Source: an uncultured Bacteroidales bacterium
GTDB taxonomy: Bacteria > Bacteroidota > Bacteroidia > Bacteroidales > Bacteroidaceae
Direction: 5' to 3'
Length of the DNA: 64,000 nucleotides
NCBI GenBank assembly: GCA_902787575.1
Contig: CADAGX010000015.1
Coordinates: 114,743-178,742 of the forward strand
The position numbers and the translations under genes were made by a program. Below are positions 1-64,000 of this stretch, in pieces. The notes beneath the pieces are model-generated. The model made no database searches. It had not been told where the DNA came from and worked only from the letters and a program-made list of their open reading frames with translations. Position 1 is the stretch's first letter. Each line of letters starts with the position of its first letter.

Positions 1-419
1 GACTGCACTGCGCATACTCGAATTCGTACTTTTGCGAGGAAGAATGCCAAGTGATGCACGTGGAGAAAGCAGACGTGGGAAAGTATCTGATGAAGTCCGA
101 GATTTTCCGTATGAACTACCTGAATCTGATTTCCGCCAAGGTGAGCAGACTGGAGTCGGCACTTCAATTCCGCAAGCAGGGCACGCCGTTGGAGAAAGTA
201 ATAAACTTCATATTGGCAAATTTCACGTCCGACGAGGGCGAAAAGTTGCTGACGATAAAAATGAATGACCTGGCCGAATATCTCGACGAGACACGTCTCA
301 CCGTCTCCAACGCGCTGAACCAACTGGAGGCATCACACGTCGTATCGCTCCGGCGAAAGGAAGTGCGCATACCCGACATCTCGTCGCTAAAAAAATATCG
401 CAATGAACATTTTTCTTAA
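1..419 (+). CDS. Crp/Fnr-family transcription regulator, C-terminal part (5' end outside window)
   Basis: The reading frame is open from base 3, so this is the 3' part of a gene starting upstream. The visible ~139 residues contain a long helix (residues around VGKYLMKSEIFRMNYLNLIS), which fits the dimerisation helix of Crp/Fnr proteins. A winged helix-turn-helix follows, with the recognition segment DLAEYLDETRLTVSNALNQLE and a wing ending in VRIPDISSLKKY. The effector-binding cyclic-nucleotide-like domain would lie upstream, so the ligand cannot be judged. The gene overlaps the next one (M3 peptidase) by 17 bases, suggesting co-transcription. The family call rests on the HTH pattern and is fairly safe; the regulon is unknown. 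Confidence 0.75.
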   Translation, partial: LHCAYSNSYFCEEECQVMHVEKADVGKYLMKSEIFRMNYLNLISAKVSRLESALQFRKQGTPLEKVINFILANFTSDEGEKLLTIKMNDLAEYLDETRLTVSNALNQLEASHVVSLRRKEVRIPDISSLKKYRNEHFS

Positions 420-2463
420 TACATACGACACACCACACAATTGCACGCCGTTCGACAAAATTCGATTCGAGGATTACGAACCAGCCATGCGCGAAGGCAT
501 GAAACGCGAGCTGGAGGAAATCCAGAAGATACTCGACAATCCCGAGGAGGCCATGTTCCAAAACACGATTCTTCCGCGCACGGACGAACTACTGTCGCGT
601 GTCACAACTGTGTTTTTCAACCTTCTCAGTGCAAATACCGACAGCCGGCTCGATGAGTTGGCACAGCGGATATCGCCTATTCTGACACAACACACCAACG
701 AAATCCTGCTGAATCCGCAACTATTCGAACGTGTGAAACACGTGCGCGAGACTGCCCGAAACCTGGACAGCGAAGAGCAGATGCTGCTAAACAAGACGTT
801 CGAGGCATTCGAGCGAAACGGCGCAAATCTGGCACCGGCCGACAAAATCCGGTTTACGAAGCTCGTAATGCAACTCTCGCGGCTGACACTGAAATTCAGT
901 CAGAACTCGCTCAACGAAACTAAGGCCTACCAATTACATATAAAAGATAAGAAAAATCTGGCGGGACTTCACGACTCGGCCATCGAAGCCGCCGCACTGG
1001 CCGCCCGCGAGAGAGGAAAAAAAGGCTGGCTCTTTACGCTCGACGCGCCCAGCTACAATGCTTTTATCACATACGCAGAAAACCGGCAACTGCGCGAGGA
1101 AATCTTCCGCGCAAAGAACACTTTGGGCACGAAGGAAGGCAAATACTGCAACCTCGCAGTTGCCAAACGTATTGTGAACCTGCGGCGCGAGATAGCTCAG
1201 CTGCTGGGATACAAAAACTACGCGCAGTATGTGCTTTCGCGCCGCATGGCCGGCAGCGAACAGGCTGTCACAGACCTGCTGCAACAGCTGCTTTCGGCCT
1301 ATCTGCCCAAAGCACGCGAGGAAGTGCGCGAGGTGGAGCAACTGGCAAAGCGCCAGATGGGCAAAGACTTCGTGCTGCAACCATGGGACTTTGCCTTCTA
1401 CAGCCACAAACTGAAACTCGAGAAATACGACTTCGACGCAGAGGAATTTCGCCCGTACCTGCAACTGGAGCGCGTGACACAGGGCGTTTTCGGGCTTGCC
1501 ACACGATTGTACGGAATTTCCTTCAAGCGGAACACCGAGATACCGACCTATCATCCCGACGTGGAGGCCTATGAAGTCTTCGACCGCGACGGCTCGTATC
1601 TGGCTGTACTATATGCCGACTTCTTCCCTCGCACGGGCAAACAGAGCGGCGCGTGGATGACAAACTTCCAGGAACAATACGTCGATGCTCGCGGCGCCGA
1701 CCATCGTCCGCACGTCAGCATCACGATGAATCTGACGAAACCGACCGCCGAAAAACCGTCGCTGCTCACACTTGACGAGGTTGAGACGTTCCTCCACGAA
1801 TTCGGCCACGCGCTGCACGGAATGTTTTCACAGGTCAGATTCGAATCGCTGAGCGGCACCAACGTGTATTGGGACTTCGTGGAACTGCCGTCGCAATTCA
1901 TGGAAAACTTCCTTCTCGAGCCCGAATTCCTCAATTCCTTCGCGCGGCACTACGAGACGGGACAGCCCGTACCCGACGATTTGATAGCCCGCGCCCGAAT
2001 GAGTCGCAACTTCATGTGCGGATATTCGTGCGTCAGACAACTCAGTTTTGCGTTTCTCGACATGGCCTACTACACGCGGCAGAAACAGTTACGACAGGAC
2101 GTACGCAAGTTTGAGCAAGCCGTCGGCCGCAAAACCCGCCTGTTGCCGCTGGTGAAAGAGGCTTGCATGACCACACAATTCGGGCATATTATGAGTGGCG
2201 GCTACGCGTCGGGATATTATTCCTACAAGTGGGCAGAAGTGCTCGATGCAGATGCTTTTGCATGTTTCCAAGAGGACGGAACTTTCAGCCCAAGGGTCGC
2301 AGCCCGATTCCGCGAGTGCATTCTCTCGCGCGGCGGGACGCAGGAACCGATGGAACTATACGTCAAATTCCGCGGACAGAAGCCCACCATCGACGCTCTG
2401 CTGCGTCGCAACGGAATTGACACCAAGCAGAATAAAAAATACAAGACGCAAAAACATGGATAA
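403..2463 (+). CDS. M3-family zinc oligopeptidase (peptidyl-dipeptidase Dcp / oligopeptidase A type)
   Basis: This 686-residue protein has the length and overall pattern of M3 metallopeptidases (Dcp, PrlC/OpdA, thimet oligopeptidase). The zinc motif HEFGH is at residues 465-469, within FLHEFGHALHGM, and the expected downstream Glu region follows (GTNVYWDFVELPSQFMEN). No signal peptide is visible, so it is probably cytoplasmic and degrades short peptides released by other proteases. The ATG at 403 overlaps the upstream regulator by 17 bases, and the stop overlaps the dCMP deaminase start by 8 bases, so translation is probably coupled. Dcp and OpdA cannot be separated by eye. Confidence 0.93.
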   Translation: MNIFLNTYDTPHNCTPFDKIRFEDYEPAMREGMKRELEEIQKILDNPEEAMFQNTILPRTDELLSRVTTVFFNLLSANTDSRLDELAQRISPILTQHTNEILLNPQLFERVKHVRETARNLDSEEQMLLNKTFEAFERNGANLAPADKIRFTKLVMQLSRLTLKFSQNSLNETKAYQLHIKDKKNLAGLHDSAIEAAALAARERGKKGWLFTLDAPSYNAFITYAENRQLREEIFRAKNTLGTKEGKYCNLAVAKRIVNLRREIAQLLGYKNYAQYVLSRRMAGSEQAVTDLLQQLLSAYLPKAREEVREVEQLAKRQMGKDFVLQPWDFAFYSHKLKLEKYDFDAEEFRPYLQLERVTQGVFGLATRLYGISFKRNTEIPTYHPDVEAYEVFDRDGSYLAVLYADFFPRTGKQSGAWMTNFQEQYVDARGADHRPHVSITMNLTKPTAEKPSLLTLDEVETFLHEFGHALHGMFSQVRFESLSGTNVYWDFVELPSQFMENFLLEPEFLNSFARHYETGQPVPDDLIARARMSRNFMCGYSCVRQLSFAFLDMAYYTRQKQLRQDVRKFEQAVGRKTRLLPLVKEACMTTQFGHIMSGGYASGYYSYKWAEVLDADAFACFQEDGTFSPRVAARFRECILSRGGTQEPMELYVKFRGQKPTIDALLRRNGIDTKQNKKYKTQKHG

Positions 2464-2893
2464 GAAAGAGGCTTTCGATCGCCGCTACATGCGAATGGCG
2501 CAGATATGGAGCGCCAACAGCTACTGTACGCGCCGCAAAGTGGGTGCACTCGTAGTGAAGGAAAAAATGATTATCAGTGACGGATACAACGGAACGCCCT
2601 CTGGTTTCGAGAATATCTGCGAGGACGAAAACGGACTGACAAAGCCATATGTGCTGCATGCCGAAGCCAACGCCATCACTAAGATAGCCCGCAGCGGAAA
2701 TAACAGCGAGGGAAGTACGCTCTACGTCACGGACGCGCCGTGCATAGAATGTGCCAAACTTATCATTCAGGCAGGCATCAAACGAGTTGTCTACAACAGG
2801 GAATATCGGTTGACGGACGGCGTAGAACTATTGCGACGTGCAGGCATCGAAGTGCTGCTGCTCGGATTGCCGGACGACACCTCAGAGATTTAG
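2456..2893 (+). CDS. dCMP deaminase (cytidine/deoxycytidylate deaminase family)
   Basis: This 145-residue zinc deaminase converts dCMP to dUMP to supply thymidylate synthesis. The zinc and catalytic residues are in HAEANAI (H68, E70) and PCIEC (C96, C99). The N-terminal SANSYCTRRKVGALVV and DGYNGTPSGF stretches are typical of dCMP deaminases. The frame stays open upstream, but the ATG at 2456 is chosen because the family begins near MDKKEAFDRRYMRMAQ and because this gives an ATGGATAA overlap with the upstream stop. It sits in the same operon as the peptidases, which are not functionally linked in any obvious way. Confidence 0.93.
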   Translation: MDKKEAFDRRYMRMAQIWSANSYCTRRKVGALVVKEKMIISDGYNGTPSGFENICEDENGLTKPYVLHAEANAITKIARSGNNSEGSTLYVTDAPCIECAKLIIQAGIKRVVYNREYRLTDGVELLRRAGIEVLLLGLPDDTSEI

Positions 2894-2917
2894 TTTTCCA
2901 CCAGCAAAATAGAAAAG

Positions 2918-4603
2918 ATGAACAACAAATCGCGTTTCACTCCGCTGCTACTTGCGCTCTGCGTGATAGGCGGCATTTTTGTCGGCACGTTCTACGCCAA
3001 TCATTTCGCAGGCAACCGGCTGAAGATTATCACTACGGGCTCGAACAAACTGAACTATCTTTTGCAACTGATAGACAATAATTACGTGGATTCTGTGGAT
3101 GTCTCTAAACTTGTGGAAGATGCAATGCCGCAAATCCTCAGCGAGCTGGATCCGCACAGCAGCTACATCAGCGCAGATGACGCGCAGGAAGCCGAAGAAG
3201 ACCTGAAGGGAAGTTTCAGCGGCATCGGAGTCAGCTTCACGATGGAGCGCGACACGGTGAATGTGATGTCTGTCATAAAGGGTGGCCCGGCCGAGAAAGT
3301 TGGAATACTCGCCGGAGACCGCATCGTGACGGCCGACACAACTTCGCTGGTGGGCATGGAAAACACAGATGTGATGCACCATCTGAAGGGCGTGAAGGGC
3401 ACGAACGTGCGCCTTGGCATCAAGCGACACGGCACGCGTGAGCTGATATACTTCAATGTGGTGCGTGGCGACATAACTGTGACGAGCATCGACGCCAGTT
3501 ACATGATTGACGCAACGACAGGTTACATTCGAGTGAAAAATTTTGGCGAGCAGACTTACGCAGAAATGCTGGTGGCGCTGGCAAAATTGAGCGTCGAGAA
3601 TATGGAAAACCTCATTGTGGATTTGCGCGGCAACAGGGGCGGATACATGCACATAGCCATACAAATGGTAAATGAGTTCCTTCCCAAAAATCGTCTGATA
3701 GTTTACACCGAGGGCCGCAAGAGTGCGCGCGAAGATTTTCGCAGCGACGGCCGCGGTTCGTTTCAACGTTTGCCGCTTGTGGTGTTGCTCGACGAAGGTA
3801 GCGCCAGCGCGAGCGAGATTTTTGCAGGTGCCATTCAGGACAACGACCGCGGAACGGTGGTAGGACGCCGTTCGTTTGGCAAAGGCTTGGTGCAGCAACC
3901 GATGAATTTCCGCGACGGCAGTGTGGTGCGACTCACGGTGGCGCGCTACTACACACCCAGCGGCCGCTGTATTCAGAAGTACTACGAGAGCGGTCACGAC
4001 GAAGAATACGAGAACGAACTGCTTGCGCGCTACGAACGCGGTGAATTTTTCTCGCAGGACAGCATAAAACAGAACGGACCAGAGTACAAGACCAGCATAG
4101 GACGCACGGTTTACGGCGGCGGAGGCATCATGCCCGACATTTTCATACCCGACGACACGACGGGCGTCACGTCGTACTACCGCGAAGCGCTTTTAACCGG
4201 TCTCATACGGCAGTTCGCATTCCAATATACGGACGAAAACCGCGCAAAACTCGAGAATTACAAGTCCACACGGGAACTGGAATCTTACCTACGCCGCCAG
4301 AACCTGCTCGAAAAGTTTGCGCAATTTGGCGAAAAGCACGACTTGCGCCGCCGAAACCTGATGCTGCAGAAAAGCCGCGCGCTCTTCGAGCGGAATATCT
4401 ACGGCAACATCATTTACAATGCACGCGAGATGCAGGACTACATCGAGTTTCTCAACGAGGACGACCCGGCCGTGCTGAAGGCATTGGAACTGCTGCGCGA
4501 AGGAAAGTCCGTGCCACAGCTCGAGGAGTCGGACGACGCAGAGACTACGAAGAAAGTAGCTTGCGCCACGCTGAAGGCTGCCGCTCACATATTCTGCGCT
4601 TGA
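2918..4603 (+). CDS. S41 C-terminal processing peptidase (CtpA/Prc family)
   Basis: This 561-residue exported serine protease begins with a signal or anchor helix (LLLALCVIGGIFVGTFYA, residues ~10-27). A short N-terminal region, a PDZ domain (about residues 95-180, GIGVSF through KGTNVRLGIKR) and the S41 catalytic core follow. The nucleophile region is DEGSASASEIFAGAI (around residues 292-306), and the general-base Lys is in GRRSFGKGLVQQ. The C-terminal ~150 residues form a helical extension common in Bacteroidetes homologues. It probably trims or degrades periplasmic proteins from their C-terminus. The gene starts 24 bases after the deaminase stop. Substrates are unknown. Confidence 0.93.
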   Translation: MNNKSRFTPLLLALCVIGGIFVGTFYANHFAGNRLKIITTGSNKLNYLLQLIDNNYVDSVDVSKLVEDAMPQILSELDPHSSYISADDAQEAEEDLKGSFSGIGVSFTMERDTVNVMSVIKGGPAEKVGILAGDRIVTADTTSLVGMENTDVMHHLKGVKGTNVRLGIKRHGTRELIYFNVVRGDITVTSIDASYMIDATTGYIRVKNFGEQTYAEMLVALAKLSVENMENLIVDLRGNRGGYMHIAIQMVNEFLPKNRLIVYTEGRKSAREDFRSDGRGSFQRLPLVVLLDEGSASASEIFAGAIQDNDRGTVVGRRSFGKGLVQQPMNFRDGSVVRLTVARYYTPSGRCIQKYYESGHDEEYENELLARYERGEFFSQDSIKQNGPEYKTSIGRTVYGGGGIMPDIFIPDDTTGVTSYYREALLTGLIRQFAFQYTDENRAKLENYKSTRELESYLRRQNLLEKFAQFGEKHDLRRRNLMLQKSRALFERNIYGNIIYNAREMQDYIEFLNEDDPAVLKALELLREGKSVPQLEESDDAETTKKVACATLKAAAHIFCA

Positions 4604-4633
4604 CAGCCGAGACGCCACCGTGTGGCAAGAAAA

Positions 4634-4708
4634 AAACTACGTGTAGTTTTGCTCGAAACTACACGTCGTTTTTCGTCATGCGACGCGTCGCAATTTTCAA
4701 TGCGACGT
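4634..4708. repeat. 22-bp phased palindromic repeat array, locus A (4 units)
   Basis: Units start at 4634, 4656, 4678 and 4700, exactly 22 bp apart. Their cores are CTACGTGTAG, CTACACGTCG, GCGACGCGTCGC and a partial GCGACG. The array fills the gap between the convergent S41 protease and FAD oxidoreductase genes and touches the stop codon of the latter. Read on the minus strand, the first unit is AAAACTACACGTAGTTTT followed by more T, so it might also end transcription of the oxidoreductase gene. Related arrays are listed at 10426, 20727, 27436, 36012, 38970, 50293 and 62449. Confidence 0.8.
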
Positions 4709-6303
4709 TACTTAATCTCAGCAAAGCGCTGCATCACCTCCTCGTGACTGACGTGCTGCACCACCCCATTGCACTTACGAATAGCCAAACTGGCTGCGAT
4801 GGCCGCGCTTTCGCCCAGCACCATGAAGACCGGCTCCATGCGGATGCTGCCATACGCAATGTGCGAGGCCGAAAGACACACGGGAACCAGCAGGTTGCAG
4901 GCTTCCGCCTCAAACGGAGTGATGCTCCGATACGACACGCCGTAGGCTCCCGGCAGCCGAATCTGCACGTCGCCCTCGTTTTTCACCATTCCATTCACCA
5001 CATAGCGACCCGTGTTGTGCGAGTCCATATTGTATGCCGCCCAGCCCACAGCGTCCGAAACAGGCGCTTTCTCGCGCAGGCAGTCGCCTTGCGTCATAAC
5101 GTATGGCCCAACCATGCGGCGCGACTCGCGGATGTAGAGCTGTGGCGTAAAGTGTCCGTGCTCTTCGTATTCGTCGCGCGGCAGGCCCCACTCGCCAATC
5201 TCGCGCCTCACAAATTCAGGCACACGCGCATCGTGACCGACAAAGTAGAGCAGCCCCAGCGTGTAGTCGAGGTGGGCGCGATGCAGGCGCTCGCGCTTCT
5301 TGTAGCTCGCCTCGGGGTAATCCCAGTTCTCGCCTATCATGTCGGTGCTAAACGCACCGTTGTTGTTCACATCCGTCTTGTTGTTTGGCATACGGTCCCA
5401 CTTGAAACAATCGTTCAGTCCGCGCCACGGCTGCACTTCTTTCAGGCGGAGCAGCAACTCGTAGCGTGTGGAATCGTAGCGGGCAGGGCGAGTAATCGGC
5501 AAGCGATTGGCCGGATCGTTTGTCAACGTGAGGCGAAAATTATACGCCTGCACGCGTTTGTCGGCCTGCCCCGTCTGTCCCATCTCGCCCGGCAGTATGC
5601 CATAGAGAAGGCCGCTGGCCGGATTTCCCTTTTCGACGTACGGATCCACGCCGTCGGGGAATTGATGTTTGTCGCGCATCTGCAGGCCATTGTAACTCTC
5701 GCCGTACGTAGCACTGCTCTCGCGGCCCACCACATACGAAACGCCGGCACGCGCCATCAGGTCTCCCTCGTAACTACAATCGATGAAGACCTTGGCACGG
5801 ACCGTTGCGCGACGCTGTTTCACTCGTTTCGACGCACGTTCGAGTGTGATTTCGCGTAGTCGGTTTTCTTTTTTCACCACTTTGCAAATGCGGCGCGACA
5901 TGGTCACATCCACACCTGACGCCTGCAACATCTGACGATACACGCTGAGAGCCACCTTGGGTTCGAACTTGAAAACTGGAGCATCCGCACCATAGCATTT
6001 TCCGACTCGGCTGTAGAAATCCAGCGCCAGGCCTTTGATAATTTCCACGCGACCTATGTCAGTGAAGCCCAGCCCGCCGGCCGTAAGTCCGCCGATGCGT
6101 TCGCCCGGTTCCACAAGCAGGACAGAGCAACCTTCGTGACGCGCCGTAATGGCAGCAATGATGCCTGCCGACGTGGCACCATACACGCACACATCCACAT
6201 CGCTCACACGCGGCAAGTCATCCCAACGCTCTTGGGAAAACAACAAACAAGGCACGCAAAACACCATACCGCATGCCACAAAAAGATTTCTGAAAGCTTT
6301 CAT
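4708..6303 (-). CDS. Exported FAD-dependent oxidoreductase
   Basis: This is a protein of about 531 residues. The start at 6303 is chosen over the longer frame (6330) because an AAAGGAG Shine-Dalgarno lies just upstream and the protein then begins with a clean signal peptide (MKAFRNLFVACGMVFCVPCLLFSQ). The mature part opens with a dinucleotide-binding segment, DVCVYGATSAGIIAAITA, then EPGERIGGLTAGGLGFTD, as in the FAD-dependent oxidoreductase family (PF12831 type) common in secreted Bacteroidetes proteins. FIDCSYEGDLMARAGVSYVVGRES and the C-terminal GESAAIAASLAI segment also fit that family. The substrate is unknown; relatives often sit with polysaccharide-use genes, but no such context is seen here. 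Confidence 0.85.
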   Translation of the reverse strand: MKAFRNLFVACGMVFCVPCLLFSQERWDDLPRVSDVDVCVYGATSAGIIAAITARHEGCSVLLVEPGERIGGLTAGGLGFTDIGRVEIIKGLALDFYSRVGKCYGADAPVFKFEPKVALSVYRQMLQASGVDVTMSRRICKVVKKENRLREITLERASKRVKQRRATVRAKVFIDCSYEGDLMARAGVSYVVGRESSATYGESYNGLQMRDKHQFPDGVDPYVEKGNPASGLLYGILPGEMGQTGQADKRVQAYNFRLTLTNDPANRLPITRPARYDSTRYELLLRLKEVQPWRGLNDCFKWDRMPNNKTDVNNNGAFSTDMIGENWDYPEASYKKRERLHRAHLDYTLGLLYFVGHDARVPEFVRREIGEWGLPRDEYEEHGHFTPQLYIRESRRMVGPYVMTQGDCLREKAPVSDAVGWAAYNMDSHNTGRYVVNGMVKNEGDVQIRLPGAYGVSYRSITPFEAEACNLLVPVCLSASHIAYGSIRMEPVFMVLGESAAIAASLAIRKCNGVVQHVSHEEVMQRFAEIK

Positions 6304-6331
6304 ACTGATATCTCCTTTTGATTTCACCATG

Positions 6332-6361
6332 CAAAGATACGAAAAAAATCATTGAAACAAA
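6332..6361 (-). promoter_or_regulatory. Bacteroidetes-type promoter for the FAD oxidoreductase
   Basis: On the minus strand TTTG (6361-6358), 18 bases and TATCTTTG (6339-6332) match the Bacteroidetes -33/-7 consensus. The expected transcript start is about 20 bases before the ATG at 6303. Confidence 0.6.
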
Positions 6362-6430
6362 GAAAAAGAATATCGACAGCAGAAAAAAGAAAAAGGAGAG
6401 CGAAGCATTGCTCCACTCTCCTTTCGCATT

Positions 6431-6515
6431 TGGTGCCCAGAACAGGACTCGAACCTGCACGCCTCGCGGCACACGCACCTGAAACGTGCGCGTCTACCAA
6501 TTCCGCCACCTGGGC
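6431..6515 (-). tRNA. tRNA-Leu (anticodon CAG), copy 2, CCA encoded
   Basis: The minus strand folds as a class II tRNA. The acceptor GCCCAGG pairs with CCTGGGC-type 3' sequence. There is a D-arm GCGGAATTGGTAGACGC, an anticodon loop TTCAGGT giving CAG, a long variable arm and a T-arm with GGTTCGAGTCC. The 82-nt body is identical to the copy at 6712-6793. The bases after the discriminator A read CCA here, unlike the other copy. Confidence 0.93.
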
Positions 6516-6525
6516 AAAAATTTTG

Positions 6526-6568
6526 AGCGGCAAACGAGACTCGAACTCGCGACCTGAGCTATTGCCGC
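6526..6568 (-). pseudogene. tRNA-Gly remnant with an internal 30-nt deletion
   Basis: On the minus strand this 43-nt stretch has the first 14 nt (acceptor 5' strand plus the start of the D-arm) and last 29 nt of the intact tRNA-Gly(GCC) at 6807-6879. The 30 nt between them, holding most of the D-arm and the anticodon arm, are missing. Acceptor and T-arm sequences are otherwise unchanged, and four flanking bases also match. It cannot be a working tRNA. It lies directly before the second tRNA-Leu(CAG), as the intact Gly lies before the first, so it looks like a decayed duplicate of a Gly-Leu pair. Confidence 0.85.
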
Positions 6569-6589
6569 AAATGAAGGAAACCACAGCCG

Positions 6590-6672
6590 TGAAGAGGAGG
6601 AGACTCGAACTCCCACGTCGCAATGACACTACCACCTCAAAGTAGCGCGTCTACCAATTCCGCCACCTCTCC
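6590..6672 (-). tRNA. tRNA-Leu (anticodon GAG)
   Basis: The minus strand folds as a class II tRNA. The acceptor GGAGAGG pairs with CCTCTTC, including one G-T pair. The D-arm is GCGGAATTGGTAGACGC, the anticodon stem is CTACT/GGTAG, the loop TTGAGGT gives GAG, and the T-arm has GAGTTCGAGTCTC. The 3' CCA is not encoded. It lies between the intact Gly-Leu pair and the degraded one. Confidence 0.92.
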
Positions 6673-6711
6673 GTAACTTTTCCTTCGTGACACTGCATAA
6701 ATATTTTTTCG

Positions 6712-6793
6712 TGCCCAGAACAGGACTCGAACCTGCACGCCTCGCGGCACACGCACCTGAAACGTGCGCGTCTACCAATTCCGCCACCTGGGC
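6712..6793 (-). tRNA. tRNA-Leu (anticodon CAG), copy 1
   Basis: This class II tRNA is identical over 82 nt to the copy at 6434-6515. The anticodon loop TTCAGGT gives CAG. The 3' CCA is not encoded (the bases after the discriminator are CG). It follows the tRNA-Gly by 13 nt, so the two are almost certainly one transcript. Confidence 0.93.
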
Positions 6794-6806
6794 TTTCGCA
6801 CGCGGG

Positions 6807-6879
<73 letters not shown>

Positions 6880-6953
6880 AAATGCGCGCAGGATTTACGC
6901 AGTGTTATGTCATAATTTCAATTCTCAAAGCCAATTCCGCTGAATTGCGAGTG

Positions 6954-6985
6954 CAAAATTATATCTTTTTCGTGTAATGGCCAAA
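6954..6985 (-). promoter_or_regulatory. Promoter of the tRNA-Gly/Leu array
   Basis: Minus strand TTTG (6985-6982), 20 bases and TAATTTTG (6961-6954) are a full match to the Bacteroidetes promoter consensus. The predicted start lies about 65 bases before tRNA-Gly, leaving a 5' leader to be processed. The rest of the 6880-7038 gap shows no gene. Confidence 0.65.
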
Positions 6986-7038
6986 GGTTTCACGAGTTTT
7001 TTTCTACAAAAATGCACTTTGTAGCGCAGAAACTGCGG

Positions 7039-8178
7039 TCAGTCCATACGCAGACGATAGTCGTCGTACGTAAAACGACGTAGCAGTTCGCGAGTTCCGT
7101 CGAGGTGCTCAAAGCAGATGTCAGGGTGCGTAATGCCGTTGAAGACGTTTGTCTTCACAGTTGTGTAGTGCAGCATGTCCTCGAAGATAACCTCGTCTCC
7201 CACCTCGAGGGCCTTCGGAAATCGCCAACATCCCATGTAGTCTCCGCTCAGGCAGCTGTTGCCGCCAAGCCGGTAAACGTTAGCCTCCGAATTCTTGCCT
7301 GCATAATCTGCAGGCAGCGACTGCGCGCCGCGAACTGCGGGCTGATACGGCATCTCGAGGCAGTCGGGCATATGACAGGTGAAGGACGTGTTAAGGATGG
7401 CGGTGCGTATGCCATGATTCTCCACCACGTCCACCACCTCAGCATGCAGCGCGCCGGTTTGCCAGGCAAAGGCGCTGCCGGGTTCGAGTATGACACGCAG
7501 ATTTGGGTATCGCGCGCGCACGTTCCTTATTATATTAACTAACGTTTCTAAATTGTACCCTTGTCGCGTCATCAGATGGCCGCCGCCAAGATTGAGCCAG
7601 CGAAGCTTGGGCAGCCAGCGTCCGAAGCGTGCTTCGAGGTGTTGCCACGTGTTGGCGAGCGACTCGGCGCTGCTCTCGCAGTGACAATGACAGTGAAATC
7701 CTTCTATCTCCGACGGCAGAATGTCGGGCATCTGACTGGCCAGAACTCCGAAACGACTGCCCGGCGCACAAGGATTATACAGCTCGGTCTCTATCTCGCT
7801 ATACTCGGGATTCACGCGGATGCCGCACGAAATGTGGCGTTCGAAGGCTCGCACCTGCGGCAAGAAACGCTCGAACTGCGAGAAACTATTAAACGTAATG
7901 TGGCTGCTGCACGACATAATGGTGGGAAACTCCTCGTCGCAGTACGCCGGCGAATAGGTGTGCGCCAAACTTCCGAACTCGTTTTTGGCAAGAAGCGCCT
8001 CACAAAGTGAACTGGCTGTCGTGGCGGAAATATATTCGCGGAACAGTGGGAAGGTCTTCCACAACGCGTAAGCTTTAAACGCCAATATAATCTCAGCTCC
8101 GCTGCGGGCTGCGACATCGCGGATTAGCGAGAGGTTGCGCCGCAAAAGGCGCTCTTCGAGAAGATAAAACAGCCTCAT
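7039..8178 (-). CDS. nspC: Carboxynorspermidine/carboxyspermidine decarboxylase
   Basis: This 379-residue PLP enzyme of the alanine-racemase fold removes the carboxyl group from carboxyspermidine or carboxynorspermidine, the last step of the alternative polyamine route used by many Bacteroidetes. The PLP lysine is in ILAFKAYALW (K35), HCHCHCES and LNLGGGHLMTRQGY fit the family, and EPGSAFAWQTG and GGNSCLSGDYMG carry the expected C-terminal binding residues. The partner carboxyspermidine dehydrogenase is not in this window. The ATG overlaps the stop of the upstream PCMD-like gene (TGATG), so translation is probably coupled. Confidence 0.94.
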   Translation of the reverse strand: MRLFYLLEERLLRRNLSLIRDVAARSGAEIILAFKAYALWKTFPLFREYISATTASSLCEALLAKNEFGSLAHTYSPAYCDEEFPTIMSCSSHITFNSFSQFERFLPQVRAFERHISCGIRVNPEYSEIETELYNPCAPGSRFGVLASQMPDILPSEIEGFHCHCHCESSAESLANTWQHLEARFGRWLPKLRWLNLGGGHLMTRQGYNLETLVNIIRNVRARYPNLRVILEPGSAFAWQTGALHAEVVDVVENHGIRTAILNTSFTCHMPDCLEMPYQPAVRGAQSLPADYAGKNSEANVYRLGGNSCLSGDYMGCWRFPKALEVGDEVIFEDMLHYTTVKTNVFNGITHPDICFEHLDGTRELLRRFTYDDYRLRMD

Positions 8179-9143
8179 CAGAATACCATTTTTACGTTGT
8201 CAATCCAGATGGTGTTGCCCTCTGCACCGATATAGGCACCGCCGTAACTGCTGTCAATCTTGAGTATCAGATGAGTCGGCTGTTCGTCCTTTTCGGCCCA
8301 CCCCTCTTCGTTAATCGGGACGTTGCGGCCAGCACTGTTCAGTGCATAGAATTGTCGTTCGCCGGCTACGAGTCCCATCCAGTTTTTGTAGAACGGTTCG
8401 CCAGTGATGTCGCCGTAGTGAATCCGAAACTCCTTGCCGTTAATCCAGCCGTCTGTCGACTGGCCGAAACGTACAATGGCCGTCCCGACGCGCAGCGCGT
8501 GCAGTTTTCCGTCTGCGTCTTCCCAGCGCTTCTGCAGCAGACACACCATCTCGGCCATGTCCTTGCCGGGAATCGTTTTCGTACGCGAAAAGCCAGTCTC
8601 GCGAACGCGGTCGGGAGCGTCCGACGCCTGATAGCGATAATCCATCTTGACGGCCTTTGGACGACGCGTGTAAGGAATGCCGACATTTATCTTCGACATG
8701 GGATTTTTGGAACTTGTTATCGGTTCGAGCATCGTGCCAAGATAGATGCTGCCAGCCGCCATGACACTGATATTGACGATGCCAATGGCCTTACAGCGCA
8801 CGATATGCGAACAGAGTTTTACGCACTTTCCGCTGCCGTGCGTGTCGGGATATACCGAGACATTCGTCTTTACCACGCCGGCAACCTTGGCATACACATT
8901 GCTGTTGGCCCACGGGCTGCCGCCCATGTTTGAAAACGCGCGTGCGCCGTCGAAAGTTCCCTCGGGCCCCACTTCGTAAAGTGTCTGTGTCTTGCCGCCA
9001 ACGAGGACGCTCTCCTTTATATGGCGAGTAATCCACGAGTCGAAATCGCCAAACTTCAGCAGTTCTTCCTCGGCCGCAAGCGGCATGGACGAAGCAGCAA
9101 GGCCGAGTGTCAGAAGGATGCCTCTAAGAATTCTTTTTCTCAT
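8178..9143 (-). CDS. Secreted PCMD-domain-like protein
   Basis: This 321-residue protein has a signal peptide (MRKRILRGILLTLGLAASSMPLAA). The mature part is beta-rich, with LLKFGDFDSWITRHI, SVYPDTHGSGKCVKL, GIPYTRRPKAVKMDYRYQ and a C-terminal GNTIWIDNVKMVF strand. This pattern resembles the putative carbohydrate-metabolism (PCMD) domain found in Bacteroidetes surface and periplasmic proteins; I am only moderately sure of the name. No lipobox Cys is seen. It is sandwiched between an outer-membrane barrel gene (30 bases upstream) and nspC (1-base overlap), so it belongs to that operon. The ligand is unknown. Confidence 0.6.
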   Translation of the reverse strand: MRKRILRGILLTLGLAASSMPLAAEEELLKFGDFDSWITRHIKESVLVGGKTQTLYEVGPEGTFDGARAFSNMGGSPWANSNVYAKVAGVVKTNVSVYPDTHGSGKCVKLCSHIVRCKAIGIVNISVMAAGSIYLGTMLEPITSSKNPMSKINVGIPYTRRPKAVKMDYRYQASDAPDRVRETGFSRTKTIPGKDMAEMVCLLQKRWEDADGKLHALRVGTAIVRFGQSTDGWINGKEFRIHYGDITGEPFYKNWMGLVAGERQFYALNSAGRNVPINEEGWAEKDEQPTHLILKIDSSYGGAYIGAEGNTIWIDNVKMVF

Positions 9144-9173
9144 ATCTTCAATATTATATTTTACGTTCGTCTG

Positions 9174-10334
9174 TCAGAAGGCTTCGTTCATTTTGAACTC
9201 AAAGCCCGGTTTGTTGCGCGTTAGACCGACGTCGAAACGCAGGTTCACACGCTTCTTGAATTCCCAACGCAGGCCCGTGCCGAAGGTGGGCAGCGTCTGC
9301 GAGAGATAGATGTGGCCGAAGTTGCGAAAGACATTGGCCGCACCACCCCACAGGACACAGCCGAAGCGTCCGAAAAGGTGCTGCCGCAGCTCCACTTGCC
9401 CCTCCAGGATGTTGCGATTACGATAGCGGCCCTCGTAGTAACCGCGCATGCGCCCGTTCTCGCCCACCTTCGCGAGCATGGTCCAAGGCACATCGCCGTA
9501 GTTGAACTGCGCGTGAAGGTCCATAGCCAGCACGCTGCCTCGCCACATCTGGCGGTAGGAATCTATAATCAGCTCGGTGCGCTGAAAAGCATAGTGGTTG
9601 GCGAAGCCGGGGAACACGAGGTGTTCCAACTTGAGAAAGTTGCCGCGGTAGGCGTTGAGTGCAAAGTCGCGGCTGTCGTACTGCACAACCACGCCAGCAC
9701 CTGCCGATGCAATATTGTGACGCTGTCCGGCCACCGTTTCAGGGTTTGTGAAGTGCACGGCGCGGCTGTATTGCAGCCAAAGCGTAGGCCCAACGTACGT
9801 ATATTCGCGCACGCGGAATAGCCAGTTGGGCTGAAATAGCAGACGCAACTGCCTGAAATGTCCTTTCGTGCCGTGAAGGCCGGCGTCGTACCCGATGCCC
9901 CAAAAATCTGTCGGCAGGTTTTCGACCGCCAACTTGTAGTCCCAACGGTACGCATCGTGCGGCATATAATTCTTCCCTTCGAGCGTAAGTTTCAGCACGC
10001 CGAGCACAGACGCATTTAAGAAGAGCGTGGCCATACTGCGCGCGAGCGTCGGATCGCTGCGGTCCCAGCTGTATTCTCCGCTCAGGCCGCCGGCCAGCCC
10101 GAAGCTGTAAGTCGAAGTGTAATATGGGCCGCAAAGGAATTTGCAGTCGAAAGGTTTCTCGGACGGGCGGTTCGCATTGCGCAGATACTGCAGCAGCCAG
10201 TCGACGGGACGCCAGCCCACGCTCAACTGCTGCGACGAGGGAGCGAGCAACACCGTGTCGCGCATCTCGGTCTCCGCAGCCTGCAGCCAGAATGCGGGAA
10301 CGAGCAGAAGCACAATCATAACCGCGCGTTTCAT
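9174..10334 (-). CDS. BamA/TamA-type outer-membrane surface-antigen barrel protein
   Basis: About 386 residues. The start at 10334 gives a signal peptide (MKRAVMIVLLLVPAFWLQAAE). The longer open frame upstream is translated repeat DNA and is rejected. The rest alternates aromatic and polar residues as in an outer-membrane beta-barrel, with repeated YDSRDF, GYYEGRYRNRNILEGQVELRQ and WGGAANVF segments and a terminal strand ending GFEFKMNEAF with a C-terminal Phe. This matches the bacterial surface antigen (D15/BamA) barrel without POTRA domains. The ATG sits only 5 bases after the -7 element, so the mRNA may be leaderless, or translation may start at the inner Met (10319). Confidence 0.72.
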   Translation of the reverse strand: MKRAVMIVLLLVPAFWLQAAETEMRDTVLLAPSSQQLSVGWRPVDWLLQYLRNANRPSEKPFDCKFLCGPYYTSTYSFGLAGGLSGEYSWDRSDPTLARSMATLFLNASVLGVLKLTLEGKNYMPHDAYRWDYKLAVENLPTDFWGIGYDAGLHGTKGHFRQLRLLFQPNWLFRVREYTYVGPTLWLQYSRAVHFTNPETVAGQRHNIASAGAGVVVQYDSRDFALNAYRGNFLKLEHLVFPGFANHYAFQRTELIIDSYRQMWRGSVLAMDLHAQFNYGDVPWTMLAKVGENGRMRGYYEGRYRNRNILEGQVELRQHLFGRFGCVLWGGAANVFRNFGHIYLSQTLPTFGTGLRWEFKKRVNLRFDVGLTRNKPGFEFKMNEAF

Positions 10335-10339
10335 AAATG

Positions 10340-10371
10340 CAAAGGTACGATTTTTTTTCGTCATAGGCAAA
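10340..10371 (-). promoter_or_regulatory. Promoter of the outer-membrane barrel / PCMD / nspC operon
   Basis: Minus strand TTTG (10371-10368), 20 bases and TACCTTTG (10347-10340). The predicted start point falls on or next to the ATG at 10334. Confidence 0.6.
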
Positions 10372-10425
10372 AACGAAGAAGAAAACACATGCTTCTCCAC
10401 CCTATTGAACATCGCTGCAGAAACA

Positions 10426-10526
10426 CTACACGTAGTTTTTAAAAATCTACACGTCGCATGAAGCAATGCGACACGTCGCGTGAAGCAATGCCACACGTCG
10501 CGTGAAGCGATGCGTCACGTCGCATC
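10426..10526. repeat. 22-bp phased palindromic repeat array, locus B (5 units)
   Basis: Units start at 10426, 10447, 10469, 10491 and 10513, at spacings of 21, 22, 22 and 22 bp. The cores are CTACACGTAG, CTACACGTCGC, CGACACGTCGC, CCACACGTCGC and CGTCACGTCGC. Units 2-4 also share the spacer GAAGC. The array lies between the C10 protease terminator and the promoter of the barrel operon. Confidence 0.85.
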
Positions 10527-10533
10527 TCGGACA

Positions 10534-10573
10534 GGAAAAAGAAGGCGCCCCAATCCCATGTGGACTGAGGCGC
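10534..10573 (-). terminator. Rho-independent terminator of the rnf-galE-C10 protease unit
   Basis: On the minus strand a 12-bp stem (arms at 10573-10562 and 10556-10545, two G-T pairs) with a 5-base loop is followed by CTTCTTTTTCC. It lies 30 bases past the stop of the C10 protease gene. Confidence 0.8.
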
Positions 10574-10602
10574 ACTCTAATGCTTGAAATGATGCAACGT
10601 CG

Positions 10603-13600
10603 CTACTTTACAAATATCTTGCGACCGCCAATGACGTACACACCGGGCTTCAGACCCTCGGTTCTGACGCCTCGATTGGAGACAAACGCCTTGCCAACGC
10701 GCTGACCCTGCAGGTTGTAGACGGGCAAAATGCCCGAAGGCTGCGTGCGTACCACACCCACTGCGTCGGGATTGCCCAGCACGGGCACCGGCGGAAGAGG
10801 TATAGAATCTGCACGGACACTGTCTGGCAGCGTAGTTGTGAAGTATGTTTTCAGCGGTTCTATCTTGGTCGTAGCGCTGAAAACAAAGGCCGTACCTTCG
10901 GCATTCATAGCATAGACGTTCTTCAGCGACGTTTCAAGCGTCACGCCGTACTGGTTGTAAGTCGAAGAACTGACAACGAAATTCGTGGTTCCCGACTTTG
11001 CGAACAACGCATCGCTGCCTTCGAATACCAGCGTCTTGCCTGCCAGTTCCTTAGCTCCCGCAATGATGTAGGGAGTGTTGGCACGCAACACTGTTGTCTT
11101 GCTGAACGCGGGAACGCCACGGCTGAGGTAGCTAAACTCGTAAATGGCGAATGGAAGCGAGTCGGACTGCACCGAGTATCCGACGGAATCAACCATCAGC
11201 GTATCGGGAACGAAAGGCAGAATGATGCTCTCCCACTTGGAGCCGCTCTCGGCGGGGAACGTGTAACTGAACGTTGCGCGCTCTGCCCGGAAGTTATTCG
11301 GCACGAAGTAGGGATGACCGTCGGCTATGTTAATCACTTCTGCCACGTTACCTTTCACCACATTCGACTCTTCCAAACCAGTGGGCAGGGGCGTGTCGTC
11401 TGCAATACAGTAAATGGCATTCGGATTGGTACGGCTCGGCGTCATGCGCGTGGTCGAAGTTCCGTTCAGATAAAGGCCGCAAGCTGCCGTGGGCGTGGTC
11501 AGCAGCGCCTTTCCGGCCTGACATTTCAGCAAGCCCGCACTTGTCCAGTACAAAACACCGGGGGTCGGCTTGTACTTGTGCGCGTTGTTCCACAACGCAC
11601 CATTCTCGATAGTTCCGCTCTGGCCCACGTAATAAACCACGAGATAGTAGTTACGGTCGTATTTCAGGTTCTCGAAGTTGAACGACGCAGTTGACGTCTT
11701 AGATGGTGCGATAGACATGGCAACTGTCTTGCTCGACGAACTCCAGTACGTGTTGGAGTTGTTGGCGCCCTGCTCCCAGATTTGAATCTTTACCTTGCCG
11801 TCGAAATGAGTCTTGGCCTGATTCTTGATAGAAACCGTGCCTTGGAAACGATTGCTGTAGATGACGCTATTCGAAGAGTTGGTGATGGAAACAGCGCTCA
11901 GATACAAGTTAGCTGCGCTGGTGGACGTGGAAGTAATCTCCACCTCAGTCTGTCCGTAAGTCTTTGACCCGTTGTTGTCGCAGAGATACAACGAGAAAGT
12001 ACCAGTTGCGTCGGGTGTGAAGAAAAGTTCGAACTCTCCGGTCTCGCCTGCCTTCAGCGCAACCATCGTACGGCTGTCTATCTTATCTTTCTTGCCAAAG
12101 CCTCCATAGAGAGATAGCTCCTTATAGAATTCTCCGCCCTCGTTGCGAATTCTCACCTTCACCGGCTGCTCTTCGTTCTTCACGCGCGTGCCAGTCACCA
12201 TAATGGTGTCCACCACGATATTTTCCACCGGGTTAATGATTTTCAGCGTCGGGATGCCAAGTTTATTTACGGTAGCCTCTATGTATTGTTTTCCGAAGTC
12301 GTATTGCGGATGCCACACTTTGCTACGAACCAATTTCGAAGCCGGCGAAATTTTATACACACCTTCGGAAAGACGGCGCCGCAGGTCGAGACTCTTTGTT
12401 TCGGACGCGCCAGAAGCCTTGCTCGCCATCGTAGTTGAAGTTCCGGTAATCAGTTCTACAGAATCATTCTCTTCGTTCAGCACAACCAAGCCGATGTTGA
12501 AACTATTCGTAGCGCCAGTATTATTTTTATAAGTGGCGCTAACGGAAGTACCGGACACGGAAATGCTGGAAATGTCCATACGTAATTCATCTATCGGGAA
12601 ATCTACACCGGGTTTGCGCAGGTACATCAGACAGCCGTTACCCATGCAATATCCGTCCGACGTGCTGCTGGCGCCAGCTCCCGAGCTATCGCCGGGATTG
12701 AGAGACGTGATAACAAACCAGCCATTGCTCGAACCGCCCCAACCCCAGTTGAGATGGAATAGTCCCTCACCATCGAAACCGTCCACCACGAATGCGTGGC
12801 CGCCGCCCGACGTGTGACCGTTGTAGAGCAACGGGTAGCCGTTGTCCAACTCGGTGTAGATCAAATCAAACCACTCGTCGATTCCGAAACTGCTGCGGTT
12901 CAACCAGCGGCAGCACTTGTCGTACCCGAAATAATTGACTGCTGCATCTCGAAAACTGCTTGTCACAGCACCAGACGAAGCGCCATAACCCATTTTTACA
13001 GACTGTCCCGCGTACCAAACCAAGTCGCCAACAGCTTTCTTCTCGGCCGCCGTAGCATCGCTGCCATATGTGGCGAGCATATTTGCCCAATCAATCACCG
13101 AACCTTTTGGAATGGCGGGAGAAGTGACGCTTTTCTTCGTTCCGTCAGAAAGTGTGTATGTATTCGTCAGCGCCGGAATGTTGGCAATCGTCTTGTCGGG
13201 GTAGTGATGATGGTAAAGCACCTGTGCAATTGCAGTTGCCACGCAGCCAGAAGCCGGCCGACCATTCGTGCCATCCGACTTTATGTAGTTCGGGCAGCTG
13301 GAATTGTACGGGTCGCCCTGATTCCACCGCGTGGGCAAAATTTCGGGAATGCTGTGCCGCACGCTCTTGGCCCGGCGGGCGAGAATTCTTTTTTGTACCT
13401 GCTCGGGCGAAATTTCCACGTTCTGTTCGTCCAGTTCCTGGATTTCCTCTGCGTACTGCTCCAGCAGGCCTTTCATACTCTCGGGCAAGGCATCTGCATC
13501 AAAGTCGCCTTGTTCTACATATCCCAACACGCGCTCTGTGCGATCGTCGCCCGAGACAATTACATATCCATTGCCGGCACCAGCGTTGAACACGTAGTAG

Positions 13601-13785
13601 GACGAAGCCGTTGCCTGCGATTTTCCTTTTCGCGGAGCGCGGTACGGAGCAGAAGTGGAGAGCAGGAATTTTCCTCTGGAAGCCAGAAACTCCTTTGCCA
13701 CGTTCTGAGCCGACTGTTGTCCTACGGGCTCAGCAAAAGCCTCAAATGGCAATATTGCTAAAAGAAAGAATAAATACTTTTTCAT
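10603..13785 (-). CDS. Secreted C10 (streptopain/interpain-like) cysteine protease, large form
   Basis: 1060 residues from the ATG at 13785, where a signal peptide (MKKYLFFLLAILPFEAFA) begins; the frame extends upstream but overlaps galE. A Spi-like propeptide follows (residues ~20-145, with YYVFNAGAGNGYVIVSGDDRTERVLGY). The C10 catalytic domain has the nucleophile C181 in GRPASGCVATAIAQV, H330 in GGGHAFVVDG, and LNWGWGG. About 600 residues of beta-sandwich modules make up the middle. The end, VYNLQGQRV...LKPGVYVIGGRKIFVK, resembles a Bacteroidales C-terminal secretion or anchoring tail (type IX is an inference). It probably degrades host or dietary protein outside the cell. It lies 16 bases after galE. 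Confidence 0.92.
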   Translation of the reverse strand: MKKYLFFLLAILPFEAFAEPVGQQSAQNVAKEFLASRGKFLLSTSAPYRAPRKGKSQATASSYYVFNAGAGNGYVIVSGDDRTERVLGYVEQGDFDADALPESMKGLLEQYAEEIQELDEQNVEISPEQVQKRILARRAKSVRHSIPEILPTRWNQGDPYNSSCPNYIKSDGTNGRPASGCVATAIAQVLYHHHYPDKTIANIPALTNTYTLSDGTKKSVTSPAIPKGSVIDWANMLATYGSDATAAEKKAVGDLVWYAGQSVKMGYGASSGAVTSSFRDAAVNYFGYDKCCRWLNRSSFGIDEWFDLIYTELDNGYPLLYNGHTSGGGHAFVVDGFDGEGLFHLNWGWGGSSNGWFVITSLNPGDSSGAGASSTSDGYCMGNGCLMYLRKPGVDFPIDELRMDISSISVSGTSVSATYKNNTGATNSFNIGLVVLNEENDSVELITGTSTTMASKASGASETKSLDLRRRLSEGVYKISPASKLVRSKVWHPQYDFGKQYIEATVNKLGIPTLKIINPVENIVVDTIMVTGTRVKNEEQPVKVRIRNEGGEFYKELSLYGGFGKKDKIDSRTMVALKAGETGEFELFFTPDATGTFSLYLCDNNGSKTYGQTEVEITSTSTSAANLYLSAVSITNSSNSVIYSNRFQGTVSIKNQAKTHFDGKVKIQIWEQGANNSNTYWSSSSKTVAMSIAPSKTSTASFNFENLKYDRNYYLVVYYVGQSGTIENGALWNNAHKYKPTPGVLYWTSAGLLKCQAGKALLTTPTAACGLYLNGTSTTRMTPSRTNPNAIYCIADDTPLPTGLEESNVVKGNVAEVINIADGHPYFVPNNFRAERATFSYTFPAESGSKWESIILPFVPDTLMVDSVGYSVQSDSLPFAIYEFSYLSRGVPAFSKTTVLRANTPYIIAGAKELAGKTLVFEGSDALFAKSGTTNFVVSSSTYNQYGVTLETSLKNVYAMNAEGTAFVFSATTKIEPLKTYFTTTLPDSVRADSIPLPPVPVLGNPDAVGVVRTQPSGILPVYNLQGQRVGKAFVSNRGVRTEGLKPGVYVIGGRKIFVK

Positions 13786-13801
13786 ATCACTTATTTTAAG
13801 G

Positions 13802-14836
13802 TTACATGATTCCTCGTTCGCGCAGCGCCACCTGCCACTTCCATGCGCTGCGAAGCACGTCGTCCAAAGGTGTGTCGGCCTTCCATCCCAAAACTCGGTT
13901 TGCCTTGTCCACATTTCCCCAGACCTTTTCAATGTCGCCGGCGCGACGGCCAACGATTTCGTAGTTTAGTTTCACGCCAGTGGCACGCTCGAATCCATTT
14001 ATCAACTCCAGCACGCTCGTTCCCTGCCCCGTACCTATATTATATATCTCGACGGGCTTTTCCGTCTTGCCGTCAAGAATCCGAGACATGGCGCAAACAT
14101 GAGCCTTAGCAAGGTCCACAACATAAATATAATCTCTGATACACGAGCCGTCGGGCGTGTCGTAGTCGTCGCCAAAGACAGAGAGTTTCTCTCTGATGCC
14201 GATTGCTGTTTGTGTGAGGAATGGAATGAGGTTCTGCGGCACGCCGTTTGGCATTTCCCCAATGATAGCAGACGGATGCGAGCCAATGGGATTGAAGTAA
14301 CGAAGTATGATACTCTGGATGGGAGAGCCGCTCTTCACCGTATCCTGTATGATTTCCTCATTTATCTGCTTTGTATTTCCGTAGGGGCTCTCGGCCTTTT
14401 TTATCGGCGTCTCTTCGGTTGCAGGCAACTGGTCGGGCTGGCCGTAAACGGTGCAGGAGCTGGAGAAAATAATGCCCTTGACCTGATACTTCGGCATGAG
14501 TTCGAGCAGATTTACCAAGGAGAGAATATTATTTCTGTAGTACAGCAACGGCTTCTGCACGCTTTCGCCCACAGCTTTGCTGGCTGCAAAATGTATGATA
14601 CCGCGAATGCCTTGATACTTTTTGAAGACTGCTTCTGTGGCTGCGAAGTCTTGCAAATCCACTTTCTCAAAGGCGGGACGGTTTCCCGTAATCTTCTCTA
14701 TTCCGTCTATGACGTTTGCTTGACTGTTGCTCAAGTTGTCAACGATGACCACATTATAGCCAGCATTTTGCAATTCTACGGTCGTATGACTGCCAATGAA
14801 GCCCGTACCACCTGTGACAAGTATCGTTTCTTTCAT
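13802..14836 (-). CDS. galE: UDP-glucose 4-epimerase
   Basis: This 344-residue extended short-chain dehydrogenase interconverts UDP-glucose and UDP-galactose in the cytoplasm. The NAD-binding motif GGTGFIG is at residues 9-15. DLQDFAATEAVF, the substrate-region SSSCTVYG and the catalytic YGNTK (YxxxK) are present, and RYFNPIGSHPS follows. It starts 11 bases after rnfA stops and is followed 16 bases later by the C10 protease, so it is likely read from the rnf promoter. The link to Rnf is probably only positional. Confidence 0.96.
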   Translation of the reverse strand: MKETILVTGGTGFIGSHTTVELQNAGYNVVIVDNLSNSQANVIDGIEKITGNRPAFEKVDLQDFAATEAVFKKYQGIRGIIHFAASKAVGESVQKPLLYYRNNILSLVNLLELMPKYQVKGIIFSSSCTVYGQPDQLPATEETPIKKAESPYGNTKQINEEIIQDTVKSGSPIQSIILRYFNPIGSHPSAIIGEMPNGVPQNLIPFLTQTAIGIREKLSVFGDDYDTPDGSCIRDYIYVVDLAKAHVCAMSRILDGKTEKPVEIYNIGTGQGTSVLELINGFERATGVKLNYEIVGRRAGDIEKVWGNVDKANRVLGWKADTPLDDVLRSAWKWQVALRERGIM

Positions 14837-14847
14837 TTTATTGTATA

Positions 14848-15468
14848 TTAAAGTCCAAACAATTTGCTTAATCCGTTATCCACACCGCTAAAGCCCATGA
14901 ATGCCATAGCCAGCAGTCCGGCTGTCACAAGTGCTATGCTCATGCCCTGCATGCCTTTGGGGATTTCCATCAGGGCAAGTTGCTCACGGATACCTGCAAA
15001 AACCACCAGTGCCAAGGCGAAGCCGATGGCCGTGCTCACGGCAAAAATCACGCCCGTGAGCAGAGACGGTTCCAAACCTTGTGTCGCATACGTGCCGTTG
15101 GCCACCAAAATAGCAACACCAAGGATGCAGCAGTTGGTTGTGATGAGCGGCAGGAAGACGCCCAACGCCTGATAAAGCGCAGGCGACACCTTCTTAAGCA
15201 CGATTTCAACCATCTGCACGAGCGCTGCGATGACCAGAATAAAGGCTATCGTCTGCAGATATACTAGATCGAAAGGCTCCAAAACCAGTTTCTGAATGCC
15301 GTAAGTCACGATTGTGGCAATCGTAAGCACAAAAGCAACTGCGGCACCCATGCCGGTGGCTGTCTCCACCTTCTTGCTGACGCCCAAGAACGGGCAAATG
15401 CCAAGGAACTGGGAGAGAACTATATTGTTCACAAAGATTGCTGTGACGAATATTAAAAAATATGCCAT
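14848..15468 (-). CDS. rnfA: Rnf electron transport complex subunit A
   Basis: This 206-residue membrane protein has six hydrophobic segments and the family signature VNNIVLSQFLGICPFLGVSKK near the N-terminus, plus TTNCCILG in the middle. RnfA and RnfE form the core pair of the Rnf complex, which couples ferredoxin:NAD+ electron transfer to Na+ or H+ transport. The two paired cysteines fit the intramembrane iron-sulfur site described for this family. It is the last rnf gene and starts 47 bases after rnfE. Confidence 0.95.
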   Translation of the reverse strand: MAYFLIFVTAIFVNNIVLSQFLGICPFLGVSKKVETATGMGAAVAFVLTIATIVTYGIQKLVLEPFDLVYLQTIAFILVIAALVQMVEIVLKKVSPALYQALGVFLPLITTNCCILGVAILVANGTYATQGLEPSLLTGVIFAVSTAIGFALALVVFAGIREQLALMEIPKGMQGMSIALVTAGLLAMAFMGFSGVDNGLSKLFGL

Positions 15469-15515
15469 ACCTTATTATATATTATATACGTTAGACAATT
15501 TTGCTATCACACGGT

Positions 15516-16100
15516 TTAAACTCTTCTGAGTCGGTTCACAATGGCAATAAGGAAGCCCAGCGCAATGAAAGCACCAGGTGCCAGCACGAAAAGCAACGCT
15601 CCGTATTCCTCGGGGAAAAGGCGGAAGGAGAAGACAGCACCCGTGCCAAGCAACTCGCGGGCTGCACCCAGCAAAGTCAGCGCCATGGTAAAACCGAGTC
15701 CCATGCCCAAGCCGTCGAAGAAACTGCTCACGGGAGAATTTTTGGCGGCAAATGCTTCCGCACGTCCCAAGATGATGCAATTAACGACAATAAGCGGGAT
15801 AAAAAGTCCGAGACTCTCGTAAACCGAAGGAACGTAAGCCTGCAAGCACATCTGCAATATGGTGACAAGCGAGGCAATGACCACGATAAAACTGGGGATG
15901 CGCACCATATCCGGGATTAGCTGCTTTATCAGCGAAATTATCAAGTTGCTGAATACCAAAACCGCGGTCGTAGCCAGTCCCATCGACATGCCGTTCAGCG
16001 CGCTGCTGGTCGTGCCAAGTGTCGGACACATACCAAGAAGGAGTACAAACGTGGGGTTCTCCTTGATGATACCATTCATCAAAACTTTCATGTTATTCAT
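15516..16100 (-). CDS. rnfE: Rnf electron transport complex subunit E
   Basis: This 194-residue integral membrane protein is homologous to RnfA but inverted in topology. It carries the family segments NPTFVLLLGMCPTLG and VVNCIILGRAEAFA, each with the conserved Cys. It pairs with RnfA in the membrane core of Rnf. The start overlaps the rnfG stop by 4 bases (ATGA type), so translation is coupled. Confidence 0.95.
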   Translation of the reverse strand: MNNMKVLMNGIIKENPTFVLLLGMCPTLGTTSSALNGMSMGLATTAVLVFSNLIISLIKQLIPDMVRIPSFIVVIASLVTILQMCLQAYVPSVYESLGLFIPLIVVNCIILGRAEAFAAKNSPVSSFFDGLGMGLGFTMALTLLGAARELLGTGAVFSFRLFPEEYGALLFVLAPGAFIALGFLIAIVNRLRRV

Positions 16101-16717
16101 AGTTGTTCCTCCTTCTCGTTTTGTTTAGTCTGTTGGCTCGCGCCGCTTTGTGCGTCCTCGGGCGTGTCGATGGCAGCGTAGGCTGCATTTACTGCACGCA
16201 GGAAGGCGCGGCTGGTGATAGTGCTCGCCGTTATGGCATCCACGTCACCTCCATCCTTGCTCACCGTCAGGTTGTTTTTCTTGGGATGCAGACCGACGAT
16301 GCAACCTTTCTGCCCCGTCTGGAACCAAAACGACGCTTTAGCGCCAAGTCCCGGCGTCTCGCTGTGTTCGAGCACACGGTATCCCATAATATTTCCCTCA
16401 GTGTCGAAACCGACAAGCACCGTCAGCTTTCCACCGAAACCATTCGCGTCTTGCGCCTTTACGGCAATGCCACAATTTGTTCGGTACACAACGGTTTCTG
16501 TCTTTCCATCTTCGCTCGTCCAGGTTTCCGGCTCTTGCATCTCCACCTGCTCAGCGTTGAGCACGCTCTTGATGCCGTCGGAAAGTTGTTGTGCCTTGAG
16601 TGCTTCGATGGGGCCCTTCGTGGCATCATTTACAAAACCAAGTGCGGCACCGGCCAAAACAGCGATTGCCGTCAGCACCAGCACCATGTTATACCAAGTA
16701 GATTCAAGCTTCTTCAT
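16097..16717 (-). CDS. rnfG: Rnf electron transport complex subunit G (FMN protein)
   Basis: 206 residues with one N-terminal membrane anchor (NMVLVLTAIAVLAGAALGF) and an FMN-binding domain. The covalent FMN-phosphothreonyl site fits DAITASTITSRAF near residue 180, and the segment GLGAKASFWFQTGQKG precedes it. The Gln/Lys-rich tail (SQQTKQNEKEEQ) is unusual but short. RnfG relays electrons on the outer face of the membrane in the Rnf complex. It begins 1 base after rnfD ends. Confidence 0.94.
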   Translation of the reverse strand: MKKLESTWYNMVLVLTAIAVLAGAALGFVNDATKGPIEALKAQQLSDGIKSVLNAEQVEMQEPETWTSEDGKTETVVYRTNCGIAVKAQDANGFGGKLTVLVGFDTEGNIMGYRVLEHSETPGLGAKASFWFQTGQKGCIVGLHPKKNNLTVSKDGGDVDAITASTITSRAFLRAVNAAYAAIDTPEDAQSGASQQTKQNEKEEQL

Positions 16718-16718
16718 T

Positions 16719-17687
16719 TTATTTCCTCCCGAACCTTTTAGGTTTACAATACGTGTTAATGAGTGGTGTGAAGGCGTTCATTATGAGGATGGCAAAGCTC
16801 ATACCTTCGGGATATGCGCCCCAATTGCGGATTACGACAGTCAGCAACCCGATGCACACGCCGTAGAGAATTTGTCCGCCACCCGTCATAGGACTCGTCA
16901 CATAGTCTGTTGCCATAAAACATGCGCCCAACATCAGACCGCCGCTCAGCACAACTTGCACAGGATTGGCGTAGACAGGACTCAATACGTGCAGCAATCC
17001 GGAGAAAAGGAACACGCTGAAAAGAATGCTGACGGGTATGTGCCAAGTGATTATCTTGCGCCACAACATGAACAAGCAGCCGAGCAAAAGACAGATTGCA
17101 CTCACCTCGCCGAGGCTGCCACCTGTCTGACCGACAAGCATGTCGAGGCTGCTGGGCAATTCCTTCAGCAGACTTGCATCGCCCGTGGCTATGGCATTCT
17201 GCATGACGCTCAGCGGTGTGGGGCCTGTGGCGGCATCAACTGCAGCGCGGCCCACGGGCCAAGTTGTCATCTGCACGGGGAAAGAAATCAACAGGAAGAC
17301 GCGGCCCACCAGCGCCGGGTTAAATGGGTTCTGCCCTAAGCCGCCGTAGGAAAGTTTGCCTACGCCAATGGCGAAGAGTGCGCCCAGAATGATAATCCAC
17401 AAAGGCAGGTTGCTTGGCAAATTGAAGCCGAGCAACAGACCAGTAAGTGCGGCACTGCCATCGCAGACCGTCAGATTCTCCCGTCGCAGCAGGAATTTTG
17501 TAATTGCCCACTCAAAGAAAACGCAGGCAAGCACTGAAGTGGCCAGCACAACGAGCGCACCCAGGCCGAAATAGTAGAGCGACCAGACGAGCGCTGGCAG
17601 CAGGGCCAGGCAAACACCGTACATATTTTTCTTCACGGAATCGCCTCCGTGTACGTGCGGTGAGAGTGATACGGTTAGTTTATTCAT
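16719..17687 (-). CDS. rnfD: Rnf electron transport complex subunit D (FMN protein)
   Basis: 322 residues with multiple membrane helices. KLTVSLSPHVH at the N-terminus and GKLSYGGLGQNPFNPALVGRVFLL are signature stretches of RnfD/NqrB. The flavinylated Thr is expected in DAATGPTPLSVM. It carries one of the two covalent FMN groups and belongs to the ion-translocating membrane part. The gene lies between rnfC (51-base gap) and rnfG (1-base gap). Confidence 0.95.
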   Translation of the reverse strand: MNKLTVSLSPHVHGGDSVKKNMYGVCLALLPALVWSLYYFGLGALVVLATSVLACVFFEWAITKFLLRRENLTVCDGSAALTGLLLGFNLPSNLPLWIIILGALFAIGVGKLSYGGLGQNPFNPALVGRVFLLISFPVQMTTWPVGRAAVDAATGPTPLSVMQNAIATGDASLLKELPSSLDMLVGQTGGSLGEVSAICLLLGCLFMLWRKIITWHIPVSILFSVFLFSGLLHVLSPVYANPVQVVLSGGLMLGACFMATDYVTSPMTGGGQILYGVCIGLLTVVIRNWGAYPEGMSFAILIMNAFTPLINTYCKPKRFGRK

Positions 17688-17738
17688 ATGATATTTTCGT
17701 TTTTACGTTCGAAGAATTAGTATTCAGCTGTCGCATGC

Positions 17739-19097
17739 TCACTTCTTTGCTGCAGCGGCTGCAGCAGCACGGGCACGTATGTTGCCCATGACGGTCGTCT
17801 TACCGACGCGTATCATGTCGAGCAGCGGGCGGTTGCTGGGGCACGTGAATTGGCAACTGCCACATTCGATGCAGCTGACCACATCTTGCGCCTCGGCCTC
17901 GTCCCACAATTTGTTGGATGCGAGCTTCGAGAGCAAATACGGCTCCAGTCCCATCGGACATGCGCTGACGCACTTTGCGCAGCGGATGCAAGGTTCCGTC
18001 TTGCCTCGGCCTGATTCCTCCACAGGCATGAGCAGCAGACCACTGGATCCCTTTGTCATGGGCACTTCGGTGTTCAACAATGCTTTTCCCATCATGGGGC
18101 CGCCGCCGATTATCTTGCCGCAATTCTCCGGCACGCCGCCACACTCCTCGAGCAACTGCGAAAATGGAGTGCCCAGACGGGCCAAAAGGTTGCTGGGTTG
18201 TGCCAGTGTCTTGCCGGTGACCGTGATAACCCGCTCGATGAGCGGCTTATTCTTCATTACGGCCTCGTAGATGGCGTACGCCGTCCCTACGTTTTGCACC
18301 ACGGCACCCACACTAATGGGAATGGCGGGTGGAGGCGGCACCTGACGACCTATCACGGCATCGATGAGTTGCTTCTCGCCGCCCTGCGGGTACTTCACTT
18401 TCAGTGGTACGACCTCTACGCCATAATCTGCGGCCTTTGCTTTCATCAGCGCGATGGCGTCGCGTTTATTATTCTCAATGCCGATATATGCACGTTCCAC
18501 GCCCACCGCTTTCATTATCAGCTGTACTCCGACGAGAATCTGCTCGGGCTTTTCGAGCATGAGACGGTGGTCGGCAGTCAAATACGGCTCACATTCCACG
18601 GCATTTATAATGACGCATTCGGCCTTGCTACCCGGTGGCGGCGAAAGTTTCACGTGGCAGGGGAAGGTGGCGCCACCCATGCCAACAATTCCGGCATTCT
18701 TTATCTTTTCAACTATGGCCTTTGCATCCAAGTCGGGACGCGCTTCGAGTCGTACAAGGTCGGGCGTGCGGTCGATGGTTTCTTCCCACTCATCGCCTTC
18801 TACGTCCACAAAAATTGCCTGACGGCGCGTGCCGCTGGCGTCAATCACGCTGTCGATTTTGCTCACCTTACCGCTCACGGAACTGTGGACGGGGGCACTG
18901 ACAAAACCGCCGGCCTCAGCCAGTAGGGTTCCCACCTTCACGATGTCGCCCTTCTGCACGACTGGTTTTGCGGGCGCGCCGATGTGCTGGAACATACTGA
19001 ACACCGCTTGCTTCGGCAATGCGGCCTGACGTATGGGGCTGGCAGCCGACAATTTATTTTCTGCGGGGTGTACGCCGCCTATTCTGAATGTCTTCAT
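17739..19097 (-). CDS. rnfC: Rnf electron transport complex subunit C (NADH/FMN/Fe-S)
   Basis: 452 residues, soluble. The N-terminal GGVHPAENK, the NADH/FMN-binding GMGGATFPCHVKLSPP, then NAVECEPYLTADHRLM and GGGPMMGKAL match RnfC. Two 4Fe-4S motifs close the protein: CIRCAKCVSACP and CIECGSCQFTCP. RnfC is the NADH-oxidising or NAD+-reducing subunit. The C-terminus is short (ends AAAAAAKK), without the long repeat tail of gamma-proteobacterial RnfC. Confidence 0.96.
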   Translation of the reverse strand: MKTFRIGGVHPAENKLSAASPIRQAALPKQAVFSMFQHIGAPAKPVVQKGDIVKVGTLLAEAGGFVSAPVHSSVSGKVSKIDSVIDASGTRRQAIFVDVEGDEWEETIDRTPDLVRLEARPDLDAKAIVEKIKNAGIVGMGGATFPCHVKLSPPPGSKAECVIINAVECEPYLTADHRLMLEKPEQILVGVQLIMKAVGVERAYIGIENNKRDAIALMKAKAADYGVEVVPLKVKYPQGGEKQLIDAVIGRQVPPPPAIPISVGAVVQNVGTAYAIYEAVMKNKPLIERVITVTGKTLAQPSNLLARLGTPFSQLLEECGGVPENCGKIIGGGPMMGKALLNTEVPMTKGSSGLLLMPVEESGRGKTEPCIRCAKCVSACPMGLEPYLLSKLASNKLWDEAEAQDVVSCIECGSCQFTCPSNRPLLDMIRVGKTTVMGNIRARAAAAAAAKK

Positions 19098-19137
19098 ATA
19101 TGTATTATGTTCTGTTTTCTGTTTTCAACGTTCTGTG

Positions 19138-20064
19138 TCAGGCTTTCTCGGCCGTCGGAGCCTCGGCAGGTGCAGCCGTCGGAACATCGGCGGGCGCTGC
19201 TACAGGTGCAGCAGGCTCCTCCGTCTTGGGTTTACGCGGCGGGAAATTGAAAGCGTGAATGGCACCCTTTGGGCACGCCTCTTCGCACTTGCGGCAGAGC
19301 TTGCACTTTTCGGCATCGATATATGCCAAATTATTCTCGAGGGTGATGGCAAGGAATTTCTCGCACGTCTTGACGCATTTTCCACAGCCGATGCAGCTGG
19401 CCTTGCACGCCTTGTTGGCCACGGCGCCCTTGTCTTTATTGTTGCAAAGTACCACCATGCGTCTTCCCTTGGGCCCTTTGAGACGAATCTCAATGATGCC
19501 GCGCGGACACGCCTTGCTGCAAGCGCCGCAAGCTGTGCACTTTTCTTCGTCCACGACAGGCAGTCCGGTTTCTGCATCCATGCTGATTGCGCCAAACTGA
19601 CAGGCAGCAACACAGTCGCCACAGCCCAGACAGCCGTACGCGCAGCCTGTTTCGCCCATTCCCGTCATTTGCTGTACGCGACAACTGCGGGCGCCGTCGA
19701 ACTGTACCAGCCGCGGGCGGTTCTCGCACGAGCCGTTGCATCGCACCACGGCAACGCGCGGAGCTTGTGCTTCGACAGCCAATCCCAAAATTTCGGCCAC
19801 TTGTTCCATCACAGGCTGACCGCCCACAGGACAGAATTTGCCTTCAATGTTTCCGTCGGCCGAAGCCTTCACGCAAGCCGACGCGAAGCCAGAACATCCG
19901 GGATAACCGCAGCCACCGCAATTGGCTTGCGGCAACACGGCCGACACCTGCGCGATGCGCGGATCTTCGTACACGGCAAATTTGTGAGAGGCGAAGAAGA
20001 GAATCAACGCCGAAGAGAGTCCTATCAGACCCAACACACCCACTGCAATCAAAATCAATTCCAT
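19138..20064 (-). CDS. rnfB: Rnf electron transport complex subunit B (ferredoxin)
   Basis: 308 residues. An N-terminal membrane helix (ILIAVGVLGLIGLSSALILFF) is followed by the Fe-S domain CGGCGYPGCSGFA and several 4Fe-4S motifs (CGDCVAACQFGA, CTACGACSKACPRG, CIGCGKCVKTC, CKLCRKCEEACPKGA). RnfB is the entry point for electrons from ferredoxin. The C-terminal ~35 residues are an Ala/Pro/Thr-rich tail (PAAPVAAPADVPTAAPAEAP) with no known role. It lies 19 bases after rseC. Confidence 0.96.
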   Translation of the reverse strand: MELILIAVGVLGLIGLSSALILFFASHKFAVYEDPRIAQVSAVLPQANCGGCGYPGCSGFASACVKASADGNIEGKFCPVGGQPVMEQVAEILGLAVEAQAPRVAVVRCNGSCENRPRLVQFDGARSCRVQQMTGMGETGCAYGCLGCGDCVAACQFGAISMDAETGLPVVDEEKCTACGACSKACPRGIIEIRLKGPKGRRMVVLCNNKDKGAVANKACKASCIGCGKCVKTCEKFLAITLENNLAYIDAEKCKLCRKCEEACPKGAIHAFNFPPRKPKTEEPAAPVAAPADVPTAAPAEAPTAEKA

Positions 20065-20083
20065 ATCTTTTAATTCTTTAAGT

Positions 20084-20530
20084 TCACATTTCTGCGCCCA
20101 CGTCCGACGTCACTGGTTCAGCCTCGACGCGGAAACTAAGCTGGCGCGACACGCGCTCGCGACACGCATATAACACAAGGTAATAAACCGCCACAGCACA
20201 CAGTGCCACGCCTGCCGACTCCAGTTCGCTCAGGCCACAACCGACGGCGCCAAACAGCGCAGCCAGCAACACCACGAGTGGAATAAGATAGGCCAGCACG
20301 ACGGCCAATGTGCTCTGACGCACGGTTCCCACCAGCGTAACACTGTCGCCCACCGAAAGCTGCAGAGCCGCTGGCAGCTGAGCCTCGATGATTTTCTCCT
20401 TGCTCTCGCTGCTGCGGCACAAACGGGCTGCAGCGCAACTGCTGCAGGCCGAGGCTTGCAGGATGCGCACCGACACACGGCCGTCTGCGACAGCCTGTAC
20501 AATGCCCGTATGCGTGATGTTTTCGCTCAT
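20084..20530 (-). CDS. rseC: SoxR-reducing system protein RseC family
   Basis: 148 residues. The N-terminal part has the conserved Cys cluster SACSSCAAARLC expected of RseC/RsxE-associated proteins, and two membrane helices follow (STLAVVLAYLIPLVVLLAALFGAVG and a second at SAGVALCAVAVYYLVLYA). RseC-family genes stand at the head of rnf operons in Bacteroidetes, and this one does too. The molecular role is uncertain; a function in assembly or regulation of Rnf is inferred from context. Confidence 0.88.
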   Translation of the reverse strand: MSENITHTGIVQAVADGRVSVRILQASACSSCAAARLCRSSESKEKIIEAQLPAALQLSVGDSVTLVGTVRQSTLAVVLAYLIPLVVLLAALFGAVGCGLSELESAGVALCAVAVYYLVLYACRERVSRQLSFRVEAEPVTSDVGAEM

Positions 20531-20616
20531 TTTCGCGGTGTTTCTACTTTGCCTACGCTCCGCAGCATTCCGAAGAGCGGCACGGAAGGTAGTTCTATCC
20601 TCCCGATTAAATCATG

Positions 20617-20624
20617 CAAATATA
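20617..20624 (-). promoter_or_regulatory. -7 element of a probable promoter for the rseC-rnf operon
   Basis: TATATTTG on the minus strand, 87 bases before the rseC ATG, matches TAnnTTTG. No good TTTG lies about 19-21 bases upstream, so this is a weak call. Confidence 0.4.
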
Positions 20625-20726
20625 GCGTTTTTTTGCTTCACGGCCGCACTTCCGCTCATCTTTTTCTGTCAAAAATAGTGTTTTTTCATTTTGCACCCTT
20701 CGTTTCGACGCTTCGCGTCCTGAAAA

Positions 20727-20812
20727 CCACACGTAGTTTTAATAAAAACTACACGTCGCAATGACCAAAACCACACGTCGTATTTTTCGTGCCACACGTC
20801 GTATTTTCCATG
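20727..20812. repeat. 22-bp phased palindromic repeat array, locus C (4 units)
   Basis: Units begin at 20727, 20749, 20771 and 20792, spaced 22, 22 and 21 bp. The cores are CCACACGTAG, CTACACGTCGC, CCACACGTCG and CCACACGTCG. The array sits between the two divergent promoters, ending 38 bp before the -33 box of ispE. Confidence 0.85.
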
Positions 20813-20850
20813 TCGCCTGCCACTGTCATGAAAAAGAAGACGAGTTTCTC

Positions 20851-20881
20851 TTTGCACTTCACTCGTTTTTACGTATCTTTG
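20851..20881 (+). promoter_or_regulatory. Promoter of ispE
   Basis: TTTG (20851-20854), exactly 19 bases and TATCTTTG (20874-20881) are a textbook Bacteroidetes promoter. The start point would be near 20888, which favours the ATG at 20918 over the one at 20891. Confidence 0.75.
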
Positions 20882-20917
20882 CCCTCGAAAATGATTTTTC
20901 CACGAAAGAAAAACAAG

Positions 20918-21724
20918 ATGGAAATACGCGCCAATTGCAAAATCAACCTCGGCCTCAATATCGTGGAGCGCCGCAAGGATGGATATCACAACATAGAAAC
21001 AGTTTTCTATCCCGTACCGCTGGCCGACACGCTGCAAGTAACTCCGTCGGAGCACGACGCGCTGCAGCTCGAGGGCGTGCCCGTGGATGGGCCGACTGAA
21101 GATAATCTGGTGATGCGCGTGGTACGTAAGCTGCGACAGTTCTATCCCATCCCGCCACTGCACGTGGTGCTTCGGAAGAACGTTCCCGTCGGGGCCGGTC
21201 TGGGTGGCGGCAGCAGCGACGCGGCCCACATGCTGAAACTCCTCAACACGGAATTCCGACTCGGCCTGTCGGAGCAGCAGATGCAGGACTTCCTTTCGCC
21301 ACTGGGTGCAGATTGCGCCTTTTTTGTCCCCAACAAACCACTCTTCGCCGAAGGGATAGGAAACGAGTTTTCGCCCGTCGCAGTGCGGCTCGACGGCTGG
21401 CATCTGGTGCTGGTGAAGCCCGAAGTGGCCGTTTCCACACGCGAAGCCTACGCCGGCGTCACGCCGCAGCGGCCCTCCGTCTCGCTGCGCCAGCGCATCA
21501 CGCTGCCAGTGGAAGAATGGCGGCAACAGGTTTCCAACGATTTCGAGGCCGGAATCTTCGCACTACATCCTATTATACGCGACGTGCGCGACGCGCTATA
21601 CAGTCTCGGCGCCACCTACGCCGCAATGAGCGGCAGCGGCAGTTGTGTCTACGCGCTTTTCCGCGAGGCGCCACAGCTGGGAAATACTTTCAGCGGCCAC
21701 TTCGTCTTTTCCTCCACACTGTAG
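20918..21724 (+). CDS. ispE: 4-diphosphocytidyl-2-C-methyl-D-erythritol kinase
   Basis: 268 residues from the ATG at 20918, which gives the family-like start MEIRANCKINLGLNIVERRKDGYHNIETVF. It phosphorylates CDP-methylerythritol in the non-mevalonate isoprenoid pathway. The GHMP-kinase ATP loop is PVGAGLGGGSSDAA, and the C-terminal GSGSCVYALF is the third GHMP motif (AMSGSGSCVYAL). The frame is open to 20789, but that part is translated repeat DNA. It is the first gene after the divergent rnf unit and probably monocistronic. Confidence 0.95.
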   Translation: MEIRANCKINLGLNIVERRKDGYHNIETVFYPVPLADTLQVTPSEHDALQLEGVPVDGPTEDNLVMRVVRKLRQFYPIPPLHVVLRKNVPVGAGLGGGSSDAAHMLKLLNTEFRLGLSEQQMQDFLSPLGADCAFFVPNKPLFAEGIGNEFSPVAVRLDGWHLVLVKPEVAVSTREAYAGVTPQRPSVSLRQRITLPVEEWRQQVSNDFEAGIFALHPIIRDVRDALYSLGATYAAMSGSGSCVYALFREAPQLGNTFSGHFVFSSTL

Positions 21725-21763
21725 GGAAATTCCCCCGAACGTTTAGGGAAAATCCCTTCCCTG
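21723..21763. promoter_or_regulatory. Two adjacent GGGAA palindromes upstream of the repeat-protein gene
   Basis: GGGAAATTCCC at about 21724-21734 and AGGGAAAATCCCT about 21 bp downstream are symmetric or nearly so and spaced two helical turns apart. They lie just after the ispE stop, about 110-150 bases before the next gene. This could be an operator; no T-tract follows, so a terminator is less likely. Confidence 0.35.
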
Positions 21764-21871
21764 CGTCCAGAATTCGGGCGAACTTTGCACCAGACAAACA
21801 AAGAGAGAGAAAGAAAAGGCAAAAGGCGAAAGCCCTGGCCAAGAAAGTTGAAACATTAAAACTGAACCGCT

Positions 21872-22918
21872 ATGAAACGTTTACTTCTCACACTGGCTGT
21901 AACACTGGCATGCATCAGCGCAAAAGCCATGAGTTACGAACGCGCTCGCGAAGAGGCACTTTATCTGACGGATAAGATGGCATACGAACTTAACCTGAAT
22001 GATCAGCAGTACAACGACGCGTACGAAATTAATCTCGACTACTTGATGAGTATGAATTCGGAGGCAGATTTGTTCGGTACGTACTTTGCTTACCGCATGT
22101 CCGACTTCCGACATATTCTCTACGACTGGCAGTACGACATGCTGCTGGCCACCGAATATTTCGTGCGGCCATTACTTTGGCGCACTGGCGGCTGGTACTT
22201 TCCTATCTATTCATACTACAATCGTGGATATTTCTACTTTAGTCATCCGCATGTTTACGTGAGCTACCGCGGTGGACACAGGCACGATTTTTATCGCCAC
22301 GGGCATTACTACGCCGGACGACGCCCCGAATGGCGCGGCGGTATGCGCGACGGACATCGCGGCCACGCAGGCAGCTTCCGTCCCAACGCACACGGCGGTA
22401 GCAGTCGCGGCGAGTTCCATCCCAATACACGCGGTGGCAGCGGTCGCGGCGAGTTCCGTCCCGACGCCCATGGCACGTCGCGCGGCTCGGTTTCGGGCAG
22501 CACACGAGGCACCATCTCAGGCAGTTCTCGCGGTGGCGACTTCCGTCCCGACGCACACGGCACGTCGCGTGGCTCGGTTTCGGGCAGCACACGTGGCACC
22601 ATCTCAGGCAGTACGCGCGGTGGCAGCTATCGTCCCGATGCAAGCAGCACGTCACGCGGCAACATGTTCAGCGGCAGCAGCACTCGCTCTACCGTAGGAC
22701 ACAGCTCTCGCGGCTCCGTTGGCAGCAGTTCCACACGCAGCTACGGAAGTTCCACGCATGGTAGCATGCATATGGGCGGCAGTTCCACACGCGGCGGCAG
22801 CTTCAGCGGCTCCACGAGAGGCGGTAGCAGCAGCTTCAGCCGTGGCAGCTCGGGTAGCATGTCTCACGGACACAGTGGCGGCACGTCGAGAGGCGGCGGA
22901 CGCGGCGGGCGCAGATAA
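21872..22918 (+). CDS. Secreted protein with Gly/Ser/Arg/His-rich tandem repeats
   Basis: 348 residues, not assigned to a named family. A signal peptide (MKRLLLTLAVTLACISAKA) leads to an ordered ~110-residue domain rich in Tyr, Asp and Leu (LTDKMAYELNLNDQQYNDAYEINLDYL). Its helix and LNLN-x-QQ pattern recall Spy/CpxP-like LTxxQ proteins, but only faintly. From about residue 130 the protein is His/Tyr/Gly-rich. From about residue 165 to the end it is Ser/Gly/Arg low complexity, with a 29-residue unit (RPDAHGTSRGSVSGSTRG...) repeated almost exactly (87-nt period at 22457 and 22544) and decayed copies around it. It probably acts in the periplasm or on the surface. The repeats are likely length-variable. 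Confidence 0.8.
   Translation: MKRLLLTLAVTLACISAKAMSYERAREEALYLTDKMAYELNLNDQQYNDAYEINLDYLMSMNSEADLFGTYFAYRMSDFRHILYDWQYDMLLATEYFVRPLLWRTGGWYFPIYSYYNRGYFYFSHPHVYVSYRGGHRHDFYRHGHYYAGRRPEWRGGMRDGHRGHAGSFRPNAHGGSSRGEFHPNTRGGSGRGEFRPDAHGTSRGSVSGSTRGTISGSSRGGDFRPDAHGTSRGSVSGSTRGTISGSTRGGSYRPDASSTSRGNMFSGSSTRSTVGHSSRGSVGSSSTRSYGSSTHGSMHMGGSSTRGGSFSGSTRGGSSSFSRGSSGSMSHGHSGGTSRGGGRGGRR
22457..22630 (+). repeat. 87-nt tandem repeat inside the Ser/Gly/Arg-rich gene
   Basis: Two near-identical 87-nt units begin at 22457 and 22544, both encoding RPDAHGTSRGSVSGSTRG followed by TISGS; a third, degenerate unit follows at about 22631. Shorter related units with PNAHGG and PNTRGG precede them. Repeats this similar at DNA level suggest recent expansion by slippage or recombination. 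Confidence 0.8.
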
Positions 22919-23962
22919 TTACTTGCGCGGCCTCAACCGCCGTAGAAGGCTCTGGTTGATAGATTGAATGCGATGCTGGCTTTCCTTGATGTCATTCTTC
23001 AGGGAAGCCAGCTCGTCGTTCATGTCTGTGTAGAGGTCAGAAAAAATTCGCAGCAGCGGAGAAGTATATAACTGCGGCTGGTTGTTGACAACCATGCGTA
23101 TGCCTTTCGGAATAAGTGCGACCGAGAGATCGCAGCCCGCGTCCTTCGGCTCGCCATCGAAGTGTATGACTCCAGGTTCCGGCCTGTGGATTTTGACGCT
23201 GCGACACTGGAAAGACTTGATTCTGCTGTTCTGCGTGATGGTTTTGTTCACGAGCTGGATGGCAATCTGAGGCGCCTCAATCAGATTAAACGGCTCCATT
23301 ATCGTCACATCCATCAGCCCGTCGCTCATGCTGGCATGCGGCGCAATATAAAAATTATTCCCGTATTGGTTGGCATTTGCACATGCTATCAGGAATGCCT
23401 TGTGTCGCTGCAGTTCACCGTCAATCTCAACTTCGTAGGTTTCAGGTTTGTATTTCAGGCCCTCACGCAACGTATTTTCGATGTAACTCAGCAAACCGCG
23501 TTTTCCGCTCTGCGCAAATTTACTGCTGACGAAGGCGTCGAATCCCACGCCACACGTGCAAAAAAATGGGATATCGTTGATATTTCCGTAATCGAGCGTC
23601 TCTATCTGACATTCGGCAAGCACTTTCAGCGCGCCCTCGGCATTCATCGGAATATTCAAGTGACGCGCCAATCCGTTTCCGCTACCGCATGGAATAATGC
23701 CGAGCGCCGTCTCCGAATGCACCAAGCTTCGCGCCACTTCGTTCACCGTGCCATCGCCGCCGACTGCAACCACCACATCCACGCCACGACGCATGGCATC
23801 CTTGGCGTAGGCGGCTGCATGTCCGCGGTGCTCGGTGTACTTTATAGAGCAACTGAACTTCGCATCGTCCATATAAGACGGAATAAGCTCGACGATGCGC
23901 TTCTTGTCGCCAGTTCCCGAAATGGGGTTTACGATAAACCAAATGTTCTTCTTCTCCATCAT
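22919..23962 (-). CDS. Diacylglycerol/sphingoid lipid kinase family protein
   Basis: 347 residues (MMEKK start; the second Met at 23959 is equally possible). The DAGK/LCB5 catalytic domain opens with FIVNPISGTGDKKR, the nucleotide loop GGDGT is at residues 68-72, and CGSGNGLARHL follows. The second domain includes HFDGEP, typical of YegS/DagK-like kinases. It phosphorylates a lipid hydroxyl at the membrane surface. It is transcribed divergently from serine palmitoyltransferase, so a sphingoid base or ceramide substrate is plausible but unproven. The last ~60 residues form a charged helical tail not usual in the family. Confidence 0.88.
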   Translation of the reverse strand: MMEKKNIWFIVNPISGTGDKKRIVELIPSYMDDAKFSCSIKYTEHRGHAAAYAKDAMRRGVDVVVAVGGDGTVNEVARSLVHSETALGIIPCGSGNGLARHLNIPMNAEGALKVLAECQIETLDYGNINDIPFFCTCGVGFDAFVSSKFAQSGKRGLLSYIENTLREGLKYKPETYEVEIDGELQRHKAFLIACANANQYGNNFYIAPHASMSDGLMDVTIMEPFNLIEAPQIAIQLVNKTITQNSRIKSFQCRSVKIHRPEPGVIHFDGEPKDAGCDLSVALIPKGIRMVVNNQPQLYTSPLLRIFSDLYTDMNDELASLKNDIKESQHRIQSINQSLLRRLRPRK

Positions 23963-23994
23963 GCAGGCAGTAAAAATCTTGCCAAACGTGGCGA

Positions 23995-24025
23995 CAAAGA
24001 TACAGAATTTCGTCTGAATAACAAT
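23995..24025 (-). promoter_or_regulatory. Promoter of the lipid kinase gene
   Basis: Minus strand ATTG (24025-24022), 19 bases and TATCTTTG (24002-23995), giving a leader of about 25 bases. It lies back to back with the serine palmitoyltransferase promoter, about 45 bp away. Confidence 0.55.
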
Positions 24026-24070
24026 AAAGCATAAAGGAAAGAATGAGAAAGGTCACTTTTTTTTAGATTA

Positions 24071-24103
24071 TTTGTGCCATTTTATATTTTTTCACTAACT
24101 TTG
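24071..24103 (+). promoter_or_regulatory. Promoter of serine palmitoyltransferase
   Basis: TTTG (24071-24074), 21 bases and TAACTTTG (24096-24103). The leader to the ATG at 24146 is about 36 bases. Confidence 0.6.
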
Positions 24104-24145
24104 CACCGTTTTAAAACTAAACAGGCGGAAAAACGCCTTGCGATT

Positions 24146-25330
24146 ATGGGATTATTACAGGAAAAATGTGCAAAATATACGCTTCCTCAGGAATTTATGA
24201 AGCAAGGTATTTATCCTTACTTTAGGCAAATTGAGGGAAAGCAAGGCACAGAAGTTTTAATGGAAGGGCACCGCGTCCTGATGTTCGGTTCAAATGCTTA
24301 CACTGGACTCACGGGCGATGAAAGAGTTATAGCCGCTGGCGTAAAAGCCATGCAGAAATATGGTAGCGGCTGCGCCGGCAGTAGATTTCTGAACGGGACG
24401 CTGGATTTGCACGTCCAGTTGGAAAAAGAACTGGCGGCTTTCGTTGGCAAGGACGAGGCGCTCTGTTTTGCAACCGGCTTCACGGTAAACAGCGGAGTCA
24501 TCAGCCAGTTGGTGGACCGCAATGACTACGTAATCTGCGATGACCGCGATCACGCCAGCATTGTCGACGGTCGCCGGCTAAGTTTTGCCACGCAGTTGAA
24601 GTACAAACATAACGACATGGAAGATCTGGAGAAGCAGCTACAGAAATGCGAGCCAGATCGAATTAAACTTATCGTCGTGGACGGAGTTTTCAGCATGGAG
24701 GGAGATTTGTGCAAACTGCCTGAGATTGTTGCGCTGAAGAAGAAATACAACGCAGCTATCATGGTTGACGAGGCTCATGGCATAGGCGTTTTCGGACGCG
24801 ACGGACGTGGCGTCTGCGATTACTTCGGCCTGACGAAAGATGTCGACCTCATCATGGGAACTTTTTCAAAGAGCTTAGCTTCCATTGGCGGCTTCATTGC
24901 GGCTGACAGCAGCATTATAAATTGGTTGCGCCACACGGTGAGAACTTACATTTTCAGTGCAAGTTGTACGCCGGCGGCCACGGCAGCCGCGCTTGAGGCA
25001 CTTCACATCATCCAAAATGAACCCGAAAGACTGAAAGCTTTGTGGGACGTAACGAATTACGCCCTGAAGCGCTTCAGAGAAGAAGGTTTCGAAATTGGAG
25101 ATACACAGAGCCCAATTATTCCTCTCTACGTCCGCGACACGGAAAAGACGTTCAAGGCTGTGGCTTTCGCGTTCCGCGAGGGAGTTTTCATCAATCCCGT
25201 CATTCCTCCCGCCTGTGCGCCTCAGGATACGTTGGTGCGTTACGCGCTGATGGCAAGTCACACACACAAGCAAGTGGACGAGAGCGTAGAAAAACTGAAG
25301 AAAGTTTTCAAGGAATTAGAGATATTGTAA
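24146..25330 (+). CDS. spt: Serine palmitoyltransferase (alpha-oxoamine synthase)
   Basis: 394 residues from the ATG at 24146 (MGLLQEKCAKYTLPQEF). PLP-dependent fold-type I enzyme of the AOS family. VDEAHGIGVFG holds the PLP-ring His and Asp region, the Schiff-base Lys is in GTFSKSLASIGGF, and GSGCAGSRFLNGT and HASIVDGRRLS match bacterial serine palmitoyltransferase and Kbl. In Bacteroidales this enzyme joins serine and palmitoyl-CoA to start sphingolipid synthesis. Alternatives within the family are 2-amino-3-ketobutyrate CoA ligase or BioF. The divergent lipid kinase and the close match to Bacteroides sphingolipid enzymes favour Spt. Confidence 0.85.
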   Translation: MGLLQEKCAKYTLPQEFMKQGIYPYFRQIEGKQGTEVLMEGHRVLMFGSNAYTGLTGDERVIAAGVKAMQKYGSGCAGSRFLNGTLDLHVQLEKELAAFVGKDEALCFATGFTVNSGVISQLVDRNDYVICDDRDHASIVDGRRLSFATQLKYKHNDMEDLEKQLQKCEPDRIKLIVVDGVFSMEGDLCKLPEIVALKKKYNAAIMVDEAHGIGVFGRDGRGVCDYFGLTKDVDLIMGTFSKSLASIGGFIAADSSIINWLRHTVRTYIFSASCTPAATAAALEALHIIQNEPERLKALWDVTNYALKRFREEGFEIGDTQSPIIPLYVRDTEKTFKAVAFAFREGVFINPVIPPACAPQDTLVRYALMASHTHKQVDESVEKLKKVFKELEIL

Positions 25331-25360
25331 TTCCTACGACAAACAGCAAGAAAAAAAGAG

Positions 25361-25402
25361 CGTGGCGCTTCCTCTGTTGGGAAAGCGCCACGTTTCATTT
25401 TA
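25361..25402. terminator. Bidirectional terminator between spt and the helicase gene
   Basis: A perfect stem CGTGGCGCTT / AAGCGCCACG (25361-25392) is flanked by an A-run on the left (25351-25357) and TTTCATTTT on the right, so it can end transcription from both convergent genes. Confidence 0.85.
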
Positions 25403-25433
25403 ACTCGAGAGAATTAGGGCATTGGCTGCGAAT

Positions 25434-26753
25434 CTATTTGTCGGCCAATGCAAAAATAGTTTTCTGTCCTTTGATTTTCTGACCACGCACGCGTGCCAGC
25501 ACGTCGCGACACGCTGTTCTTTCTACAGCGGCATACGACCAATCGGGCAGTACGTCGATTCGTCCCAGTTGCTCGCGCCCGAGGCCGCCGACTTTGCTCA
25601 GGAAGCCTACGATATCCACCTTGTTAATTTTGTCGCGCTTGCCCTTGCCGATGTAGAGTGTCTCCCATCGCGGCAACGACGGTGGCGGTATGACGGCGGG
25701 AAAGTGGAACACATCTGGCTCACACCGCACGTAATCCGGCAAATGTTCCTCGGGGCCGAGAATAATGAACGCGTCGCCGCCTGCGTCCCAGCGTGCCGTT
25801 CTTCCGTTTCGGTGTATGAAAGCATCCTCGTTGAGCGGCAAATGATAATGAATGACGTTCTGAATTCCAGGAATGTCGAGGCCGCGAGATGCAAGATCGG
25901 TGCTCACAAATATGTTTGCCGACCCGTTGGAAAAACGAAACAACGCGCGTTCTCGGTCGCGCTGCTCCATGCCGCCATGGAAAACGCCAGTCACCAACCC
26001 GAGTTGCTGCAGGTAAGAACCTACCCTCTCGACGCTCTCGCGATAGTTCACAAACACGAGACTTGTCTCGGCGCCCAGCACGCAAAGTAGCTGCCCCAAC
26101 GTGTCAAGTTTATCTTTGGCCGGCGAAAGAACTTGATGCACGGCTATTCGGTCTGGAATCTGCTCGTCGGCGTCGTTGTAGTTGAGACGGCGGAATCCCT
26201 GCCCCACGAAGTTTGGAATCTCGGGACTGTCGGTAGCCGAGAGCAACACGCATCGATCGGGACGAAGCAAAGCCAGTATGTCAGCCATCTGCTCGCGGAA
26301 ACCCAGTTCCAGACACTTGTCAAACTCGTCAATGACCAGTGTCCGAATGCCTGCGGCACGCAGATTTTCTTTTCTCATATGGTCGAGGATGCGTCCTGGC
26401 GTGCCGATAACCAGTTGCGGCTGCTGTGCCATCAGTTTTCTGTGCTCTTCCATTGCCGGTCGTCCGCCGTAGCAAGCAACGGCGCGGACAGGTGTCGCCA
26501 TTTTTTTCACCACGTCGCTGGTCTGAAGTGCCAGTTCGCGCGACGGAACGAGCACCAGAGCCTGCACCTCGCCGGCGTCTGCATCCAGAGTCCCGAGCAG
26601 TGGCAGCAGATATGCCACAGACTTTCCCGAACCTGTCGGACTGAGGAGTACAATTTTTCGCTCGCGGCCGTAGAGTTGCAGCATTTCCTGCTGCATCGGG
26701 TTCAGGTCAGAGATACCAAGGCGGGCGAGGGCAGTCGGGATGTCGTATTTCAT
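25434..26753 (-). CDS. dbpA: DEAD-box RNA helicase, DbpA type
   Basis: 439 residues from the ATG at 26753 (MKYDIPTALARLGISDLNPMQQEML); a GTG at 26780 is the alternative. Helicase motifs: Q-motif LNPMQQ, Walker A SPTGSGKS, GTPGR, DEFD in place of DEAD, SAT, STDLASRGLDIP and HRNGRTAR. The C-terminal ~75 residues (NKVDIVGFLSKVGGLGREQLGRIDVLPDWSYAAV) match the DbpA RNA-binding domain that targets 23S rRNA hairpin 92, so a role in large-subunit assembly is likely. It shares a bidirectional terminator with spt. Confidence 0.9.
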   Translation of the reverse strand: MKYDIPTALARLGISDLNPMQQEMLQLYGRERKIVLLSPTGSGKSVAYLLPLLGTLDADAGEVQALVLVPSRELALQTSDVVKKMATPVRAVACYGGRPAMEEHRKLMAQQPQLVIGTPGRILDHMRKENLRAAGIRTLVIDEFDKCLELGFREQMADILALLRPDRCVLLSATDSPEIPNFVGQGFRRLNYNDADEQIPDRIAVHQVLSPAKDKLDTLGQLLCVLGAETSLVFVNYRESVERVGSYLQQLGLVTGVFHGGMEQRDRERALFRFSNGSANIFVSTDLASRGLDIPGIQNVIHYHLPLNEDAFIHRNGRTARWDAGGDAFIILGPEEHLPDYVRCEPDVFHFPAVIPPPSLPRWETLYIGKGKRDKINKVDIVGFLSKVGGLGREQLGRIDVLPDWSYAAVERTACRDVLARVRGQKIKGQKTIFALADK

Positions 26754-26869
26754 AATGTTATTTTTGCGAGGCGCAATCACGCGCTGTTAGGCGATACAAA
26801 ATACGTTAAAATCCGCGACTTTTGCAAATGCGTGTTGCGTAATTCTCGGGAAAACGCTATTTTTGCAGC

Positions 26870-27376
26870 ATGATGAGGCGAAAACTATTTTTTCTGCTGC
26901 CATTTTTCTCGCTCTCAGCCGTAGCACAGAGCGTTAGCTTGCTTGTGGGCGACAATTATGTGGCGTTGCCGGCTCAGCAAACGCAGTCGGAAGTGCGACC
27001 TGGCTGGCGCATTGTGGACATTCAGCTCAAGAACAAAGTTACGCGCTACCTCGCGGGAGCGAAGGCGCTGCAGCTCGCCGACGCAAGACCCACGTTCCGC
27101 ATCGAACCTGCCGAAGGCCAGACGCTGGTAGACTATGCCGTGATGCGTCTGGCTGCCAAGCGTCAGTACCGCAAACTGCGCTCGCCGTTGCTCATCGCCA
27201 ACGCATACACGCGTATCGAACCTGCCGCGTTCCGCATCACGCCGCAAGGAGACAAATATTTTATCTGCCAACCCATCCAGGCGCTCGACAGCGGACAATA
27301 CGTCATCGTACACCTCGCACAGACACCCATACAGCCACTGGGCGACTACGTGGTTTATCCTTTTTGGATTCCCTGA
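26870..27376 (+). CDS. Exported protein of unknown function
   Basis: 168 residues. The signal peptide MMRRKLFFLLPFFSLSAVAQS is clear. The mature ~148 residues are predicted mostly beta (VSLLVGDNYVALPAQ, GWRIVDIQLKNKV, RIEPAAFRITPQGDKYFICQP) and end YVVYPFWIP. I do not recognise the family; it looks like a small Bacteroidetes periplasmic protein. It is divergent from the helicase and followed by a phased repeat array and the trp promoter, so it is probably monocistronic. A -7 box TATTTTTG at 26858-26865 lies only 4 bases before the ATG, so a leaderless mRNA is possible. Confidence 0.75.
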   Translation: MMRRKLFFLLPFFSLSAVAQSVSLLVGDNYVALPAQQTQSEVRPGWRIVDIQLKNKVTRYLAGAKALQLADARPTFRIEPAEGQTLVDYAVMRLAAKRQYRKLRSPLLIANAYTRIEPAAFRITPQGDKYFICQPIQALDSGQYVIVHLAQTPIQPLGDYVVYPFWIP

Positions 27377-27435
27377 GTCAGTTTCTAAAAAACAACAGGC
27401 AATATTGATTGCTGCCACACACGAAAAATAATTTG

Positions 27436-27470
27436 CTACACGCAGTTTCCAAAAAACTACGTGTGACAAG
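27436..27470. repeat. Phased palindromic repeat, locus D (2 degenerate units)
   Basis: Two units at 27436 (core CTACACGCAG) and 27457 (CTACGTGTGA), 21 bp apart. They lie in the 232-bp gap between the exported-protein gene and the trp promoter. The rest of that gap shows no gene. Confidence 0.65.
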
Positions 27471-27550
27471 TCTTGGTGCGACATATTGCAATAAGAATCT
27501 TACGATTCGTTATACAAAAACACCGAATTTTATTCTTTTCTTAAGCGCGC

Positions 27551-27582
27551 TTTGTTGTTTTCGTTGAAAAGTGTTACTTTTG
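27551..27582 (+). promoter_or_regulatory. Promoter of the tryptophan operon
   Basis: TTTG (27551-27554), 20 bases and TACTTTTG (27575-27582) match the consensus. The leader before trpB is only about 20 bases, so there is no room for a leader-peptide attenuator of the E. coli kind; regulation must act on initiation or elsewhere. Confidence 0.7.
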
Positions 27583-27608
27583 CGGCTTGAAAAGAAAGAA
27601 TCTAAAAA

Positions 27609-28790
27609 ATGGCGACTTATCAGATCAGCCGCGACGGGTATTACGGCACGTTTGGCGGCGCATATGTTCCAGAGATACTCTACAAAACGGTCGAAGACCT
27701 GCGTCGCAGCTATCTTCCCATACTTGAGAGCGAAGAATTCCAAAGCCAGTACCATCAGTTGCTGGCCGACTACGTGGGCCGTCCCTCGCCTCTCTACTAT
27801 GCAAACCGCATGTCGGAGCGCTACGGATGCCGTTTGTATCTGAAACGCGAAGACCTGAATCACACCGGAGCACACAAGATAAACAATGCCATCGGCCAGA
27901 TACTTTTGGCTCAGCGGCTGGGGAAAAAACGAATCATTGCCGAGACAGGAGCCGGACAGCACGGCGTTGCCACGGCAACCGTGTGTGCACTGATGGGAAT
28001 GCCGTGTCGCGTTTATATGGGCGCACTCGACGTGGAGCGTCAGCACAGCAATGTGCAACGAATGCGAATGCTTGGAGCCGAGGTTTTTCCTGTGGAAAGT
28101 GGCAATAAGACACTCAAGGACGCCACAAACGAAGCCATACGCGACTGGTGCTGCCACCCGTCTGATACGTTTTACGTAATCGGAAGTACGGTGGGGCCCC
28201 ATCCTTATCCCGATTTGGTGGCCCGTCTGCAGAGTGTCATCAGCCAGGAAATTCGCTGCCAGCTGCAGGAAAAAGAAGGCCGACCTTGGCCCGACACACT
28301 GATGGCCTGCGTAGGCGGAGGAAGCAACGCCGCCGGCACCATATATCATTATATAAATGACGCGCGCGTGCGCATAGTTTTGGCCGAAGCAGGCGGCATG
28401 GGCGTGGAAACACAGCAGACAGCCGCCAGCCTGAACGTGGGAACGGTGGGAATCCTGCATGGTTCCAAAATTATGGTGATGCAAACCGACGACGGCCAGA
28501 TACAGGAACCGTACAGCATCAGCGCGGGACTCGACTATCCCGGCACGGGACCGCTGCATTGTCACTTGTTTCAGAGCGGCCGAGCCGAGGTTTTGCCAGT
28601 GAACGACGACGAAGCACTCAGTGCCGCCTTCGAACTGACACGCCTCGAGGGCATCATCCCGGCACTCGAAAGCAGCCATGCACTGGCGCTGCTGCCGAAA
28701 ATCAAGTTCCGGCCCGACGAAGTAGTGGTCCTCACCGTCAGCGGCCGAGGAGACAAAGACTTGGAAACCTACCTACGACACATGGAATGA
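27609..28790 (+). CDS. trpB: Tryptophan synthase beta chain
   Basis: 393 residues. It joins indole and serine to make tryptophan, using PLP. The N-terminus [12 protein letters not shown] and the PLP-lysine segment [13 protein letters not shown] are canonical TrpB1. [25 protein letters not shown] (phosphate loop) and the C-terminal VSGRGDKDL are also present. It is the first gene of the seven-gene trp operon, which ends with trpA, so the alpha and beta genes are at opposite ends. Confidence 0.98.
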
Positions 28791-28856
28791 CAGCCAGCGG
28801 CTGCCGCACGGAAAATCAGACACGAAGAAAACATCAAAGTAAACATGCCAAGACAA

Positions 28857-30260
28857 ATGAAAAACTATAAATTCCATACCGCCTCGCGCCAAATCCTGGG
28901 CGACCTAAGTACGCCCGTCAGCGTCTACCTGAACTTGCGCGACGCTTACCCGCAGAGTGCCCTGATGGAAAGCTCGGATTACCATGGCGGCGAGAATGCA
29001 AAATCATTTATCGCACTCCACCCCATCGGACACGTAAGCATAGAACATGGCGTGGGACGCATGGTTTTCCCCGACGGCACGTGCCGCGAGCATCAAATCG
29101 ACGACGAGTACACCACTGCGCGACTGGTGAACGAATTCCTCGACGCCTTCAGTATCGAAGGTCCCGACAGCCAGTACTGCGGGCTATATGGCTTCACATC
29201 GTTCAATGCCGTGCGCTATTTCGAGCATATCCAAGTGAAGGACGAGACACAATCACAGCACGATGCTCCGGATATGATATACACGCTTTTTAAGAACGTC
29301 GTGATGTTCGACCACTTCCGCAACTCCATAACACTCGTTGAGATGCTTGCCGACGAAGAGAACGACAGCCTCGACCAGTTAGAACGAAGCGTCGCCAGTC
29401 GCACTTTCAAGTCCTATAGCTTCAAAACCGTAGGCCCGTGTCGGAGCACACTTACCGACGAAGAACACCGCGCAAACATCAGACGAGGAATCCGACACTG
29501 TCAGCGCGGAGATGTCTTCCAGATAGTTCTCTCGCGGCGATACGTGCAAAAATACGAAGGAGACGACCTGACGCTCTATCGCGCGCTTCGCAGCATCAAT
29601 CCCAGCCCGTATCTTTTTTATTTCGACTTCGGAGGATTCAGAATCTTCGGCTCGTCGCCCGAAACACACTGCCGCATCGAGGGCCGTCGCGCTTATATCG
29701 ACCCGATTGCCGGCACGACGCGGCGCACCGGCGACACGCAGCAAGATAAAATCAACGCGGAGTACCTCAGAAACGACCCGAAGGAAAATGCCGAGCACGT
29801 GATGCTAGTGGACTTGGCACGCAACGATCTGAGTCGTAACTGCCATGGCGTGCATGTAGATTACTTCAAGGATATGCAATTCTACTCGCACGTTATTCAT
29901 CTCGTCTCGCGGGTAAGCGGAGAACTGAACGAGGGCGCCGACCCGATACAGGCGTTTATCGACACGTTCCCTGCCGGAACGCTCAGCGGCGCGCCCAAAG
30001 TCCGCGCTATGGAACTCATCAGCGAAATGGAGCCACACAATCGCGGAGCTTACGCCGGGTGCATAGGATTCATAGGACTCGACAAAAAAAATCTGAATCA
30101 GGCCATAACCATCCGTACCTTCGTCAGTCGCAACAAAGAGTTGTGGTTGCAAGCCGGCGGCGGCATTGTGGCGAAAAGCAAAGTCGAGTACGAACTACAA
30201 GAAGTAAACAACAAATTGGGCGCGCTGCGGCGCGCAATTGAAATGGCAGAGCAGATATGA
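28857..30260 (+). CDS. trpE: Anthranilate synthase component I
   Basis: 467 residues from the ATG at 28857 (MKNYKFHTASRQILGDL); an in-frame ATG at 28845 is possible. Chorismate-binding enzyme that forms anthranilate with the ammonia made by TrpG. LMESSDYH lies in the N-terminal tryptophan-feedback region (LLES-like motif). The catalytic domain shows PSPYLFYFDFGGFRIFGSSPE, DPIAGTTRRTG, VDLARNDLSR and FPAGTLSGAPKVRAME. The stop overlaps trpG by 4 bases (ATGA). Confidence 0.97.
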   Translation: MKNYKFHTASRQILGDLSTPVSVYLNLRDAYPQSALMESSDYHGGENAKSFIALHPIGHVSIEHGVGRMVFPDGTCREHQIDDEYTTARLVNEFLDAFSIEGPDSQYCGLYGFTSFNAVRYFEHIQVKDETQSQHDAPDMIYTLFKNVVMFDHFRNSITLVEMLADEENDSLDQLERSVASRTFKSYSFKTVGPCRSTLTDEEHRANIRRGIRHCQRGDVFQIVLSRRYVQKYEGDDLTLYRALRSINPSPYLFYFDFGGFRIFGSSPETHCRIEGRRAYIDPIAGTTRRTGDTQQDKINAEYLRNDPKENAEHVMLVDLARNDLSRNCHGVHVDYFKDMQFYSHVIHLVSRVSGELNEGADPIQAFIDTFPAGTLSGAPKVRAMELISEMEPHNRGAYAGCIGFIGLDKKNLNQAITIRTFVSRNKELWLQAGGGIVAKSKVEYELQEVNNKLGALRRAIEMAEQI

Positions 30261-30820
30261 ACATAACTCTCATTGACAATTACGATTCCTTCGCCTATAA
30301 TTTGGCACATCTGCTGCGCGAATTGGGTGCAACGGTGCGTGTTTTCCGCAACGACCGCTTTACGCTCGACGACTTGCTCAGCACGGAGCGACTGATTCTC
30401 TCGCCCGGACCAGGTATTCCAGAGGAAGCAGGACAACTGATGGCGTGCATCGGCGAGATGGCGGAACGCTGTCCCATACTGGGCGTGTGTCTTGGGCATC
30501 AAGCCATCGGGCAGTTTTTCGGCGGCCAACTGAAGAATCTGGAAAACGTCTACCACGGAGTGCAGACGCCATGCTCCATTCTGACGGACGACACACTTTA
30601 CGCCGGCCTGCCCCGCCGTATTACCGTGGGGCGCTACCACTCGTGGGTCGTAGACCGCGAGTCGTTGCCGGACTGCCTCGAGGTGACAGCCGTCAGCGAC
30701 GAAGGTCACATTATGTCTATGAAGCACCGCACGCTTAAAATCTGCGGCATCCAGTATCATCCCGAAAGCGTGCTGACGCCAGACGGACGCACGATAATAG
30801 AGAATTGGCTCAACAGCTGA
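30257..30820 (+). CDS. trpG: Anthranilate synthase component II (glutamine amidotransferase)
   Basis: 187 residues. Class I glutamine amidotransferase. The nucleophile Cys is in LGVCLGHQAIGQFFGG, the His-Glu pair is in YHPESVLT, and DNYDSFAYNLAHLL and SPGPGIPEEAG are typical of TrpG. It supplies ammonia to TrpE. It could also serve PabB, as in some bacteria, but its place between trpE and trpD makes the Trp role primary. Confidence 0.97.
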   Translation: MNITLIDNYDSFAYNLAHLLRELGATVRVFRNDRFTLDDLLSTERLILSPGPGIPEEAGQLMACIGEMAERCPILGVCLGHQAIGQFFGGQLKNLENVYHGVQTPCSILTDDTLYAGLPRRITVGRYHSWVVDRESLPDCLEVTAVSDEGHIMSMKHRTLKICGIQYHPESVLTPDGRTIIENWLNS

Positions 30821-30837
30821 AAAATACCATACGCAAG

Positions 30838-31833
30838 ATGAAGAAATACCTACTGAGACTTATCGACGGCGAAACGCTAACACGCGAGGATACGCACGCC
30901 ATAATGCTGCAAATCACCGAGCAGAAATTTAATAGCAGCGAGGTGGCAGCTCTGCTGATGGGCATACAAACGCGCGGTGCCACAGTGCAGGAAATTCTGG
31001 GCTTCCGCGACGGTCTGCTCGAAACGGGCAAGCAAATCCACATGGAAGACTTCAATACGCTGGATATCGTGGGCACCGGTGGCGACGGCAAGAACAGTTT
31101 TAATATTAGCACCTGCGCGGCCTTTGTGGTAGCGGCCTCGGGATATTACGTTACGAAGCACGGAAACGGAGGCAGCTCGAGTGTGAGCGGCGCAAGCAAC
31201 GTGCTGCAGGCCCACGGCGTACGCTTCACAGACGACGAGACGGCGCTCCGCCGCTCGCTCGAGAAGTGTGGCATCTGCTTCTTCCACGCACCACTCTTTG
31301 CCTACGGAATGAAGTTTGTGGCGCCCACACGTCGCGAAATCGGAGTTCCCACGCTCTTCAACCTGCTTGGCCCGCTTGTGAATCCGTGCCACCCGCGCAA
31401 CTCGCTTCACGGAACGGCCACACAAAGTCAGCTGCGACTCTACACAGCCGTGCATCAGGAACTTGGCGACCGCTACGGCGTAGTGACGTCTTACGACGGA
31501 TACGACGAGATTTCGCTGACAAGTGGCTTCAAAATCTGCACTAACAAATTCGAAAATGTTTTTACGCCCGTTGATATGGGACTGCGCTACGTGTCGCAAC
31601 AAGACATTTGGGGCGGACAAACGCAGGAAGACGCGTGTCGCATCTTCGACAACGTGCTGCAGGGAACATCGACAGAGGCGCAGAAAAACGTGGTAATTGC
31701 GAATGCCGCCTGCGGAATCAGCATCATAGATCCGAATCTCAGCATGGCGGAAACAGTGGCAATGGCACGCGAGAGTCTGGAAAGCGGACGTGCGCTGCAG
31801 ACTTTCCGCAGGTTCGTGGAATTAAATTCGTAG
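30838..31833 (+). CDS. trpD: Anthranilate phosphoribosyltransferase
   Basis: 331 residues from the ATG at 30838 (MKKYLLRLIDGETLTREDTHAIM); the frame is open to 30805 within trpG. It transfers phosphoribosyl from PRPP to anthranilate. The PRPP site GTGGDGKNSFNIST, the KHGNGGSSSVSGASN segment and NLLGPLVNPCHP are clear. It begins 17 bases after the trpG stop. Confidence 0.97.
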   Translation: MKKYLLRLIDGETLTREDTHAIMLQITEQKFNSSEVAALLMGIQTRGATVQEILGFRDGLLETGKQIHMEDFNTLDIVGTGGDGKNSFNISTCAAFVVAASGYYVTKHGNGGSSSVSGASNVLQAHGVRFTDDETALRRSLEKCGICFFHAPLFAYGMKFVAPTRREIGVPTLFNLLGPLVNPCHPRNSLHGTATQSQLRLYTAVHQELGDRYGVVTSYDGYDEISLTSGFKICTNKFENVFTPVDMGLRYVSQQDIWGGQTQEDACRIFDNVLQGTSTEAQKNVVIANAACGISIIDPNLSMAETVAMARESLESGRALQTFRRFVELNS

Positions 31834-31882
31834 CGCGCGAGCCTTCTCTCGCACTTGAAAACCCTACAGACAGAGGTCAGAA

Positions 31883-32683
31883 ATGCCAATACAGGACATA
31901 CTTCAGGAAATAGTGGCGTGGAAGAGATTGGAAGTGACACGTCAAAAAGAAATTGTGACGCCTCGCAAACTCTATTGCGACGTGCAGAAAAATTTTTGCG
32001 ACACGTCGCAGCGCAGCATGCGAAAGGCGCTGGCCGAATCGCCGACGGGCATCATTGCAGAATTCAAGCGCCGCAGTCCGTCGAAGGGATGGATTTCCAC
32101 GAGAAACGACCTGCCAGAAACCGTGCCGACAGCCTACGCCCAAAACGGTGCCTCGGCCATCAGCATTCTGACGGACGAGAAATTCTTTGGCGGCACACTC
32201 AGTTTTCTGAGCACAGCCCGACGCCAAGTCTCTATCCCGCTGCTGCGCAAAGACTTCATCATCGACGAATATCAAGTCTTCGAGGCAAAAAATGCCGGGG
32301 CAGACGCCATACTGCTCATTGCTGCCGTGTTGCCACCGAAGGTGTGCGCCAGTTTTATCCGTACGGCCCACGAGATTGGGCTGGAGACGCTGCTCGAGTT
32401 GCATTCCGAAAGCGAGATTGATGCGTACGGCGGCTTGGACACGGACATGTTAGGTGTGAACAATCGGAATCTGGGCTCGTTCGTCACCGACGTAGAAACG
32501 TCGTTTTTGCTGGCACCACGCTTGCCGGCAGACAAAGTGCTCGTCAGCGAGAGCGGCATTGGCAGTGCCGCCGTCATCCGCGACCTGCGTCAGGCCGGAT
32601 TCCGCGGTTTCCTGATGGGCGAACACTTCATGCGTGCCGAGAATCCTGGTTTGGAACTGAAGAAACTGCTTGCCGAAATCTGA
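31883..32683 (+). CDS. trpC: Indole-3-glycerol phosphate synthase
   Basis: 266 residues, TIM barrel. It closes the indole ring by decarboxylating CdRP. The catalytic segment GIIAEFKRRSPSKGWI, then ISILTDEKFFGGTL, RKDFIIDEYQ, GVNNRNLGSF and VSESGIG are present. The stretch between the first helix and SMRKAL (residues ~17-45, LEVTRQKEIVTPRKLYCDVQ...) is encoded by DNA resembling the window's 22-bp phased repeats; see locus I at 31977. The gene begins 49 bases after trpD. Confidence 0.96.
   Translation: MPIQDILQEIVAWKRLEVTRQKEIVTPRKLYCDVQKNFCDTSQRSMRKALAESPTGIIAEFKRRSPSKGWISTRNDLPETVPTAYAQNGASAISILTDEKFFGGTLSFLSTARRQVSIPLLRKDFIIDEYQVFEAKNAGADAILLIAAVLPPKVCASFIRTAHEIGLETLLELHSESEIDAYGGLDTDMLGVNNRNLGSFVTDVETSFLLAPRLPADKVLVSESGIGSAAVIRDLRQAGFRGFLMGEHFMRAENPGLELKKLLAEI
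31977..32010. repeat. Possible phased repeat inside trpC, locus I (2 units)
   Basis: GCGACGTGCAG at 31977 and GCGACACGTCGCAG at 31998 are 21 bp apart and match the repeat core. Weaker resemblances lie upstream (TGACACGTCA near 31935). The stretch stays in frame within trpC. The match is weaker than in mutY and could be chance. Confidence 0.4.
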
Positions 32684-32684
32684 G

Positions 32685-33320
32685 ATGCAAAACGCAAGTT
32701 CCCTGATAATAAAAGTCTGCGGAATGCGCGATGCGGCCAACATCCGCGACGTCGAAGCGCTGCAGCCCGACTGGATGGGCTTCATCTGCTGGGAAGGGTC
32801 GCCTCGCAACGTGGAAAGTTGCCCCGCCTACTTGCCCCACTGCGTGCGAGTGGGCGTATTCGTGGAGCCGACGCTGGAATTTGTGAAAGCCAAAATCAGT
32901 CAGCTCGGCCTCAACCGCCTGCAGTTGCACGGCAAGGAAACGCCCGAGCGATGTGCCGAAATCGGCGAAGCGACGGGTCTTCCCATCACAAAGGCCGTGT
33001 CGGTGGCATCGGAAGCGGACGTCGCGCGCGCGTATATATATAATAAGGTTAAAAGTATCGACTCGTTGTTGTTCGACACGCAAAGCGCAGCAGTGGGTGG
33101 TTCGGGCCGCAGTTTCGACTGGGCGACGCTTCACAACTACAACGGCAAGCCGTTTCTGCTCTCAGGCGGCATAGGGCCGGACGACGCAGCACGCGTGAAA
33201 GCGTTCCGTCACACGTGTCTGATGGGCATTGATGTGAACTCGCGATTCGAGACATCACCCGCCGTAAAGGACATTACTGCACTACGAAACTTTATCTACG
33301 AAATGCGAAAATATGAATAG
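32685..33320 (+). CDS. trpF: Phosphoribosylanthranilate isomerase
   Basis: 211 residues from the ATG at 32685 (MQNASSLIIKVCGMRD), 1 base after the trpC stop; the frame is open slightly further. TIM-barrel enzyme performing the Amadori rearrangement of PRA to CdRP. Catalytic Cys in KVCGMRD, then GFICWEGSPRNV, LQLHGKE, the Asp in LLFDTQSAAVGGSGRSFDW and LSGGIGPDD. It overlaps trpA by 8 bases. Confidence 0.95.
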   Translation: MQNASSLIIKVCGMRDAANIRDVEALQPDWMGFICWEGSPRNVESCPAYLPHCVRVGVFVEPTLEFVKAKISQLGLNRLQLHGKETPERCAEIGEATGLPITKAVSVASEADVARAYIYNKVKSIDSLLFDTQSAAVGGSGRSFDWATLHNYNGKPFLLSGGIGPDDAARVKAFRHTCLMGIDVNSRFETSPAVKDITALRNFIYEMRKYE

Positions 33321-34086
33321 GATAAACGAACTCTTCAGAAACAAGAGCCAGAATCTGCTCTCGCTGTACTTCTGCGCCGGACATCCGACGCTCGACAGCA
33401 CAGTTGCCACCATACGAGCCATAGAGAAACGAGGCGTCGATTTTATAGAAGTGGGCATTCCTTTCAGCGATCCGATGGCCGACGGGCCTGTAATCCAAGA
33501 CGCGGCAACAAAATCGCTGCGCAACGGAATGTCGCTTGCGACGCTCTTCGGCCAGTTAGACGGCATTCGGAAGGACGTAAAACTGCCTTTGATACTGATG
33601 GGTTACATGAATCCCATTTTTCATTTTGGCTTCGAACAATTCTTCGAACGATGCGCGGAAGTGGGCATCGACGGCGTTATCATTCCAGATTTGCCCTTTG
33701 ACGACTACCTGAACGACGTGAAGCCTGTGGCCGACCGACATGACATACGCGTGATAATGCTCATCACACCCGAAACAAGCGAGGCTCGCATCCGATTCAT
33801 CGACGAGCACACAGACGGATTTATATACATGGTAAGCAGCGCTGCCACGACAGGAATCCAGAATGAGTTCGGGCAGGAAAAACAAAAGTACTTCGCCAGA
33901 GTGAACGGTATGAAGCTTCGCAATCCGCGTATGATAGGTTTCGGCATCAGCAACAGGCAGACACTTGCGGCGGCGCAACAGAACGCAGCCGGTGCTATCA
34001 TAGGCAGCAAGTTCGTAACCCTGCTCGAGAAACACCAAAATCCCGAGTCGGCGCTGGACGAACTGATGCAGGCTTTGGAAAATTAG
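33313..34086 (+). CDS. trpA: Tryptophan synthase alpha chain
   Basis: 257 residues, TIM barrel. It splits indole-glycerol phosphate and passes indole to TrpB. The catalytic Glu is in VDFIEVGIPFSDPMADGPVIQ, the second acid is in IIPDLPFDDY, and the phosphate site is in MVSSAATTGIQ and GFGISNRQT. Last gene of the operon, convergent with gldE 55 bp away. No strong terminator is seen in the short gap. Confidence 0.97.
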   Translation: MNRINELFRNKSQNLLSLYFCAGHPTLDSTVATIRAIEKRGVDFIEVGIPFSDPMADGPVIQDAATKSLRNGMSLATLFGQLDGIRKDVKLPLILMGYMNPIFHFGFEQFFERCAEVGIDGVIIPDLPFDDYLNDVKPVADRHDIRVIMLITPETSEARIRFIDEHTDGFIYMVSSAATTGIQNEFGQEKQKYFARVNGMKLRNPRMIGFGISNRQTLAAAQQNAAGAIIGSKFVTLLEKHQNPESALDELMQALEN

Positions 34087-34141
34087 GCGCTGATTTCTGA
34101 GGATTTCGCCTGTCGGGCGAGAAAAGTCACGAGTGGCAGTT

Positions 34142-35470
34142 CTATTTCTCCGGCTCCTCGTCCTTGAGAATGACTTTCACTTTCACGATGCGACGTTCGT
34201 CGAGTTCCATTACCTCGAATGTGCAACGTCCAAACGTCGTGCGCTCGTGCAGTTCCGGGAAGTCGCCTTTCACCTCGAGAAGTAAGCCAGCCAGCGTGTC
34301 GGCCTCACCTTGCACGGATTCGAAGTATTCATCGTCGAGTTTCAACGTGCGAGTGAAATCTGTCAGCAAGGTCTTTCCCTCGAAAATGAACGTGTTGTGA
34401 TTCAGTCTGACGTACGAGCGCTCGTCTTCGTCGTATTCATCGCTGATTTCTCCCACTATCTCTTCGATGATATCTTCCATCGTAACGATGCCGCTGGTGC
34501 CTCCGAATTCATCTACCACGATTGCTATGTGAACTTTGTCGCGCTGAAAGTCGCGCAACAGGTCGTCGATCATCTTCGTTTCGGGCACGAAATACGGAGG
34601 TCTGATGAGACTTTGCCACCGAAAGTTCGCGGGCTTTCCGAGATGCGGCAGTAAGTCTTTGATGTAAAGCACGCCCTTTATGTTGTCTTGCGACCCTTGG
34701 TAAACGGGAATTCGGCTGTAGTTGTTCTCGACAATACACTTCAGCACTTCAGGAAACGGCGTCCGTATCTCCAAATCCACGATATCCATGCGGCTCGTCA
34801 TCACTTCGCGCGCCATTTCTCCGCCAAAGCGAATTATTCCCTGAAGCATGCTACTCTCCTCTGCGATGTCTCGTTTGTCGGTCAACTCCATTGCCTTTTC
34901 GAGGTCATCGACCGTCAGACTCTGCGGCTCGGCGTGCACAAATCGTTCTGTGACGATTCGACTGCGAATTAACACACGACTCAGCGGCGAACACAACTTG
35001 GTGAGAACCGACAATGTGGGTGCCGCAAATCGGCAGAAGGCCAACGTACGCTGAGAACTATATATCTTAGGCACAACTTCCCCGAACAACAGCAACAGAA
35101 ATGTCAGCACAACGGTGAGGCAAACAAACTCGAGCCATTCGACGCCAAACGTCACAGTCTGGATGCAGAAGTAGTTAAGCAACATAATGATGGCCACATT
35201 CACCAGATTGTTGCATATTAGAATAGTTGCCAAGAGTCGTTCGCTATCCTCCCGCAAGGACAGAATTTTGGCGTCGCACGCGCGATGACTTTCTTCGATT
35301 GTATTCAGGTCGGACGGCGAGAGACTGAAGAAGGCAATCTCGCTGCCGGAAACGAAGGCCGAGCACATCAAAAGCAACAAAGCGGCTACCAAAGCCACCC
35401 ATGCGCCGGCCGACGGCACCTGAAACGCAATGCTGGAAAAAGATTCTGCCAGTTCGTTAAGGAATTCCAT
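34142..35470 (-). CDS. gldE: GldE-like membrane protein (CNNM / CBS pair / CorC_HlyC domains)
   Basis: 442 residues. An N-terminal CNNM (DUF21) region of about four membrane segments (residues ~20-150, with SGSEIAFFSLSPSDL and FGEVVPKIYSSQ), then two CBS domains (~200-330, including SRIPVYQGSQDNIKGVLYIKDLL and VVDEFGGTSGIVTMEDIIEEIVGEI), and a CorC_HlyC domain at the C-terminus. In Bacteroidetes this gene follows ssb and mutY and is named GldE after gliding motility, though it is also present in non-gliding species, where it may handle divalent metals. gldD, its usual neighbour, is absent here. Confidence 0.88.
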   Translation of the reverse strand: MEFLNELAESFSSIAFQVPSAGAWVALVAALLLLMCSAFVSGSEIAFFSLSPSDLNTIEESHRACDAKILSLREDSERLLATILICNNLVNVAIIMLLNYFCIQTVTFGVEWLEFVCLTVVLTFLLLLFGEVVPKIYSSQRTLAFCRFAAPTLSVLTKLCSPLSRVLIRSRIVTERFVHAEPQSLTVDDLEKAMELTDKRDIAEESSMLQGIIRFGGEMAREVMTSRMDIVDLEIRTPFPEVLKCIVENNYSRIPVYQGSQDNIKGVLYIKDLLPHLGKPANFRWQSLIRPPYFVPETKMIDDLLRDFQRDKVHIAIVVDEFGGTSGIVTMEDIIEEIVGEISDEYDEDERSYVRLNHNTFIFEGKTLLTDFTRTLKLDDEYFESVQGEADTLAGLLLEVKGDFPELHERTTFGRCTFEVMELDERRIVKVKVILKDEEPEK

Positions 35471-35481
35471 GCTGCAGATGC

Positions 35482-35874
35482 TTAGAAGGGTGCCTGCACG
35501 GGGTCAGCCGCAGGCGCTGCAGGTTTCTCGGCAGCAGGTGTGGTAGCCTTGGGTGTGAGCAGTTCCATCGAGTCGGCCCAAATCTCGGTTACGTAGCGCT
35601 TCACGCCGTTTCTGTCGTCGTAGCTGCGAGAATGTATCTTTCCTTCTATATAAAGTTTGTCGCCCTTGTGCACATATTTTTCTACCAACTCTGCCAACTG
35701 TCGCCACAACACTACGTTGTGCCACTCGGTGCGGTCGGGAACTACGGTTCCGTTGGCCATTGTGTAACCTCGCTCCGTGGTGGCAAGTCGGACGCTGGCC
35801 ACGCAAACTCCCTGATCCATGTATCGAATCTCGGGTTCCATGCCCACATTGCCGATTAACATCGCTTTGTTCAT
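35482..35874 (-). CDS. ssb: Single-stranded DNA-binding protein
   Basis: 130 residues. The N-terminal ~105 residues form the OB-fold (MNKAMLIGNVGMEPEIRYMDQGVCVASVRLATTERG, then TEWHNVVLWRQLAELVEKYVHKGDKLYIEGKI). The C-terminal tail is a short Pro/Ala-rich stretch ending PVQAPF, so the acidic residues of the usual DDDIPF interaction tip are missing. An AAAGGAG Shine-Dalgarno precedes the ATG. It lies between mutY (37 bp) and gldE (11 bp) and has its own promoter inside the end of mutY. Confidence 0.95.
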   Translation of the reverse strand: MNKAMLIGNVGMEPEIRYMDQGVCVASVRLATTERGYTMANGTVVPDRTEWHNVVLWRQLAELVEKYVHKGDKLYIEGKIHSRSYDDRNGVKRYVTEIWADSMELLTPKATTPAAEKPAAPAADPVQAPF

Positions 35875-35897
35875 ATCTTATCTCCTTTGTTTGGGTA

Positions 35898-35929
35898 CAA
35901 AGTTAAGGCTTTTATTCGTCGCGTCCAAA
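35898..35929 (-). promoter_or_regulatory. Promoter of ssb, inside the 3' end of mutY
   Basis: Minus strand TTTG (35929-35926), 20 bases and TAACTTTG (35905-35898). The -33 box lies in the mutY coding sequence, so ssb can be made independently of mutY. Confidence 0.65.
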
Positions 35930-36982
35930 CATGTGCGGGATTTTCTCGCAAATCCTTTCCATCAGCCGCGGCTGTGGAAGCGCAGAAAACTGCGCGTCGT
36001 CTGCCCAAAAACCACACGTGGTTTCTGAAAAACTACACGTCGCATCGGCCGATGCCACACGTCGCGGCTCGAGTTGCCACAGCGAGGCATGAATGAGTTG
36101 ATGCGTAAGCTGGTGAGTTATCTCGGGCACGAGGAGCGTCAGGCGGCTGTCGGGGAAACGCTTTTCGAGTTCCACAGCCGAGAGCGGGGCCTCACTTTCC
36201 ACCAGCGGGAACTGATAAAGCCCTTGCCAGATATCGCCAGACGGGCGGCGCTCAAGCATGATATCTCCGGACGCGGAGCGCAGCAGCAGATATGTGAAGT
36301 ATCGGTGGCGTACCTTCGTGCGGCGCTGCTTGCAGGGCAACTCGCCAACTCGCCGGCGGGCAAAGCCCAGACACAAATCGTTGAGCGGACACGCCGTACA
36401 ATCGGGAGCAGAAGGCGTGCAGAGGAGCGCGCCGAAATCCATCAGCGACTGGTTGTAAAGTGCAGGACGACGGCGGTCGAGCATTTCGTCGGCCAAGGCG
36501 CGGAACGTTTTGTGCCCCAGCGTGGTATCAATCGGCGTGTCGGTACACGTAAAACGCGAGAGAACCCGATAGACATTGCCGTCGAGCACTGCAAACGGCG
36601 CGTCGAAGGCCAGGCTCATCACAGCCGCTGCCGTGTACTCTCCCACTCCGCGCAGCGAACGCAACGCATCGTAGTCGGTCGGGAAACCGCCCATCGCCAC
36701 AGCCTGACGGGCGGCAGCCAGCAGATTGCGGGCACGACTGTAATATCCCAAGCCCTGCCACAGACGCAGCACCTCCACTTCCTCGGCCGCGGCAAGCGAC
36801 TCCACCGTGGGGAAACGCGAGACGAAGCGCAGATAGTATTCCATCCCCTGCGCCACACGTGTCTGCTGCAAAATCACTTCGCTAATCCAAATCAAGTACG
36901 GGTCGCGAGTATGACGCCACGGCAAATCTCGGCCGTTGCGCCCATACCAATCCTCTATGCGAAGTGCAAACTCCTGAACCAT
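35912..36982 (-). CDS. mutY: A/G-specific adenine glycosylase
   Basis: 356 residues from the ATG at 36982 (a GTG is just before it). DNA repair enzyme removing A paired with 8-oxo-G. The helix-hairpin-helix LRGVGEYTAAAVMSLAF with the catalytic Asp in AVLDGNVYRVLSR, the LQQTRVAQG loop, and the 4Fe-4S cysteines of CTPSAPDCTACPLNDLC are complete. The C-terminal NUDIX-like domain follows (YLLLRSASGDIMLERRPSGDIWQGLYQFP). Residues ~306-324 of this domain are encoded by a three-unit phased repeat (locus E), read through in frame. Confidence 0.95.
   Translation of the reverse strand: MVQEFALRIEDWYGRNGRDLPWRHTRDPYLIWISEVILQQTRVAQGMEYYLRFVSRFPTVESLAAAEEVEVLRLWQGLGYYSRARNLLAAARQAVAMGGFPTDYDALRSLRGVGEYTAAAVMSLAFDAPFAVLDGNVYRVLSRFTCTDTPIDTTLGHKTFRALADEMLDRRRPALYNQSLMDFGALLCTPSAPDCTACPLNDLCLGFARRRVGELPCKQRRTKVRHRYFTYLLLRSASGDIMLERRPSGDIWQGLYQFPLVESEAPLSAVELEKRFPDSRLTLLVPEITHQLTHQLIHASLWQLEPRRVASADATCSFSETTCGFWADDAQFSALPQPRLMERICEKIPHMFGRDE
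36012..36066. repeat. 22-bp phased palindromic repeat array, locus E, inside mutY (3 units)
   Basis: Units at 36012, 36033 and 36055, spaced 21 and 22 bp, have cores AACCACACGTGGTT (a 7+7 perfect palindrome with two central bases when extended), CTACACGTCGC and CCACACGTCGC. The array is translated on the minus strand as VASADATCSFSETTCGF within the MutY C-terminal domain, about 85 bp before the ssb -33 box. Confidence 0.8.
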
Positions 36983-37003
36983 CACAAACTAAATTTCAGG
37001 CTG

Positions 37004-37011
37004 CAAACATA
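37004..37011 (-). promoter_or_regulatory. -7 element upstream of mutY
   Basis: TATGTTTG on the minus strand, 22 bases before the mutY ATG. No convincing -33 box is seen. Confidence 0.4.
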
Positions 37012-37082
37012 CAAATTTTCCACGCAACAGCCACCAAAATGCCCGGCGAGATGCATTTTTCGTCAAAAAAAGAGGCAAAAGC

Positions 37083-37113
37083 TTTCCCGTTACACGGAAT
37101 TTTACTAATTTTG
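37083..37113 (+). promoter_or_regulatory. Promoter of the small basic protein / RNase G unit
   Basis: TTTC (37083-37086), 19 bases and TAATTTTG (37106-37113); one mismatch in the -33 box. The leader to the ATG at 37164 is about 45 bases. Confidence 0.55.
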
Positions 37114-37163
37114 CAGTTCGAAAACCGAATTTTCAAGAGTATTAACCCATAAAATCACACATT

Positions 37164-37253
37164 ATGCCAAACGGAAAGAAGCATAAAAGGCACAAGATGG
37201 CCACACACAAGCGTAAGAAGAGACTGAGAAAAAACAGGCATAAGAGCAAGTAA
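37164..37253 (+). CDS. Tiny Lys/Arg-rich conserved protein (possible ribosomal protein)
   Basis: 29 residues, almost entirely basic: MPNGKKHKRHKMATHKRKKR, then LRKNRHKSK. Bacteroidetes have near-identical short proteins just before RNase E/G. The KRKKRLRKNRHK block resembles the AURKAIP1/COX24 (mS38/bS22-like) motif of small ribosomal proteins, so a structural place in the small ribosomal subunit is plausible but not shown. It has a promoter upstream and a hairpin terminator (37276) after it. Its recognisable conserved sequence makes it a real gene despite its size. Confidence 0.8.
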   Translation: MPNGKKHKRHKMATHKRKKRLRKNRHKSK

Positions 37254-37275
37254 ATCCTGTCTCAGCTGAGAAATT

Positions 37276-37314
37276 GCTCGGTGGCGCGCATTAGCCGGGT
37301 CACCGAGCCTTTTT
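37276..37314 (+). terminator. Hairpin terminator or attenuator between the small basic gene and RNase G
   Basis: Perfect 8-bp arms GCTCGGTG (37276-37283) and CACCGAGC (37301-37308) are followed by CTTTTTAT. The RNase G ATG comes only 12 bases later, with no promoter between, so either the terminator leaks to allow rng expression or it works as a regulatory stem in the rng leader. Confidence 0.7.
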
Positions 37315-37325
37315 ATAGAAAGGTT

Positions 37326-38900
37326 ATGACGAGCGAAGTCTTTATTGACGTACAACCGCAAAAAATTGCCATTGCCCTAACCGAAGACAAACGCCTGGTA
37401 GAATATCAGGAAGAAGGGCAGTCGGCATCTTTTGCCGTGGGAAACGTGTATCTGGCAAAGGTGAGAAAACTCATGCCGGGCCTGAATGCATGTTTCGTAA
37501 GCGTAGGACACGAACATGACGCCTTTCTACATTATCTCGACCTCGGCCCGCAATTTAATTCCTACGCCAAGTATCTGAAGCAGGTGCTTAGCGACAAAAA
37601 AAATCTCTACCCTTTCTCGAAAGCCAGCATACAGCCGGAACTGGGAAAGGAAGGCAGCATTCAGAATTCCCTCAAGCAGGGCCAGGAAATTCTGGTGCAG
37701 ATAATCAAGGAGCCCATCAGCACAAAAGGACCGCGCCTCACGTGCGAAATTTCTTTTCCAGGCCGATACCTAGTGCTGACACCCTTCGAAGACACCGTTT
37801 CCGTGTCGAGCAAAATCAAAAACGCAGAAGAGCGGAACAGACTTAAGCTGGTAATCCAGAGCATCAAACCCAAGAATTGCGGAGTTATCGTTCGCACCGT
37901 CGCAGAAGGCAAGCGCGTGGCCGAACTCGACCAAGAGATGAAAGTTCTCTACGCCCGCTGGGAAGAAGTGCTCCGACGCGCACAAAAAGCAAAAGAACTG
38001 CCGGCACTCGTATATGAAGAGACGAGCCGCGCAGTGGGAATGCTTCGCGATCTTTTTAACACCAGCTACGAAAACATTTACGTCAGCCAGGAAGCCGTAT
38101 ATCAAGAGGTGAAAAACTACGTGACGCTCATCGCACCCGACAGGGCCGGCGTAGTGAAGCTCTACAAAGGCAGCCTGCCGATTTTCGACAACTTCGACAT
38201 AACGCGGCAAATAAAGTCGGTATTCGGTCGTACGGTGTCTTACAAACACGGTGCGTACCTTATTATTGAACACACCGAAGCGTTGCACGTGGTGGATGTA
38301 AACAGCGGAAATCGGACGCGAAACGCAGAAAACCAGGAAGCAAACGCGCTGGAAGTAAATCTGGGCGCGGCAGACGAACTGGCTCGCCAACTTCGCCTGC
38401 GCGACATGGGCGGCATCATCGTTGTTGACTTCATCGACATGAAGTTGCCCGAGGACCGCCAGAAACTCTACGAGCACATGTGCGAGAACATGAAGCGCGA
38501 TCGTGCACGTCACAACATTCTGCCGCTCTCAAAGTTCGGCCTGATGCAGATAACGCGACAGCGAGTACGCCCGGTGATGGAGGTCAAAGTAGAAGAAACC
38601 TGCCCCACTTGCCACGGAGAAGGCACGATAAAAAGCAGTTTCCTCTTCCACAAAGTGCTCGACGGCAAGGTTAAAATGCTTGTCTACAGGCTGGGCATAA
38701 AAAAATTCACACTGCACGTTCACCCGTATATCGCAGCCTATTTGAATAAGGGCATCATGTCGATAAAAAGAAAGTGGCAGTTGAAATACGGATTCGGCGT
38801 GCGAGTCATCCCCAGCCAGAAGCTGGCATTTCTGGAATATCAGTTCTTCGATGCCGACGGCCAAGAGCTGGATCTGAAGGAAGAAATCGAGATAAGATAA
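37326..38900 (+). CDS. rng: Ribonuclease E/G family endoribonuclease
   Basis: 524 residues from the ATG at 37326 (MTSEVFIDVQPQKIAIALTED); the longer frame runs into the terminator stem. RNase E/G cleaves single-stranded RNA in rRNA maturation and mRNA decay. An S1-like RNA-binding region (GNVYLAKVRKLMPGLNACFVSVG...HDAFLH) precedes the catalytic core with LHVVDVNSGNRT and GGIIVVDFIDM (catalytic Asp residues) and the zinc-link CPTCHGEGTI near residue 432. It lacks the long C-terminal scaffold of E. coli RNase E, as usual for the RNase G type. Confidence 0.93.
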   Translation: MTSEVFIDVQPQKIAIALTEDKRLVEYQEEGQSASFAVGNVYLAKVRKLMPGLNACFVSVGHEHDAFLHYLDLGPQFNSYAKYLKQVLSDKKNLYPFSKASIQPELGKEGSIQNSLKQGQEILVQIIKEPISTKGPRLTCEISFPGRYLVLTPFEDTVSVSSKIKNAEERNRLKLVIQSIKPKNCGVIVRTVAEGKRVAELDQEMKVLYARWEEVLRRAQKAKELPALVYEETSRAVGMLRDLFNTSYENIYVSQEAVYQEVKNYVTLIAPDRAGVVKLYKGSLPIFDNFDITRQIKSVFGRTVSYKHGAYLIIEHTEALHVVDVNSGNRTRNAENQEANALEVNLGAADELARQLRLRDMGGIIVVDFIDMKLPEDRQKLYEHMCENMKRDRARHNILPLSKFGLMQITRQRVRPVMEVKVEETCPTCHGEGTIKSSFLFHKVLDGKVKMLVYRLGIKKFTLHVHPYIAAYLNKGIMSIKRKWQLKYGFGVRVIPSQKLAFLEYQFFDADGQELDLKEEIEIR

Positions 38901-38914
38901 AGGCAACACACAGT

Positions 38915-38954
38915 AATGAGGGGAGTCGCACGCGTCTCCCCTCATTATTATTTG
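38915..38954 (+). terminator. Rho-independent terminator of rng
   Basis: Stem AATGAGGGGAG (38916-38926) pairs with CTCCCCTCATT (38937-38947); a 10-base loop lies between and ATTATTT follows. Confidence 0.85.
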
Positions 38955-38969
38955 CAATTATTCGGATAC

Positions 38970-39005
38970 GACACGCAGTTTCCGTCGGAACGACGTGTGG
39001 AAAAA
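38970..39005. repeat. Phased palindromic repeat, locus F (2 degenerate units)
   Basis: CGACACGCAG at 38970 and CGACGTGTGG at 38992, exactly 22 bp apart, lie between the convergent rng and uup genes. Confidence 0.6.
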
Positions 39006-39034
39006 ACAAAACCGCGCGTGGAAATCCGAGGGAC

Positions 39035-40951
39035 TCAAGCCAGTTCGCTCAGCTCGAGCCAGCGCATCGATTTTTCGTCGAGTTCTTGCTGCAACTGCGG
39101 CAGCCGGATGCTCTTCTGAGTGATGTCGTCCACGCTCAGTTGGCCGCTGCTCAGCGCCGTCTCTATGTCGCGCTTCTCCTGTTCCAGCCGCTCGATGTCA
39201 GATTCGAGCGCCGCATACTCCTGTTTTTCCTTGAACGACATTTTTCGCGGCCGCTCGGAGGTGTGTCTTTCTGCCGTATGGGTCGGAGTGGCAGGTGCTG
39301 CAGATTTCTTCTGGGCTGCATCACGCTCCTCGAGCGCCTCCCACTCTCGGAATTGCGTATAGTTGCCGGGGAAATCCTTCACTACGCCGTCGCCGCGGAA
39401 CACGAGCAAATGGTCCACCACGCGGTCCATAAAATAGCGGTCGTGGCTCACAACGATGACGCAGCCTTGGAAATCCTGCAAATACTGCTCCAGAATCTGA
39501 AGTGTGACGATGTCGAGGTCGTTCGTCGGCTCGTCGAGAACCAGGAAATTGGGCGCCTGCATCAAAACTGTGCAGAGATGTAACCGACGTTTCTCGCCGC
39601 CGGAAAGTTTATATATGTAGCTCTGCTGTTGCAACGGCGTGAACATAAAATGCTGGAGAAACTGCATTGCCGAGAGATGACGGCCGCCGCCAAGGTCAAT
39701 GAACTCGGCATATTTCCGGACGGCGTCGATAACCTTCATTTGCTCGTCGAATTTCATTCCCTCCTGACTGAAGTATCCGAATTTCACCGTCTCACCAACT
39801 ACGAAACGCCCCGAGTCGGGCTGCACTTCGCCCATCAGCATCTTCACAAACGTGCTCTTGCCGGTGCCGTTGTCGCCCACGATACCCATCTTCTCGAAGC
39901 GCGAGAAATTGTAATAGAAGTCGCGCAGTATCACTTTTCGCTGTTCCGGCTCGCCGACGGGCTGGCCGTTCCGAGTACGCAACGGGAAGGATTTGCTCAC
40001 ATACTGTGCCTCGAAAATCTTGCTTCCAATGTAAGCAGAGCGCGTCTCGAGCCGCACTTGCTTTTCTTCGAGCCGGCGCTTGGCCACCTGCTGCAGTTCG
40101 TAGAATGCCTCTTCGCGATAACGCGCCTTGTGACCGCGTGCCTGCGGCATCCGACGCATCCATTCCAACTCGGTGCGGTAGAGATTGTTGGCGCGCGCCA
40201 CTTCGCTCCGAGCCGCGTCGAGGCGTTCCTGACGCTTCTCGAGGTAATAGGCATAATTGCCACGATAGGAATAGATGGTTTCGTCGTCGAGTTCCAGGAT
40301 TTCGTTACATACGCGGTCGAGGAAGTAGCGGTCGTGCGTCACCATCAGCAGCGTAACATTGCTCCGCCGCAGGTGGTTTTCGAGCCATTCAATCATAGTG
40401 AGATCGAGATGATTCGTGGGTTCGTCCAAAATAAGGAAGTCAGGCTCAGTGATAAGCACGTTTGCCAGCGCAACACGCTTCAACTGCCCGCCAGAGAGCT
40501 GTCGCAGCGGTTTGTCGAACTCGTCGATGGCCAACCGGCTCAGGATGGCTTTGCTCCGCGTCTCGTAGTCCCACGCTTTCTGATGGTCCATACGATCGAG
40601 AATCTCCTGCAAATTCGGATTTCCGGGCGTTGACATACAGGTTTCGTACTCTCGTATGAGATTTGTCACCTCGTTGCCGTGCCAGAAACACGCCTCAATG
40701 ACGGTCAGGTCCTCGGGATAATGCGGCGTCTGCTCGAGGTATCCCACACGCAGCCCATTGCGATAGACCACCTGACCTTCGTCGGCCGAATCGGTGCCTG
40801 CCAGAATGTTCAGCAGCGTGCTCTTGCCCGTTCCGTTCTTCGCGATGAGGCCTACCTTCTGCCCTTGGCCGATGCCAAACGACAGGTCGGCGAAGAGACA
40901 ACGGTCGCCCACACGACGAGTCAGACTTTGTACTTGTAGATAAGATACCAT
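39035..40951 (-). CDS. uup: ABC-F family ATPase Uup
   Basis: 638 residues with no membrane segment. Two ABC domains: Walker A AKNGTGKST, signature LSGGQLKR, Walker B FLILDEPTNHLD; then DNGTGKST, LSGGEKRR, FLVLDEPTNDLD. A ~85-residue linker lies between them, and a C-terminal coiled coil (FKEKQEYAALESDIERLEQEKRDIE) follows, typical of Uup. ABC-F proteins act on the ribosome, and Uup-type members also bind branched DNA. This is a housekeeping form; nothing suggests antibiotic resistance. A -7 box TACTTTTG (40973-40966) sits close to the start. Confidence 0.92.
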   Translation of the reverse strand: MVSYLQVQSLTRRVGDRCLFADLSFGIGQGQKVGLIAKNGTGKSTLLNILAGTDSADEGQVVYRNGLRVGYLEQTPHYPEDLTVIEACFWHGNEVTNLIREYETCMSTPGNPNLQEILDRMDHQKAWDYETRSKAILSRLAIDEFDKPLRQLSGGQLKRVALANVLITEPDFLILDEPTNHLDLTMIEWLENHLRRSNVTLLMVTHDRYFLDRVCNEILELDDETIYSYRGNYAYYLEKRQERLDAARSEVARANNLYRTELEWMRRMPQARGHKARYREEAFYELQQVAKRRLEEKQVRLETRSAYIGSKIFEAQYVSKSFPLRTRNGQPVGEPEQRKVILRDFYYNFSRFEKMGIVGDNGTGKSTFVKMLMGEVQPDSGRFVVGETVKFGYFSQEGMKFDEQMKVIDAVRKYAEFIDLGGGRHLSAMQFLQHFMFTPLQQQSYIYKLSGGEKRRLHLCTVLMQAPNFLVLDEPTNDLDIVTLQILEQYLQDFQGCVIVVSHDRYFMDRVVDHLLVFRGDGVVKDFPGNYTQFREWEALEERDAAQKKSAAPATPTHTAERHTSERPRKMSFKEKQEYAALESDIERLEQEKRDIETALSSGQLSVDDITQKSIRLPQLQQELDEKSMRWLELSELA

Positions 40952-41012
40952 GCAAAAATTTTATGCAAAAGTAGTAAAAATCCCACAGACAGCCGTAATT
41001 TCGGCGGGAATG

Positions 41013-41044
41013 TTTGGACAAAAAAAGAAAAAAGACTATCTTTG
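41013..41044 (+). promoter_or_regulatory. Promoter of rho
   Basis: TTTG (41013-41016), 20 bases and TATCTTTG (41037-41044). The leader before the ATG at 41134 is about 83 bases, long enough for autogenous Rho control. Confidence 0.7.
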
Positions 41045-41133
41045 CACCGAAATTCAAGGAAAGGGCTGCAATTCTGCACGACCCAATTAATCCCCCAACT
41101 AACATTCTTATAATTTTTACACGCAATTTTATT

Positions 41134-42996
41134 ATGTACATCAAGAGTGAACTTGAGGCAAAAAGCATGGATGAGTTGCTATTGCTGGCAAAAAAAGAAA
41201 ATGCCGAACTCTCTAACGACAAAGCAACCCTTATCTATAATATTATAGACGCTGCTTCTATGCAGGACACACGCATACAGGCAGCACAGCCACAGCCAAA
41301 AAAACGCGGACGGAAGTCGAAAGCCGAAAAAGAGGCTGAAGCAACCGAGGAAAGCACCGTGAAGCAGGAGGAAACCGAAGCGCCGGCGCCCAAGAAACGC
41401 GGCCGGAAGACGAAGGCAGAGAAGGAGGCTGAGGCAGCTGAAGCACAGCCGAAAGCTGAAGAGAAAACGGCACAACCCGCAGAAGAACCTGCCGAGGCTC
41501 CCACTCGCAAGCGTCGCAAACGCATTGGCGAAGCACGTGCCGAAGCAGACCAGGCGATGGAAGCTGCAGCCGTGGCTGTGAAAACAAAGAAAAAGGAAGT
41601 TCCACTGACGGAAGACGAGGAGATGCAAATGCTGGAACAAGACGAAGAAACTGTGGCAACAGACGTGGCCGAGACAAAACCACGTGTTGCAGGAAAAGCC
41701 ATCAGCGACGATTTCATCATCATACAAGACATCCCGTCGGTAGACGACATGGCACAGGACTTCGAACCGGCTCCACTTATTCAGGAAACAGAGCGCGAAG
41801 AAGAAATTGCCGAGCCTGAGACACGCGTTACGGCAGCCCCTGCACTGATACAGAGAAAGGAAGAAACGCGCTACGACTTTGGAGAAAATATCCGTGGCGA
41901 AGGAGTGCTGGAGGTGATGAACGAGGGATACGGATTCCTGCGCAGCAGCGACTACAATTACCTCAGCAGCCCAGACGATATATACGTCAGCACTCAGCTG
42001 ATACGCCAATATGGACTCAAGACGGGCGACGTAGTGGAAGGTCCGGTGCGTCCGCCGCGAGACAACGAGAAGTTCTTCCCGCTGATTAAAGTGACGCAAA
42101 TAAACGGATGCAACCCACAGGTAACGCGCAACAGGAGCCCGTTCGAAAACTTGACACCACTTTTCCCCGACGAGAAGTTCCAGTTGTGCAGCGGACAGAA
42201 CGATTCGCTGTCGGCTCGCGTGGTGGATCTCTTCGCACCCATCGGCAAAGGACAGCGTGCCCTCATTGTGGCACAGCCAAAGACGGGAAAGACACTTTTG
42301 ATGAAAGACATCGCAAATGCCATAGCCGCCAACCATCCTGAGGCATATCTGATGATGCTGCTCATCGACGAGCGACCCGAGGAAGTAACCGACATGGCTC
42401 GCACGGTGAAGGCCGAAGTGATTGCAAGCACCTTCGACGAACCAGCCGAGCGCCACGTAAAAATTGCAGGCATCGTGCTGGAAAAAGCAAAGCGAATGGT
42501 GGAATGCGGCCACGACGTTGTGATTTTCCTCGACTCCATTACGCGACTGGCACGCGCATACAACACAGTTTCGCCGGCAAGTGGAAAAGTGCTGAGCGGA
42601 GGTGTGGACGCAAACGCGCTGCACAAGCCCAAACGATTCTTCGGTGCGGCCAGAAATATTGAGAACGGCGGCAGCCTGACTATCATTGCCACCGCCCTGA
42701 TAGACACAGGAAGCAAGATGGACGAAGTCATCTTCGAGGAATTCAAAGGCACGGGAAACATGGAACTGCAGTTAGACAGAATCCTCAGCAATAAGCGAAT
42801 TTTCCCGGCCGTAAACATCGTAGCCAGCAGTACGCGCCGCGACGACTTGCTGCAAGACCGTCTCACGCTCGACCGCATGTGGATTTTGCGCAAATACCTC
42901 AGCGACATGAACCCCATTGAGGCCATGACAGAAGTGAAGAGCCGCCTTGAGGGTACAAAAAACAACGAGGAGTTTCTGATGAGCATGAACTCGTAG
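41134..42996 (+). CDS. rho: Transcription termination factor Rho with disordered N-terminal insertion
   Basis: 620 residues from the ATG at 41134 ([21 protein letters not shown]), well over the ~420 of E. coli Rho. The extra length is a charged Glu/Ala/Lys-rich insertion at residues ~50-240, with repeated [15 protein letters not shown] blocks and further acidic stretches. The RNA-binding fold follows ([32 protein letters not shown]), then the hexameric ATPase with Walker [37 protein letters not shown] and [19 protein letters not shown]. In Bacteroides the corresponding disordered region drives Rho condensates, so a similar role is likely here. Confidence 0.97.
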
Positions 42997-43011
42997 AAAA
43001 AATACTGCCTT

Positions 43012-44175
43012 ATGCGACGTGTTTTCCTGACCATAACCTGCGTCATTGCGACACTTGCTTTCGCACAAAACGACGCGAGCCTCTACCTGAAACTAAAGGG
43101 GCTGGAGCCAACAGACACGCTCACCCTTGAGTGGGGCGCGACGAACAAGACTACGAGCCCGACCTTTGCACAACAAGGTGCCAAAGGCGAAAACAACTTC
43201 TCCATCAGCCTGCAAGAACCGCGCCTCATCTTGGTGGGAGTGAAAGGATACGCCGGCGAATACGAGATTGTGCTGTCGCCAGGCGAAAAAGCAAGCGTCA
43301 CAGGCCTGGTTAAGAAGAAACGAAACGAGAAACACAACGATGTGTTTTTCCAAAAGATGCACGCCAACGGAGCGAAACATCAGGCGGCTTACGAAAAAGC
43401 ACTGCACGTATACAAACAGCATCAAGACAGCATCGACATAAAGGTGTTCAATGAGTACAAAGACGTACATCGTTTTATGGAAAAGGCGAAACACGACAAC
43501 AATGAGGAAGCCATCGCCGAGATGTACCAAACGATGCACGGAGAAAGCTACATCGACCGCGTGATGAATACCTTCTTGGAACGCGAGCATTTCCTCTACG
43601 AAACAGTGGAAAAATACAGCGGAGATTTCATGGGACCGCTGTTGCTGCTTCGTCTGGCAGGCCGATTGGACAAGTCCTACCAGCCACTTTACGACAAAAT
43701 GGGCGAGGGCGCAAAGAATTCGGCCTACGGACGCGAAGTGAAAGAAGAAGTTTATCCGCTGACGCTCGTCGGAACCAAAGCTCTGCCTGTGACAGTAACG
43801 GATACTGAAGGAAATGAGAAAGAAGTCTCCTTTTACGGACCTGGCGTAAAGTACACATTAATAGACTTCTGGGCAAGCTGGTGCGAGCCGTGCAGGAAGG
43901 AAATTCCAAACCTCAAGTTGATTTACGAGCGATACGCCGACAAAGGGCTCAGAATTGTAAGTATCAGCGCCGATGCAATTGTCGAGGACTGGGACGAGAG
44001 CCTCAAAGAACTGAAAATGCCGTGGCAGAACTACATAGATTTGAGCCGCGAAGCGATAAAGCAATACAACGTGCAATACATTCCAAAAGTCATTCTCGTA
44101 GATAGCAAAGGCAATATCATCGAAGAGAAACTGCGAGGCAAGGAAATCTCCGACGCGCTGGACAAACTATTCTAA
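43012..44175 (+). CDS. TlpA-like thiol-disulfide protein with DUF4369-type N-terminal domain
   Basis: 387 residues with a signal peptide ([18 protein letters not shown]). The N-terminal ~100 residues are a beta domain of the DUF4369 kind ([36 protein letters not shown]). A helical linker follows, then a thioredoxin domain with active site [16 protein letters not shown] (WCxxC) near residue 288 and the cis-Pro segment [11 protein letters not shown]. It probably acts as a periplasmic thiol oxidoreductase for protein folding or cytochrome maturation. It begins 15 bases after rho, so it may share that transcript. Confidence 0.85.
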
Positions 44176-44238
44176 GCCAGGGAAATAATTCGGTATAGCA
44201 GAAAAAGCAAAAACACATATAGTTAAAATCACTTAAAA

Positions 44239-44294
44239 CGTCGCATTCAGCCATACAAAACGAAGTTTTGGCGAATGCGACGCTTCGTTTTTTC
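44239..44294 (+). terminator. Long hairpin terminator after the TlpA-like gene
   Basis: Outer arms CGTCGCATTC (44239-44248) and GAATGCGACG (44273-44282) pair perfectly, and inner arms CAAAAC/GTTTTG pair around GAA, giving one long interrupted stem. CTTCGTTTTTTC follows. The GCGACG half-site resembles the phased repeats, so the element may be derived from one. Confidence 0.75.
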
Positions 44295-44314
44295 AACTTT
44301 TTTCCGTACCTTTG
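44284..44314 (+). promoter_or_regulatory. Promoter of the RND efflux operon
   Basis: TACCTTTG (44307-44314) is a good -7 box; TTCG (44284-44287) stands 19 bases upstream as a one-mismatch -33 box. The leader is about 70 bases. No regulator gene lies next to the operon. Confidence 0.55.
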
Positions 44315-44392
44315 CACCCGATTTTACGTATTATATATAATAAGGTATAGCATTTTTATTTTCGACAAATGAATCAAACAAAATATCGAACT

Positions 44393-45508
44393 ATGAGAAA
44401 GAATTTCAGAAAGGTCGTACTGACCAGTGCAACAGCCCTGCTCGTTCTTAGCTCCTGCGGAGGCAAGGGACAACAGCAGCAGTCTATCGTAGAATACCCC
44501 ACCGTAAAAGTGGAGAAGGCCGACATCACACTCGAAACCCGCTATAGCGCCACGATTCGCGGCCGTCAGGATATCGAAGTTTACCCGCAGGTGGGCGGCA
44601 CACTGCAGCGACTGCTCGTTACGGAAGGGCAGACAGTAAAAAAAGGACAGACACTTTTCATCATAGACCAAGTGCCGTATCAGGCTGCCCTCAACACGGC
44701 AGAAGCAGCACTGAAGGCCGCAAAGGCACAAGAGGCCACGGCACAACTGAGCTACGACAGCCGGAAGAAACTTTTCGACGAGGAGGTCGTGAGCGATTTC
44801 GACTTGCAAACCGCACAAAATACACTTCTCTCGGCCAAAGCCTCGGTTGCCCAAGCCGAAGCACAGGTGGTGAACGCCAGAAACTCGCTGTCGTACACCG
44901 TGGTTAAAAGCCCGGCCGACGGCGTCGTAGGCACGTTGCCTTTCAGACAAGGTGCACTGGTGGGACCGAGCATGCCTCAGTCGCTGACTACCGTGTCTGA
45001 CAACAACCAAATGTACGTTTACTTTAGCATGAACGAAGCGCAGTTCCTCCAACTCACGCGCCAGAACGGCAGCGTGGAGAACGCCATTGCCAACATGCCA
45101 GCTGTGGAGCTGCAACTCGTGGACGGCAGCATCTACGAACTGAAAGGCAAGGTGGAGTCGGCCAGCGGCGTGGTGGACCGCGCAACGGGCAGCGTACAGC
45201 TGAGAGCCGTGTTCGACAATCCCAACCACATGCTGCATTCCGGTTCGACGGGCAACGTAATTATTCCGCAGACGCTCAAAGACGCACTGCTGATACCCGC
45301 CACCGCAGCAGCTCAAACGCAGGATAAATACAGAGTATACGCCGTAGATAAGGATGGTGTGGCTCACAGCCAGATTATCTCCATCCTACCCCAGAATAAC
45401 GGCAAGCAGTTTATCGTGACGGAAGGCATCGCCGAAGGTACCGAGATAGTTGCCGAGGGAGCAAACATGGTGAAGGACGACCAGCAAGTGAAGTCAGTTA
45501 ATAAATAA
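44393..45508 (+). CDS. RND efflux periplasmic adaptor lipoprotein (AcrA/MexA family)
   Basis: 371 residues from the ATG at 44393 (MRKNFRKVVLTSATALLVLSSCGG); a start at 44369 is possible. The lipobox LVLSSC predicts a lipid-anchored adaptor. Domains in order: lipoyl half (DIEVYPQVGGTLQRLLVTEGQTVKKGQ), coiled-coil hairpin (residues ~95-165, ALKAAKAQEATAQLSYDSRKKLFDEEVVSDFD), second lipoyl half (YTVVKSPADGVVGTL), then beta-barrel and membrane-proximal domains. It links the RND pump to the outer-membrane channel encoded two genes downstream. Confidence 0.95.
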   Translation: MRKNFRKVVLTSATALLVLSSCGGKGQQQQSIVEYPTVKVEKADITLETRYSATIRGRQDIEVYPQVGGTLQRLLVTEGQTVKKGQTLFIIDQVPYQAALNTAEAALKAAKAQEATAQLSYDSRKKLFDEEVVSDFDLQTAQNTLLSAKASVAQAEAQVVNARNSLSYTVVKSPADGVVGTLPFRQGALVGPSMPQSLTTVSDNNQMYVYFSMNEAQFLQLTRQNGSVENAIANMPAVELQLVDGSIYELKGKVESASGVVDRATGSVQLRAVFDNPNHMLHSGSTGNVIIPQTLKDALLIPATAAAQTQDKYRVYAVDKDGVAHSQIISILPQNNGKQFIVTEGIAEGTEIVAEGANMVKDDQQVKSVNK

Positions 45509-45528
45509 GTAGCTGAAGAAAAGAAATT

Positions 45529-48500
45529 ATGAAAGGCAATATCTTTATCAAACGCCCTGTGATGGCTTTGTCAATAGCCATCGTCATCTTACTTTTGGGC
45601 GGCATCTCATACTTTAACTTGCCCGTGGAGCAATTCCCCGACATTGCGCCGCCAACGGTTGTCGTTAGCGCCACTTATCCTGGCGCGAGCGCCGAGGCAG
45701 TAACAAAGGCCGTTGTTCAACCGCTCGAAGAAAGTATCAACGGTGTGGAGAATATGATGTACATGACATCGACCACCACCAACTCCGGTAGCGCTACGAT
45801 TACAGTTTTCTTCAAGCAGGGTACGAATCCCGACATGGCAGCCGTGAACGTGCAGAACCGCGTTTCGATGGCACAGGGTTTGCTGCCGCAGGAAGTGACG
45901 ATGATTGGCGTCACAACCTTCAAGCGGCAGACTTCTTTCCTGCAGATTAATGCGCTGGTGAGCGACGTGCCAGAGTACGATCAGAACTTCATGGCCAACT
46001 ATATGAACATCAACGTCACGCCACAACTCAAGAGAATTCAGGGCGTGGGTGAAGTTTTTGCGCTGGGTGCTGCATATTCGTTGCGCATATGGATGAAACC
46101 TGAGGTAATGGCCCAATACAGACTCATTCCCTCCGATATTACTGGCTGTCTGGCAGAACAAAACTTGGAGGCCGCAGTCGGAAAGTTGGGCGAAAAACCT
46201 GTCGAAGGCGGACATGGAGACGACGTAAACAATGTGTATCAGTACACGATGCGATATACAGGCCGTCTGAAAAGTGTGGAAGAGTTTGAGAATATCGTTA
46301 TCACAGCAAAGCCCGACGGGAGCCTGCTTCATCTGAAAGATGTCGCCGACATAGAATTGGGACAGGCAGACTATGGCTACAGCGGAATGGTGAACGGAAA
46401 ACCATCCGTGCAGTTCATGGCTTTCCAGTTGGCAGGTGCTAACGCAAAAGAGACGAACGACCGCTTCACGGCCAAGCTGCAAGAACTGAGCAAAGACCTG
46501 CCGAAAGGAATGCATTTCACGCAGATGATGTCGAGCAACGACTTCTTGCTGGAATCGATGGCTAACGTAGAAGAAACGCTGGTCATCGCAATTCTGCTGG
46601 TAATCCTCGTAGTTTATTTCTTCCTGCAAGATTTCAAAGCCACACTCATCCCTTCCATCTCCATTATCATCTCATTGGTGGGAACATTTGCGGCACTTCA
46701 GGTGGCTGGCTTCACACTCAACTTGCTTACGCTATTTGCTCTGGTGCTTGCCATCGGAACGGTGGTGGATGACGCCATCGTGGTGGTGGAAGCTGTGCAA
46801 GCCAAGTTCGACGCAGGCTACAAGAGTGCTTATCAGGCTACGAAGGATGCGTTGGCAGACGTAACAATGGCCGTAATATCTTGCACATTCGTATTTATGG
46901 CTGTGTTTATTCCCGTTACGATGATGGGCGGCACGAGCGGCATGTTCTACACGCAGTTCGGTATCACGCTGGCCACGGCCGTCGGCATTTCGTGCGTCAG
47001 CGCCCTCGTGGTATGTCCAGCCCTTTGTGCCATGCTGATGCGCCCAAGCGACGGTAGTAAGAGCGCCAAGAGCTTCAACGGCCGTGTTCGTGCAGCCTAC
47101 AACGCGTCGTTCGGCGCCGTCATGCGCAAATATAGCCGCTATCTCCACGGTGTGGTGAATCACCGCTGGGTTGCGTGGGGCAGCGTGGTGGCAGCCTTCG
47201 TATTGCTATATCTCACCATGACGAATCTGCCCAAAGGCCTCGTGCCGCAGGAAGACCAAGGCGTGCTGATGGTGAACGTCACATGTGCTCCGGGCTCGAA
47301 TCTCGGTGTCACAGAAAAAGTGCTGGACAAGGTACAGGAGATTATTGCACAAGACGAGGACATACAGGACTTCTCGCGCGTGTCGGGTTATGGTATGATG
47401 AGTGGACAAGGCGCAGCCAACGCCATGGTTATCCTCCGCTTGAAGCATTGGAGCAAACGTTCCGGAAACTGGATACCGGGCAGCGGATTCATTCATAACT
47501 CGTCCATCAAGAAATATATGCTCATGGGACGGCTGGCCCGCGAAGTGCCGGAGGCTCAAATCTTCGTGTTCGAACCAGGTATGATACCGGGTTACGGTAT
47601 GGGTTCCAACGTGGACTTGCATCTGCAGGACAAGTCGGACGGCGACAAAGAGAAGTTCCTGGAGATGACACAGAAGTTCCTGGGTGTGCTGAATCAGCGT
47701 CCCGAGGTGCAAATGGCGATGACCAGCTACGCGCGCACCTATCCACAATTAAAAGTCGAAGTGGACGCAGCGCAGTGCAAGCGTGCTGGCATTTCGCCGG
47801 CAACTGTGCTATCCACACTTGGCAGCTATTGCGGCGGCTCGTACGTCTCGAACTTCAACCAGTTCGGCAAGGTGTATCGCGTGATGTTGCAGGCCGACCC
47901 GAAATATCGTACGCAGGAAACAGACCTGTCGAACATGTACGTGCGCAACGGCACAGGTGTTGCGCCACTTTCGCAGTTCGTCAAGCTGACTCCCGTGCTT
48001 GGGCCGGAGAATGACACACGTTTCAACCTGTTCTCCGAAATCAGCATTATGTGCTCGCCCTCTCAAGGATATACTTCCACGGACGTGATGCGCGCCATCG
48101 AAGAGGTGAAACAGCAGACGCTGCCCGATTTCATTTCATACGAGTACGGCAGCATTTCGCGCGAAGAGCACCAGACAATGGGTTCGAATCAGACGATACT
48201 CATCTATGCGGTGTGTGTCATCCTCATTTTCCTCATTCTGTCTTCGCTCTACGAAAGTTTCTTTGTTCCCTTCTCGGTCATACTTTCCGTACCTGCGGGC
48301 TTGATGGGTTCGTTCGCCTTCGCGTGGTTGTGGAACCAAATATATAAGGTATTCCCTCCCATCGGCCAGATAGAAAATAATATCTACCTGCAAACAGGTG
48401 TGATTATGCTCATCGGACTGCTGGCAAAGACAGCCATCCTTATCACAGAGTTCGCGCTCGAGCGCCGGCGCAAAGGCATGGGCATCGTGGAAGCGGCTTA

Positions 48501-48804
48501 CGCAGCTGCAGAAGCACGCTTGCGTCCCATCCTGATGACGGTTCTCACCTGCGTACTTGGCATGATGCCGCTGCTCTTCTCTACTGGAGCCGGCGCAAAT
48601 GGCAACCGCACGATTGGTGTAGGCGTAGTGGGAGGAATGGTTGTAGGTACTGCCGCAATCCTCTTTACGGTGCCTGTCTTCTTTATCTTCTTCGAGTGGA
48701 TTCAGGAGAAAGTGCGTCCCGCAATGAAAGAAGAGGCCGACCAGCAGTTCCTGAAGGAACGCGAAAGGATTAACGCCGAAAGGGAAGAATTCAAAAACGA
48801 CTAA
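45529..48804 (+). CDS. RND multidrug efflux permease (AcrB/HAE1 family)
   Basis: 1091 residues, the usual length for HAE1 pumps plus a ~40-residue acidic tail. Twelve membrane helices with two large periplasmic loops. FIKRPVMALSIAIVILLLGGISYFNLPVEQFPDIAPP is the typical first helix; FALVLAIGTVVDDAIVVVEAVQ holds the paired Asp residues of TM4 that relay protons; LIGLLAKTAILITEFA matches TM10 with its conserved Lys. It exports drugs, bile acids or other amphiphiles using the proton gradient. It begins 20 bases after the adaptor gene and is followed 12 bases later by the channel gene. Confidence 0.97.
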   Translation: MKGNIFIKRPVMALSIAIVILLLGGISYFNLPVEQFPDIAPPTVVVSATYPGASAEAVTKAVVQPLEESINGVENMMYMTSTTTNSGSATITVFFKQGTNPDMAAVNVQNRVSMAQGLLPQEVTMIGVTTFKRQTSFLQINALVSDVPEYDQNFMANYMNINVTPQLKRIQGVGEVFALGAAYSLRIWMKPEVMAQYRLIPSDITGCLAEQNLEAAVGKLGEKPVEGGHGDDVNNVYQYTMRYTGRLKSVEEFENIVITAKPDGSLLHLKDVADIELGQADYGYSGMVNGKPSVQFMAFQLAGANAKETNDRFTAKLQELSKDLPKGMHFTQMMSSNDFLLESMANVEETLVIAILLVILVVYFFLQDFKATLIPSISIIISLVGTFAALQVAGFTLNLLTLFALVLAIGTVVDDAIVVVEAVQAKFDAGYKSAYQATKDALADVTMAVISCTFVFMAVFIPVTMMGGTSGMFYTQFGITLATAVGISCVSALVVCPALCAMLMRPSDGSKSAKSFNGRVRAAYNASFGAVMRKYSRYLHGVVNHRWVAWGSVVAAFVLLYLTMTNLPKGLVPQEDQGVLMVNVTCAPGSNLGVTEKVLDKVQEIIAQDEDIQDFSRVSGYGMMSGQGAANAMVILRLKHWSKRSGNWIPGSGFIHNSSIKKYMLMGRLAREVPEAQIFVFEPGMIPGYGMGSNVDLHLQDKSDGDKEKFLEMTQKFLGVLNQRPEVQMAMTSYARTYPQLKVEVDAAQCKRAGISPATVLSTLGSYCGGSYVSNFNQFGKVYRVMLQADPKYRTQETDLSNMYVRNGTGVAPLSQFVKLTPVLGPENDTRFNLFSEISIMCSPSQGYTSTDVMRAIEEVKQQTLPDFISYEYGSISREEHQTMGSNQTILIYAVCVILIFLILSSLYESFFVPFSVILSVPAGLMGSFAFAWLWNQIYKVFPPIGQIENNIYLQTGVIMLIGLLAKTAILITEFALERRRKGMGIVEAAYAAAEARLRPILMTVLTCVLGMMPLLFSTGAGANGNRTIGVGVVGGMVVGTAAILFTVPVFFIFFEWIQEKVRPAMKEEADQQFLKERERINAEREEFKND

Positions 48805-48816
48805 ATCATATCTAAA

Positions 48817-50232
48817 ATGACAAAGATGAGATATACAGTTCTGGTGCTCTGCACTGCACTTCTGAGCAGTTGTGGCATCTTCAAGAACTATGAACGGCCG
48901 GCAGACATAACGGCCGACGGAATTTTTGGCGACGCACAGAGCGGCGAGAAAGGCTTGGGCGATCTGGAATGGCGCCAGCTGTTCACAGACCCGACACTTC
49001 AGACACTCATCGAGAAGGCACTGGCGCAGAATAGCAACATGCGGCAGGCCGACCTGCGCATCGAGGAAGCGCAGAACAACCTGAAAGCGGCCCGCCTGGC
49101 TTTCGCACCCAGCTTGGCATTCACGCCCAGCGGAACAATTAGCGGCATCATAGACCCGTACGACCGCGACAAGTATAAGGCCGTGATGGGCAACGGAGCC
49201 AGCAAAACGTACTCTTTCCCGCTGGCGCTGAACTGGCAGATAGACTGTTTCGGCACGCTGCGCAATACAAAGAAAGGCCGTGAAGTGGCCGTAGAGCACA
49301 TGAAAAGCGTGCGGCAAGCCGTGCAAACGGCGCTGGTGGCCAACGTAGCAAATCTTTACTACACGCTGGCGATGCTCGATCAGCAGCTGGCCATCGCACA
49401 AGAGACCACACAGAAATGGGAGAAGACGCTACAGATGACGCGACACCTCATGGAGGCAGGACAGGCCAACAAAGCCGCAGTGGCAAGCACGGAAGCCAAC
49501 TTCTGGTCTATCAAATCCAGCGTGGTAACCATCGAATACAACATCCGACAGGTGGAAAATGCGCTGTGCACCATTCTGGGACAGACGCCGGGCCACGTAA
49601 GTCGCGGCGCACTCACGTCCTTCAGCGTGCCAGCCGTATGCGAAACAGGACTGCCCATCGGTTTGCTGAGCCGTCGGCCGGATGTAAAGCAGGCAGAGCT
49701 GGCGCTGGCCAGCGCGTTCTACAACAAGAACATAGCTAAGGCCGCATTCTATCCCTCGCTCACACTTTCAGCCACGGGTCAGTATGCAAATTCAGTCACG
49801 GGTGCAGGAATTGTGAATCCCGGCGGCATCATCATGGCCGCAGTAGCCAGTTTGGCACAGCCCATCTTCCAAAACGGCAAGATTCGCGCTGCATACAAGA
49901 ACAGCAAGGCGGAGATGGAGATTGCCACCATCGGCTTCCAGCAGAAACTGCTCGACGCAGGCGCCGAAGTGAACAACGCAATGGCAGCCATACGTGCCGA
50001 CCGAGAGGAAAAGACCTTCATCGACAATCAGGTGAAGAGCTATCAGGACGCAGTGGACGCCAACGAAAAACTTTTCCGCCAAAGCAATTACAACTATCTG
50101 AACGTGCTTACGGCACAGAGCGGCCTTCTCAACGCGCAGCTCAACCAGACAGCTAACGACTTCCAACTCGTGGCAGACGTCATCACGCTCTATCAGGCTT
50201 TGGGCGGCGGAGCCGACACCAACGCAGAGTAA
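48817..50232 (+). CDS. RND efflux outer-membrane channel lipoprotein (TolC/OprM/NodT family)
   Basis: 471 residues. Lipobox in MTKMRYTVLVLCTALLSSCGIF. Two tandem outer-membrane efflux protein repeats: the first around WRQLFTDPTLQTLIEKALAQNSNMRQADLRIEEAQNNLKAARLAFAPSLAFTPSG, the second around LLSRRPDVKQAELALASAFYNKNIAKAAFYPSLTLSATGQY. The last third has the LNVLTAQSGLLNAQL helix typical of the family. It forms the trimeric outer-membrane tunnel for the pump encoded just upstream and ends the three-gene operon. Confidence 0.96.
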   Translation: MTKMRYTVLVLCTALLSSCGIFKNYERPADITADGIFGDAQSGEKGLGDLEWRQLFTDPTLQTLIEKALAQNSNMRQADLRIEEAQNNLKAARLAFAPSLAFTPSGTISGIIDPYDRDKYKAVMGNGASKTYSFPLALNWQIDCFGTLRNTKKGREVAVEHMKSVRQAVQTALVANVANLYYTLAMLDQQLAIAQETTQKWEKTLQMTRHLMEAGQANKAAVASTEANFWSIKSSVVTIEYNIRQVENALCTILGQTPGHVSRGALTSFSVPAVCETGLPIGLLSRRPDVKQAELALASAFYNKNIAKAAFYPSLTLSATGQYANSVTGAGIVNPGGIIMAAVASLAQPIFQNGKIRAAYKNSKAEMEIATIGFQQKLLDAGAEVNNAMAAIRADREEKTFIDNQVKSYQDAVDANEKLFRQSNYNYLNVLTAQSGLLNAQLNQTANDFQLVADVITLYQALGGGADTNAE

Positions 50233-50253
50233 GCGTCACATCAGATAAGACGT

Positions 50254-50290
50254 AAGGCTCCCTCGGCACAAGCTGAGGGAGCCTTTTTTA
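50254..50290 (+). terminator. Terminator of the RND efflux operon
   Basis: Stem GGCTCCCTC...GAGGGAGCC (50256-50283) with inner GC pairs and an ACAA loop is followed by TTTTTTAT. Confidence 0.9.
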
Positions 50291-50292
50291 TA

Positions 50293-50377
50293 GCGACGCG
50301 TCGCAAGTGAAAATGCGACGTGTAGTTTTCATTCACGCGACGTGTAGTTTTCGCTCACGCCACACGTCGCATTTTTC
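50293..50377. repeat. 22-bp phased palindromic repeat array, locus G (4 units)
   Basis: Units at 50293, 50315, 50337 and 50359, all exactly 22 bp apart. The cores are GCGACGCGTCGC, GCGACGTGTAG, GCGACGTGTAG and GCCACACGTCGC. Units 2 and 3 also share the spacer (TTTTC..TCAC). The array fills the space between two converging terminators and is the most regular in the window. Confidence 0.88.
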
Positions 50378-50392
50378 AAGGCAAAGGCAGGC

Positions 50393-50429
50393 GAAAAAAA
50401 AGTGCGCCTCACCTTACGGAGAAGCGCAC
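50393..50429 (-). terminator. Terminator of the DUF3127 gene
   Basis: On the minus strand GTGCGC (50429-50424) pairs with GCGCAC (50407-50402), with partial inner pairing, followed by eight T. Confidence 0.85.
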
Positions 50430-50474
50430 ATTGTACGTTCAGGAAATAACGGGCTGAATCAGCCACGATAAGCC

Positions 50475-50912
50475 TTAGAAAGGCAGGTCCTCACCAGGAT
50501 TCGAAGCAAAGGGCGCGCCGGCAGTCAAGTCGGCAGGTGCGGCCGTCGGAGCAGCACTCGCTGCAGGAGCAGCCGAGGGTGCGGGCGCAGGGCCAAAAGG
50601 TGCGGCGTCAGGCTGAGCAACGGGCGCAGCAGCGTCCTGATTGCGGTCCACGCGGAAAGCACGAATACTATTGAACCAACGGCCGTTGAACTCGCGGGCA
50701 TCCACGTCGAAACTTACAGTCACCACCTCTCCCAGCTGGAGATTAAACTGCTGCATCTTGTCGGCGCCGAATACTTCGAAATACATCTTTCGAGGAAACT
50801 GCTGATCGACAGATTCTATCACATACTGTCCGCAAATCCACTCATTGCCCGTCCTGGAAGAAGTGCCTCGACGAGGCTCCAGAACTTGGATAATCTTTCC
50901 TGTAAAATCCAT
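50475..50912 (-). CDS. DUF3127 single-stranded-DNA-binding-like protein with SSB-type tail
   Basis: 145 residues from the ATG at 50912 (MDFTGKIIQVLEPRRGTSS); the longer frame overlaps promoter DNA. The N-terminal ~90 residues match DUF3127, an OB-fold-like family (NEWICGQYVIESVDQQFPRKMYFEVFGADKMQQFNLQLGEVVTVSFDVDAREFNGRWFNSIRAFRVD). A Pro/Ala-rich linker of ~50 residues then leads to PGEDLPF, which looks like the acidic hydrophobic tip by which SSB proteins recruit partners. It could therefore bind single-stranded nucleic acid and dock replication or repair proteins. The biochemical role is inferred. Confidence 0.82.
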   Translation of the reverse strand: MDFTGKIIQVLEPRRGTSSRTGNEWICGQYVIESVDQQFPRKMYFEVFGADKMQQFNLQLGEVVTVSFDVDAREFNGRWFNSIRAFRVDRNQDAAAPVAQPDAAPFGPAPAPSAAPAASAAPTAAPADLTAGAPFASNPGEDLPF

Positions 50913-50992
50913 ATCGTTACTAAAAATATTAAATGTTTCGGGCCACAAAGTTACTAAAAAAATTATAAAACCGACTTTTTCCATTTAATTTT

Positions 50993-51036
50993 TTTGCTGT
51001 CTCACGGAAAATGTCTAAATTTGCTGTAAAATACAG
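50993..51036 (+). promoter_or_regulatory. Promoter of dnaN with an overlapping palindrome at the start point
   Basis: TTTG (50993-50996), exactly 19 bases and TAAATTTG (51016-51023). Immediately after, CTGTA-AAA-TACAG (51024-51036) is a symmetric site covering the expected transcript start, well placed for a repressor. Confidence 0.65.
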
Positions 51037-51050
51037 TAAACTTCAAGAAT

Positions 51051-52175
51051 ATGAATTTCAAGGTCTCAAGTTCGGCTTTCTACAGCCGCCTCATCGCTGC
51101 CAGCAAGGTGCTGAGCAGCAAGAATTCCATGCCTATTTTGGATTGTTTCCTGCTGGACGTTAAGAACGGCAACGTCACGATTACGGCATCCGACAGCGAA
51201 AAGTATTTCATCACAAGCGTGCCCACCATCGAACAAAGCGAGGATGCCAGCTTCTGCATCCCTGCCAAGACGATTATCGACTCTATAAAAGAATTGGCCG
51301 AGCAGCCCATAAATCTGGAATTCAACCCGCAAACGCTGGAAGTAAAGGGCACCCACAGCAGTGGCTCCTTCAGTGTGGTCGGTCAGGACGCTGCGCCCTA
51401 CCCCATGCCTAAGACCGTAGGCGCAGATGCCACGTGTCTGAAGATGCCGGCCGAAGTGCTGCTCAACGGCATCAACCGCTGCCTTTTTGCGACGGCAAAC
51501 GACGAAATCCGACTTGTGATGAATGGTATCTACCTCGACATCATGCCCGAACAAATCGTTTTTGCTGGCACAGACGGTCGTAAGTTGGTTCGCAACATCA
51601 ATCACAGCATTCAGAGTGGACTGACAGCAGGCTTCATACTGCCGAAAAAGGTGTGTGCCATCCTGAAATCCGTGCTGAGCAAGGACGAGGAAGAAGTCGT
51701 CATAACCTTCGATGCCGACAAAGCCAGCATAAAAAGCGAGGATATGACCATGCATTTCCGCCTGATAGAAGGACGCTATCCGAACTACAACGCCGTGATT
51801 CCGCAGAACAATCCTTACACTGCCACGGTAGATCGCCAAGCTTTGGCCAGCGCGTTGAAGCGCGTCAGCGTCTTCTGCAACCAAAGCAGCGGCCTCGTGA
51901 AAGTGGAACTTGCCAACAACAAACTCCGCCTGACGGGTCAGGACAACGAATACGCCACGAGCGCCGAGGAATTCCTCGTGTGTGACTATTCCAGCACACC
52001 CATCAGCATCGGATTTAGCTGCCAGTTCCTGCTCGAGATTACAAGCATCCTCGAGGGCGAAAGCCTTACCATCGAAGTGGCCGACCCGAGCCGTCCAGGC
52101 GTAATACGTCCCGCAGAAGAGAATCCGCAGGACGAACTGCTGATGCTGCTCATGCCAATGCGCGTAGAAGACTGA
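51051..52175 (+). CDS. dnaN: DNA polymerase III beta subunit (sliding clamp)
   Basis: 374 residues in three repeated clamp folds. MNFKVSSSAFYSRLIAASKVLSSKNSMPILDCFLLDV is the typical N-terminus, FAGTDGRKLVRN lies in the middle domain, and the C-terminal DELLMLLMPMRVED corresponds to the ...MPMRL end that forms the partner-binding cleft. It holds polymerase III on DNA. It heads a compact run of genes (exonuclease, coaBC, DUF4835, recN and others) with gaps of 0-25 bases and is not next to dnaA here. Confidence 0.97.
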   Translation: MNFKVSSSAFYSRLIAASKVLSSKNSMPILDCFLLDVKNGNVTITASDSEKYFITSVPTIEQSEDASFCIPAKTIIDSIKELAEQPINLEFNPQTLEVKGTHSSGSFSVVGQDAAPYPMPKTVGADATCLKMPAEVLLNGINRCLFATANDEIRLVMNGIYLDIMPEQIVFAGTDGRKLVRNINHSIQSGLTAGFILPKKVCAILKSVLSKDEEEVVITFDADKASIKSEDMTMHFRLIEGRYPNYNAVIPQNNPYTATVDRQALASALKRVSVFCNQSSGLVKVELANNKLRLTGQDNEYATSAEEFLVCDYSSTPISIGFSCQFLLEITSILEGESLTIEVADPSRPGVIRPAEENPQDELLMLLMPMRVED

Positions 52176-52189
52176 AAAAAGGATACTGC

Positions 52190-52960
52190 ATGAAACTGAA
52201 TCTGAAGGCGCCAATCGTATTTTTCGACCTCGAGACCACAGGACTGGATCTTGTCACGGATCGAATCGTGGAATTGTGCTACATCCGCATAGAACCGAAC
52301 GGCAACGAGGAAGCTCGCTCCATGCGATTGAACCCAGAAATGCACATCGCAGAGAGCGCGAGCAAGGTGCACGGAATCTATGATGACGACGTACGCGACT
52401 GCCCCACGTTTCGCGAGGTGGCTCCCGCTCTGGCGGAAACATTCCGCGGCGCGGACTTGGCCGGATTCAATAGCAACAAATTCGACATTCCGATGCTTGC
52501 CGAGGAATTCATGCGCGCAGGCAGCGACATAGACCTCGCGCAGTGTCGGCGAATCGACGTGCAGAATATCTACCACAAGCTGGAGCGACGTACGCTGGTA
52601 GCAGCCTACAAGTTCTATTGCAACAAGGACCTTGAGAACGCCCACAGCGCGTTGGCCGACACCCGCGCCACGTACGAAGTGCTGATGGCTCAGCTGGACA
52701 AATATCCTCAGGAACTGAAGAACGATATCGACTTCCTCGCCGAATATTCCTCCATGAGCCATGACGTGGATCTGGCCGGGCGATTTGTCTATGACGAACA
52801 CGGCAACGAGATTGTGAACTTCGGCAAGTACAAAGGTCGCAGCGTGAAGGAAGTGCTACTTCGCGACCCCGGATATTATGGATGGGTCATGCAGAGCAAC
52901 TTCACGCTCAACACCAAGCAAGCCCTCACGCGGCTGAAACTGAAATACACTGGACGGTAA
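52190..52960 (+). CDS. 3'-5' exonuclease (DnaQ/epsilon-like) with C-terminal DUF3820-type domain
   Basis: 256 residues. DEDDh exonuclease motifs: FFDLETTGLD (Exo I), LAGFNSNKFDIPMLAEEF (Exo II) and NAHSALADTRAT (Exo III with catalytic His). The last ~60 residues (VDLAGRFVYDEHGNEIVNFGKYKGRSVKEVLLRDPGYYGWVMQ) form a small domain seen fused to many Bacteroidetes exonucleases. Its position directly after dnaN (14 bases) supports a proofreading or repair role, but whether it is the replicative epsilon subunit is not certain. Confidence 0.9.
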   Translation: MKLNLKAPIVFFDLETTGLDLVTDRIVELCYIRIEPNGNEEARSMRLNPEMHIAESASKVHGIYDDDVRDCPTFREVAPALAETFRGADLAGFNSNKFDIPMLAEEFMRAGSDIDLAQCRRIDVQNIYHKLERRTLVAAYKFYCNKDLENAHSALADTRATYEVLMAQLDKYPQELKNDIDFLAEYSSMSHDVDLAGRFVYDEHGNEIVNFGKYKGRSVKEVLLRDPGYYGWVMQSNFTLNTKQALTRLKLKYTGR

Positions 52961-52965
52961 AGCAT

Positions 52966-54159
52966 ATGCTGGAAGGTAAAAAAATAGTGCTGGGCATCAC
53001 TGGCGGCATTGCAGCCTACAAGTCGTGCTTCCTCGCGCGGGAACTCATCCGCCGAGGCGCAGAAGTGCAGACTGTGCTCACGCCGGCAGCCAAAGAATTT
53101 GTCACACCGCTCACGCTGAGCACGCTGACACGTCATCCCGTAGTGAGCGAATTCTTCGACCGCCGCGACGGTTCATGGCATTCACACGTGGATTTAGGTT
53201 TGTGGGCCGATGCCATGATCGTTGCACCAGCCACCGCCAATACAATTGGCAAGATGGCGCACGGAATTGCCGACAACATGCTCGTGACAACATACCTCAG
53301 TATGAAAGCGCCCGTGTTTGTCGCGCCAGCTATGGACCTTGACATGTACGCCCATCCCACGACGCAGGAAAACCTGCAACGCCTCGTTTCGCACGGCGTA
53401 CACATCATCGAACCTGGTACAGGCTTTCTGGCCAGCCAACTCGAAGGCAAGGGACGCATGGAAGAGCCCGACAAAATCGCAGATGTGATAGACGACTTTT
53501 TTGCTCCGAAAGACTTGCAAGGAAAAAACATACTGGTGACAGCCGGCCCGACATACGAGAAAATAGATCCCGTGCGCTTCATAGGCAACTATAGCTCAGG
53601 CAAAATGGGCTTTGCGCTGGCCGAAGAATGTGCCCGCCGCGGCGCACACGTCGAACTGGTATGTGGCCCAGTGTCGCTCCAGACGAAGCAAAATATCAGT
53701 CGCACGGATGTGGAGAGCGCAAACGAGATGTACGAAGCCACGGTGTCGCGCTTCGAAAACGTAGATGCAGCCATACTTTGTGCAGCGGTGGCCGACTTTA
53801 CTCCTACAGAGACAGCCACCCAGAAAATTAAGCGCAAGGGCGACCAACTCACCCTCACGTTGAAACCCACGCACGACATTGCAGCCGAGCTGGGCCGCCG
53901 CAAGCGCCACCAGTGCCTTGTGGGCTTTGCGCTCGAGACAAACGACGAACAGACGCACGCACACGAGAAACTGCAGAAAAAGAACCTCGACCTCATCGTG
54001 CTCAACAGCCTGCGCGACGAAGGCGCCGGCTTCCGCGTCGATACGAACAAGGTGACGCTCATCACGCCGCAGGCAGAAACGCCGCTGCCACTGCTCCCAA
54101 AGACAGACGTGGCACGCGAGATTGTAAATTCGTTAGCCAAACTTCTGAATGAGAAGTAA
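52966..54159 (+). CDS. coaBC: Bifunctional phosphopantothenoylcysteine decarboxylase / phosphopantothenate-cysteine ligase
   Basis: 397 residues from the ATG at 52966 (MLEGKKIVLGITGGIAAYKS); an upstream open frame inside the exonuclease gene is rejected. The CoaC half (residues 1-~185) binds FMN, with HVDLGLWADAMIVAPATANTIGKMAHGIADN (catalytic His) and PAMDLDMYAHP. The CoaB half begins at KNILVTAGPTYEKIDPVRFIGNYSSGKMGFALAEE and contains AAVADFTP. It performs two steps of coenzyme A synthesis. It starts 5 bases after the exonuclease stop and overlaps the next gene by 11 bases. Confidence 0.96.
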   Translation: MLEGKKIVLGITGGIAAYKSCFLARELIRRGAEVQTVLTPAAKEFVTPLTLSTLTRHPVVSEFFDRRDGSWHSHVDLGLWADAMIVAPATANTIGKMAHGIADNMLVTTYLSMKAPVFVAPAMDLDMYAHPTTQENLQRLVSHGVHIIEPGTGFLASQLEGKGRMEEPDKIADVIDDFFAPKDLQGKNILVTAGPTYEKIDPVRFIGNYSSGKMGFALAEECARRGAHVELVCGPVSLQTKQNISRTDVESANEMYEATVSRFENVDAAILCAAVADFTPTETATQKIKRKGDQLTLTLKPTHDIAAELGRRKRHQCLVGFALETNDEQTHAHEKLQKKNLDLIVLNSLRDEGAGFRVDTNKVTLITPQAETPLPLLPKTDVAREIVNSLAKLLNEK

Positions 54160-55054
54160 TAGATTCATAGGATGTCTCGCCGTTCTGCTCGTACTGGCTG
54201 TGCCAGCGCAGGCGCAGGAGTTGCAAGCCAAGGTTGTCATCAACCGGCAGCAAGTCTCGAACACGAAGAGCGAAGTTTTCGACGCGTTGGAAAAGAAAAT
54301 CACCGATTTCCTGAACGACCGCCAATGGACGGAAATAAAGATGCGCGAGAACGAAAAAATTCAATGCAACTTCCACATTACCGTAAACACGTACAGCGCC
54401 ACCGACAACTCGTTCACCTGCACGCTTTTGGTGAGCAGCAACCGTCCTGTGTGGGGCAGTAATTACTCTACGACGGCCTACATGGTACGTGACGGCCAGT
54501 TCAATTTCAATTTCCGCGAGGCAGACCAACTGGAATTCAACGCCAACAACATAGACAACAACCTTGTTGCCATGCTTGCGTACTATGCTTACGTCATCAT
54601 CGGCATGGACTTGGACACGATGTCACTGCTCGGAGGTACGGATATCTTGCATCAGGCCGAGGATATCGTCAGCGCGGGACAAAGTTTAGACTTCCCCGGA
54701 TGGAAAGCTTTCGACGATGCCAAGAACCGTTTCGGGCTGTTAAATGATTATCTCGACGGGTCAATGGAACCGATGCGACAGTTGCAATACGAATATCACC
54801 GCCTTGGTCTCGACCGAATGTCCGAGTCGCCAGACTCGGCACGGGCCGCCATTGCCGAGTCGCTGGAGCTGCTCGACCAAGCCAGGAAAGCCCGCACCAT
54901 GAGTCAGGTGCCGCAACTTTTTTCGGAGTACAAGCGCGAAGAGTTGATTAACATCTTCGGCAAGGGCACTCGCGAAGAGAAAGACCGCGCCTACGAAATT
55001 CTGTTTGCCGTGGATGCCTCGCAGAACGAAGCTTGGCAAAAGATTAAAAAATAA
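54149..55054 (+). CDS. DUF4835 family exported protein
   Basis: 301 residues. Signal peptide MRSNRFIGCLAVLLVLAVPAQAQ. The mature protein fits DUF4835, a Bacteroidetes-only family found between coaBC and recN: ELQAKVVINRQQVSNTKSEVFDALEKKITDFLNDRQWT, then QCNFHITVNTY, SSNRPVWGSNYSTT and ADQLEFNANNIDNNLVAMLAYYAYVIIGMDLDTMSLLGG. No catalytic motif is visible. The constant neighbours suggest an envelope housekeeping function, but none is established that I can name. Confidence 0.85.
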   Translation: MRSNRFIGCLAVLLVLAVPAQAQELQAKVVINRQQVSNTKSEVFDALEKKITDFLNDRQWTEIKMRENEKIQCNFHITVNTYSATDNSFTCTLLVSSNRPVWGSNYSTTAYMVRDGQFNFNFREADQLEFNANNIDNNLVAMLAYYAYVIIGMDLDTMSLLGGTDILHQAEDIVSAGQSLDFPGWKAFDDAKNRFGLLNDYLDGSMEPMRQLQYEYHRLGLDRMSESPDSARAAIAESLELLDQARKARTMSQVPQLFSEYKREELINIFGKGTREEKDRAYEILFAVDASQNEAWQKIKK

Positions 55055-55056
55055 TT

Positions 55057-56715
55057 ATGCTACGTCATCTACATATCCGCAACTTTGCGCTTATCGAAGA
55101 ACTGGACGTTGATTTTTCCGAAGGATTCTCGGTGATAACCGGCGAGACAGGCGCGGGAAAATCTATTCTGCTTGGCGCCATCGGTCTCATACTTGGCCAG
55201 CGCGCTGACACGCAAAGCGTCAAGGAGGGAGCCGCAAAGTGTGTCATCGAAGCCACTTTCGGACTGCGCGGATACGCGCTGAAATCTTTTTTCGACGAGA
55301 ACGACTTCGACTACGACGAGGACGCGTGTGTGCTGCGGCGCGAACTTACTGCGGCGGGAAAGAGCAGAGCGTACATAAACGACTCGCCAGCCACGCTGCA
55401 ACAGATGAAACAGCTCGGCGACAGGCTCATCGACATACATTCGCAGCATCAGAATCTGCTTTTGCGCGACCAGAACTTTCAACTCAACATTCTCGACACG
55501 ATGGCCGGCACGGAGCAGGAACTGCACCACTACCGGCAACTTTACGCACAACTGCGAGAAGCTGAGCAGGCACTCGCCGAAGCCATCGAAAGCACAGAGA
55601 AAAACAAGGCTGAGGCTGATTATCTCGACTACCAGCTGCAGCAGTTGCACGACTTCGACCCGCAAGCCGGAGAAGACAGCGAGCTGGAGGAGGAACAGCG
55701 CGCGCTGAGCCACGCCGAAGACATCAAAACAGCACTCTTCCGTGCCGACGCACTGCTCAGCGAGGCCGACGAAGCCATCATTCCCACGCTTCGCACGGCA
55801 CGAAACACGCTGCAAGAAATCTGCGACGTCTTCCCGCGCGTAGAATCGCTGGCCGAGAGAATCGATTCGGCATACATCGATTTGAAAGACGTCAGCGAGG
55901 AGTTGGCTTCGCTGGCCGAGGACATAGAGTACAATCCGGCACGTCTCGACCAAGTAAATGCACGTCTCGACCAACTCTACACGCTGCAAAAAAAACACGG
56001 CGTGCAGACGGCAGCCGAACTGGAAGCCTTGATGCACGACATCGAGAGCCGTCTCCAACAAGTTTCGAACGCAGAGGAACAGATTGCCGCACTGCAGCAA
56101 AATCTCTCCCAAGTGAAGGCGCTCACAAAAGCACAGGCCGACAAGCTTACAAACTTGCGGCGGAAAAAAATTTCCGACGTGCAGGAAATTGTAAAACAAC
56201 GCTTGGAAATGCTCGGTATGACGCGTGGAATTCTAAAGATTGACCTCACGCAAACCGAGTTGCGTCCCGACGGACAAGACCGCGCCACGTTCCTCTTCTC
56301 GGCCAACGAAGGCAGCACACCGCGTCCCATAGCCGACGTAGCCTCGGGCGGCGAGGTGTCCCGACTGATGCTGGCCCTCAAAGATATGACTACCGAGCGT
56401 CGCGCCCTTCCCACCCTCGTGTTCGACGAGATAGACACAGGCGTCAGCGGCCGCATAGCAGAGGGCATGGCGCAGATAATGGAGCGCATGGCCGGAGCAG
56501 ACAGGCAGGTAATTGCCATCACTCACCTGCCGCAAATCGCGGCGCGTGGGCAGAACCACTACGCTGTCTACAAGGAGGAATCCGAAAACCAAACGCGGAG
56601 CCACATCCGACGCCTGCACCCCGACGAGCGCGTCATGGAGATTGCTCACATGCTGAGCGGCAAAAACGTTACGGCCGCAGCCATCAGCAACGCAAAAGAA
56701 CTGTTATCACGATGA
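55057..56715 (+). CDS. recN: DNA repair protein RecN
   Basis: 552 residues. SMC-like ATPase for double-strand break repair. The N-terminal half-ATPase has LRHLHIRNFALIEELDVDFSEGF and Walker A ITGETGAGKS; SQHQNLLL follows. A central coiled coil spans residues ~155-370. The C-terminal half has the signature ASGGEVSRLMLALK, Walker B LPTLVFDEIDTGVSGR and ITHLPQIAARGQNHYAV. It starts 2 bases after DUF4835 and overlaps the next gene by 4 bases. Confidence 0.96.
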   Translation: MLRHLHIRNFALIEELDVDFSEGFSVITGETGAGKSILLGAIGLILGQRADTQSVKEGAAKCVIEATFGLRGYALKSFFDENDFDYDEDACVLRRELTAAGKSRAYINDSPATLQQMKQLGDRLIDIHSQHQNLLLRDQNFQLNILDTMAGTEQELHHYRQLYAQLREAEQALAEAIESTEKNKAEADYLDYQLQQLHDFDPQAGEDSELEEEQRALSHAEDIKTALFRADALLSEADEAIIPTLRTARNTLQEICDVFPRVESLAERIDSAYIDLKDVSEELASLAEDIEYNPARLDQVNARLDQLYTLQKKHGVQTAAELEALMHDIESRLQQVSNAEEQIAALQQNLSQVKALTKAQADKLTNLRRKKISDVQEIVKQRLEMLGMTRGILKIDLTQTELRPDGQDRATFLFSANEGSTPRPIADVASGGEVSRLMLALKDMTTERRALPTLVFDEIDTGVSGRIAEGMAQIMERMAGADRQVIAITHLPQIAARGQNHYAVYKEESENQTRSHIRRLHPDERVMEIAHMLSGKNVTAAAISNAKELLSR

Positions 56716-58397
56716 AACATACTTACACGACACTCATACTCCTCGCCGCATGCCTGACACTGCAGGCCAAAACTTCCAAATTCCTCACCAAAAGCCGCGC
56801 CGCACAGGTCACCGTCATAGCCACAGATGCCAGCGGCACGCTACACGAGGCACAAGGCGTATTTGTGAGCGCCGACGGCCAGATTGTGACGGATTACGAC
56901 GCGCTAAAGGGAGCCGTCAAGGCCACTGTCATAGGCGCCAACGGACGCGAGTGGAGTGTCCGCTACGTTTTGGGCGCCAATAGCATGTACAACGTGGCGC
57001 GAATTTGCGTCAGCCTCACGGAAAAAGAAAAAGTGGAATTCCTGACGCCAGCGACGCAAAGCGCCACAGCCGGCACGCCCGTCTTCGTGCTGCCAAATGC
57101 GAAAGCCGACAAGAAGGCGCTCGCGACAACCGACACCATTGCGGCGGCCGAAAAATTCCGCGAGACGTACGACTACTACACGCTCTCGCACGAACTTAGC
57201 GAACGTCAGGCGGGCTGTCCCGTACTGAACGAGGCGGGCGAACTTGTGGGACTCGTACAATTGGCCACAAAGAACGGCCAGAACAGCTACGCCATAGGTG
57301 CGCGCTTCGCCACCGACCTCAGCATTGCAGCCATCGACGCCGGCAACAACGACCTTCGCAGCATACAGTTGCAAAAACGCCTGCCGGATGGCGAGCAAGC
57401 AGCTGCAAGTTACATCTTTCTGCTCTCTGGCAAGGACCGAGACAGCACGCAGTACATGGCATACGTAGACGACTTTATCCGACTTTATCCAGCCAGCGCC
57501 TCGGGTTACGTCATGCGAGCCGAGGCACAAGCGGCCGCCGGAAATCTGCCAGCTGCGCTCGAAGCCTACAACACGGGGCTCGCCCAGCCCGGAGTGGCAG
57601 CCGACGAACTGCACTTCTCGCTGTCAAAAACCATCTACGGGCTGAACCAGAATCCAAACTACGAGACGTTTCAGGACTGGACACTCGAGAAATCCGTCGA
57701 AGAGGCCGCAGCCGCGTACAAAGTAAACGCGCTGCCCGTGTATCTCAATCAGGAGGCCCATGCTCTCTACGCCGCCAAGAAGTATTCCGAAGCGTGCGAA
57801 AAGTTTCTCGCCCTCACAAAAACGAATCTGCGCACGCCAGAACTGTTCCTCTACGCCGCACAATGTCTGCAAATGCAGGAGGGAACACCGGCCGACACGC
57901 TCATCGCCCTGCAAGACAGCGCGGTGAATTGTTACTCAAGACCCTACCCACGCGAGGCTGCCACAGCCATTCTCATGCGCGCCACCACGCTGGAAAAAGC
58001 CGGCCGCACGCGCGACGCCATCCGCGACCTCAACGAATACGAGCATCTGACAGGCAATCTGAATGCAAACTTCTACTACGAACGCGAGCAAATGGAGGTG
58101 AAATGCCGGATGTATCCTGCAGCCATGAACGATATCGAACGTGCCATTCGTCTCGCTCCCACGGAGCCGCTTTATTATGCCGAGTGCGCCGCACTGAATT
58201 ATCGTGTCGGACAGACAGACGACGCCATGCACTATGCCGAAAAAGCCATTGAGTTGGCACCGGATTATGCCGACGCATACCGGATTCTGGGCGTCTGTCT
58301 CCACGACAAGGGCAAGCCAGAGGCACGAAAGTACCTGCAGAAAGCCGTGGAACTGGGCGACAAACTGGCACAAAACGTGCTCGACAAAATGAAATGA
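56712..58397 (+). CDS. Exported trypsin-fold pseudoprotease with TPR repeats
   Basis: 561 residues. Signal peptide MKHTYTTLILLAACLTLQA. Residues ~25-210 follow the trypsin/HtrA pattern: AQGVFVSADGQIVTDYDALKGA, SMYNVARICV and GCPVLNEAGELVGLV. At each catalytic place the expected residue is missing: TDYDAL replaces the TNxHV His motif, and QAGCP replaces GxSGGP, so the Ser is lost. It is probably inactive as a protease. Residues ~230-560 are TPR-like helices, clearest in the last 100 (PAAMNDIERAIRLAPTEPLYYAECAALNYRVGQTDDAMHYAEKAIELAPDYADAYRILG). It may be a periplasmic scaffold. Confidence 0.75.
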   Translation: MKHTYTTLILLAACLTLQAKTSKFLTKSRAAQVTVIATDASGTLHEAQGVFVSADGQIVTDYDALKGAVKATVIGANGREWSVRYVLGANSMYNVARICVSLTEKEKVEFLTPATQSATAGTPVFVLPNAKADKKALATTDTIAAAEKFRETYDYYTLSHELSERQAGCPVLNEAGELVGLVQLATKNGQNSYAIGARFATDLSIAAIDAGNNDLRSIQLQKRLPDGEQAAASYIFLLSGKDRDSTQYMAYVDDFIRLYPASASGYVMRAEAQAAAGNLPAALEAYNTGLAQPGVAADELHFSLSKTIYGLNQNPNYETFQDWTLEKSVEEAAAAYKVNALPVYLNQEAHALYAAKKYSEACEKFLALTKTNLRTPELFLYAAQCLQMQEGTPADTLIALQDSAVNCYSRPYPREAATAILMRATTLEKAGRTRDAIRDLNEYEHLTGNLNANFYYEREQMEVKCRMYPAAMNDIERAIRLAPTEPLYYAECAALNYRVGQTDDAMHYAEKAIELAPDYADAYRILGVCLHDKGKPEARKYLQKAVELGDKLAQNVLDKMK

Positions 58398-59677
58398 GAC
58401 AGGCCGTAGAGTCATACATCAAGCGTCACAACCTGCTCCGCGACGGCCAGCAAGTGCTGGTGGCGCTCAGCGGCGGCGCAGATTCGGTTTGCCTTTTGCT
58501 CATACTACAGCAGCTGGGCTACAAACCGACAGCTCTTCACTGCAACTTTCACCTGCGCGGCGAAGAATCCGACCGCGACGAGCGTTTCGTTCGCACGCTG
58601 TGCGAGAAATACGACATTACGCTCCACGTCCGCCACTTTCAGACGCGCGAATATGCGCTGCAGCACCACATAAGTATCGAGATGGCGGCGCGCGACCTCC
58701 GCTACGACTGGTTCCGCCATGTGTGCCGCGAGCAAAGCCTGCCGATAGCCGTAGCCCACCACCGCGGAGACCAAGCCGAGACGCTGCTACTAAATCTGCT
58801 GCGAGGCACGGGGCTGCGCGGACTGGCTGGCATGATGCCGCGCAACGGCGATGTCATCCGTCCGCTGCTGTGCGTCTCGCGCCAAGAGATACTCAGTTTC
58901 CTTCAGTCCTGCGGGCAAGACTACGTCACCGACAGCACAAACCTGCAGCGCGACGCAACACGCAATGCCGTGCGGCTCGACCTGCTGCCCATGCTGCAGC
59001 AGTTTAATCCACAAGTGGAGGAAGCACTGGCGCGTACGTGCGATTACGCGCGCGATACCTTATATATATATGAGCAGCGCGTCAGCGAACTTTTCAGCCA
59101 GCACGGCATAACGGACGAAAACTTCAGCCTGCAGGCGCTGAAGGACGCGCCAGAGTTGCCAATCATGCTGCACGAATGGCTGCGCGGAAAGGGATTTAAC
59201 CACGCGCAGGAGTGCGAAATCCTGCAAGCCAAAGGCGGGCGGAACAAAAAGTGGCTGAGCCCGACTCACACGCTTCACCTCTCCACCGCTGGCCTGCAGC
59301 TCGTAAGCCGACAGGCGCGTGTGCCGCAGTACGAAATCGTACAAGAGATTGTCGAAAAGGTGGAGCGCAATAATCCGCACGCAGCCTTCTTCGATGCTGC
59401 GCAGCTGCAGCAACCACTGACACTGCGCGCCGTACGCAAAGCCGACCGCATGGTTCCCTTCGGCATGAAAGGCAGCAAGCTCGTGAGCCACATCATGCGC
59501 GACAGCCACCTCACGCCAGCGCAACGCCAGCAGCAGATGGCCCTCTGCCAGGGCGACGAGATAATCTGGCTCGTGAACCTAAAAGCCAGCAATCTGTACC
59601 GCGTAACCGACGCGACAAAGGTGATACTGCGCATCTCTGTGCGCGAGAAACCGAACACGGAAGAAGACATCCTATAA
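58394..59677 (+). CDS. tilS: tRNA(Ile)-lysidine synthase
   Basis: 427 residues. Modifies C34 of tRNA-Ile(CAU) to lysidine, essential for AUA decoding. The PP-loop VALSGGADSVCLL is at residues ~22-34; CNFHLRGEESDRDERFV, AVAHHRGDQAETLLLNLLRGTGLRGLAGM and RPLLCVSRQEI are typical. The C-terminal part has the TilS substrate-binding domain (RKADRMVPFGMKGSKLVSHIMRDS). It overlaps the TPR gene by 4 bases. Confidence 0.96.
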   Translation: MRQAVESYIKRHNLLRDGQQVLVALSGGADSVCLLLILQQLGYKPTALHCNFHLRGEESDRDERFVRTLCEKYDITLHVRHFQTREYALQHHISIEMAARDLRYDWFRHVCREQSLPIAVAHHRGDQAETLLLNLLRGTGLRGLAGMMPRNGDVIRPLLCVSRQEILSFLQSCGQDYVTDSTNLQRDATRNAVRLDLLPMLQQFNPQVEEALARTCDYARDTLYIYEQRVSELFSQHGITDENFSLQALKDAPELPIMLHEWLRGKGFNHAQECEILQAKGGRNKKWLSPTHTLHLSTAGLQLVSRQARVPQYEIVQEIVEKVERNNPHAAFFDAAQLQQPLTLRAVRKADRMVPFGMKGSKLVSHIMRDSHLTPAQRQQQMALCQGDEIIWLVNLKASNLYRVTDATKVILRISVREKPNTEEDIL

Positions 59678-59702
59678 ACAACCGCATAAAACGCTACAAA
59701 AT

Positions 59703-60803
59703 ATGAGCATCATCAAGTGTCCCGAATGTCAGCAGCCAGTTTCTACGATGGCCGGCACATGTCCCCACTGCGGAACGCCGATTGCGGGGAATATTACGAA
59801 ATGTCCCAGCTGTCAGAACTTTATACTCAAGGAGCAAGAAGTCTGCCCGCACTGCGGAAAAGCGATACAAACACCTGCCGAACCGCAGGTCGCCACGGCA
59901 CAGACGAAACCAGCCGCAGCCACTCCGCCGCAGCAGAAGCCGAAGAAACGTAGCTACGGCTGCCTAAAAAGCATGATAGCATTCCTGCTGGTGGCAGCAA
60001 TCGCAGGCGCCGGCGGCTGGTACTGGTATCAGCGGCGCACGGAGCAACGCGAGGCGGCAGACTACGCCCTGCTGGAAAACGTAACGAACCCGCAGTTCTA
60101 CGAGCAGTTCCTCACAGACCATCCAAACAGCATCTACTGCGAGAACGTGCGACGCCGCCGCGAAAAATTACTGGAGGAGACCGCCGAATGGGAGGCCGTG
60201 GCACGCTCGCGCAGCCGCATCGAAATACTGAAGTTCCTGCAGGCACACCCGAAGTCGGTGCGTCAGAGGGAATGCAACGACATGCTCGACTCCATCGACT
60301 GGAACGACGCACTCAGCATCGGCACGCTCGAAGCCATGAGCAACTACCTGTCGAACCATCCGAACGGCCTCTACGCAGCCGAGGCATCGGAGCAGATGAA
60401 CGAGCTGGGACGCTCGCGCATCTCGCCCGAGGAACGTAGTATCATCTACGGCGTGCTGGACGCATTTTTCACGCAGGGCATGGCTCGGCAAGATACGGCC
60501 ACCATATCGCGGCTGACGCAGGACATTCGCTTCTGCGGCACGCCGAGTGCCACGCCCCAGCAAGTGTTACAGTTCATGCAGTCGAAGCAGGCAGCCGACG
60601 TTATCGGCCTTCATTATCTCGTTAACACCGACCTGAATCTGAGACGCGAAACGCTGGAGGACGGCAAACTGGGCTTCGCAGTGGATTTCTCGCTCGAGGA
60701 AACTCTCAGTCGCACGGATGCCAACCAGCCCAACTGCCACACGTATCGTGTGTCGGCACAGCTGAACGCTGAGCGGCGAATCGTGCAAATGAACATTCGA
60801 TGA
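59703..60803 (+). CDS. Double zinc-ribbon membrane protein of unknown function
   Basis: 366 residues. Two zinc ribbons open the protein: CPECQQPVSTMAGTCPHCG and CPSCQNFILKEQEVCPHCG. A Pro/Ala/Gln linker follows, then one membrane helix (SMIAFLLVAAIAGAGGWYWY, residues ~90-109). The outer part is helical and TPR-like (ALLENVTNPQFYEQFLTDHPNSIYCENVRRRREKLLEE, repeated loosely as EAMSNYLSNHPNGLYAAEASEQMNEL) and ends in a ~100-residue NTF2/beta-type region. The topology suggests cytoplasmic zinc ribbons and a periplasmic domain. I cannot name a function. It overlaps the MATE gene by 4 bases. Confidence 0.75.
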   Translation: MSIIKCPECQQPVSTMAGTCPHCGTPIAGNITKCPSCQNFILKEQEVCPHCGKAIQTPAEPQVATAQTKPAAATPPQQKPKKRSYGCLKSMIAFLLVAAIAGAGGWYWYQRRTEQREAADYALLENVTNPQFYEQFLTDHPNSIYCENVRRRREKLLEETAEWEAVARSRSRIEILKFLQAHPKSVRQRECNDMLDSIDWNDALSIGTLEAMSNYLSNHPNGLYAAEASEQMNELGRSRISPEERSIIYGVLDAFFTQGMARQDTATISRLTQDIRFCGTPSATPQQVLQFMQSKQAADVIGLHYLVNTDLNLRRETLEDGKLGFAVDFSLEETLSRTDANQPNCHTYRVSAQLNAERRIVQMNIR

Positions 60804-62101
60804 GTCATCACAAGGAGATTCTGCGGCTGGCGCTGCCGTCTGTCGTCACAAACATCACGGTGCCACTGCTGGCGCTGGCCGACACAGCCATCGTAGGCCA
60901 CCTGGGACAGGCAGCATTCATCGGTGCAACGGCCATCGGCGGAACCATCTTCAGCATGATTTACTGGATATTTGCCTTCCTGCGCATGGGTACCACAGGT
61001 CTGGTGGCTCAGGCTCGCGGCAGGCAAGACCGGTCGGAGGCTCGCACAATTCTGGTTCGCGCCCTACGTCTGTCGGTCTGCATCAGCACGTTGCTGCTGA
61101 TACTACAGATGCCAATCCTACGTGTGGCGCTCTATTTCATGGCGCCCGCGCCCGAAGTCTCGCAGCTCGCCTCGCTGTATTTCCGAATCGTCGTTTGGGG
61201 AGCGCCGGCAGTACTGGCACAATACGTACTTACGGGCTGGTACATCGGAGAGCAGGACACGCGCTCGCCCATGTTGGTGGCGCTGGCGCAAAACCTGCTC
61301 AACGTGGCGCTGAGCCTGACACTGGTGTACGTAGCACGAATGGGCTTTGCCGGCGTAGCCATGGGCACCGTCCTCTCGCAATGGGCAGGTCTGCTCTTTG
61401 CCATCGGGCTGCTACGCCCATACATCCGAGGGGCAAAAAGTTCGCTGCCACCTGTCGATACCACAGAGACGGCCACCTGGCGCCAGATGCTACGCGTGAA
61501 CAGCGACATTTTCCTGCGCACGGTTTGCCTTGTGGCGGTGACCGTCAGTTTTACAGCCGCAGGCAGCCGACAGGGCGAACTCACGCTGTCGGCCAACATG
61601 CTGCTGATGCAACTTTTTATCCTCTATTCCTACTTTACCGACGGGCTGGCCAATGCCGCCGAAGCGTTGGCCGGAAAATGGGACGGCGCAGGCTGCCGCC
61701 GCGAACTGCACCAGACGGTGCGCTGCCTGTTTGCGCAGGGCGCTGTCGTGTCGGCCGCCTTCTGCCTGCTCTACCTGCTGGGCGGACGAACGCTGCTGGC
61801 GCTGCTCACCAACGTGGAAACCGTGCGGCTGACAGCTGCCACCTATCTGCCCTGGGCGTCGTTGATACCCATAGTGGCGCTGCCGGCAATGGTGTGGGAC
61901 GGAGTTTTCATCGGACTGACATGGACGCGGGGAATGCTTGGCAGCATGTTTCTGGCCATGTGCCTCTTCTTCGCTCTGCTGACGTGCTGCCAGCAGTTGG
62001 GCAACCACGCGCTGTGGCTGGCTTTCGACAGCTACCTTCTGGCGCGCGGCACGATACAAACCTGCTATGTAATCAGAAAATCAAATCGTCATGAATTTTA
62101 A
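60800..62101 (+). CDS. MATE family efflux transporter
   Basis: 433 residues with about twelve membrane helices. EILRLALPSVVTNITVPLLALADTAIVGHLGQAAFIGATAIGG is a typical MATE start, close to DinF-type members (LADTAIVGHLG). Polar residues in YSYFTDGLANAAEALAGKW fit the second half. It exports cations, drugs or metabolites using Na+ or H+ gradients; substrates are unknown. It overlaps the zinc-ribbon gene by 4 bases and the DUF4491 gene by 11 bases. Confidence 0.93.
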   Translation: MSHHKEILRLALPSVVTNITVPLLALADTAIVGHLGQAAFIGATAIGGTIFSMIYWIFAFLRMGTTGLVAQARGRQDRSEARTILVRALRLSVCISTLLLILQMPILRVALYFMAPAPEVSQLASLYFRIVVWGAPAVLAQYVLTGWYIGEQDTRSPMLVALAQNLLNVALSLTLVYVARMGFAGVAMGTVLSQWAGLLFAIGLLRPYIRGAKSSLPPVDTTETATWRQMLRVNSDIFLRTVCLVAVTVSFTAAGSRQGELTLSANMLLMQLFILYSYFTDGLANAAEALAGKWDGAGCRRELHQTVRCLFAQGAVVSAAFCLLYLLGGRTLLALLTNVETVRLTAATYLPWASLIPIVALPAMVWDGVFIGLTWTRGMLGSMFLAMCLFFALLTCCQQLGNHALWLAFDSYLLARGTIQTCYVIRKSNRHEF

Positions 62102-62405
62102 CGGCATACTCATCGGGCTGGGGACCTTCCTCATCATTGGGATTTTTCATCCCCTCGTGATAAAATCTGAATACCACTTCGGCCGTCGCATCTGGCTGGC
62201 GTTCTTTTTGGGCGGCCTCGTGTTCTGCGCGCTCAGCCTCTTCTGCAAAAACCAGATTGCAAGCATACTGTTGGGAGTTGCGGCCTTCTCTGCCTTCTGG
62301 GGCATAGGCGAAGTGTTCCACCAGCACAAGCGGGTGCAACGCGGATGGTTCCCCATGAATCCAAAACGGAAAGCCGACTACGAAAAACCTGCGGGCGAGA
62401 AATAA
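62091..62405 (+). CDS. DUF4491 family small membrane protein
   Basis: 104 residues with three hydrophobic segments (GILIGLGTFLIIGIFHPLVI, IWLAFFLGGLVFCALSLF, IASILLGVAAFSAFWGIGEV) and a basic C-terminus (HKRVQRGWFPMNPKRKADYEK). This matches DUF4491, a short family in Bacteroidetes and Firmicutes. No function is known. It is last in the dnaN-to-MATE gene run. Confidence 0.85.
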   Translation: MNFNGILIGLGTFLIIGIFHPLVIKSEYHFGRRIWLAFFLGGLVFCALSLFCKNQIASILLGVAAFSAFWGIGEVFHQHKRVQRGWFPMNPKRKADYEKPAGEK

Positions 62406-62422
62406 AATTCCACCTCGTGGAA
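62404..62422 (-). terminator. Probable terminator of the cytidine deaminase gene
   Basis: On the minus strand TTCCAC-GAG-GTGGAA (62422-62408) is followed by TTTTATTT, reaching into the DUF4491 stop codon. Confidence 0.55.
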
Positions 62423-62448
62423 AAAATTTTCTCACGCGCCGAAAGAGA

Positions 62449-62467
62449 AAAACTACACGTCGCTTGG
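62449..62467. repeat. Phased palindromic repeat, locus H (single clear unit)
   Basis: AAACTACACGTCGC lies between the convergent DUF4491 and cytidine deaminase genes. A faint second unit (CTCACGCG) stands 22 bp to its left. Confidence 0.5.
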
Positions 62468-62485
62468 CAGGCGGCCCAACGCGTC

Positions 62486-62965
62486 CTAACGCATATTCTC
62501 GGCCACAAAGTGCAGCGGCAGCAGCGACTTGGCGTCTGGCAAGACGTGAATGCCGTCTTCGCCATAGAGCAGAATGCGCATGGGACGGCCGAAACGATGT
62601 TCCGTCTCGAGTATCACCTGCCGGCACGCGCCACACGGCGTAATTGGCGCAGCCAGGAAATGTCCCTTCGTCTGCGCGGCGATGGCCAGCGCCACGACAG
62701 ATTGCTCGGGATGCTGCGCCGCAGCTGCATACAACGCAGTCCGTTCTGCACACATGCCAGAAGGAAATGCTGCGGCCTCCTGATTGCTGCCGCAGAAGAT
62801 CGTGCCGTCAGAAAGACGTGCCGCGGCGCCGACCTGAAAGTTCGAGTAAGGAGCAAAACTCGTCTCGGTGGCCCGCTTGGCGGCATTCACCAATTCCAAA
62901 TCCTCGGCCGAGAGTTCCTCGGGACTATACACAACAATATGGCTGACAACGTCGTATTTCTTCAT
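62486..62965 (-). CDS. cdd: Cytidine deaminase
   Basis: 159 residues, the tetrameric zinc type. Zinc and catalytic residues are in GMCAERTALYAAA (C, E) and PITPCGACRQVILE (two Cys); YSNFQVGAAARLSDGTIFCGSNQEAAAFPS is the substrate region. It deaminates cytidine and deoxycytidine for pyrimidine salvage. A -7 box TATATTTG (63001-62994, minus strand) lies 29 bases upstream of the start, back to back with the promoter of the glucosaminidase gene. Confidence 0.95.
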   Translation of the reverse strand: MKKYDVVSHIVVYSPEELSAEDLELVNAAKRATETSFAPYSNFQVGAAARLSDGTIFCGSNQEAAAFPSGMCAERTALYAAAAQHPEQSVVALAIAAQTKGHFLAAPITPCGACRQVILETEHRFGRPMRILLYGEDGIHVLPDAKSLLPLHFVAENMR

Positions 62966-62993
62966 ATCATACGAAATAATCGATTTTTCACGG

Positions 62994-63001
62994 CAAATAT
63001 A
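62994..63001 (-). promoter_or_regulatory. -7 element of the cdd promoter
   Basis: TATATTTG on the minus strand; no strong -33 box is seen. Confidence 0.4.
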
Positions 63002-63033
63002 CGCAAACTTTTCCTTTTACCATAATTTTTTCG

Positions 63034-63041
63034 TAACTTTG
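63034..63041 (+). promoter_or_regulatory. -7 element of the glucosaminidase promoter
   Basis: TAACTTTG, 20 bases before the ATG at 63062; only a weak T-rich -33 region lies upstream. Confidence 0.5.
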
Positions 63042-63061
63042 CGGCCCTATATCACAGGTTT

Positions 63062-63970
63062 ATGAAAAATCTCAGAGCCTTCATCCTCTCGCTTCTGATG
63101 TCCGCGGCCACAATTGTCTGCGCCCAGCGGACAAATCAGGCGTATTGGACCTACATTGACACGTATAAAAATCTGGCTATCGAACAGATGCAGAAATATC
63201 GCATACCCGCCAGCATCACGCTGGCACAAGGTTTGCTGGAAAGTGCAGCCGGACGCAGCACGCTGGCCACCGAGGCCAACAACCACTTCGGCATAAAAGT
63301 GGGAAACTGGTCGGGGCCCTACGTACTGCGAAACGACGATGCGCCGAACGAGAAGTTCCGCAAATACAAATCAGCGCGTGAATCGTACGAAGACCACTCG
63401 CGCTTTCTGCAGGGCAGAAGGTATCAGGCACTTTTTCAGCTCGACATTACAGATTACAAAGGGTGGGCACACGGCCTGAAAAAGGCCGGATACGCCACGA
63501 ATCCCGTCTATGCAGAGAGTCTCATACATATTATTGAGATGTACAACCTGCAGCAGTTCGACCGCAAGCAGACAAAAACGACGCGCGAAACGCTGAAACT
63601 GCCCGCCAACGACTTCTTTGACCGCCACACCGTCTATAAAAACAACAAAAACTACTTCATAATTGTGGAAGTGGGTGACGATATGGCCACCATAAGCCGT
63701 CAGACCGGCGTAAGCCTGCGCAAACTTTACAGCTACAACGACCTGCCGCGCGATTATGCCCCGACGCAGGGCGATATTCTCTACCTACAGAAAAAACGCA
63801 AGCAGGCGTCGAAGGCATTCAAGCACTACCCCATCCACATTGTGGAGCGCAACCAGAGCATCTTCGACGTGGCGCAGCTCTATGGCATAAGGCTGAAAAA
63901 TCTCTACGAACTGAACCAACTCGGACCGGAATACGTGCCACAGGTGGGCGACATACTGCGTATCCGCTAA
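63062..63970 (+). CDS. Exported N-acetylglucosaminidase with LysM domains
   Basis: 302 residues. Signal peptide MKNLRAFILSLLMSAATIVCAQ. The GH73-type glucosaminidase domain (residues ~30-165) has ITLAQGLLESAAGRSTLATEANNHFGIKV, with the catalytic Glu in LLESAAG, then YKSARESYEDHSRFLQGRRYQALF. Two LysM modules follow (FIIVEVGDDMATISRQTGVSLRKLYSYNDL and HIVERNQSIFDVAQLYGIRLKNLYELNQL), which bind peptidoglycan. It remodels the cell wall. The stop lies 30 bases before the window end. Confidence 0.93.
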   Translation: MKNLRAFILSLLMSAATIVCAQRTNQAYWTYIDTYKNLAIEQMQKYRIPASITLAQGLLESAAGRSTLATEANNHFGIKVGNWSGPYVLRNDDAPNEKFRKYKSARESYEDHSRFLQGRRYQALFQLDITDYKGWAHGLKKAGYATNPVYAESLIHIIEMYNLQQFDRKQTKTTRETLKLPANDFFDRHTVYKNNKNYFIIVEVGDDMATISRQTGVSLRKLYSYNDLPRDYAPTQGDILYLQKKRKQASKAFKHYPIHIVERNQSIFDVAQLYGIRLKNLYELNQLGPEYVPQVGDILRIR

Positions 63971-64000
63971 ACCAAAGGCCGCAAACAGAAATCACACGTA

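Follow-up and report, generated by a model that had tools for sequence, protein, structure and literature searches.

Several phased sites for one protein are familiar from parS sites, iterons, and phage operators. Most HU proteins bind DNA with little sequence specificity, and IHF is a sequence-selective member of the HU/IHF superfamily. HU-HIG, the branch on which Burroughs et al. are said to have published in 2017, is a little-studied group of HU-type chromosome proteins that is multicopy in Bacteroidales. To our knowledge, HU-HIG has no established DNA target, and we know of no phased palindromic arrays with paralogue-specific dialects for it.

Three families of short bacterial repeats are among the closest described systems. 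In the passages of PMC3733652 that were consulted, REP and REPIN repeats have one end tagged with GTAG (or CGTC) and are associated with RAYT. According to passages of PMC4596501, BrickBuilt of Porphyromonas gingivalis is one sequence family of 23-nt tandem units with a leader and a tail, lies in a MITE, and occupies 19 loci with up to 22.8 units. PINSR of Prevotella intermedia/nigrescens, as presented in part of PMC4755523, is a 188-bp single repeat and differs in this from the arrays described here. Our literature searches found no paper on such arrays, with most subscription papers lying outside their scope, and Prevotella was absent from the passages of PMC12306157 that were consulted.

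Results

Phased palindromes in the window and its genome

The window is the whole stretch of 64,000 nucleotides that was analyzed, and its host is a rumen bacterium. We refer to the genome of the window (2.645 Mb) as G000 and to the other genomes of the sample as G001, G025, etc. An initial annotation had described YAC-N2-GTR sites in small arrays at eight loci, and sites were present at all eight. Within the window, the core alone showed no enrichment over its reversed pattern (50 versus 52 matches). The longer pattern RCBACRYGTVGY had 20 matches in the window versus 1 reversed, and 568 matches in G000 versus 90 reversed; the lack of a genome-wide excess, initially named as a result that would refute the idea, was thus not observed.

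Coordinates are those of the window, with no strand assigned, and unit scores are given in order. Four units, the last degenerate, were located between two convergent genes at 4633 to 4716 (20.4, 19.5, 21.7, and 5.1). Five units with spacings of 21, 22, 22, and 22 bp were found at 10422 to 10526 (19.3, 18.8, 21.6, 21.1, and 15.7), and five more, the first weak, at 20702 to 20805 between divergent genes (9.6, 20.7, 20.4, 22.1, and 17.8). Three degenerate units were upstream of a PALP-family gene at 27432 to 27492 (11.3, 14.0, and 6.0). Three units at 38965 to 39025 (14.0, 9.3, and 13.1) followed a terminator-like hairpin behind an RNase E/G gene and preceded a convergent ABC-type ATPase gene. 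The four units at 50290 to 50373 (19.0, 22.5, 19.5, and 21.1), spaced by 22, 22, and 22 bp, also followed a terminator-like hairpin and were between convergent genes, and a single unit was found at 62449 to 62466 (20.6). Two marginal arrays were outside the initial list: four phased units at 31931 to 32012, of which only the last was clear (5.4, 4.8, 9.9, and 14.7), and a clear unit accompanied by three very weak ones in phase at 44209 to 44291 (4.3, 4.3, 5.6, and 18.6).

The arrays had been described as mostly intergenic. This was true for most of them, the exception being the four units, the first weak, at 35986 to 36068 (9.7, 19.3, 20.8, and 15.1), which were inside the mutY reading frame, toward its 3' end. 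An empty-site comparison at mutY showed no clean insertion, as the array overlapped native codons and added about eight residues. The recurrence of arrays near RNase E/G and mutY was an effect of sampling.

Unit spacing was examined in three ways, and the reported spacing of 21 or 22 bp was borne out. The window and a further 400 kb, taken from two other contigs, had 71 successive RCBACRYGTVGY matches less than 100 bp apart; 61 of these were separated by exactly 22 bp and 5 by 21 bp. A position weight matrix with a score of at least 8 yielded 86 pairs at 22 bp and 15 at 21 bp, and its reversed control yielded 0 pairs at either distance. When units were chained at permitted spacings of 21 to 23 bp, 49 distinct G000 arrays with 142 spacings were obtained, of which 126 were 22 bp and 16 were 21 bp. 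The proposed range of one to five units held in the window but not genome-wide, where arrays had up to nine units and a mode of four (22 of the 49 arrays).

In G000, adjacent units were alike, as expected after tandem duplication, and the 10-bp spacers varied (48 different among 61). The outer flanks at array ends were A-rich, and no common flank was seen by eye around the G000 arrays. No clear preference of arrays for a gene orientation, and none for gene 3' ends, was found with a crude gene caller. The common genes adjoining arrays in several species looked metabolic or housekeeping as far as they were read, and no shared candidate binder was seen among the adjoining genes. Exact two-unit patterns of three dialects, a weak test of phage carriage, had 0 matches in viral contigs.

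Half-sites vary independently

The initial annotation had also noted units with mixed half-sites, and the two halves of a unit proved to be independent. Specifically, the two sides shared the same variable half-site base in 35 of 113 G000 units, with 42.4 expected (P = 0.49), in 64 of 191 units of a larger set (0.34 versus 0.38), and in 14 of 47 G025 units, with 20.6 expected. Pairing between mirror units was found in 52 of 172 cases (0.30). Because the left and right half-sites vary independently, the units look like double-stranded dimer sites rather than hairpins. As in a dimer operator array, they are palindromic, are kept at a constant helical phase, and appear to be read as double-stranded DNA.

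We consider it very improbable that the arrays are RNA or single-strand hairpins (terminators, attenuators, or cruciforms). The palindromic units, the A-rich ends, and the terminator-like hairpins that precede some arrays are compatible with such structures, but pairing covariation was absent both within units and between mirror units, no Rfam family matched at the arrays, and gene 3' ends were not preferred.

The architecture is shared by relatives and the sequence is not

A motif-free detector was run on 139 loci (2.52 Mb), with loci L300 and L301 chosen because they held motif matches. At period 22 it found 46 arrays, of which 44 were distinct, and any other period in the range 18 to 27 gave 0 to 7; the Markov control gave 0 arrays. 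Of the 44 distinct arrays, 43 were intergenic. Besides the genus itself, Prevotella, Hallella, and Hoylesella had this architecture, and the 21- to 22-bp peak was therefore found outside the window, as it also was on other G000 contigs. The palindromic core sequence differed from species to species, and array numbers differed by lineage; two further per-genome array counts, from 150 and 47 candidate stretches scored per genome, are lower bounds.

These lineage-specific numbers and the intergenic location would suit selfish dispersed repeats such as REP, REPIN, or MITE elements, with a transposase that recognizes phased palindromes as the agent of their spread. So would the likeness of neighboring units, in the style of tandem duplication, and one G017 array that was within a dispersed element of roughly 190 bp with near-identical copies. 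We nevertheless regard this explanation as quite unlikely. G000 spacers were varied and had no common flank, and no Y1 transposase (E up to 0.001) was found in 18 of the 24 same-genus genomes searched, which are incomplete drafts. A relative of the G000 RAYT was found in 27 of 139 genus genomes, counting G000 itself. The sole RAYT gene found in G000 was bordered by a GTAG-type hairpin repeat of its own that bears no relation to the arrays, and not by the array repeat as a cognate RAYT would be; mobilization by RAYT, and with it the RAYT form of the REP-like repeat suggested initially, is thus disfavored. In addition, the 113 G000 sites were near-symmetric, with CGTC or GTAG occurring only inside half-sites and on either side, and the compensatory changes of a REP or REPIN hairpin were not found.

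HU-HIG genes are preferentially preceded by phased repeats

A search for a co-occurring gene, also proposed initially, turned up no association with a RAYT transposase and a statistical link to a candidate DNA-binding protein, HU-HIG. The G000 HU-HIG protein matched PF18291 at 7.6e-22 (78.1 bits; cut-off, 26.2). Its AlphaFold model had a pLDDT of 90.5, the best PDB matches of the model were Bacteroides 4fmr and HU/IHF chains, and the product is predicted to have the HU/IHF fold. Clear HU-HIG matches (best E at most 1e-12) were found in 34 of 37 genus genomes versus 2 of 24 from other families.

Lag-22 repeats were found within 400 bp upstream of 19 of the 40 HU-HIG genes (PF18291) examined in the genus. 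The 40 genes were picked from the better-scoring matches. A separate step used 46 of 66 loci; 16 loci without a tblastn match and 4 that were cut short or duplicate were left out of it. In an uncorrected control that ignored promoter length, 56 of 727 other genes had such repeats (odds ratio, 10.8). When the control genes were length matched (at least 150 bp free upstream), the count was 47 of 240 (odds ratio, 3.7; P = 4e-4), and when the comparison was stratified by genome, 8.8 HU-HIG promoters were expected from ordinary promoters (P = 2.3e-4). Hence, the HU-HIG excess holds up under matching and stratification, and arrays are found at HU-HIG genes' own promoters more often than at others, as autoregulation would require. 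In G059 and G047, which belong to other families, repeats at lags of 21 to 23 preceded 8 of 20 HU-HIG genes versus 5 of 81 controls (P = 4e-4); the genomes' own controls (2 of 11 for G059 and 0 of 3 for G047) are too few to use alone, and none of 70 control promoters from other-family stretches had lag-22 repeats.

The lag-22 signal was absent at 21 of the 40 HU-HIG promoters, including that of gene C8 of G000, which yet had an array according to the detector. Ordinary promoters also carried lag-22 repeats (66 of 306 pooled; 14 of 29 in G025, 10 of 26 in G035, and 19 of 74 in G000), and a single promoter match could therefore be luck; the G000 and G025 matches described below, taken alone, prove little.

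Some HU-HIG promoter dialects recur in dispersed arrays

The G000 dialect stood before two HU-HIG genes, C8 and C14, and the G025 dialect stood before C16, the only clear HU-HIG gene of that genome. Matches between promoter and dispersed arrays were also found for four HU-HIG genes of G035, for C15 of G012, and for C22 of G017, the last inside a dispersed element. HU-HIG paralogues within G035 carried different dialects, although two of the four matching ones were related and were mixed in one array (L053). The third G000 gene, C9, had no array and had a TAG within its frame. In G001, G002, G005, G016, G029, and G081, the dispersed dialects were absent at the HU-HIG promoters seen, which covered part of the genes and included one G081 promoter that was cut short.

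For a ranking of dialects, 30 of 51 HU-HIG genes were taken and 22 were testable, the rest being without a three-unit array or a genome stretch; some of the 22 dialects came from poor, A+T-rich arrays. Among 28 genomes tested, 8 of the 22 dialects recurred as phased pairs within the sampled portion of the genome they came from, which ranked first for 7 of the 8, and 14 had no phased pairs there. The ranking does not separate a cognate array from one of many sites.

In G035 and G025, an HU-HIG gene had a short gene behind it that encodes a product with GLRNCNPLNIRR or GMRNNNPLNIRN, a cassette-like arrangement. One could read the arrays as recombination or mobility signals of such cassettes, left where cassettes moved, and same-dialect arrays were indeed also found far from the HU-HIG gene. 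We give this reading very little weight, as arrays in G000 were far more numerous than its HU-HIG genes.

Discussion

The initial suggestion of nucleoid-type protein sites on one DNA face is the best fit to the two-turn phasing, the independent half-sites, the intergenic genome-wide spread, and the HU-HIG link; binding we infer, and the protein may polymerize. The arrays would be dispersed operator arrays of a nucleoid-type protein, and HU-HIG is the best candidate binder. Each unit would be the double-stranded palindromic site of a protein dimer, and the dimer would be an HU-HIG protein (PF18291; HU/IHF superfamily). Because units recur every 22 bp, or two helical turns, three to five dimers could sit side by side on one DNA face, presumably cooperatively. 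Each paralogue would use such an array to control its own promoter and would also occupy arrays of the same sequence dispersed between genes, where it may bend or bridge DNA and tune nearby transcription. Paralogues would not cross-regulate because paralogues and species have their own half-site dialects. On balance, we lean slightly toward this explanation as a whole, in which HU-HIG dimers bind the arrays, autoregulate, and occupy dispersed arrays of the same dialect.

Another lineage-specific dimeric DNA-binding protein or family could bind the arrays instead, with HU-HIG genes being frequent in its regulon or having the long free promoters where arrays gather. The lag-22 repeats at about 20% of ordinary promoters with at least 150 bp free upstream and the lack of a clear orientation preference would fit such a binder. 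We think it unlikely, since the HU-HIG excess survives matching and stratifying and one regulator does not explain the differing dialects among the G035 paralogues.

If the arrays are HU-HIG sites, the pairing of paralogue with palindrome would amount to a readable code and the proteins to an orthogonal set of binding systems, and the arrays would offer a first way into an additional layer of chromosome organization or regulation in rumen bacteria. More tentatively, and with some doubt, we propose that HU-HIG proteins are sequence-specific, paralogue-coded nucleoid proteins. Private pairs of paralogue and dialect, with dialects diverging about as fast as species, would each address dispersed arrays that partition the chromosome into their own domains or regulon, with several orthogonal sets per cell. 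Even without a binder, palindrome arrays phased at two turns, whose architecture is conserved and whose sequence is not, form a strong signature that is easy to test.

Compared with known systems, the arrays resemble REP, BIME, and REPIN elements with RAYT in being short, clustered intergenic palindromes of many copies and species-specific sequence, but they are strictly phased at 21 to 22 bp, have independent half-sites, and show no RAYT association. They are not a CRISPR, as initially stated, given their 10-bp gaps, their 22-bp period, and the absence of an Rfam family. BrickBuilt, also from a Bacteroidales species, is likewise an intergenic minisatellite with a unit of about two helix turns; the arrays differ from what is described in those passages in being 22-bp palindromes of many dialects, with a period of 22 or 21 rather than a 23-nt unit, and neither a leader nor a tail was noticed in G000. 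PINSR, as far as the consulted part of its description goes, is similar in being a lineage-specific amplified repeat in Prevotella. Unlike parS, iteron, and phage operator sites, the arrays are numerous and chromosome-wide, and their dialects turn over between species. The candidate binder, with its predicted HU fold, relates the system to the HU-HIG branch of the HU/IHF superfamily, from which, as that superfamily is known, it differs in its phased palindromic arrays with paralogue-specific dialects.

Phased palindrome arrays in the window and its genome

The initial annotation described palindromic sites spaced 21 to 22 bp apart at eight loci in the window. Palindromic units were present at all eight, and the pattern RCBACRYGTVGY had 20 matches in the window compared to 1 for the reversed pattern. 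The excess extended to the draft genome (G000; 34 contigs, 2.645 Mb), in which the window spans C15:114743-178742, with 568 matches compared to 90 for the reversed pattern. The closest matches to the G000 RNase E/G were from rumen or gut Bacteroidaceae MAGs (top match, RUG13359, 87%), in a named collection from which the window's own record is possibly absent.

The spacing also held beyond the window. Of 71 pairs of successive matches less than 100 bp apart in the window and 400 kb from contigs C1 and C2, 61 were spaced at 22 bp and 5 at 21 bp. When motif-chosen loci were added and chaining was permitted at 21 to 23 bp, 49 distinct arrays yielded 126 spacings of 22 bp and 16 of 21 bp; the arrays contained two (7 arrays), three (8), four (22), five (10), six (1), or nine (1) units. 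Thirty-one arrays with at least two good units were found in a 464-kb sample of G000, and we therefore estimate roughly 180 arrays in the whole genome. A two-unit, sequence-only model had at least 174 matches in G000 with both strands counted, a lower bound because 150 candidate stretches were scored.

Eleven of the 31 sampled arrays were in codirectional gaps, 8 in divergent gaps, and 5 in convergent gaps; a further 6 were within called genes, and the remaining array was at an edge. Genes were called with a crude method; on that basis, the shares by gap type approximated those of intergenic bases (21.2, 10.8, and 5.5 kb for codirectional, divergent, and convergent gaps, respectively). In relatives, 43 of 44 distinct arrays were intergenic, although 84% of the loci was coding. 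At window positions 35912 to 36985, the 3' part of mutY was built partly from array units. Such repeats can be tolerated there as coding sequence, because the same MutY loop in a relative (G020, locus L288) contains in-frame 21-bp repeats. Elsewhere in the window, positions 10603 to 13953 encode a Peptidase C10 protein of 1116 residues with an N-terminal Spi-type inhibitor domain.

Array architecture and dialects in relatives

The exact G000 motif was rare both in 36 genomes of the same genus (1 to 43 matches, in every genome fewer than in its own reversed control) and in 24 from other families. The architecture was not rare among relatives. In 2.52 Mb of their sequence, a motif-free detector, which required three units that were mutually alike and palindromic, found 46 arrays with a period of 22, no more than 7 for any other period in the range 18 to 27, and none in a first-order Markov control. 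No arrays at period 22 were found in 257 kb from other families of the order. Phased palindrome arrays were confirmed and are more general than first claimed.

Half-site sequences differed among species or paralogues, and we refer to them as dialects. The core was AACCAGTSACTGGTT in G017, CGCANC-RY-GNTGCG in G025, CTCCCCTAGGSGAG in G002, AAAATAGGCTATTT in locus L109, TTCTTCGCGAAGAA in Prevotella vespertina (L159), and ACCACGCCGTGGT in locus L134; some genomes had several cores (at least three in G035). The two-unit G000 model had matches in at least 23 of 139 genus genomes, G000 included, a lower bound given stricter filters and 47 stretches scored per genome. Because other genus members have related dialects, the expansion is not unique to the G000 species. 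In G017, near-identical copies of a dispersed intergenic element of ~190 bp contained a four-unit array (L190 to L208).

Units as probable double-stranded sites

The half-site was RCNAC, in discrete forms that were chiefly AATGCGAC, CACGCCAC, and AAAACTAC. The unit center was AC, GT, or GC; AT was avoided (1/113) despite being permitted by the pattern. If a hairpin were important, the same variable base would be expected in the left and right halves. Such matching was absent in G000 (35/113 units, 42.4 expected), in a larger G000 set (64/191, 0.34 versus 0.38), and in a second species (14/47, 20.6 expected); counts from a third species, G081, were uninformative (9/18, 8.5 expected). Mirror-unit pairing within G000 arrays was 52/172 (0.30). 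Because the two halves vary without such matching, the units appear to behave as double-stranded sites of a putative dimer. Adjoining units were alike (identical left halves in 39/66, 26.1 expected), as expected from tandem duplication.

A REP-like reading was weakened or ruled out as far as mobilization by a REP-associated Y1 transposase (RAYT) is concerned. The sole Y1 transposase match in G000 was a RAYT-like gene at C1:149869-150471. A GTAG-type hairpin repeat that is unrelated to the arrays, GGAATTTG...CAAATTCC, flanks this gene in several copies (L027:9300-10620, corresponding to C1:149300-150620). Relatives of this RAYT were found in 27 of 139 genus genomes, G000 included. An additional hairpin copy was located directly behind a long array near C1:146700. 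Rfam searches of the window detected four tRNAs and nothing else (a cluster at positions 6434 to 6879, minus strand, three with equal score), and viral contigs contained no exact matches for three dialects.

HU-HIG genes and their promoters

Bacteroidetes have an expanded branch of HU proteins, HU-HIG (PF18291). Clear matches (best E ≤1e-12) were found in 34 of 37 genus genomes compared to 2 of 24 others (G047 and G059). Among 40 genus HU-HIG genes selected from the better-scoring matches, 19 had a lag-22 repeat in the 400 bp upstream, compared to 56 of 727 other genes. The difference persisted against controls with at least 150 bp of free upstream gap (47/240; odds ratio 3.7, p = 4e-4) and against per-genome control rates (8.8 genes expected, P = 2.3e-4). 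In G059 and G047, repeats at lags 21 to 23 were found at 8 of 20 HU-HIG genes and at 5 of 81 other-family control genes, the two genomes' own controls being tiny (2/11 and 0/3, respectively). At G047 loci L395, L397, and L399, the upstream period was 23 rather than 22. In G017 (L347, ~1300 to 1380), 11-bp direct repeats resembling AAATCCGGTC were located just upstream of an HU-HIG gene, spaced at one helix turn rather than two. In two species, a short gene whose product has G(L/M)RN(C/N)NPLNIR was located behind an HU-HIG gene (L341:2194-2637 and L355:1920-2318), and the two genes may constitute a cassette.

The window dialect was found just upstream of two G000 HU-HIG genes, C8:88656-89012 (minus strand) and C14:1-243 (minus strand, cut by the contig end). 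At both, the array was directly behind TAACTTTG, which resembles the Bacteroides -7 element. The third gene, on C9, had no array upstream. In G025, the dispersed dialect was upstream of the sole clear HU-HIG gene, and in G035, four of seven HU-HIG matches (L355, L362, L367, and L371) had array dialects that recurred in the sampled genome; those of L367 and L371 were related and were mixed within one array, L053. HU-HIG promoter dialects also matched dispersed arrays in G012 (C15) and an array within a dispersed element in G017 (C22). Overall, phased pairs of 8 of 22 promoter dialects were found again in the sampled sequence of the genome they came from; that genome ranked first among 28 for seven dialects and second for one. 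The other 14 had no recurrence in their own genome's sample.

A promoter match indicates identity of dialect and would not alone prove that binding is cognate, because in genomes rich in arrays they are also found at ordinary promoters (19/74 in G000, 14/29 in G025, and 10/26 in G035). In G001, G002, G005, G016, G029, and G081, the observed dispersed dialects were absent from the partial set of HU-HIG promoters examined. The main rival, that a different dimeric regulator binds the arrays, seems rather improbable to us. We slightly favor, as the likeliest reading, that the arrays are putative dispersed and autoregulatory operators of HU-HIG proteins.

A G000 HU-HIG protein of 167 residues matched PF18291 at 7.6e-22 and had no match among PDB sequences at E ≤0.01. 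In four aligned members, an extra C-terminal segment looks like the winged helix of the Pfam title; only some members have it, so arrays would occur with and without this segment. The predicted model of the G000 protein (pLDDT 90.5, pTM 0.66, 34-sequence alignment) matched HU/IHF chains and the Bacteroides vulgatus structure 4fmr. HU folds work as dimers, which would fit the palindromic sites.
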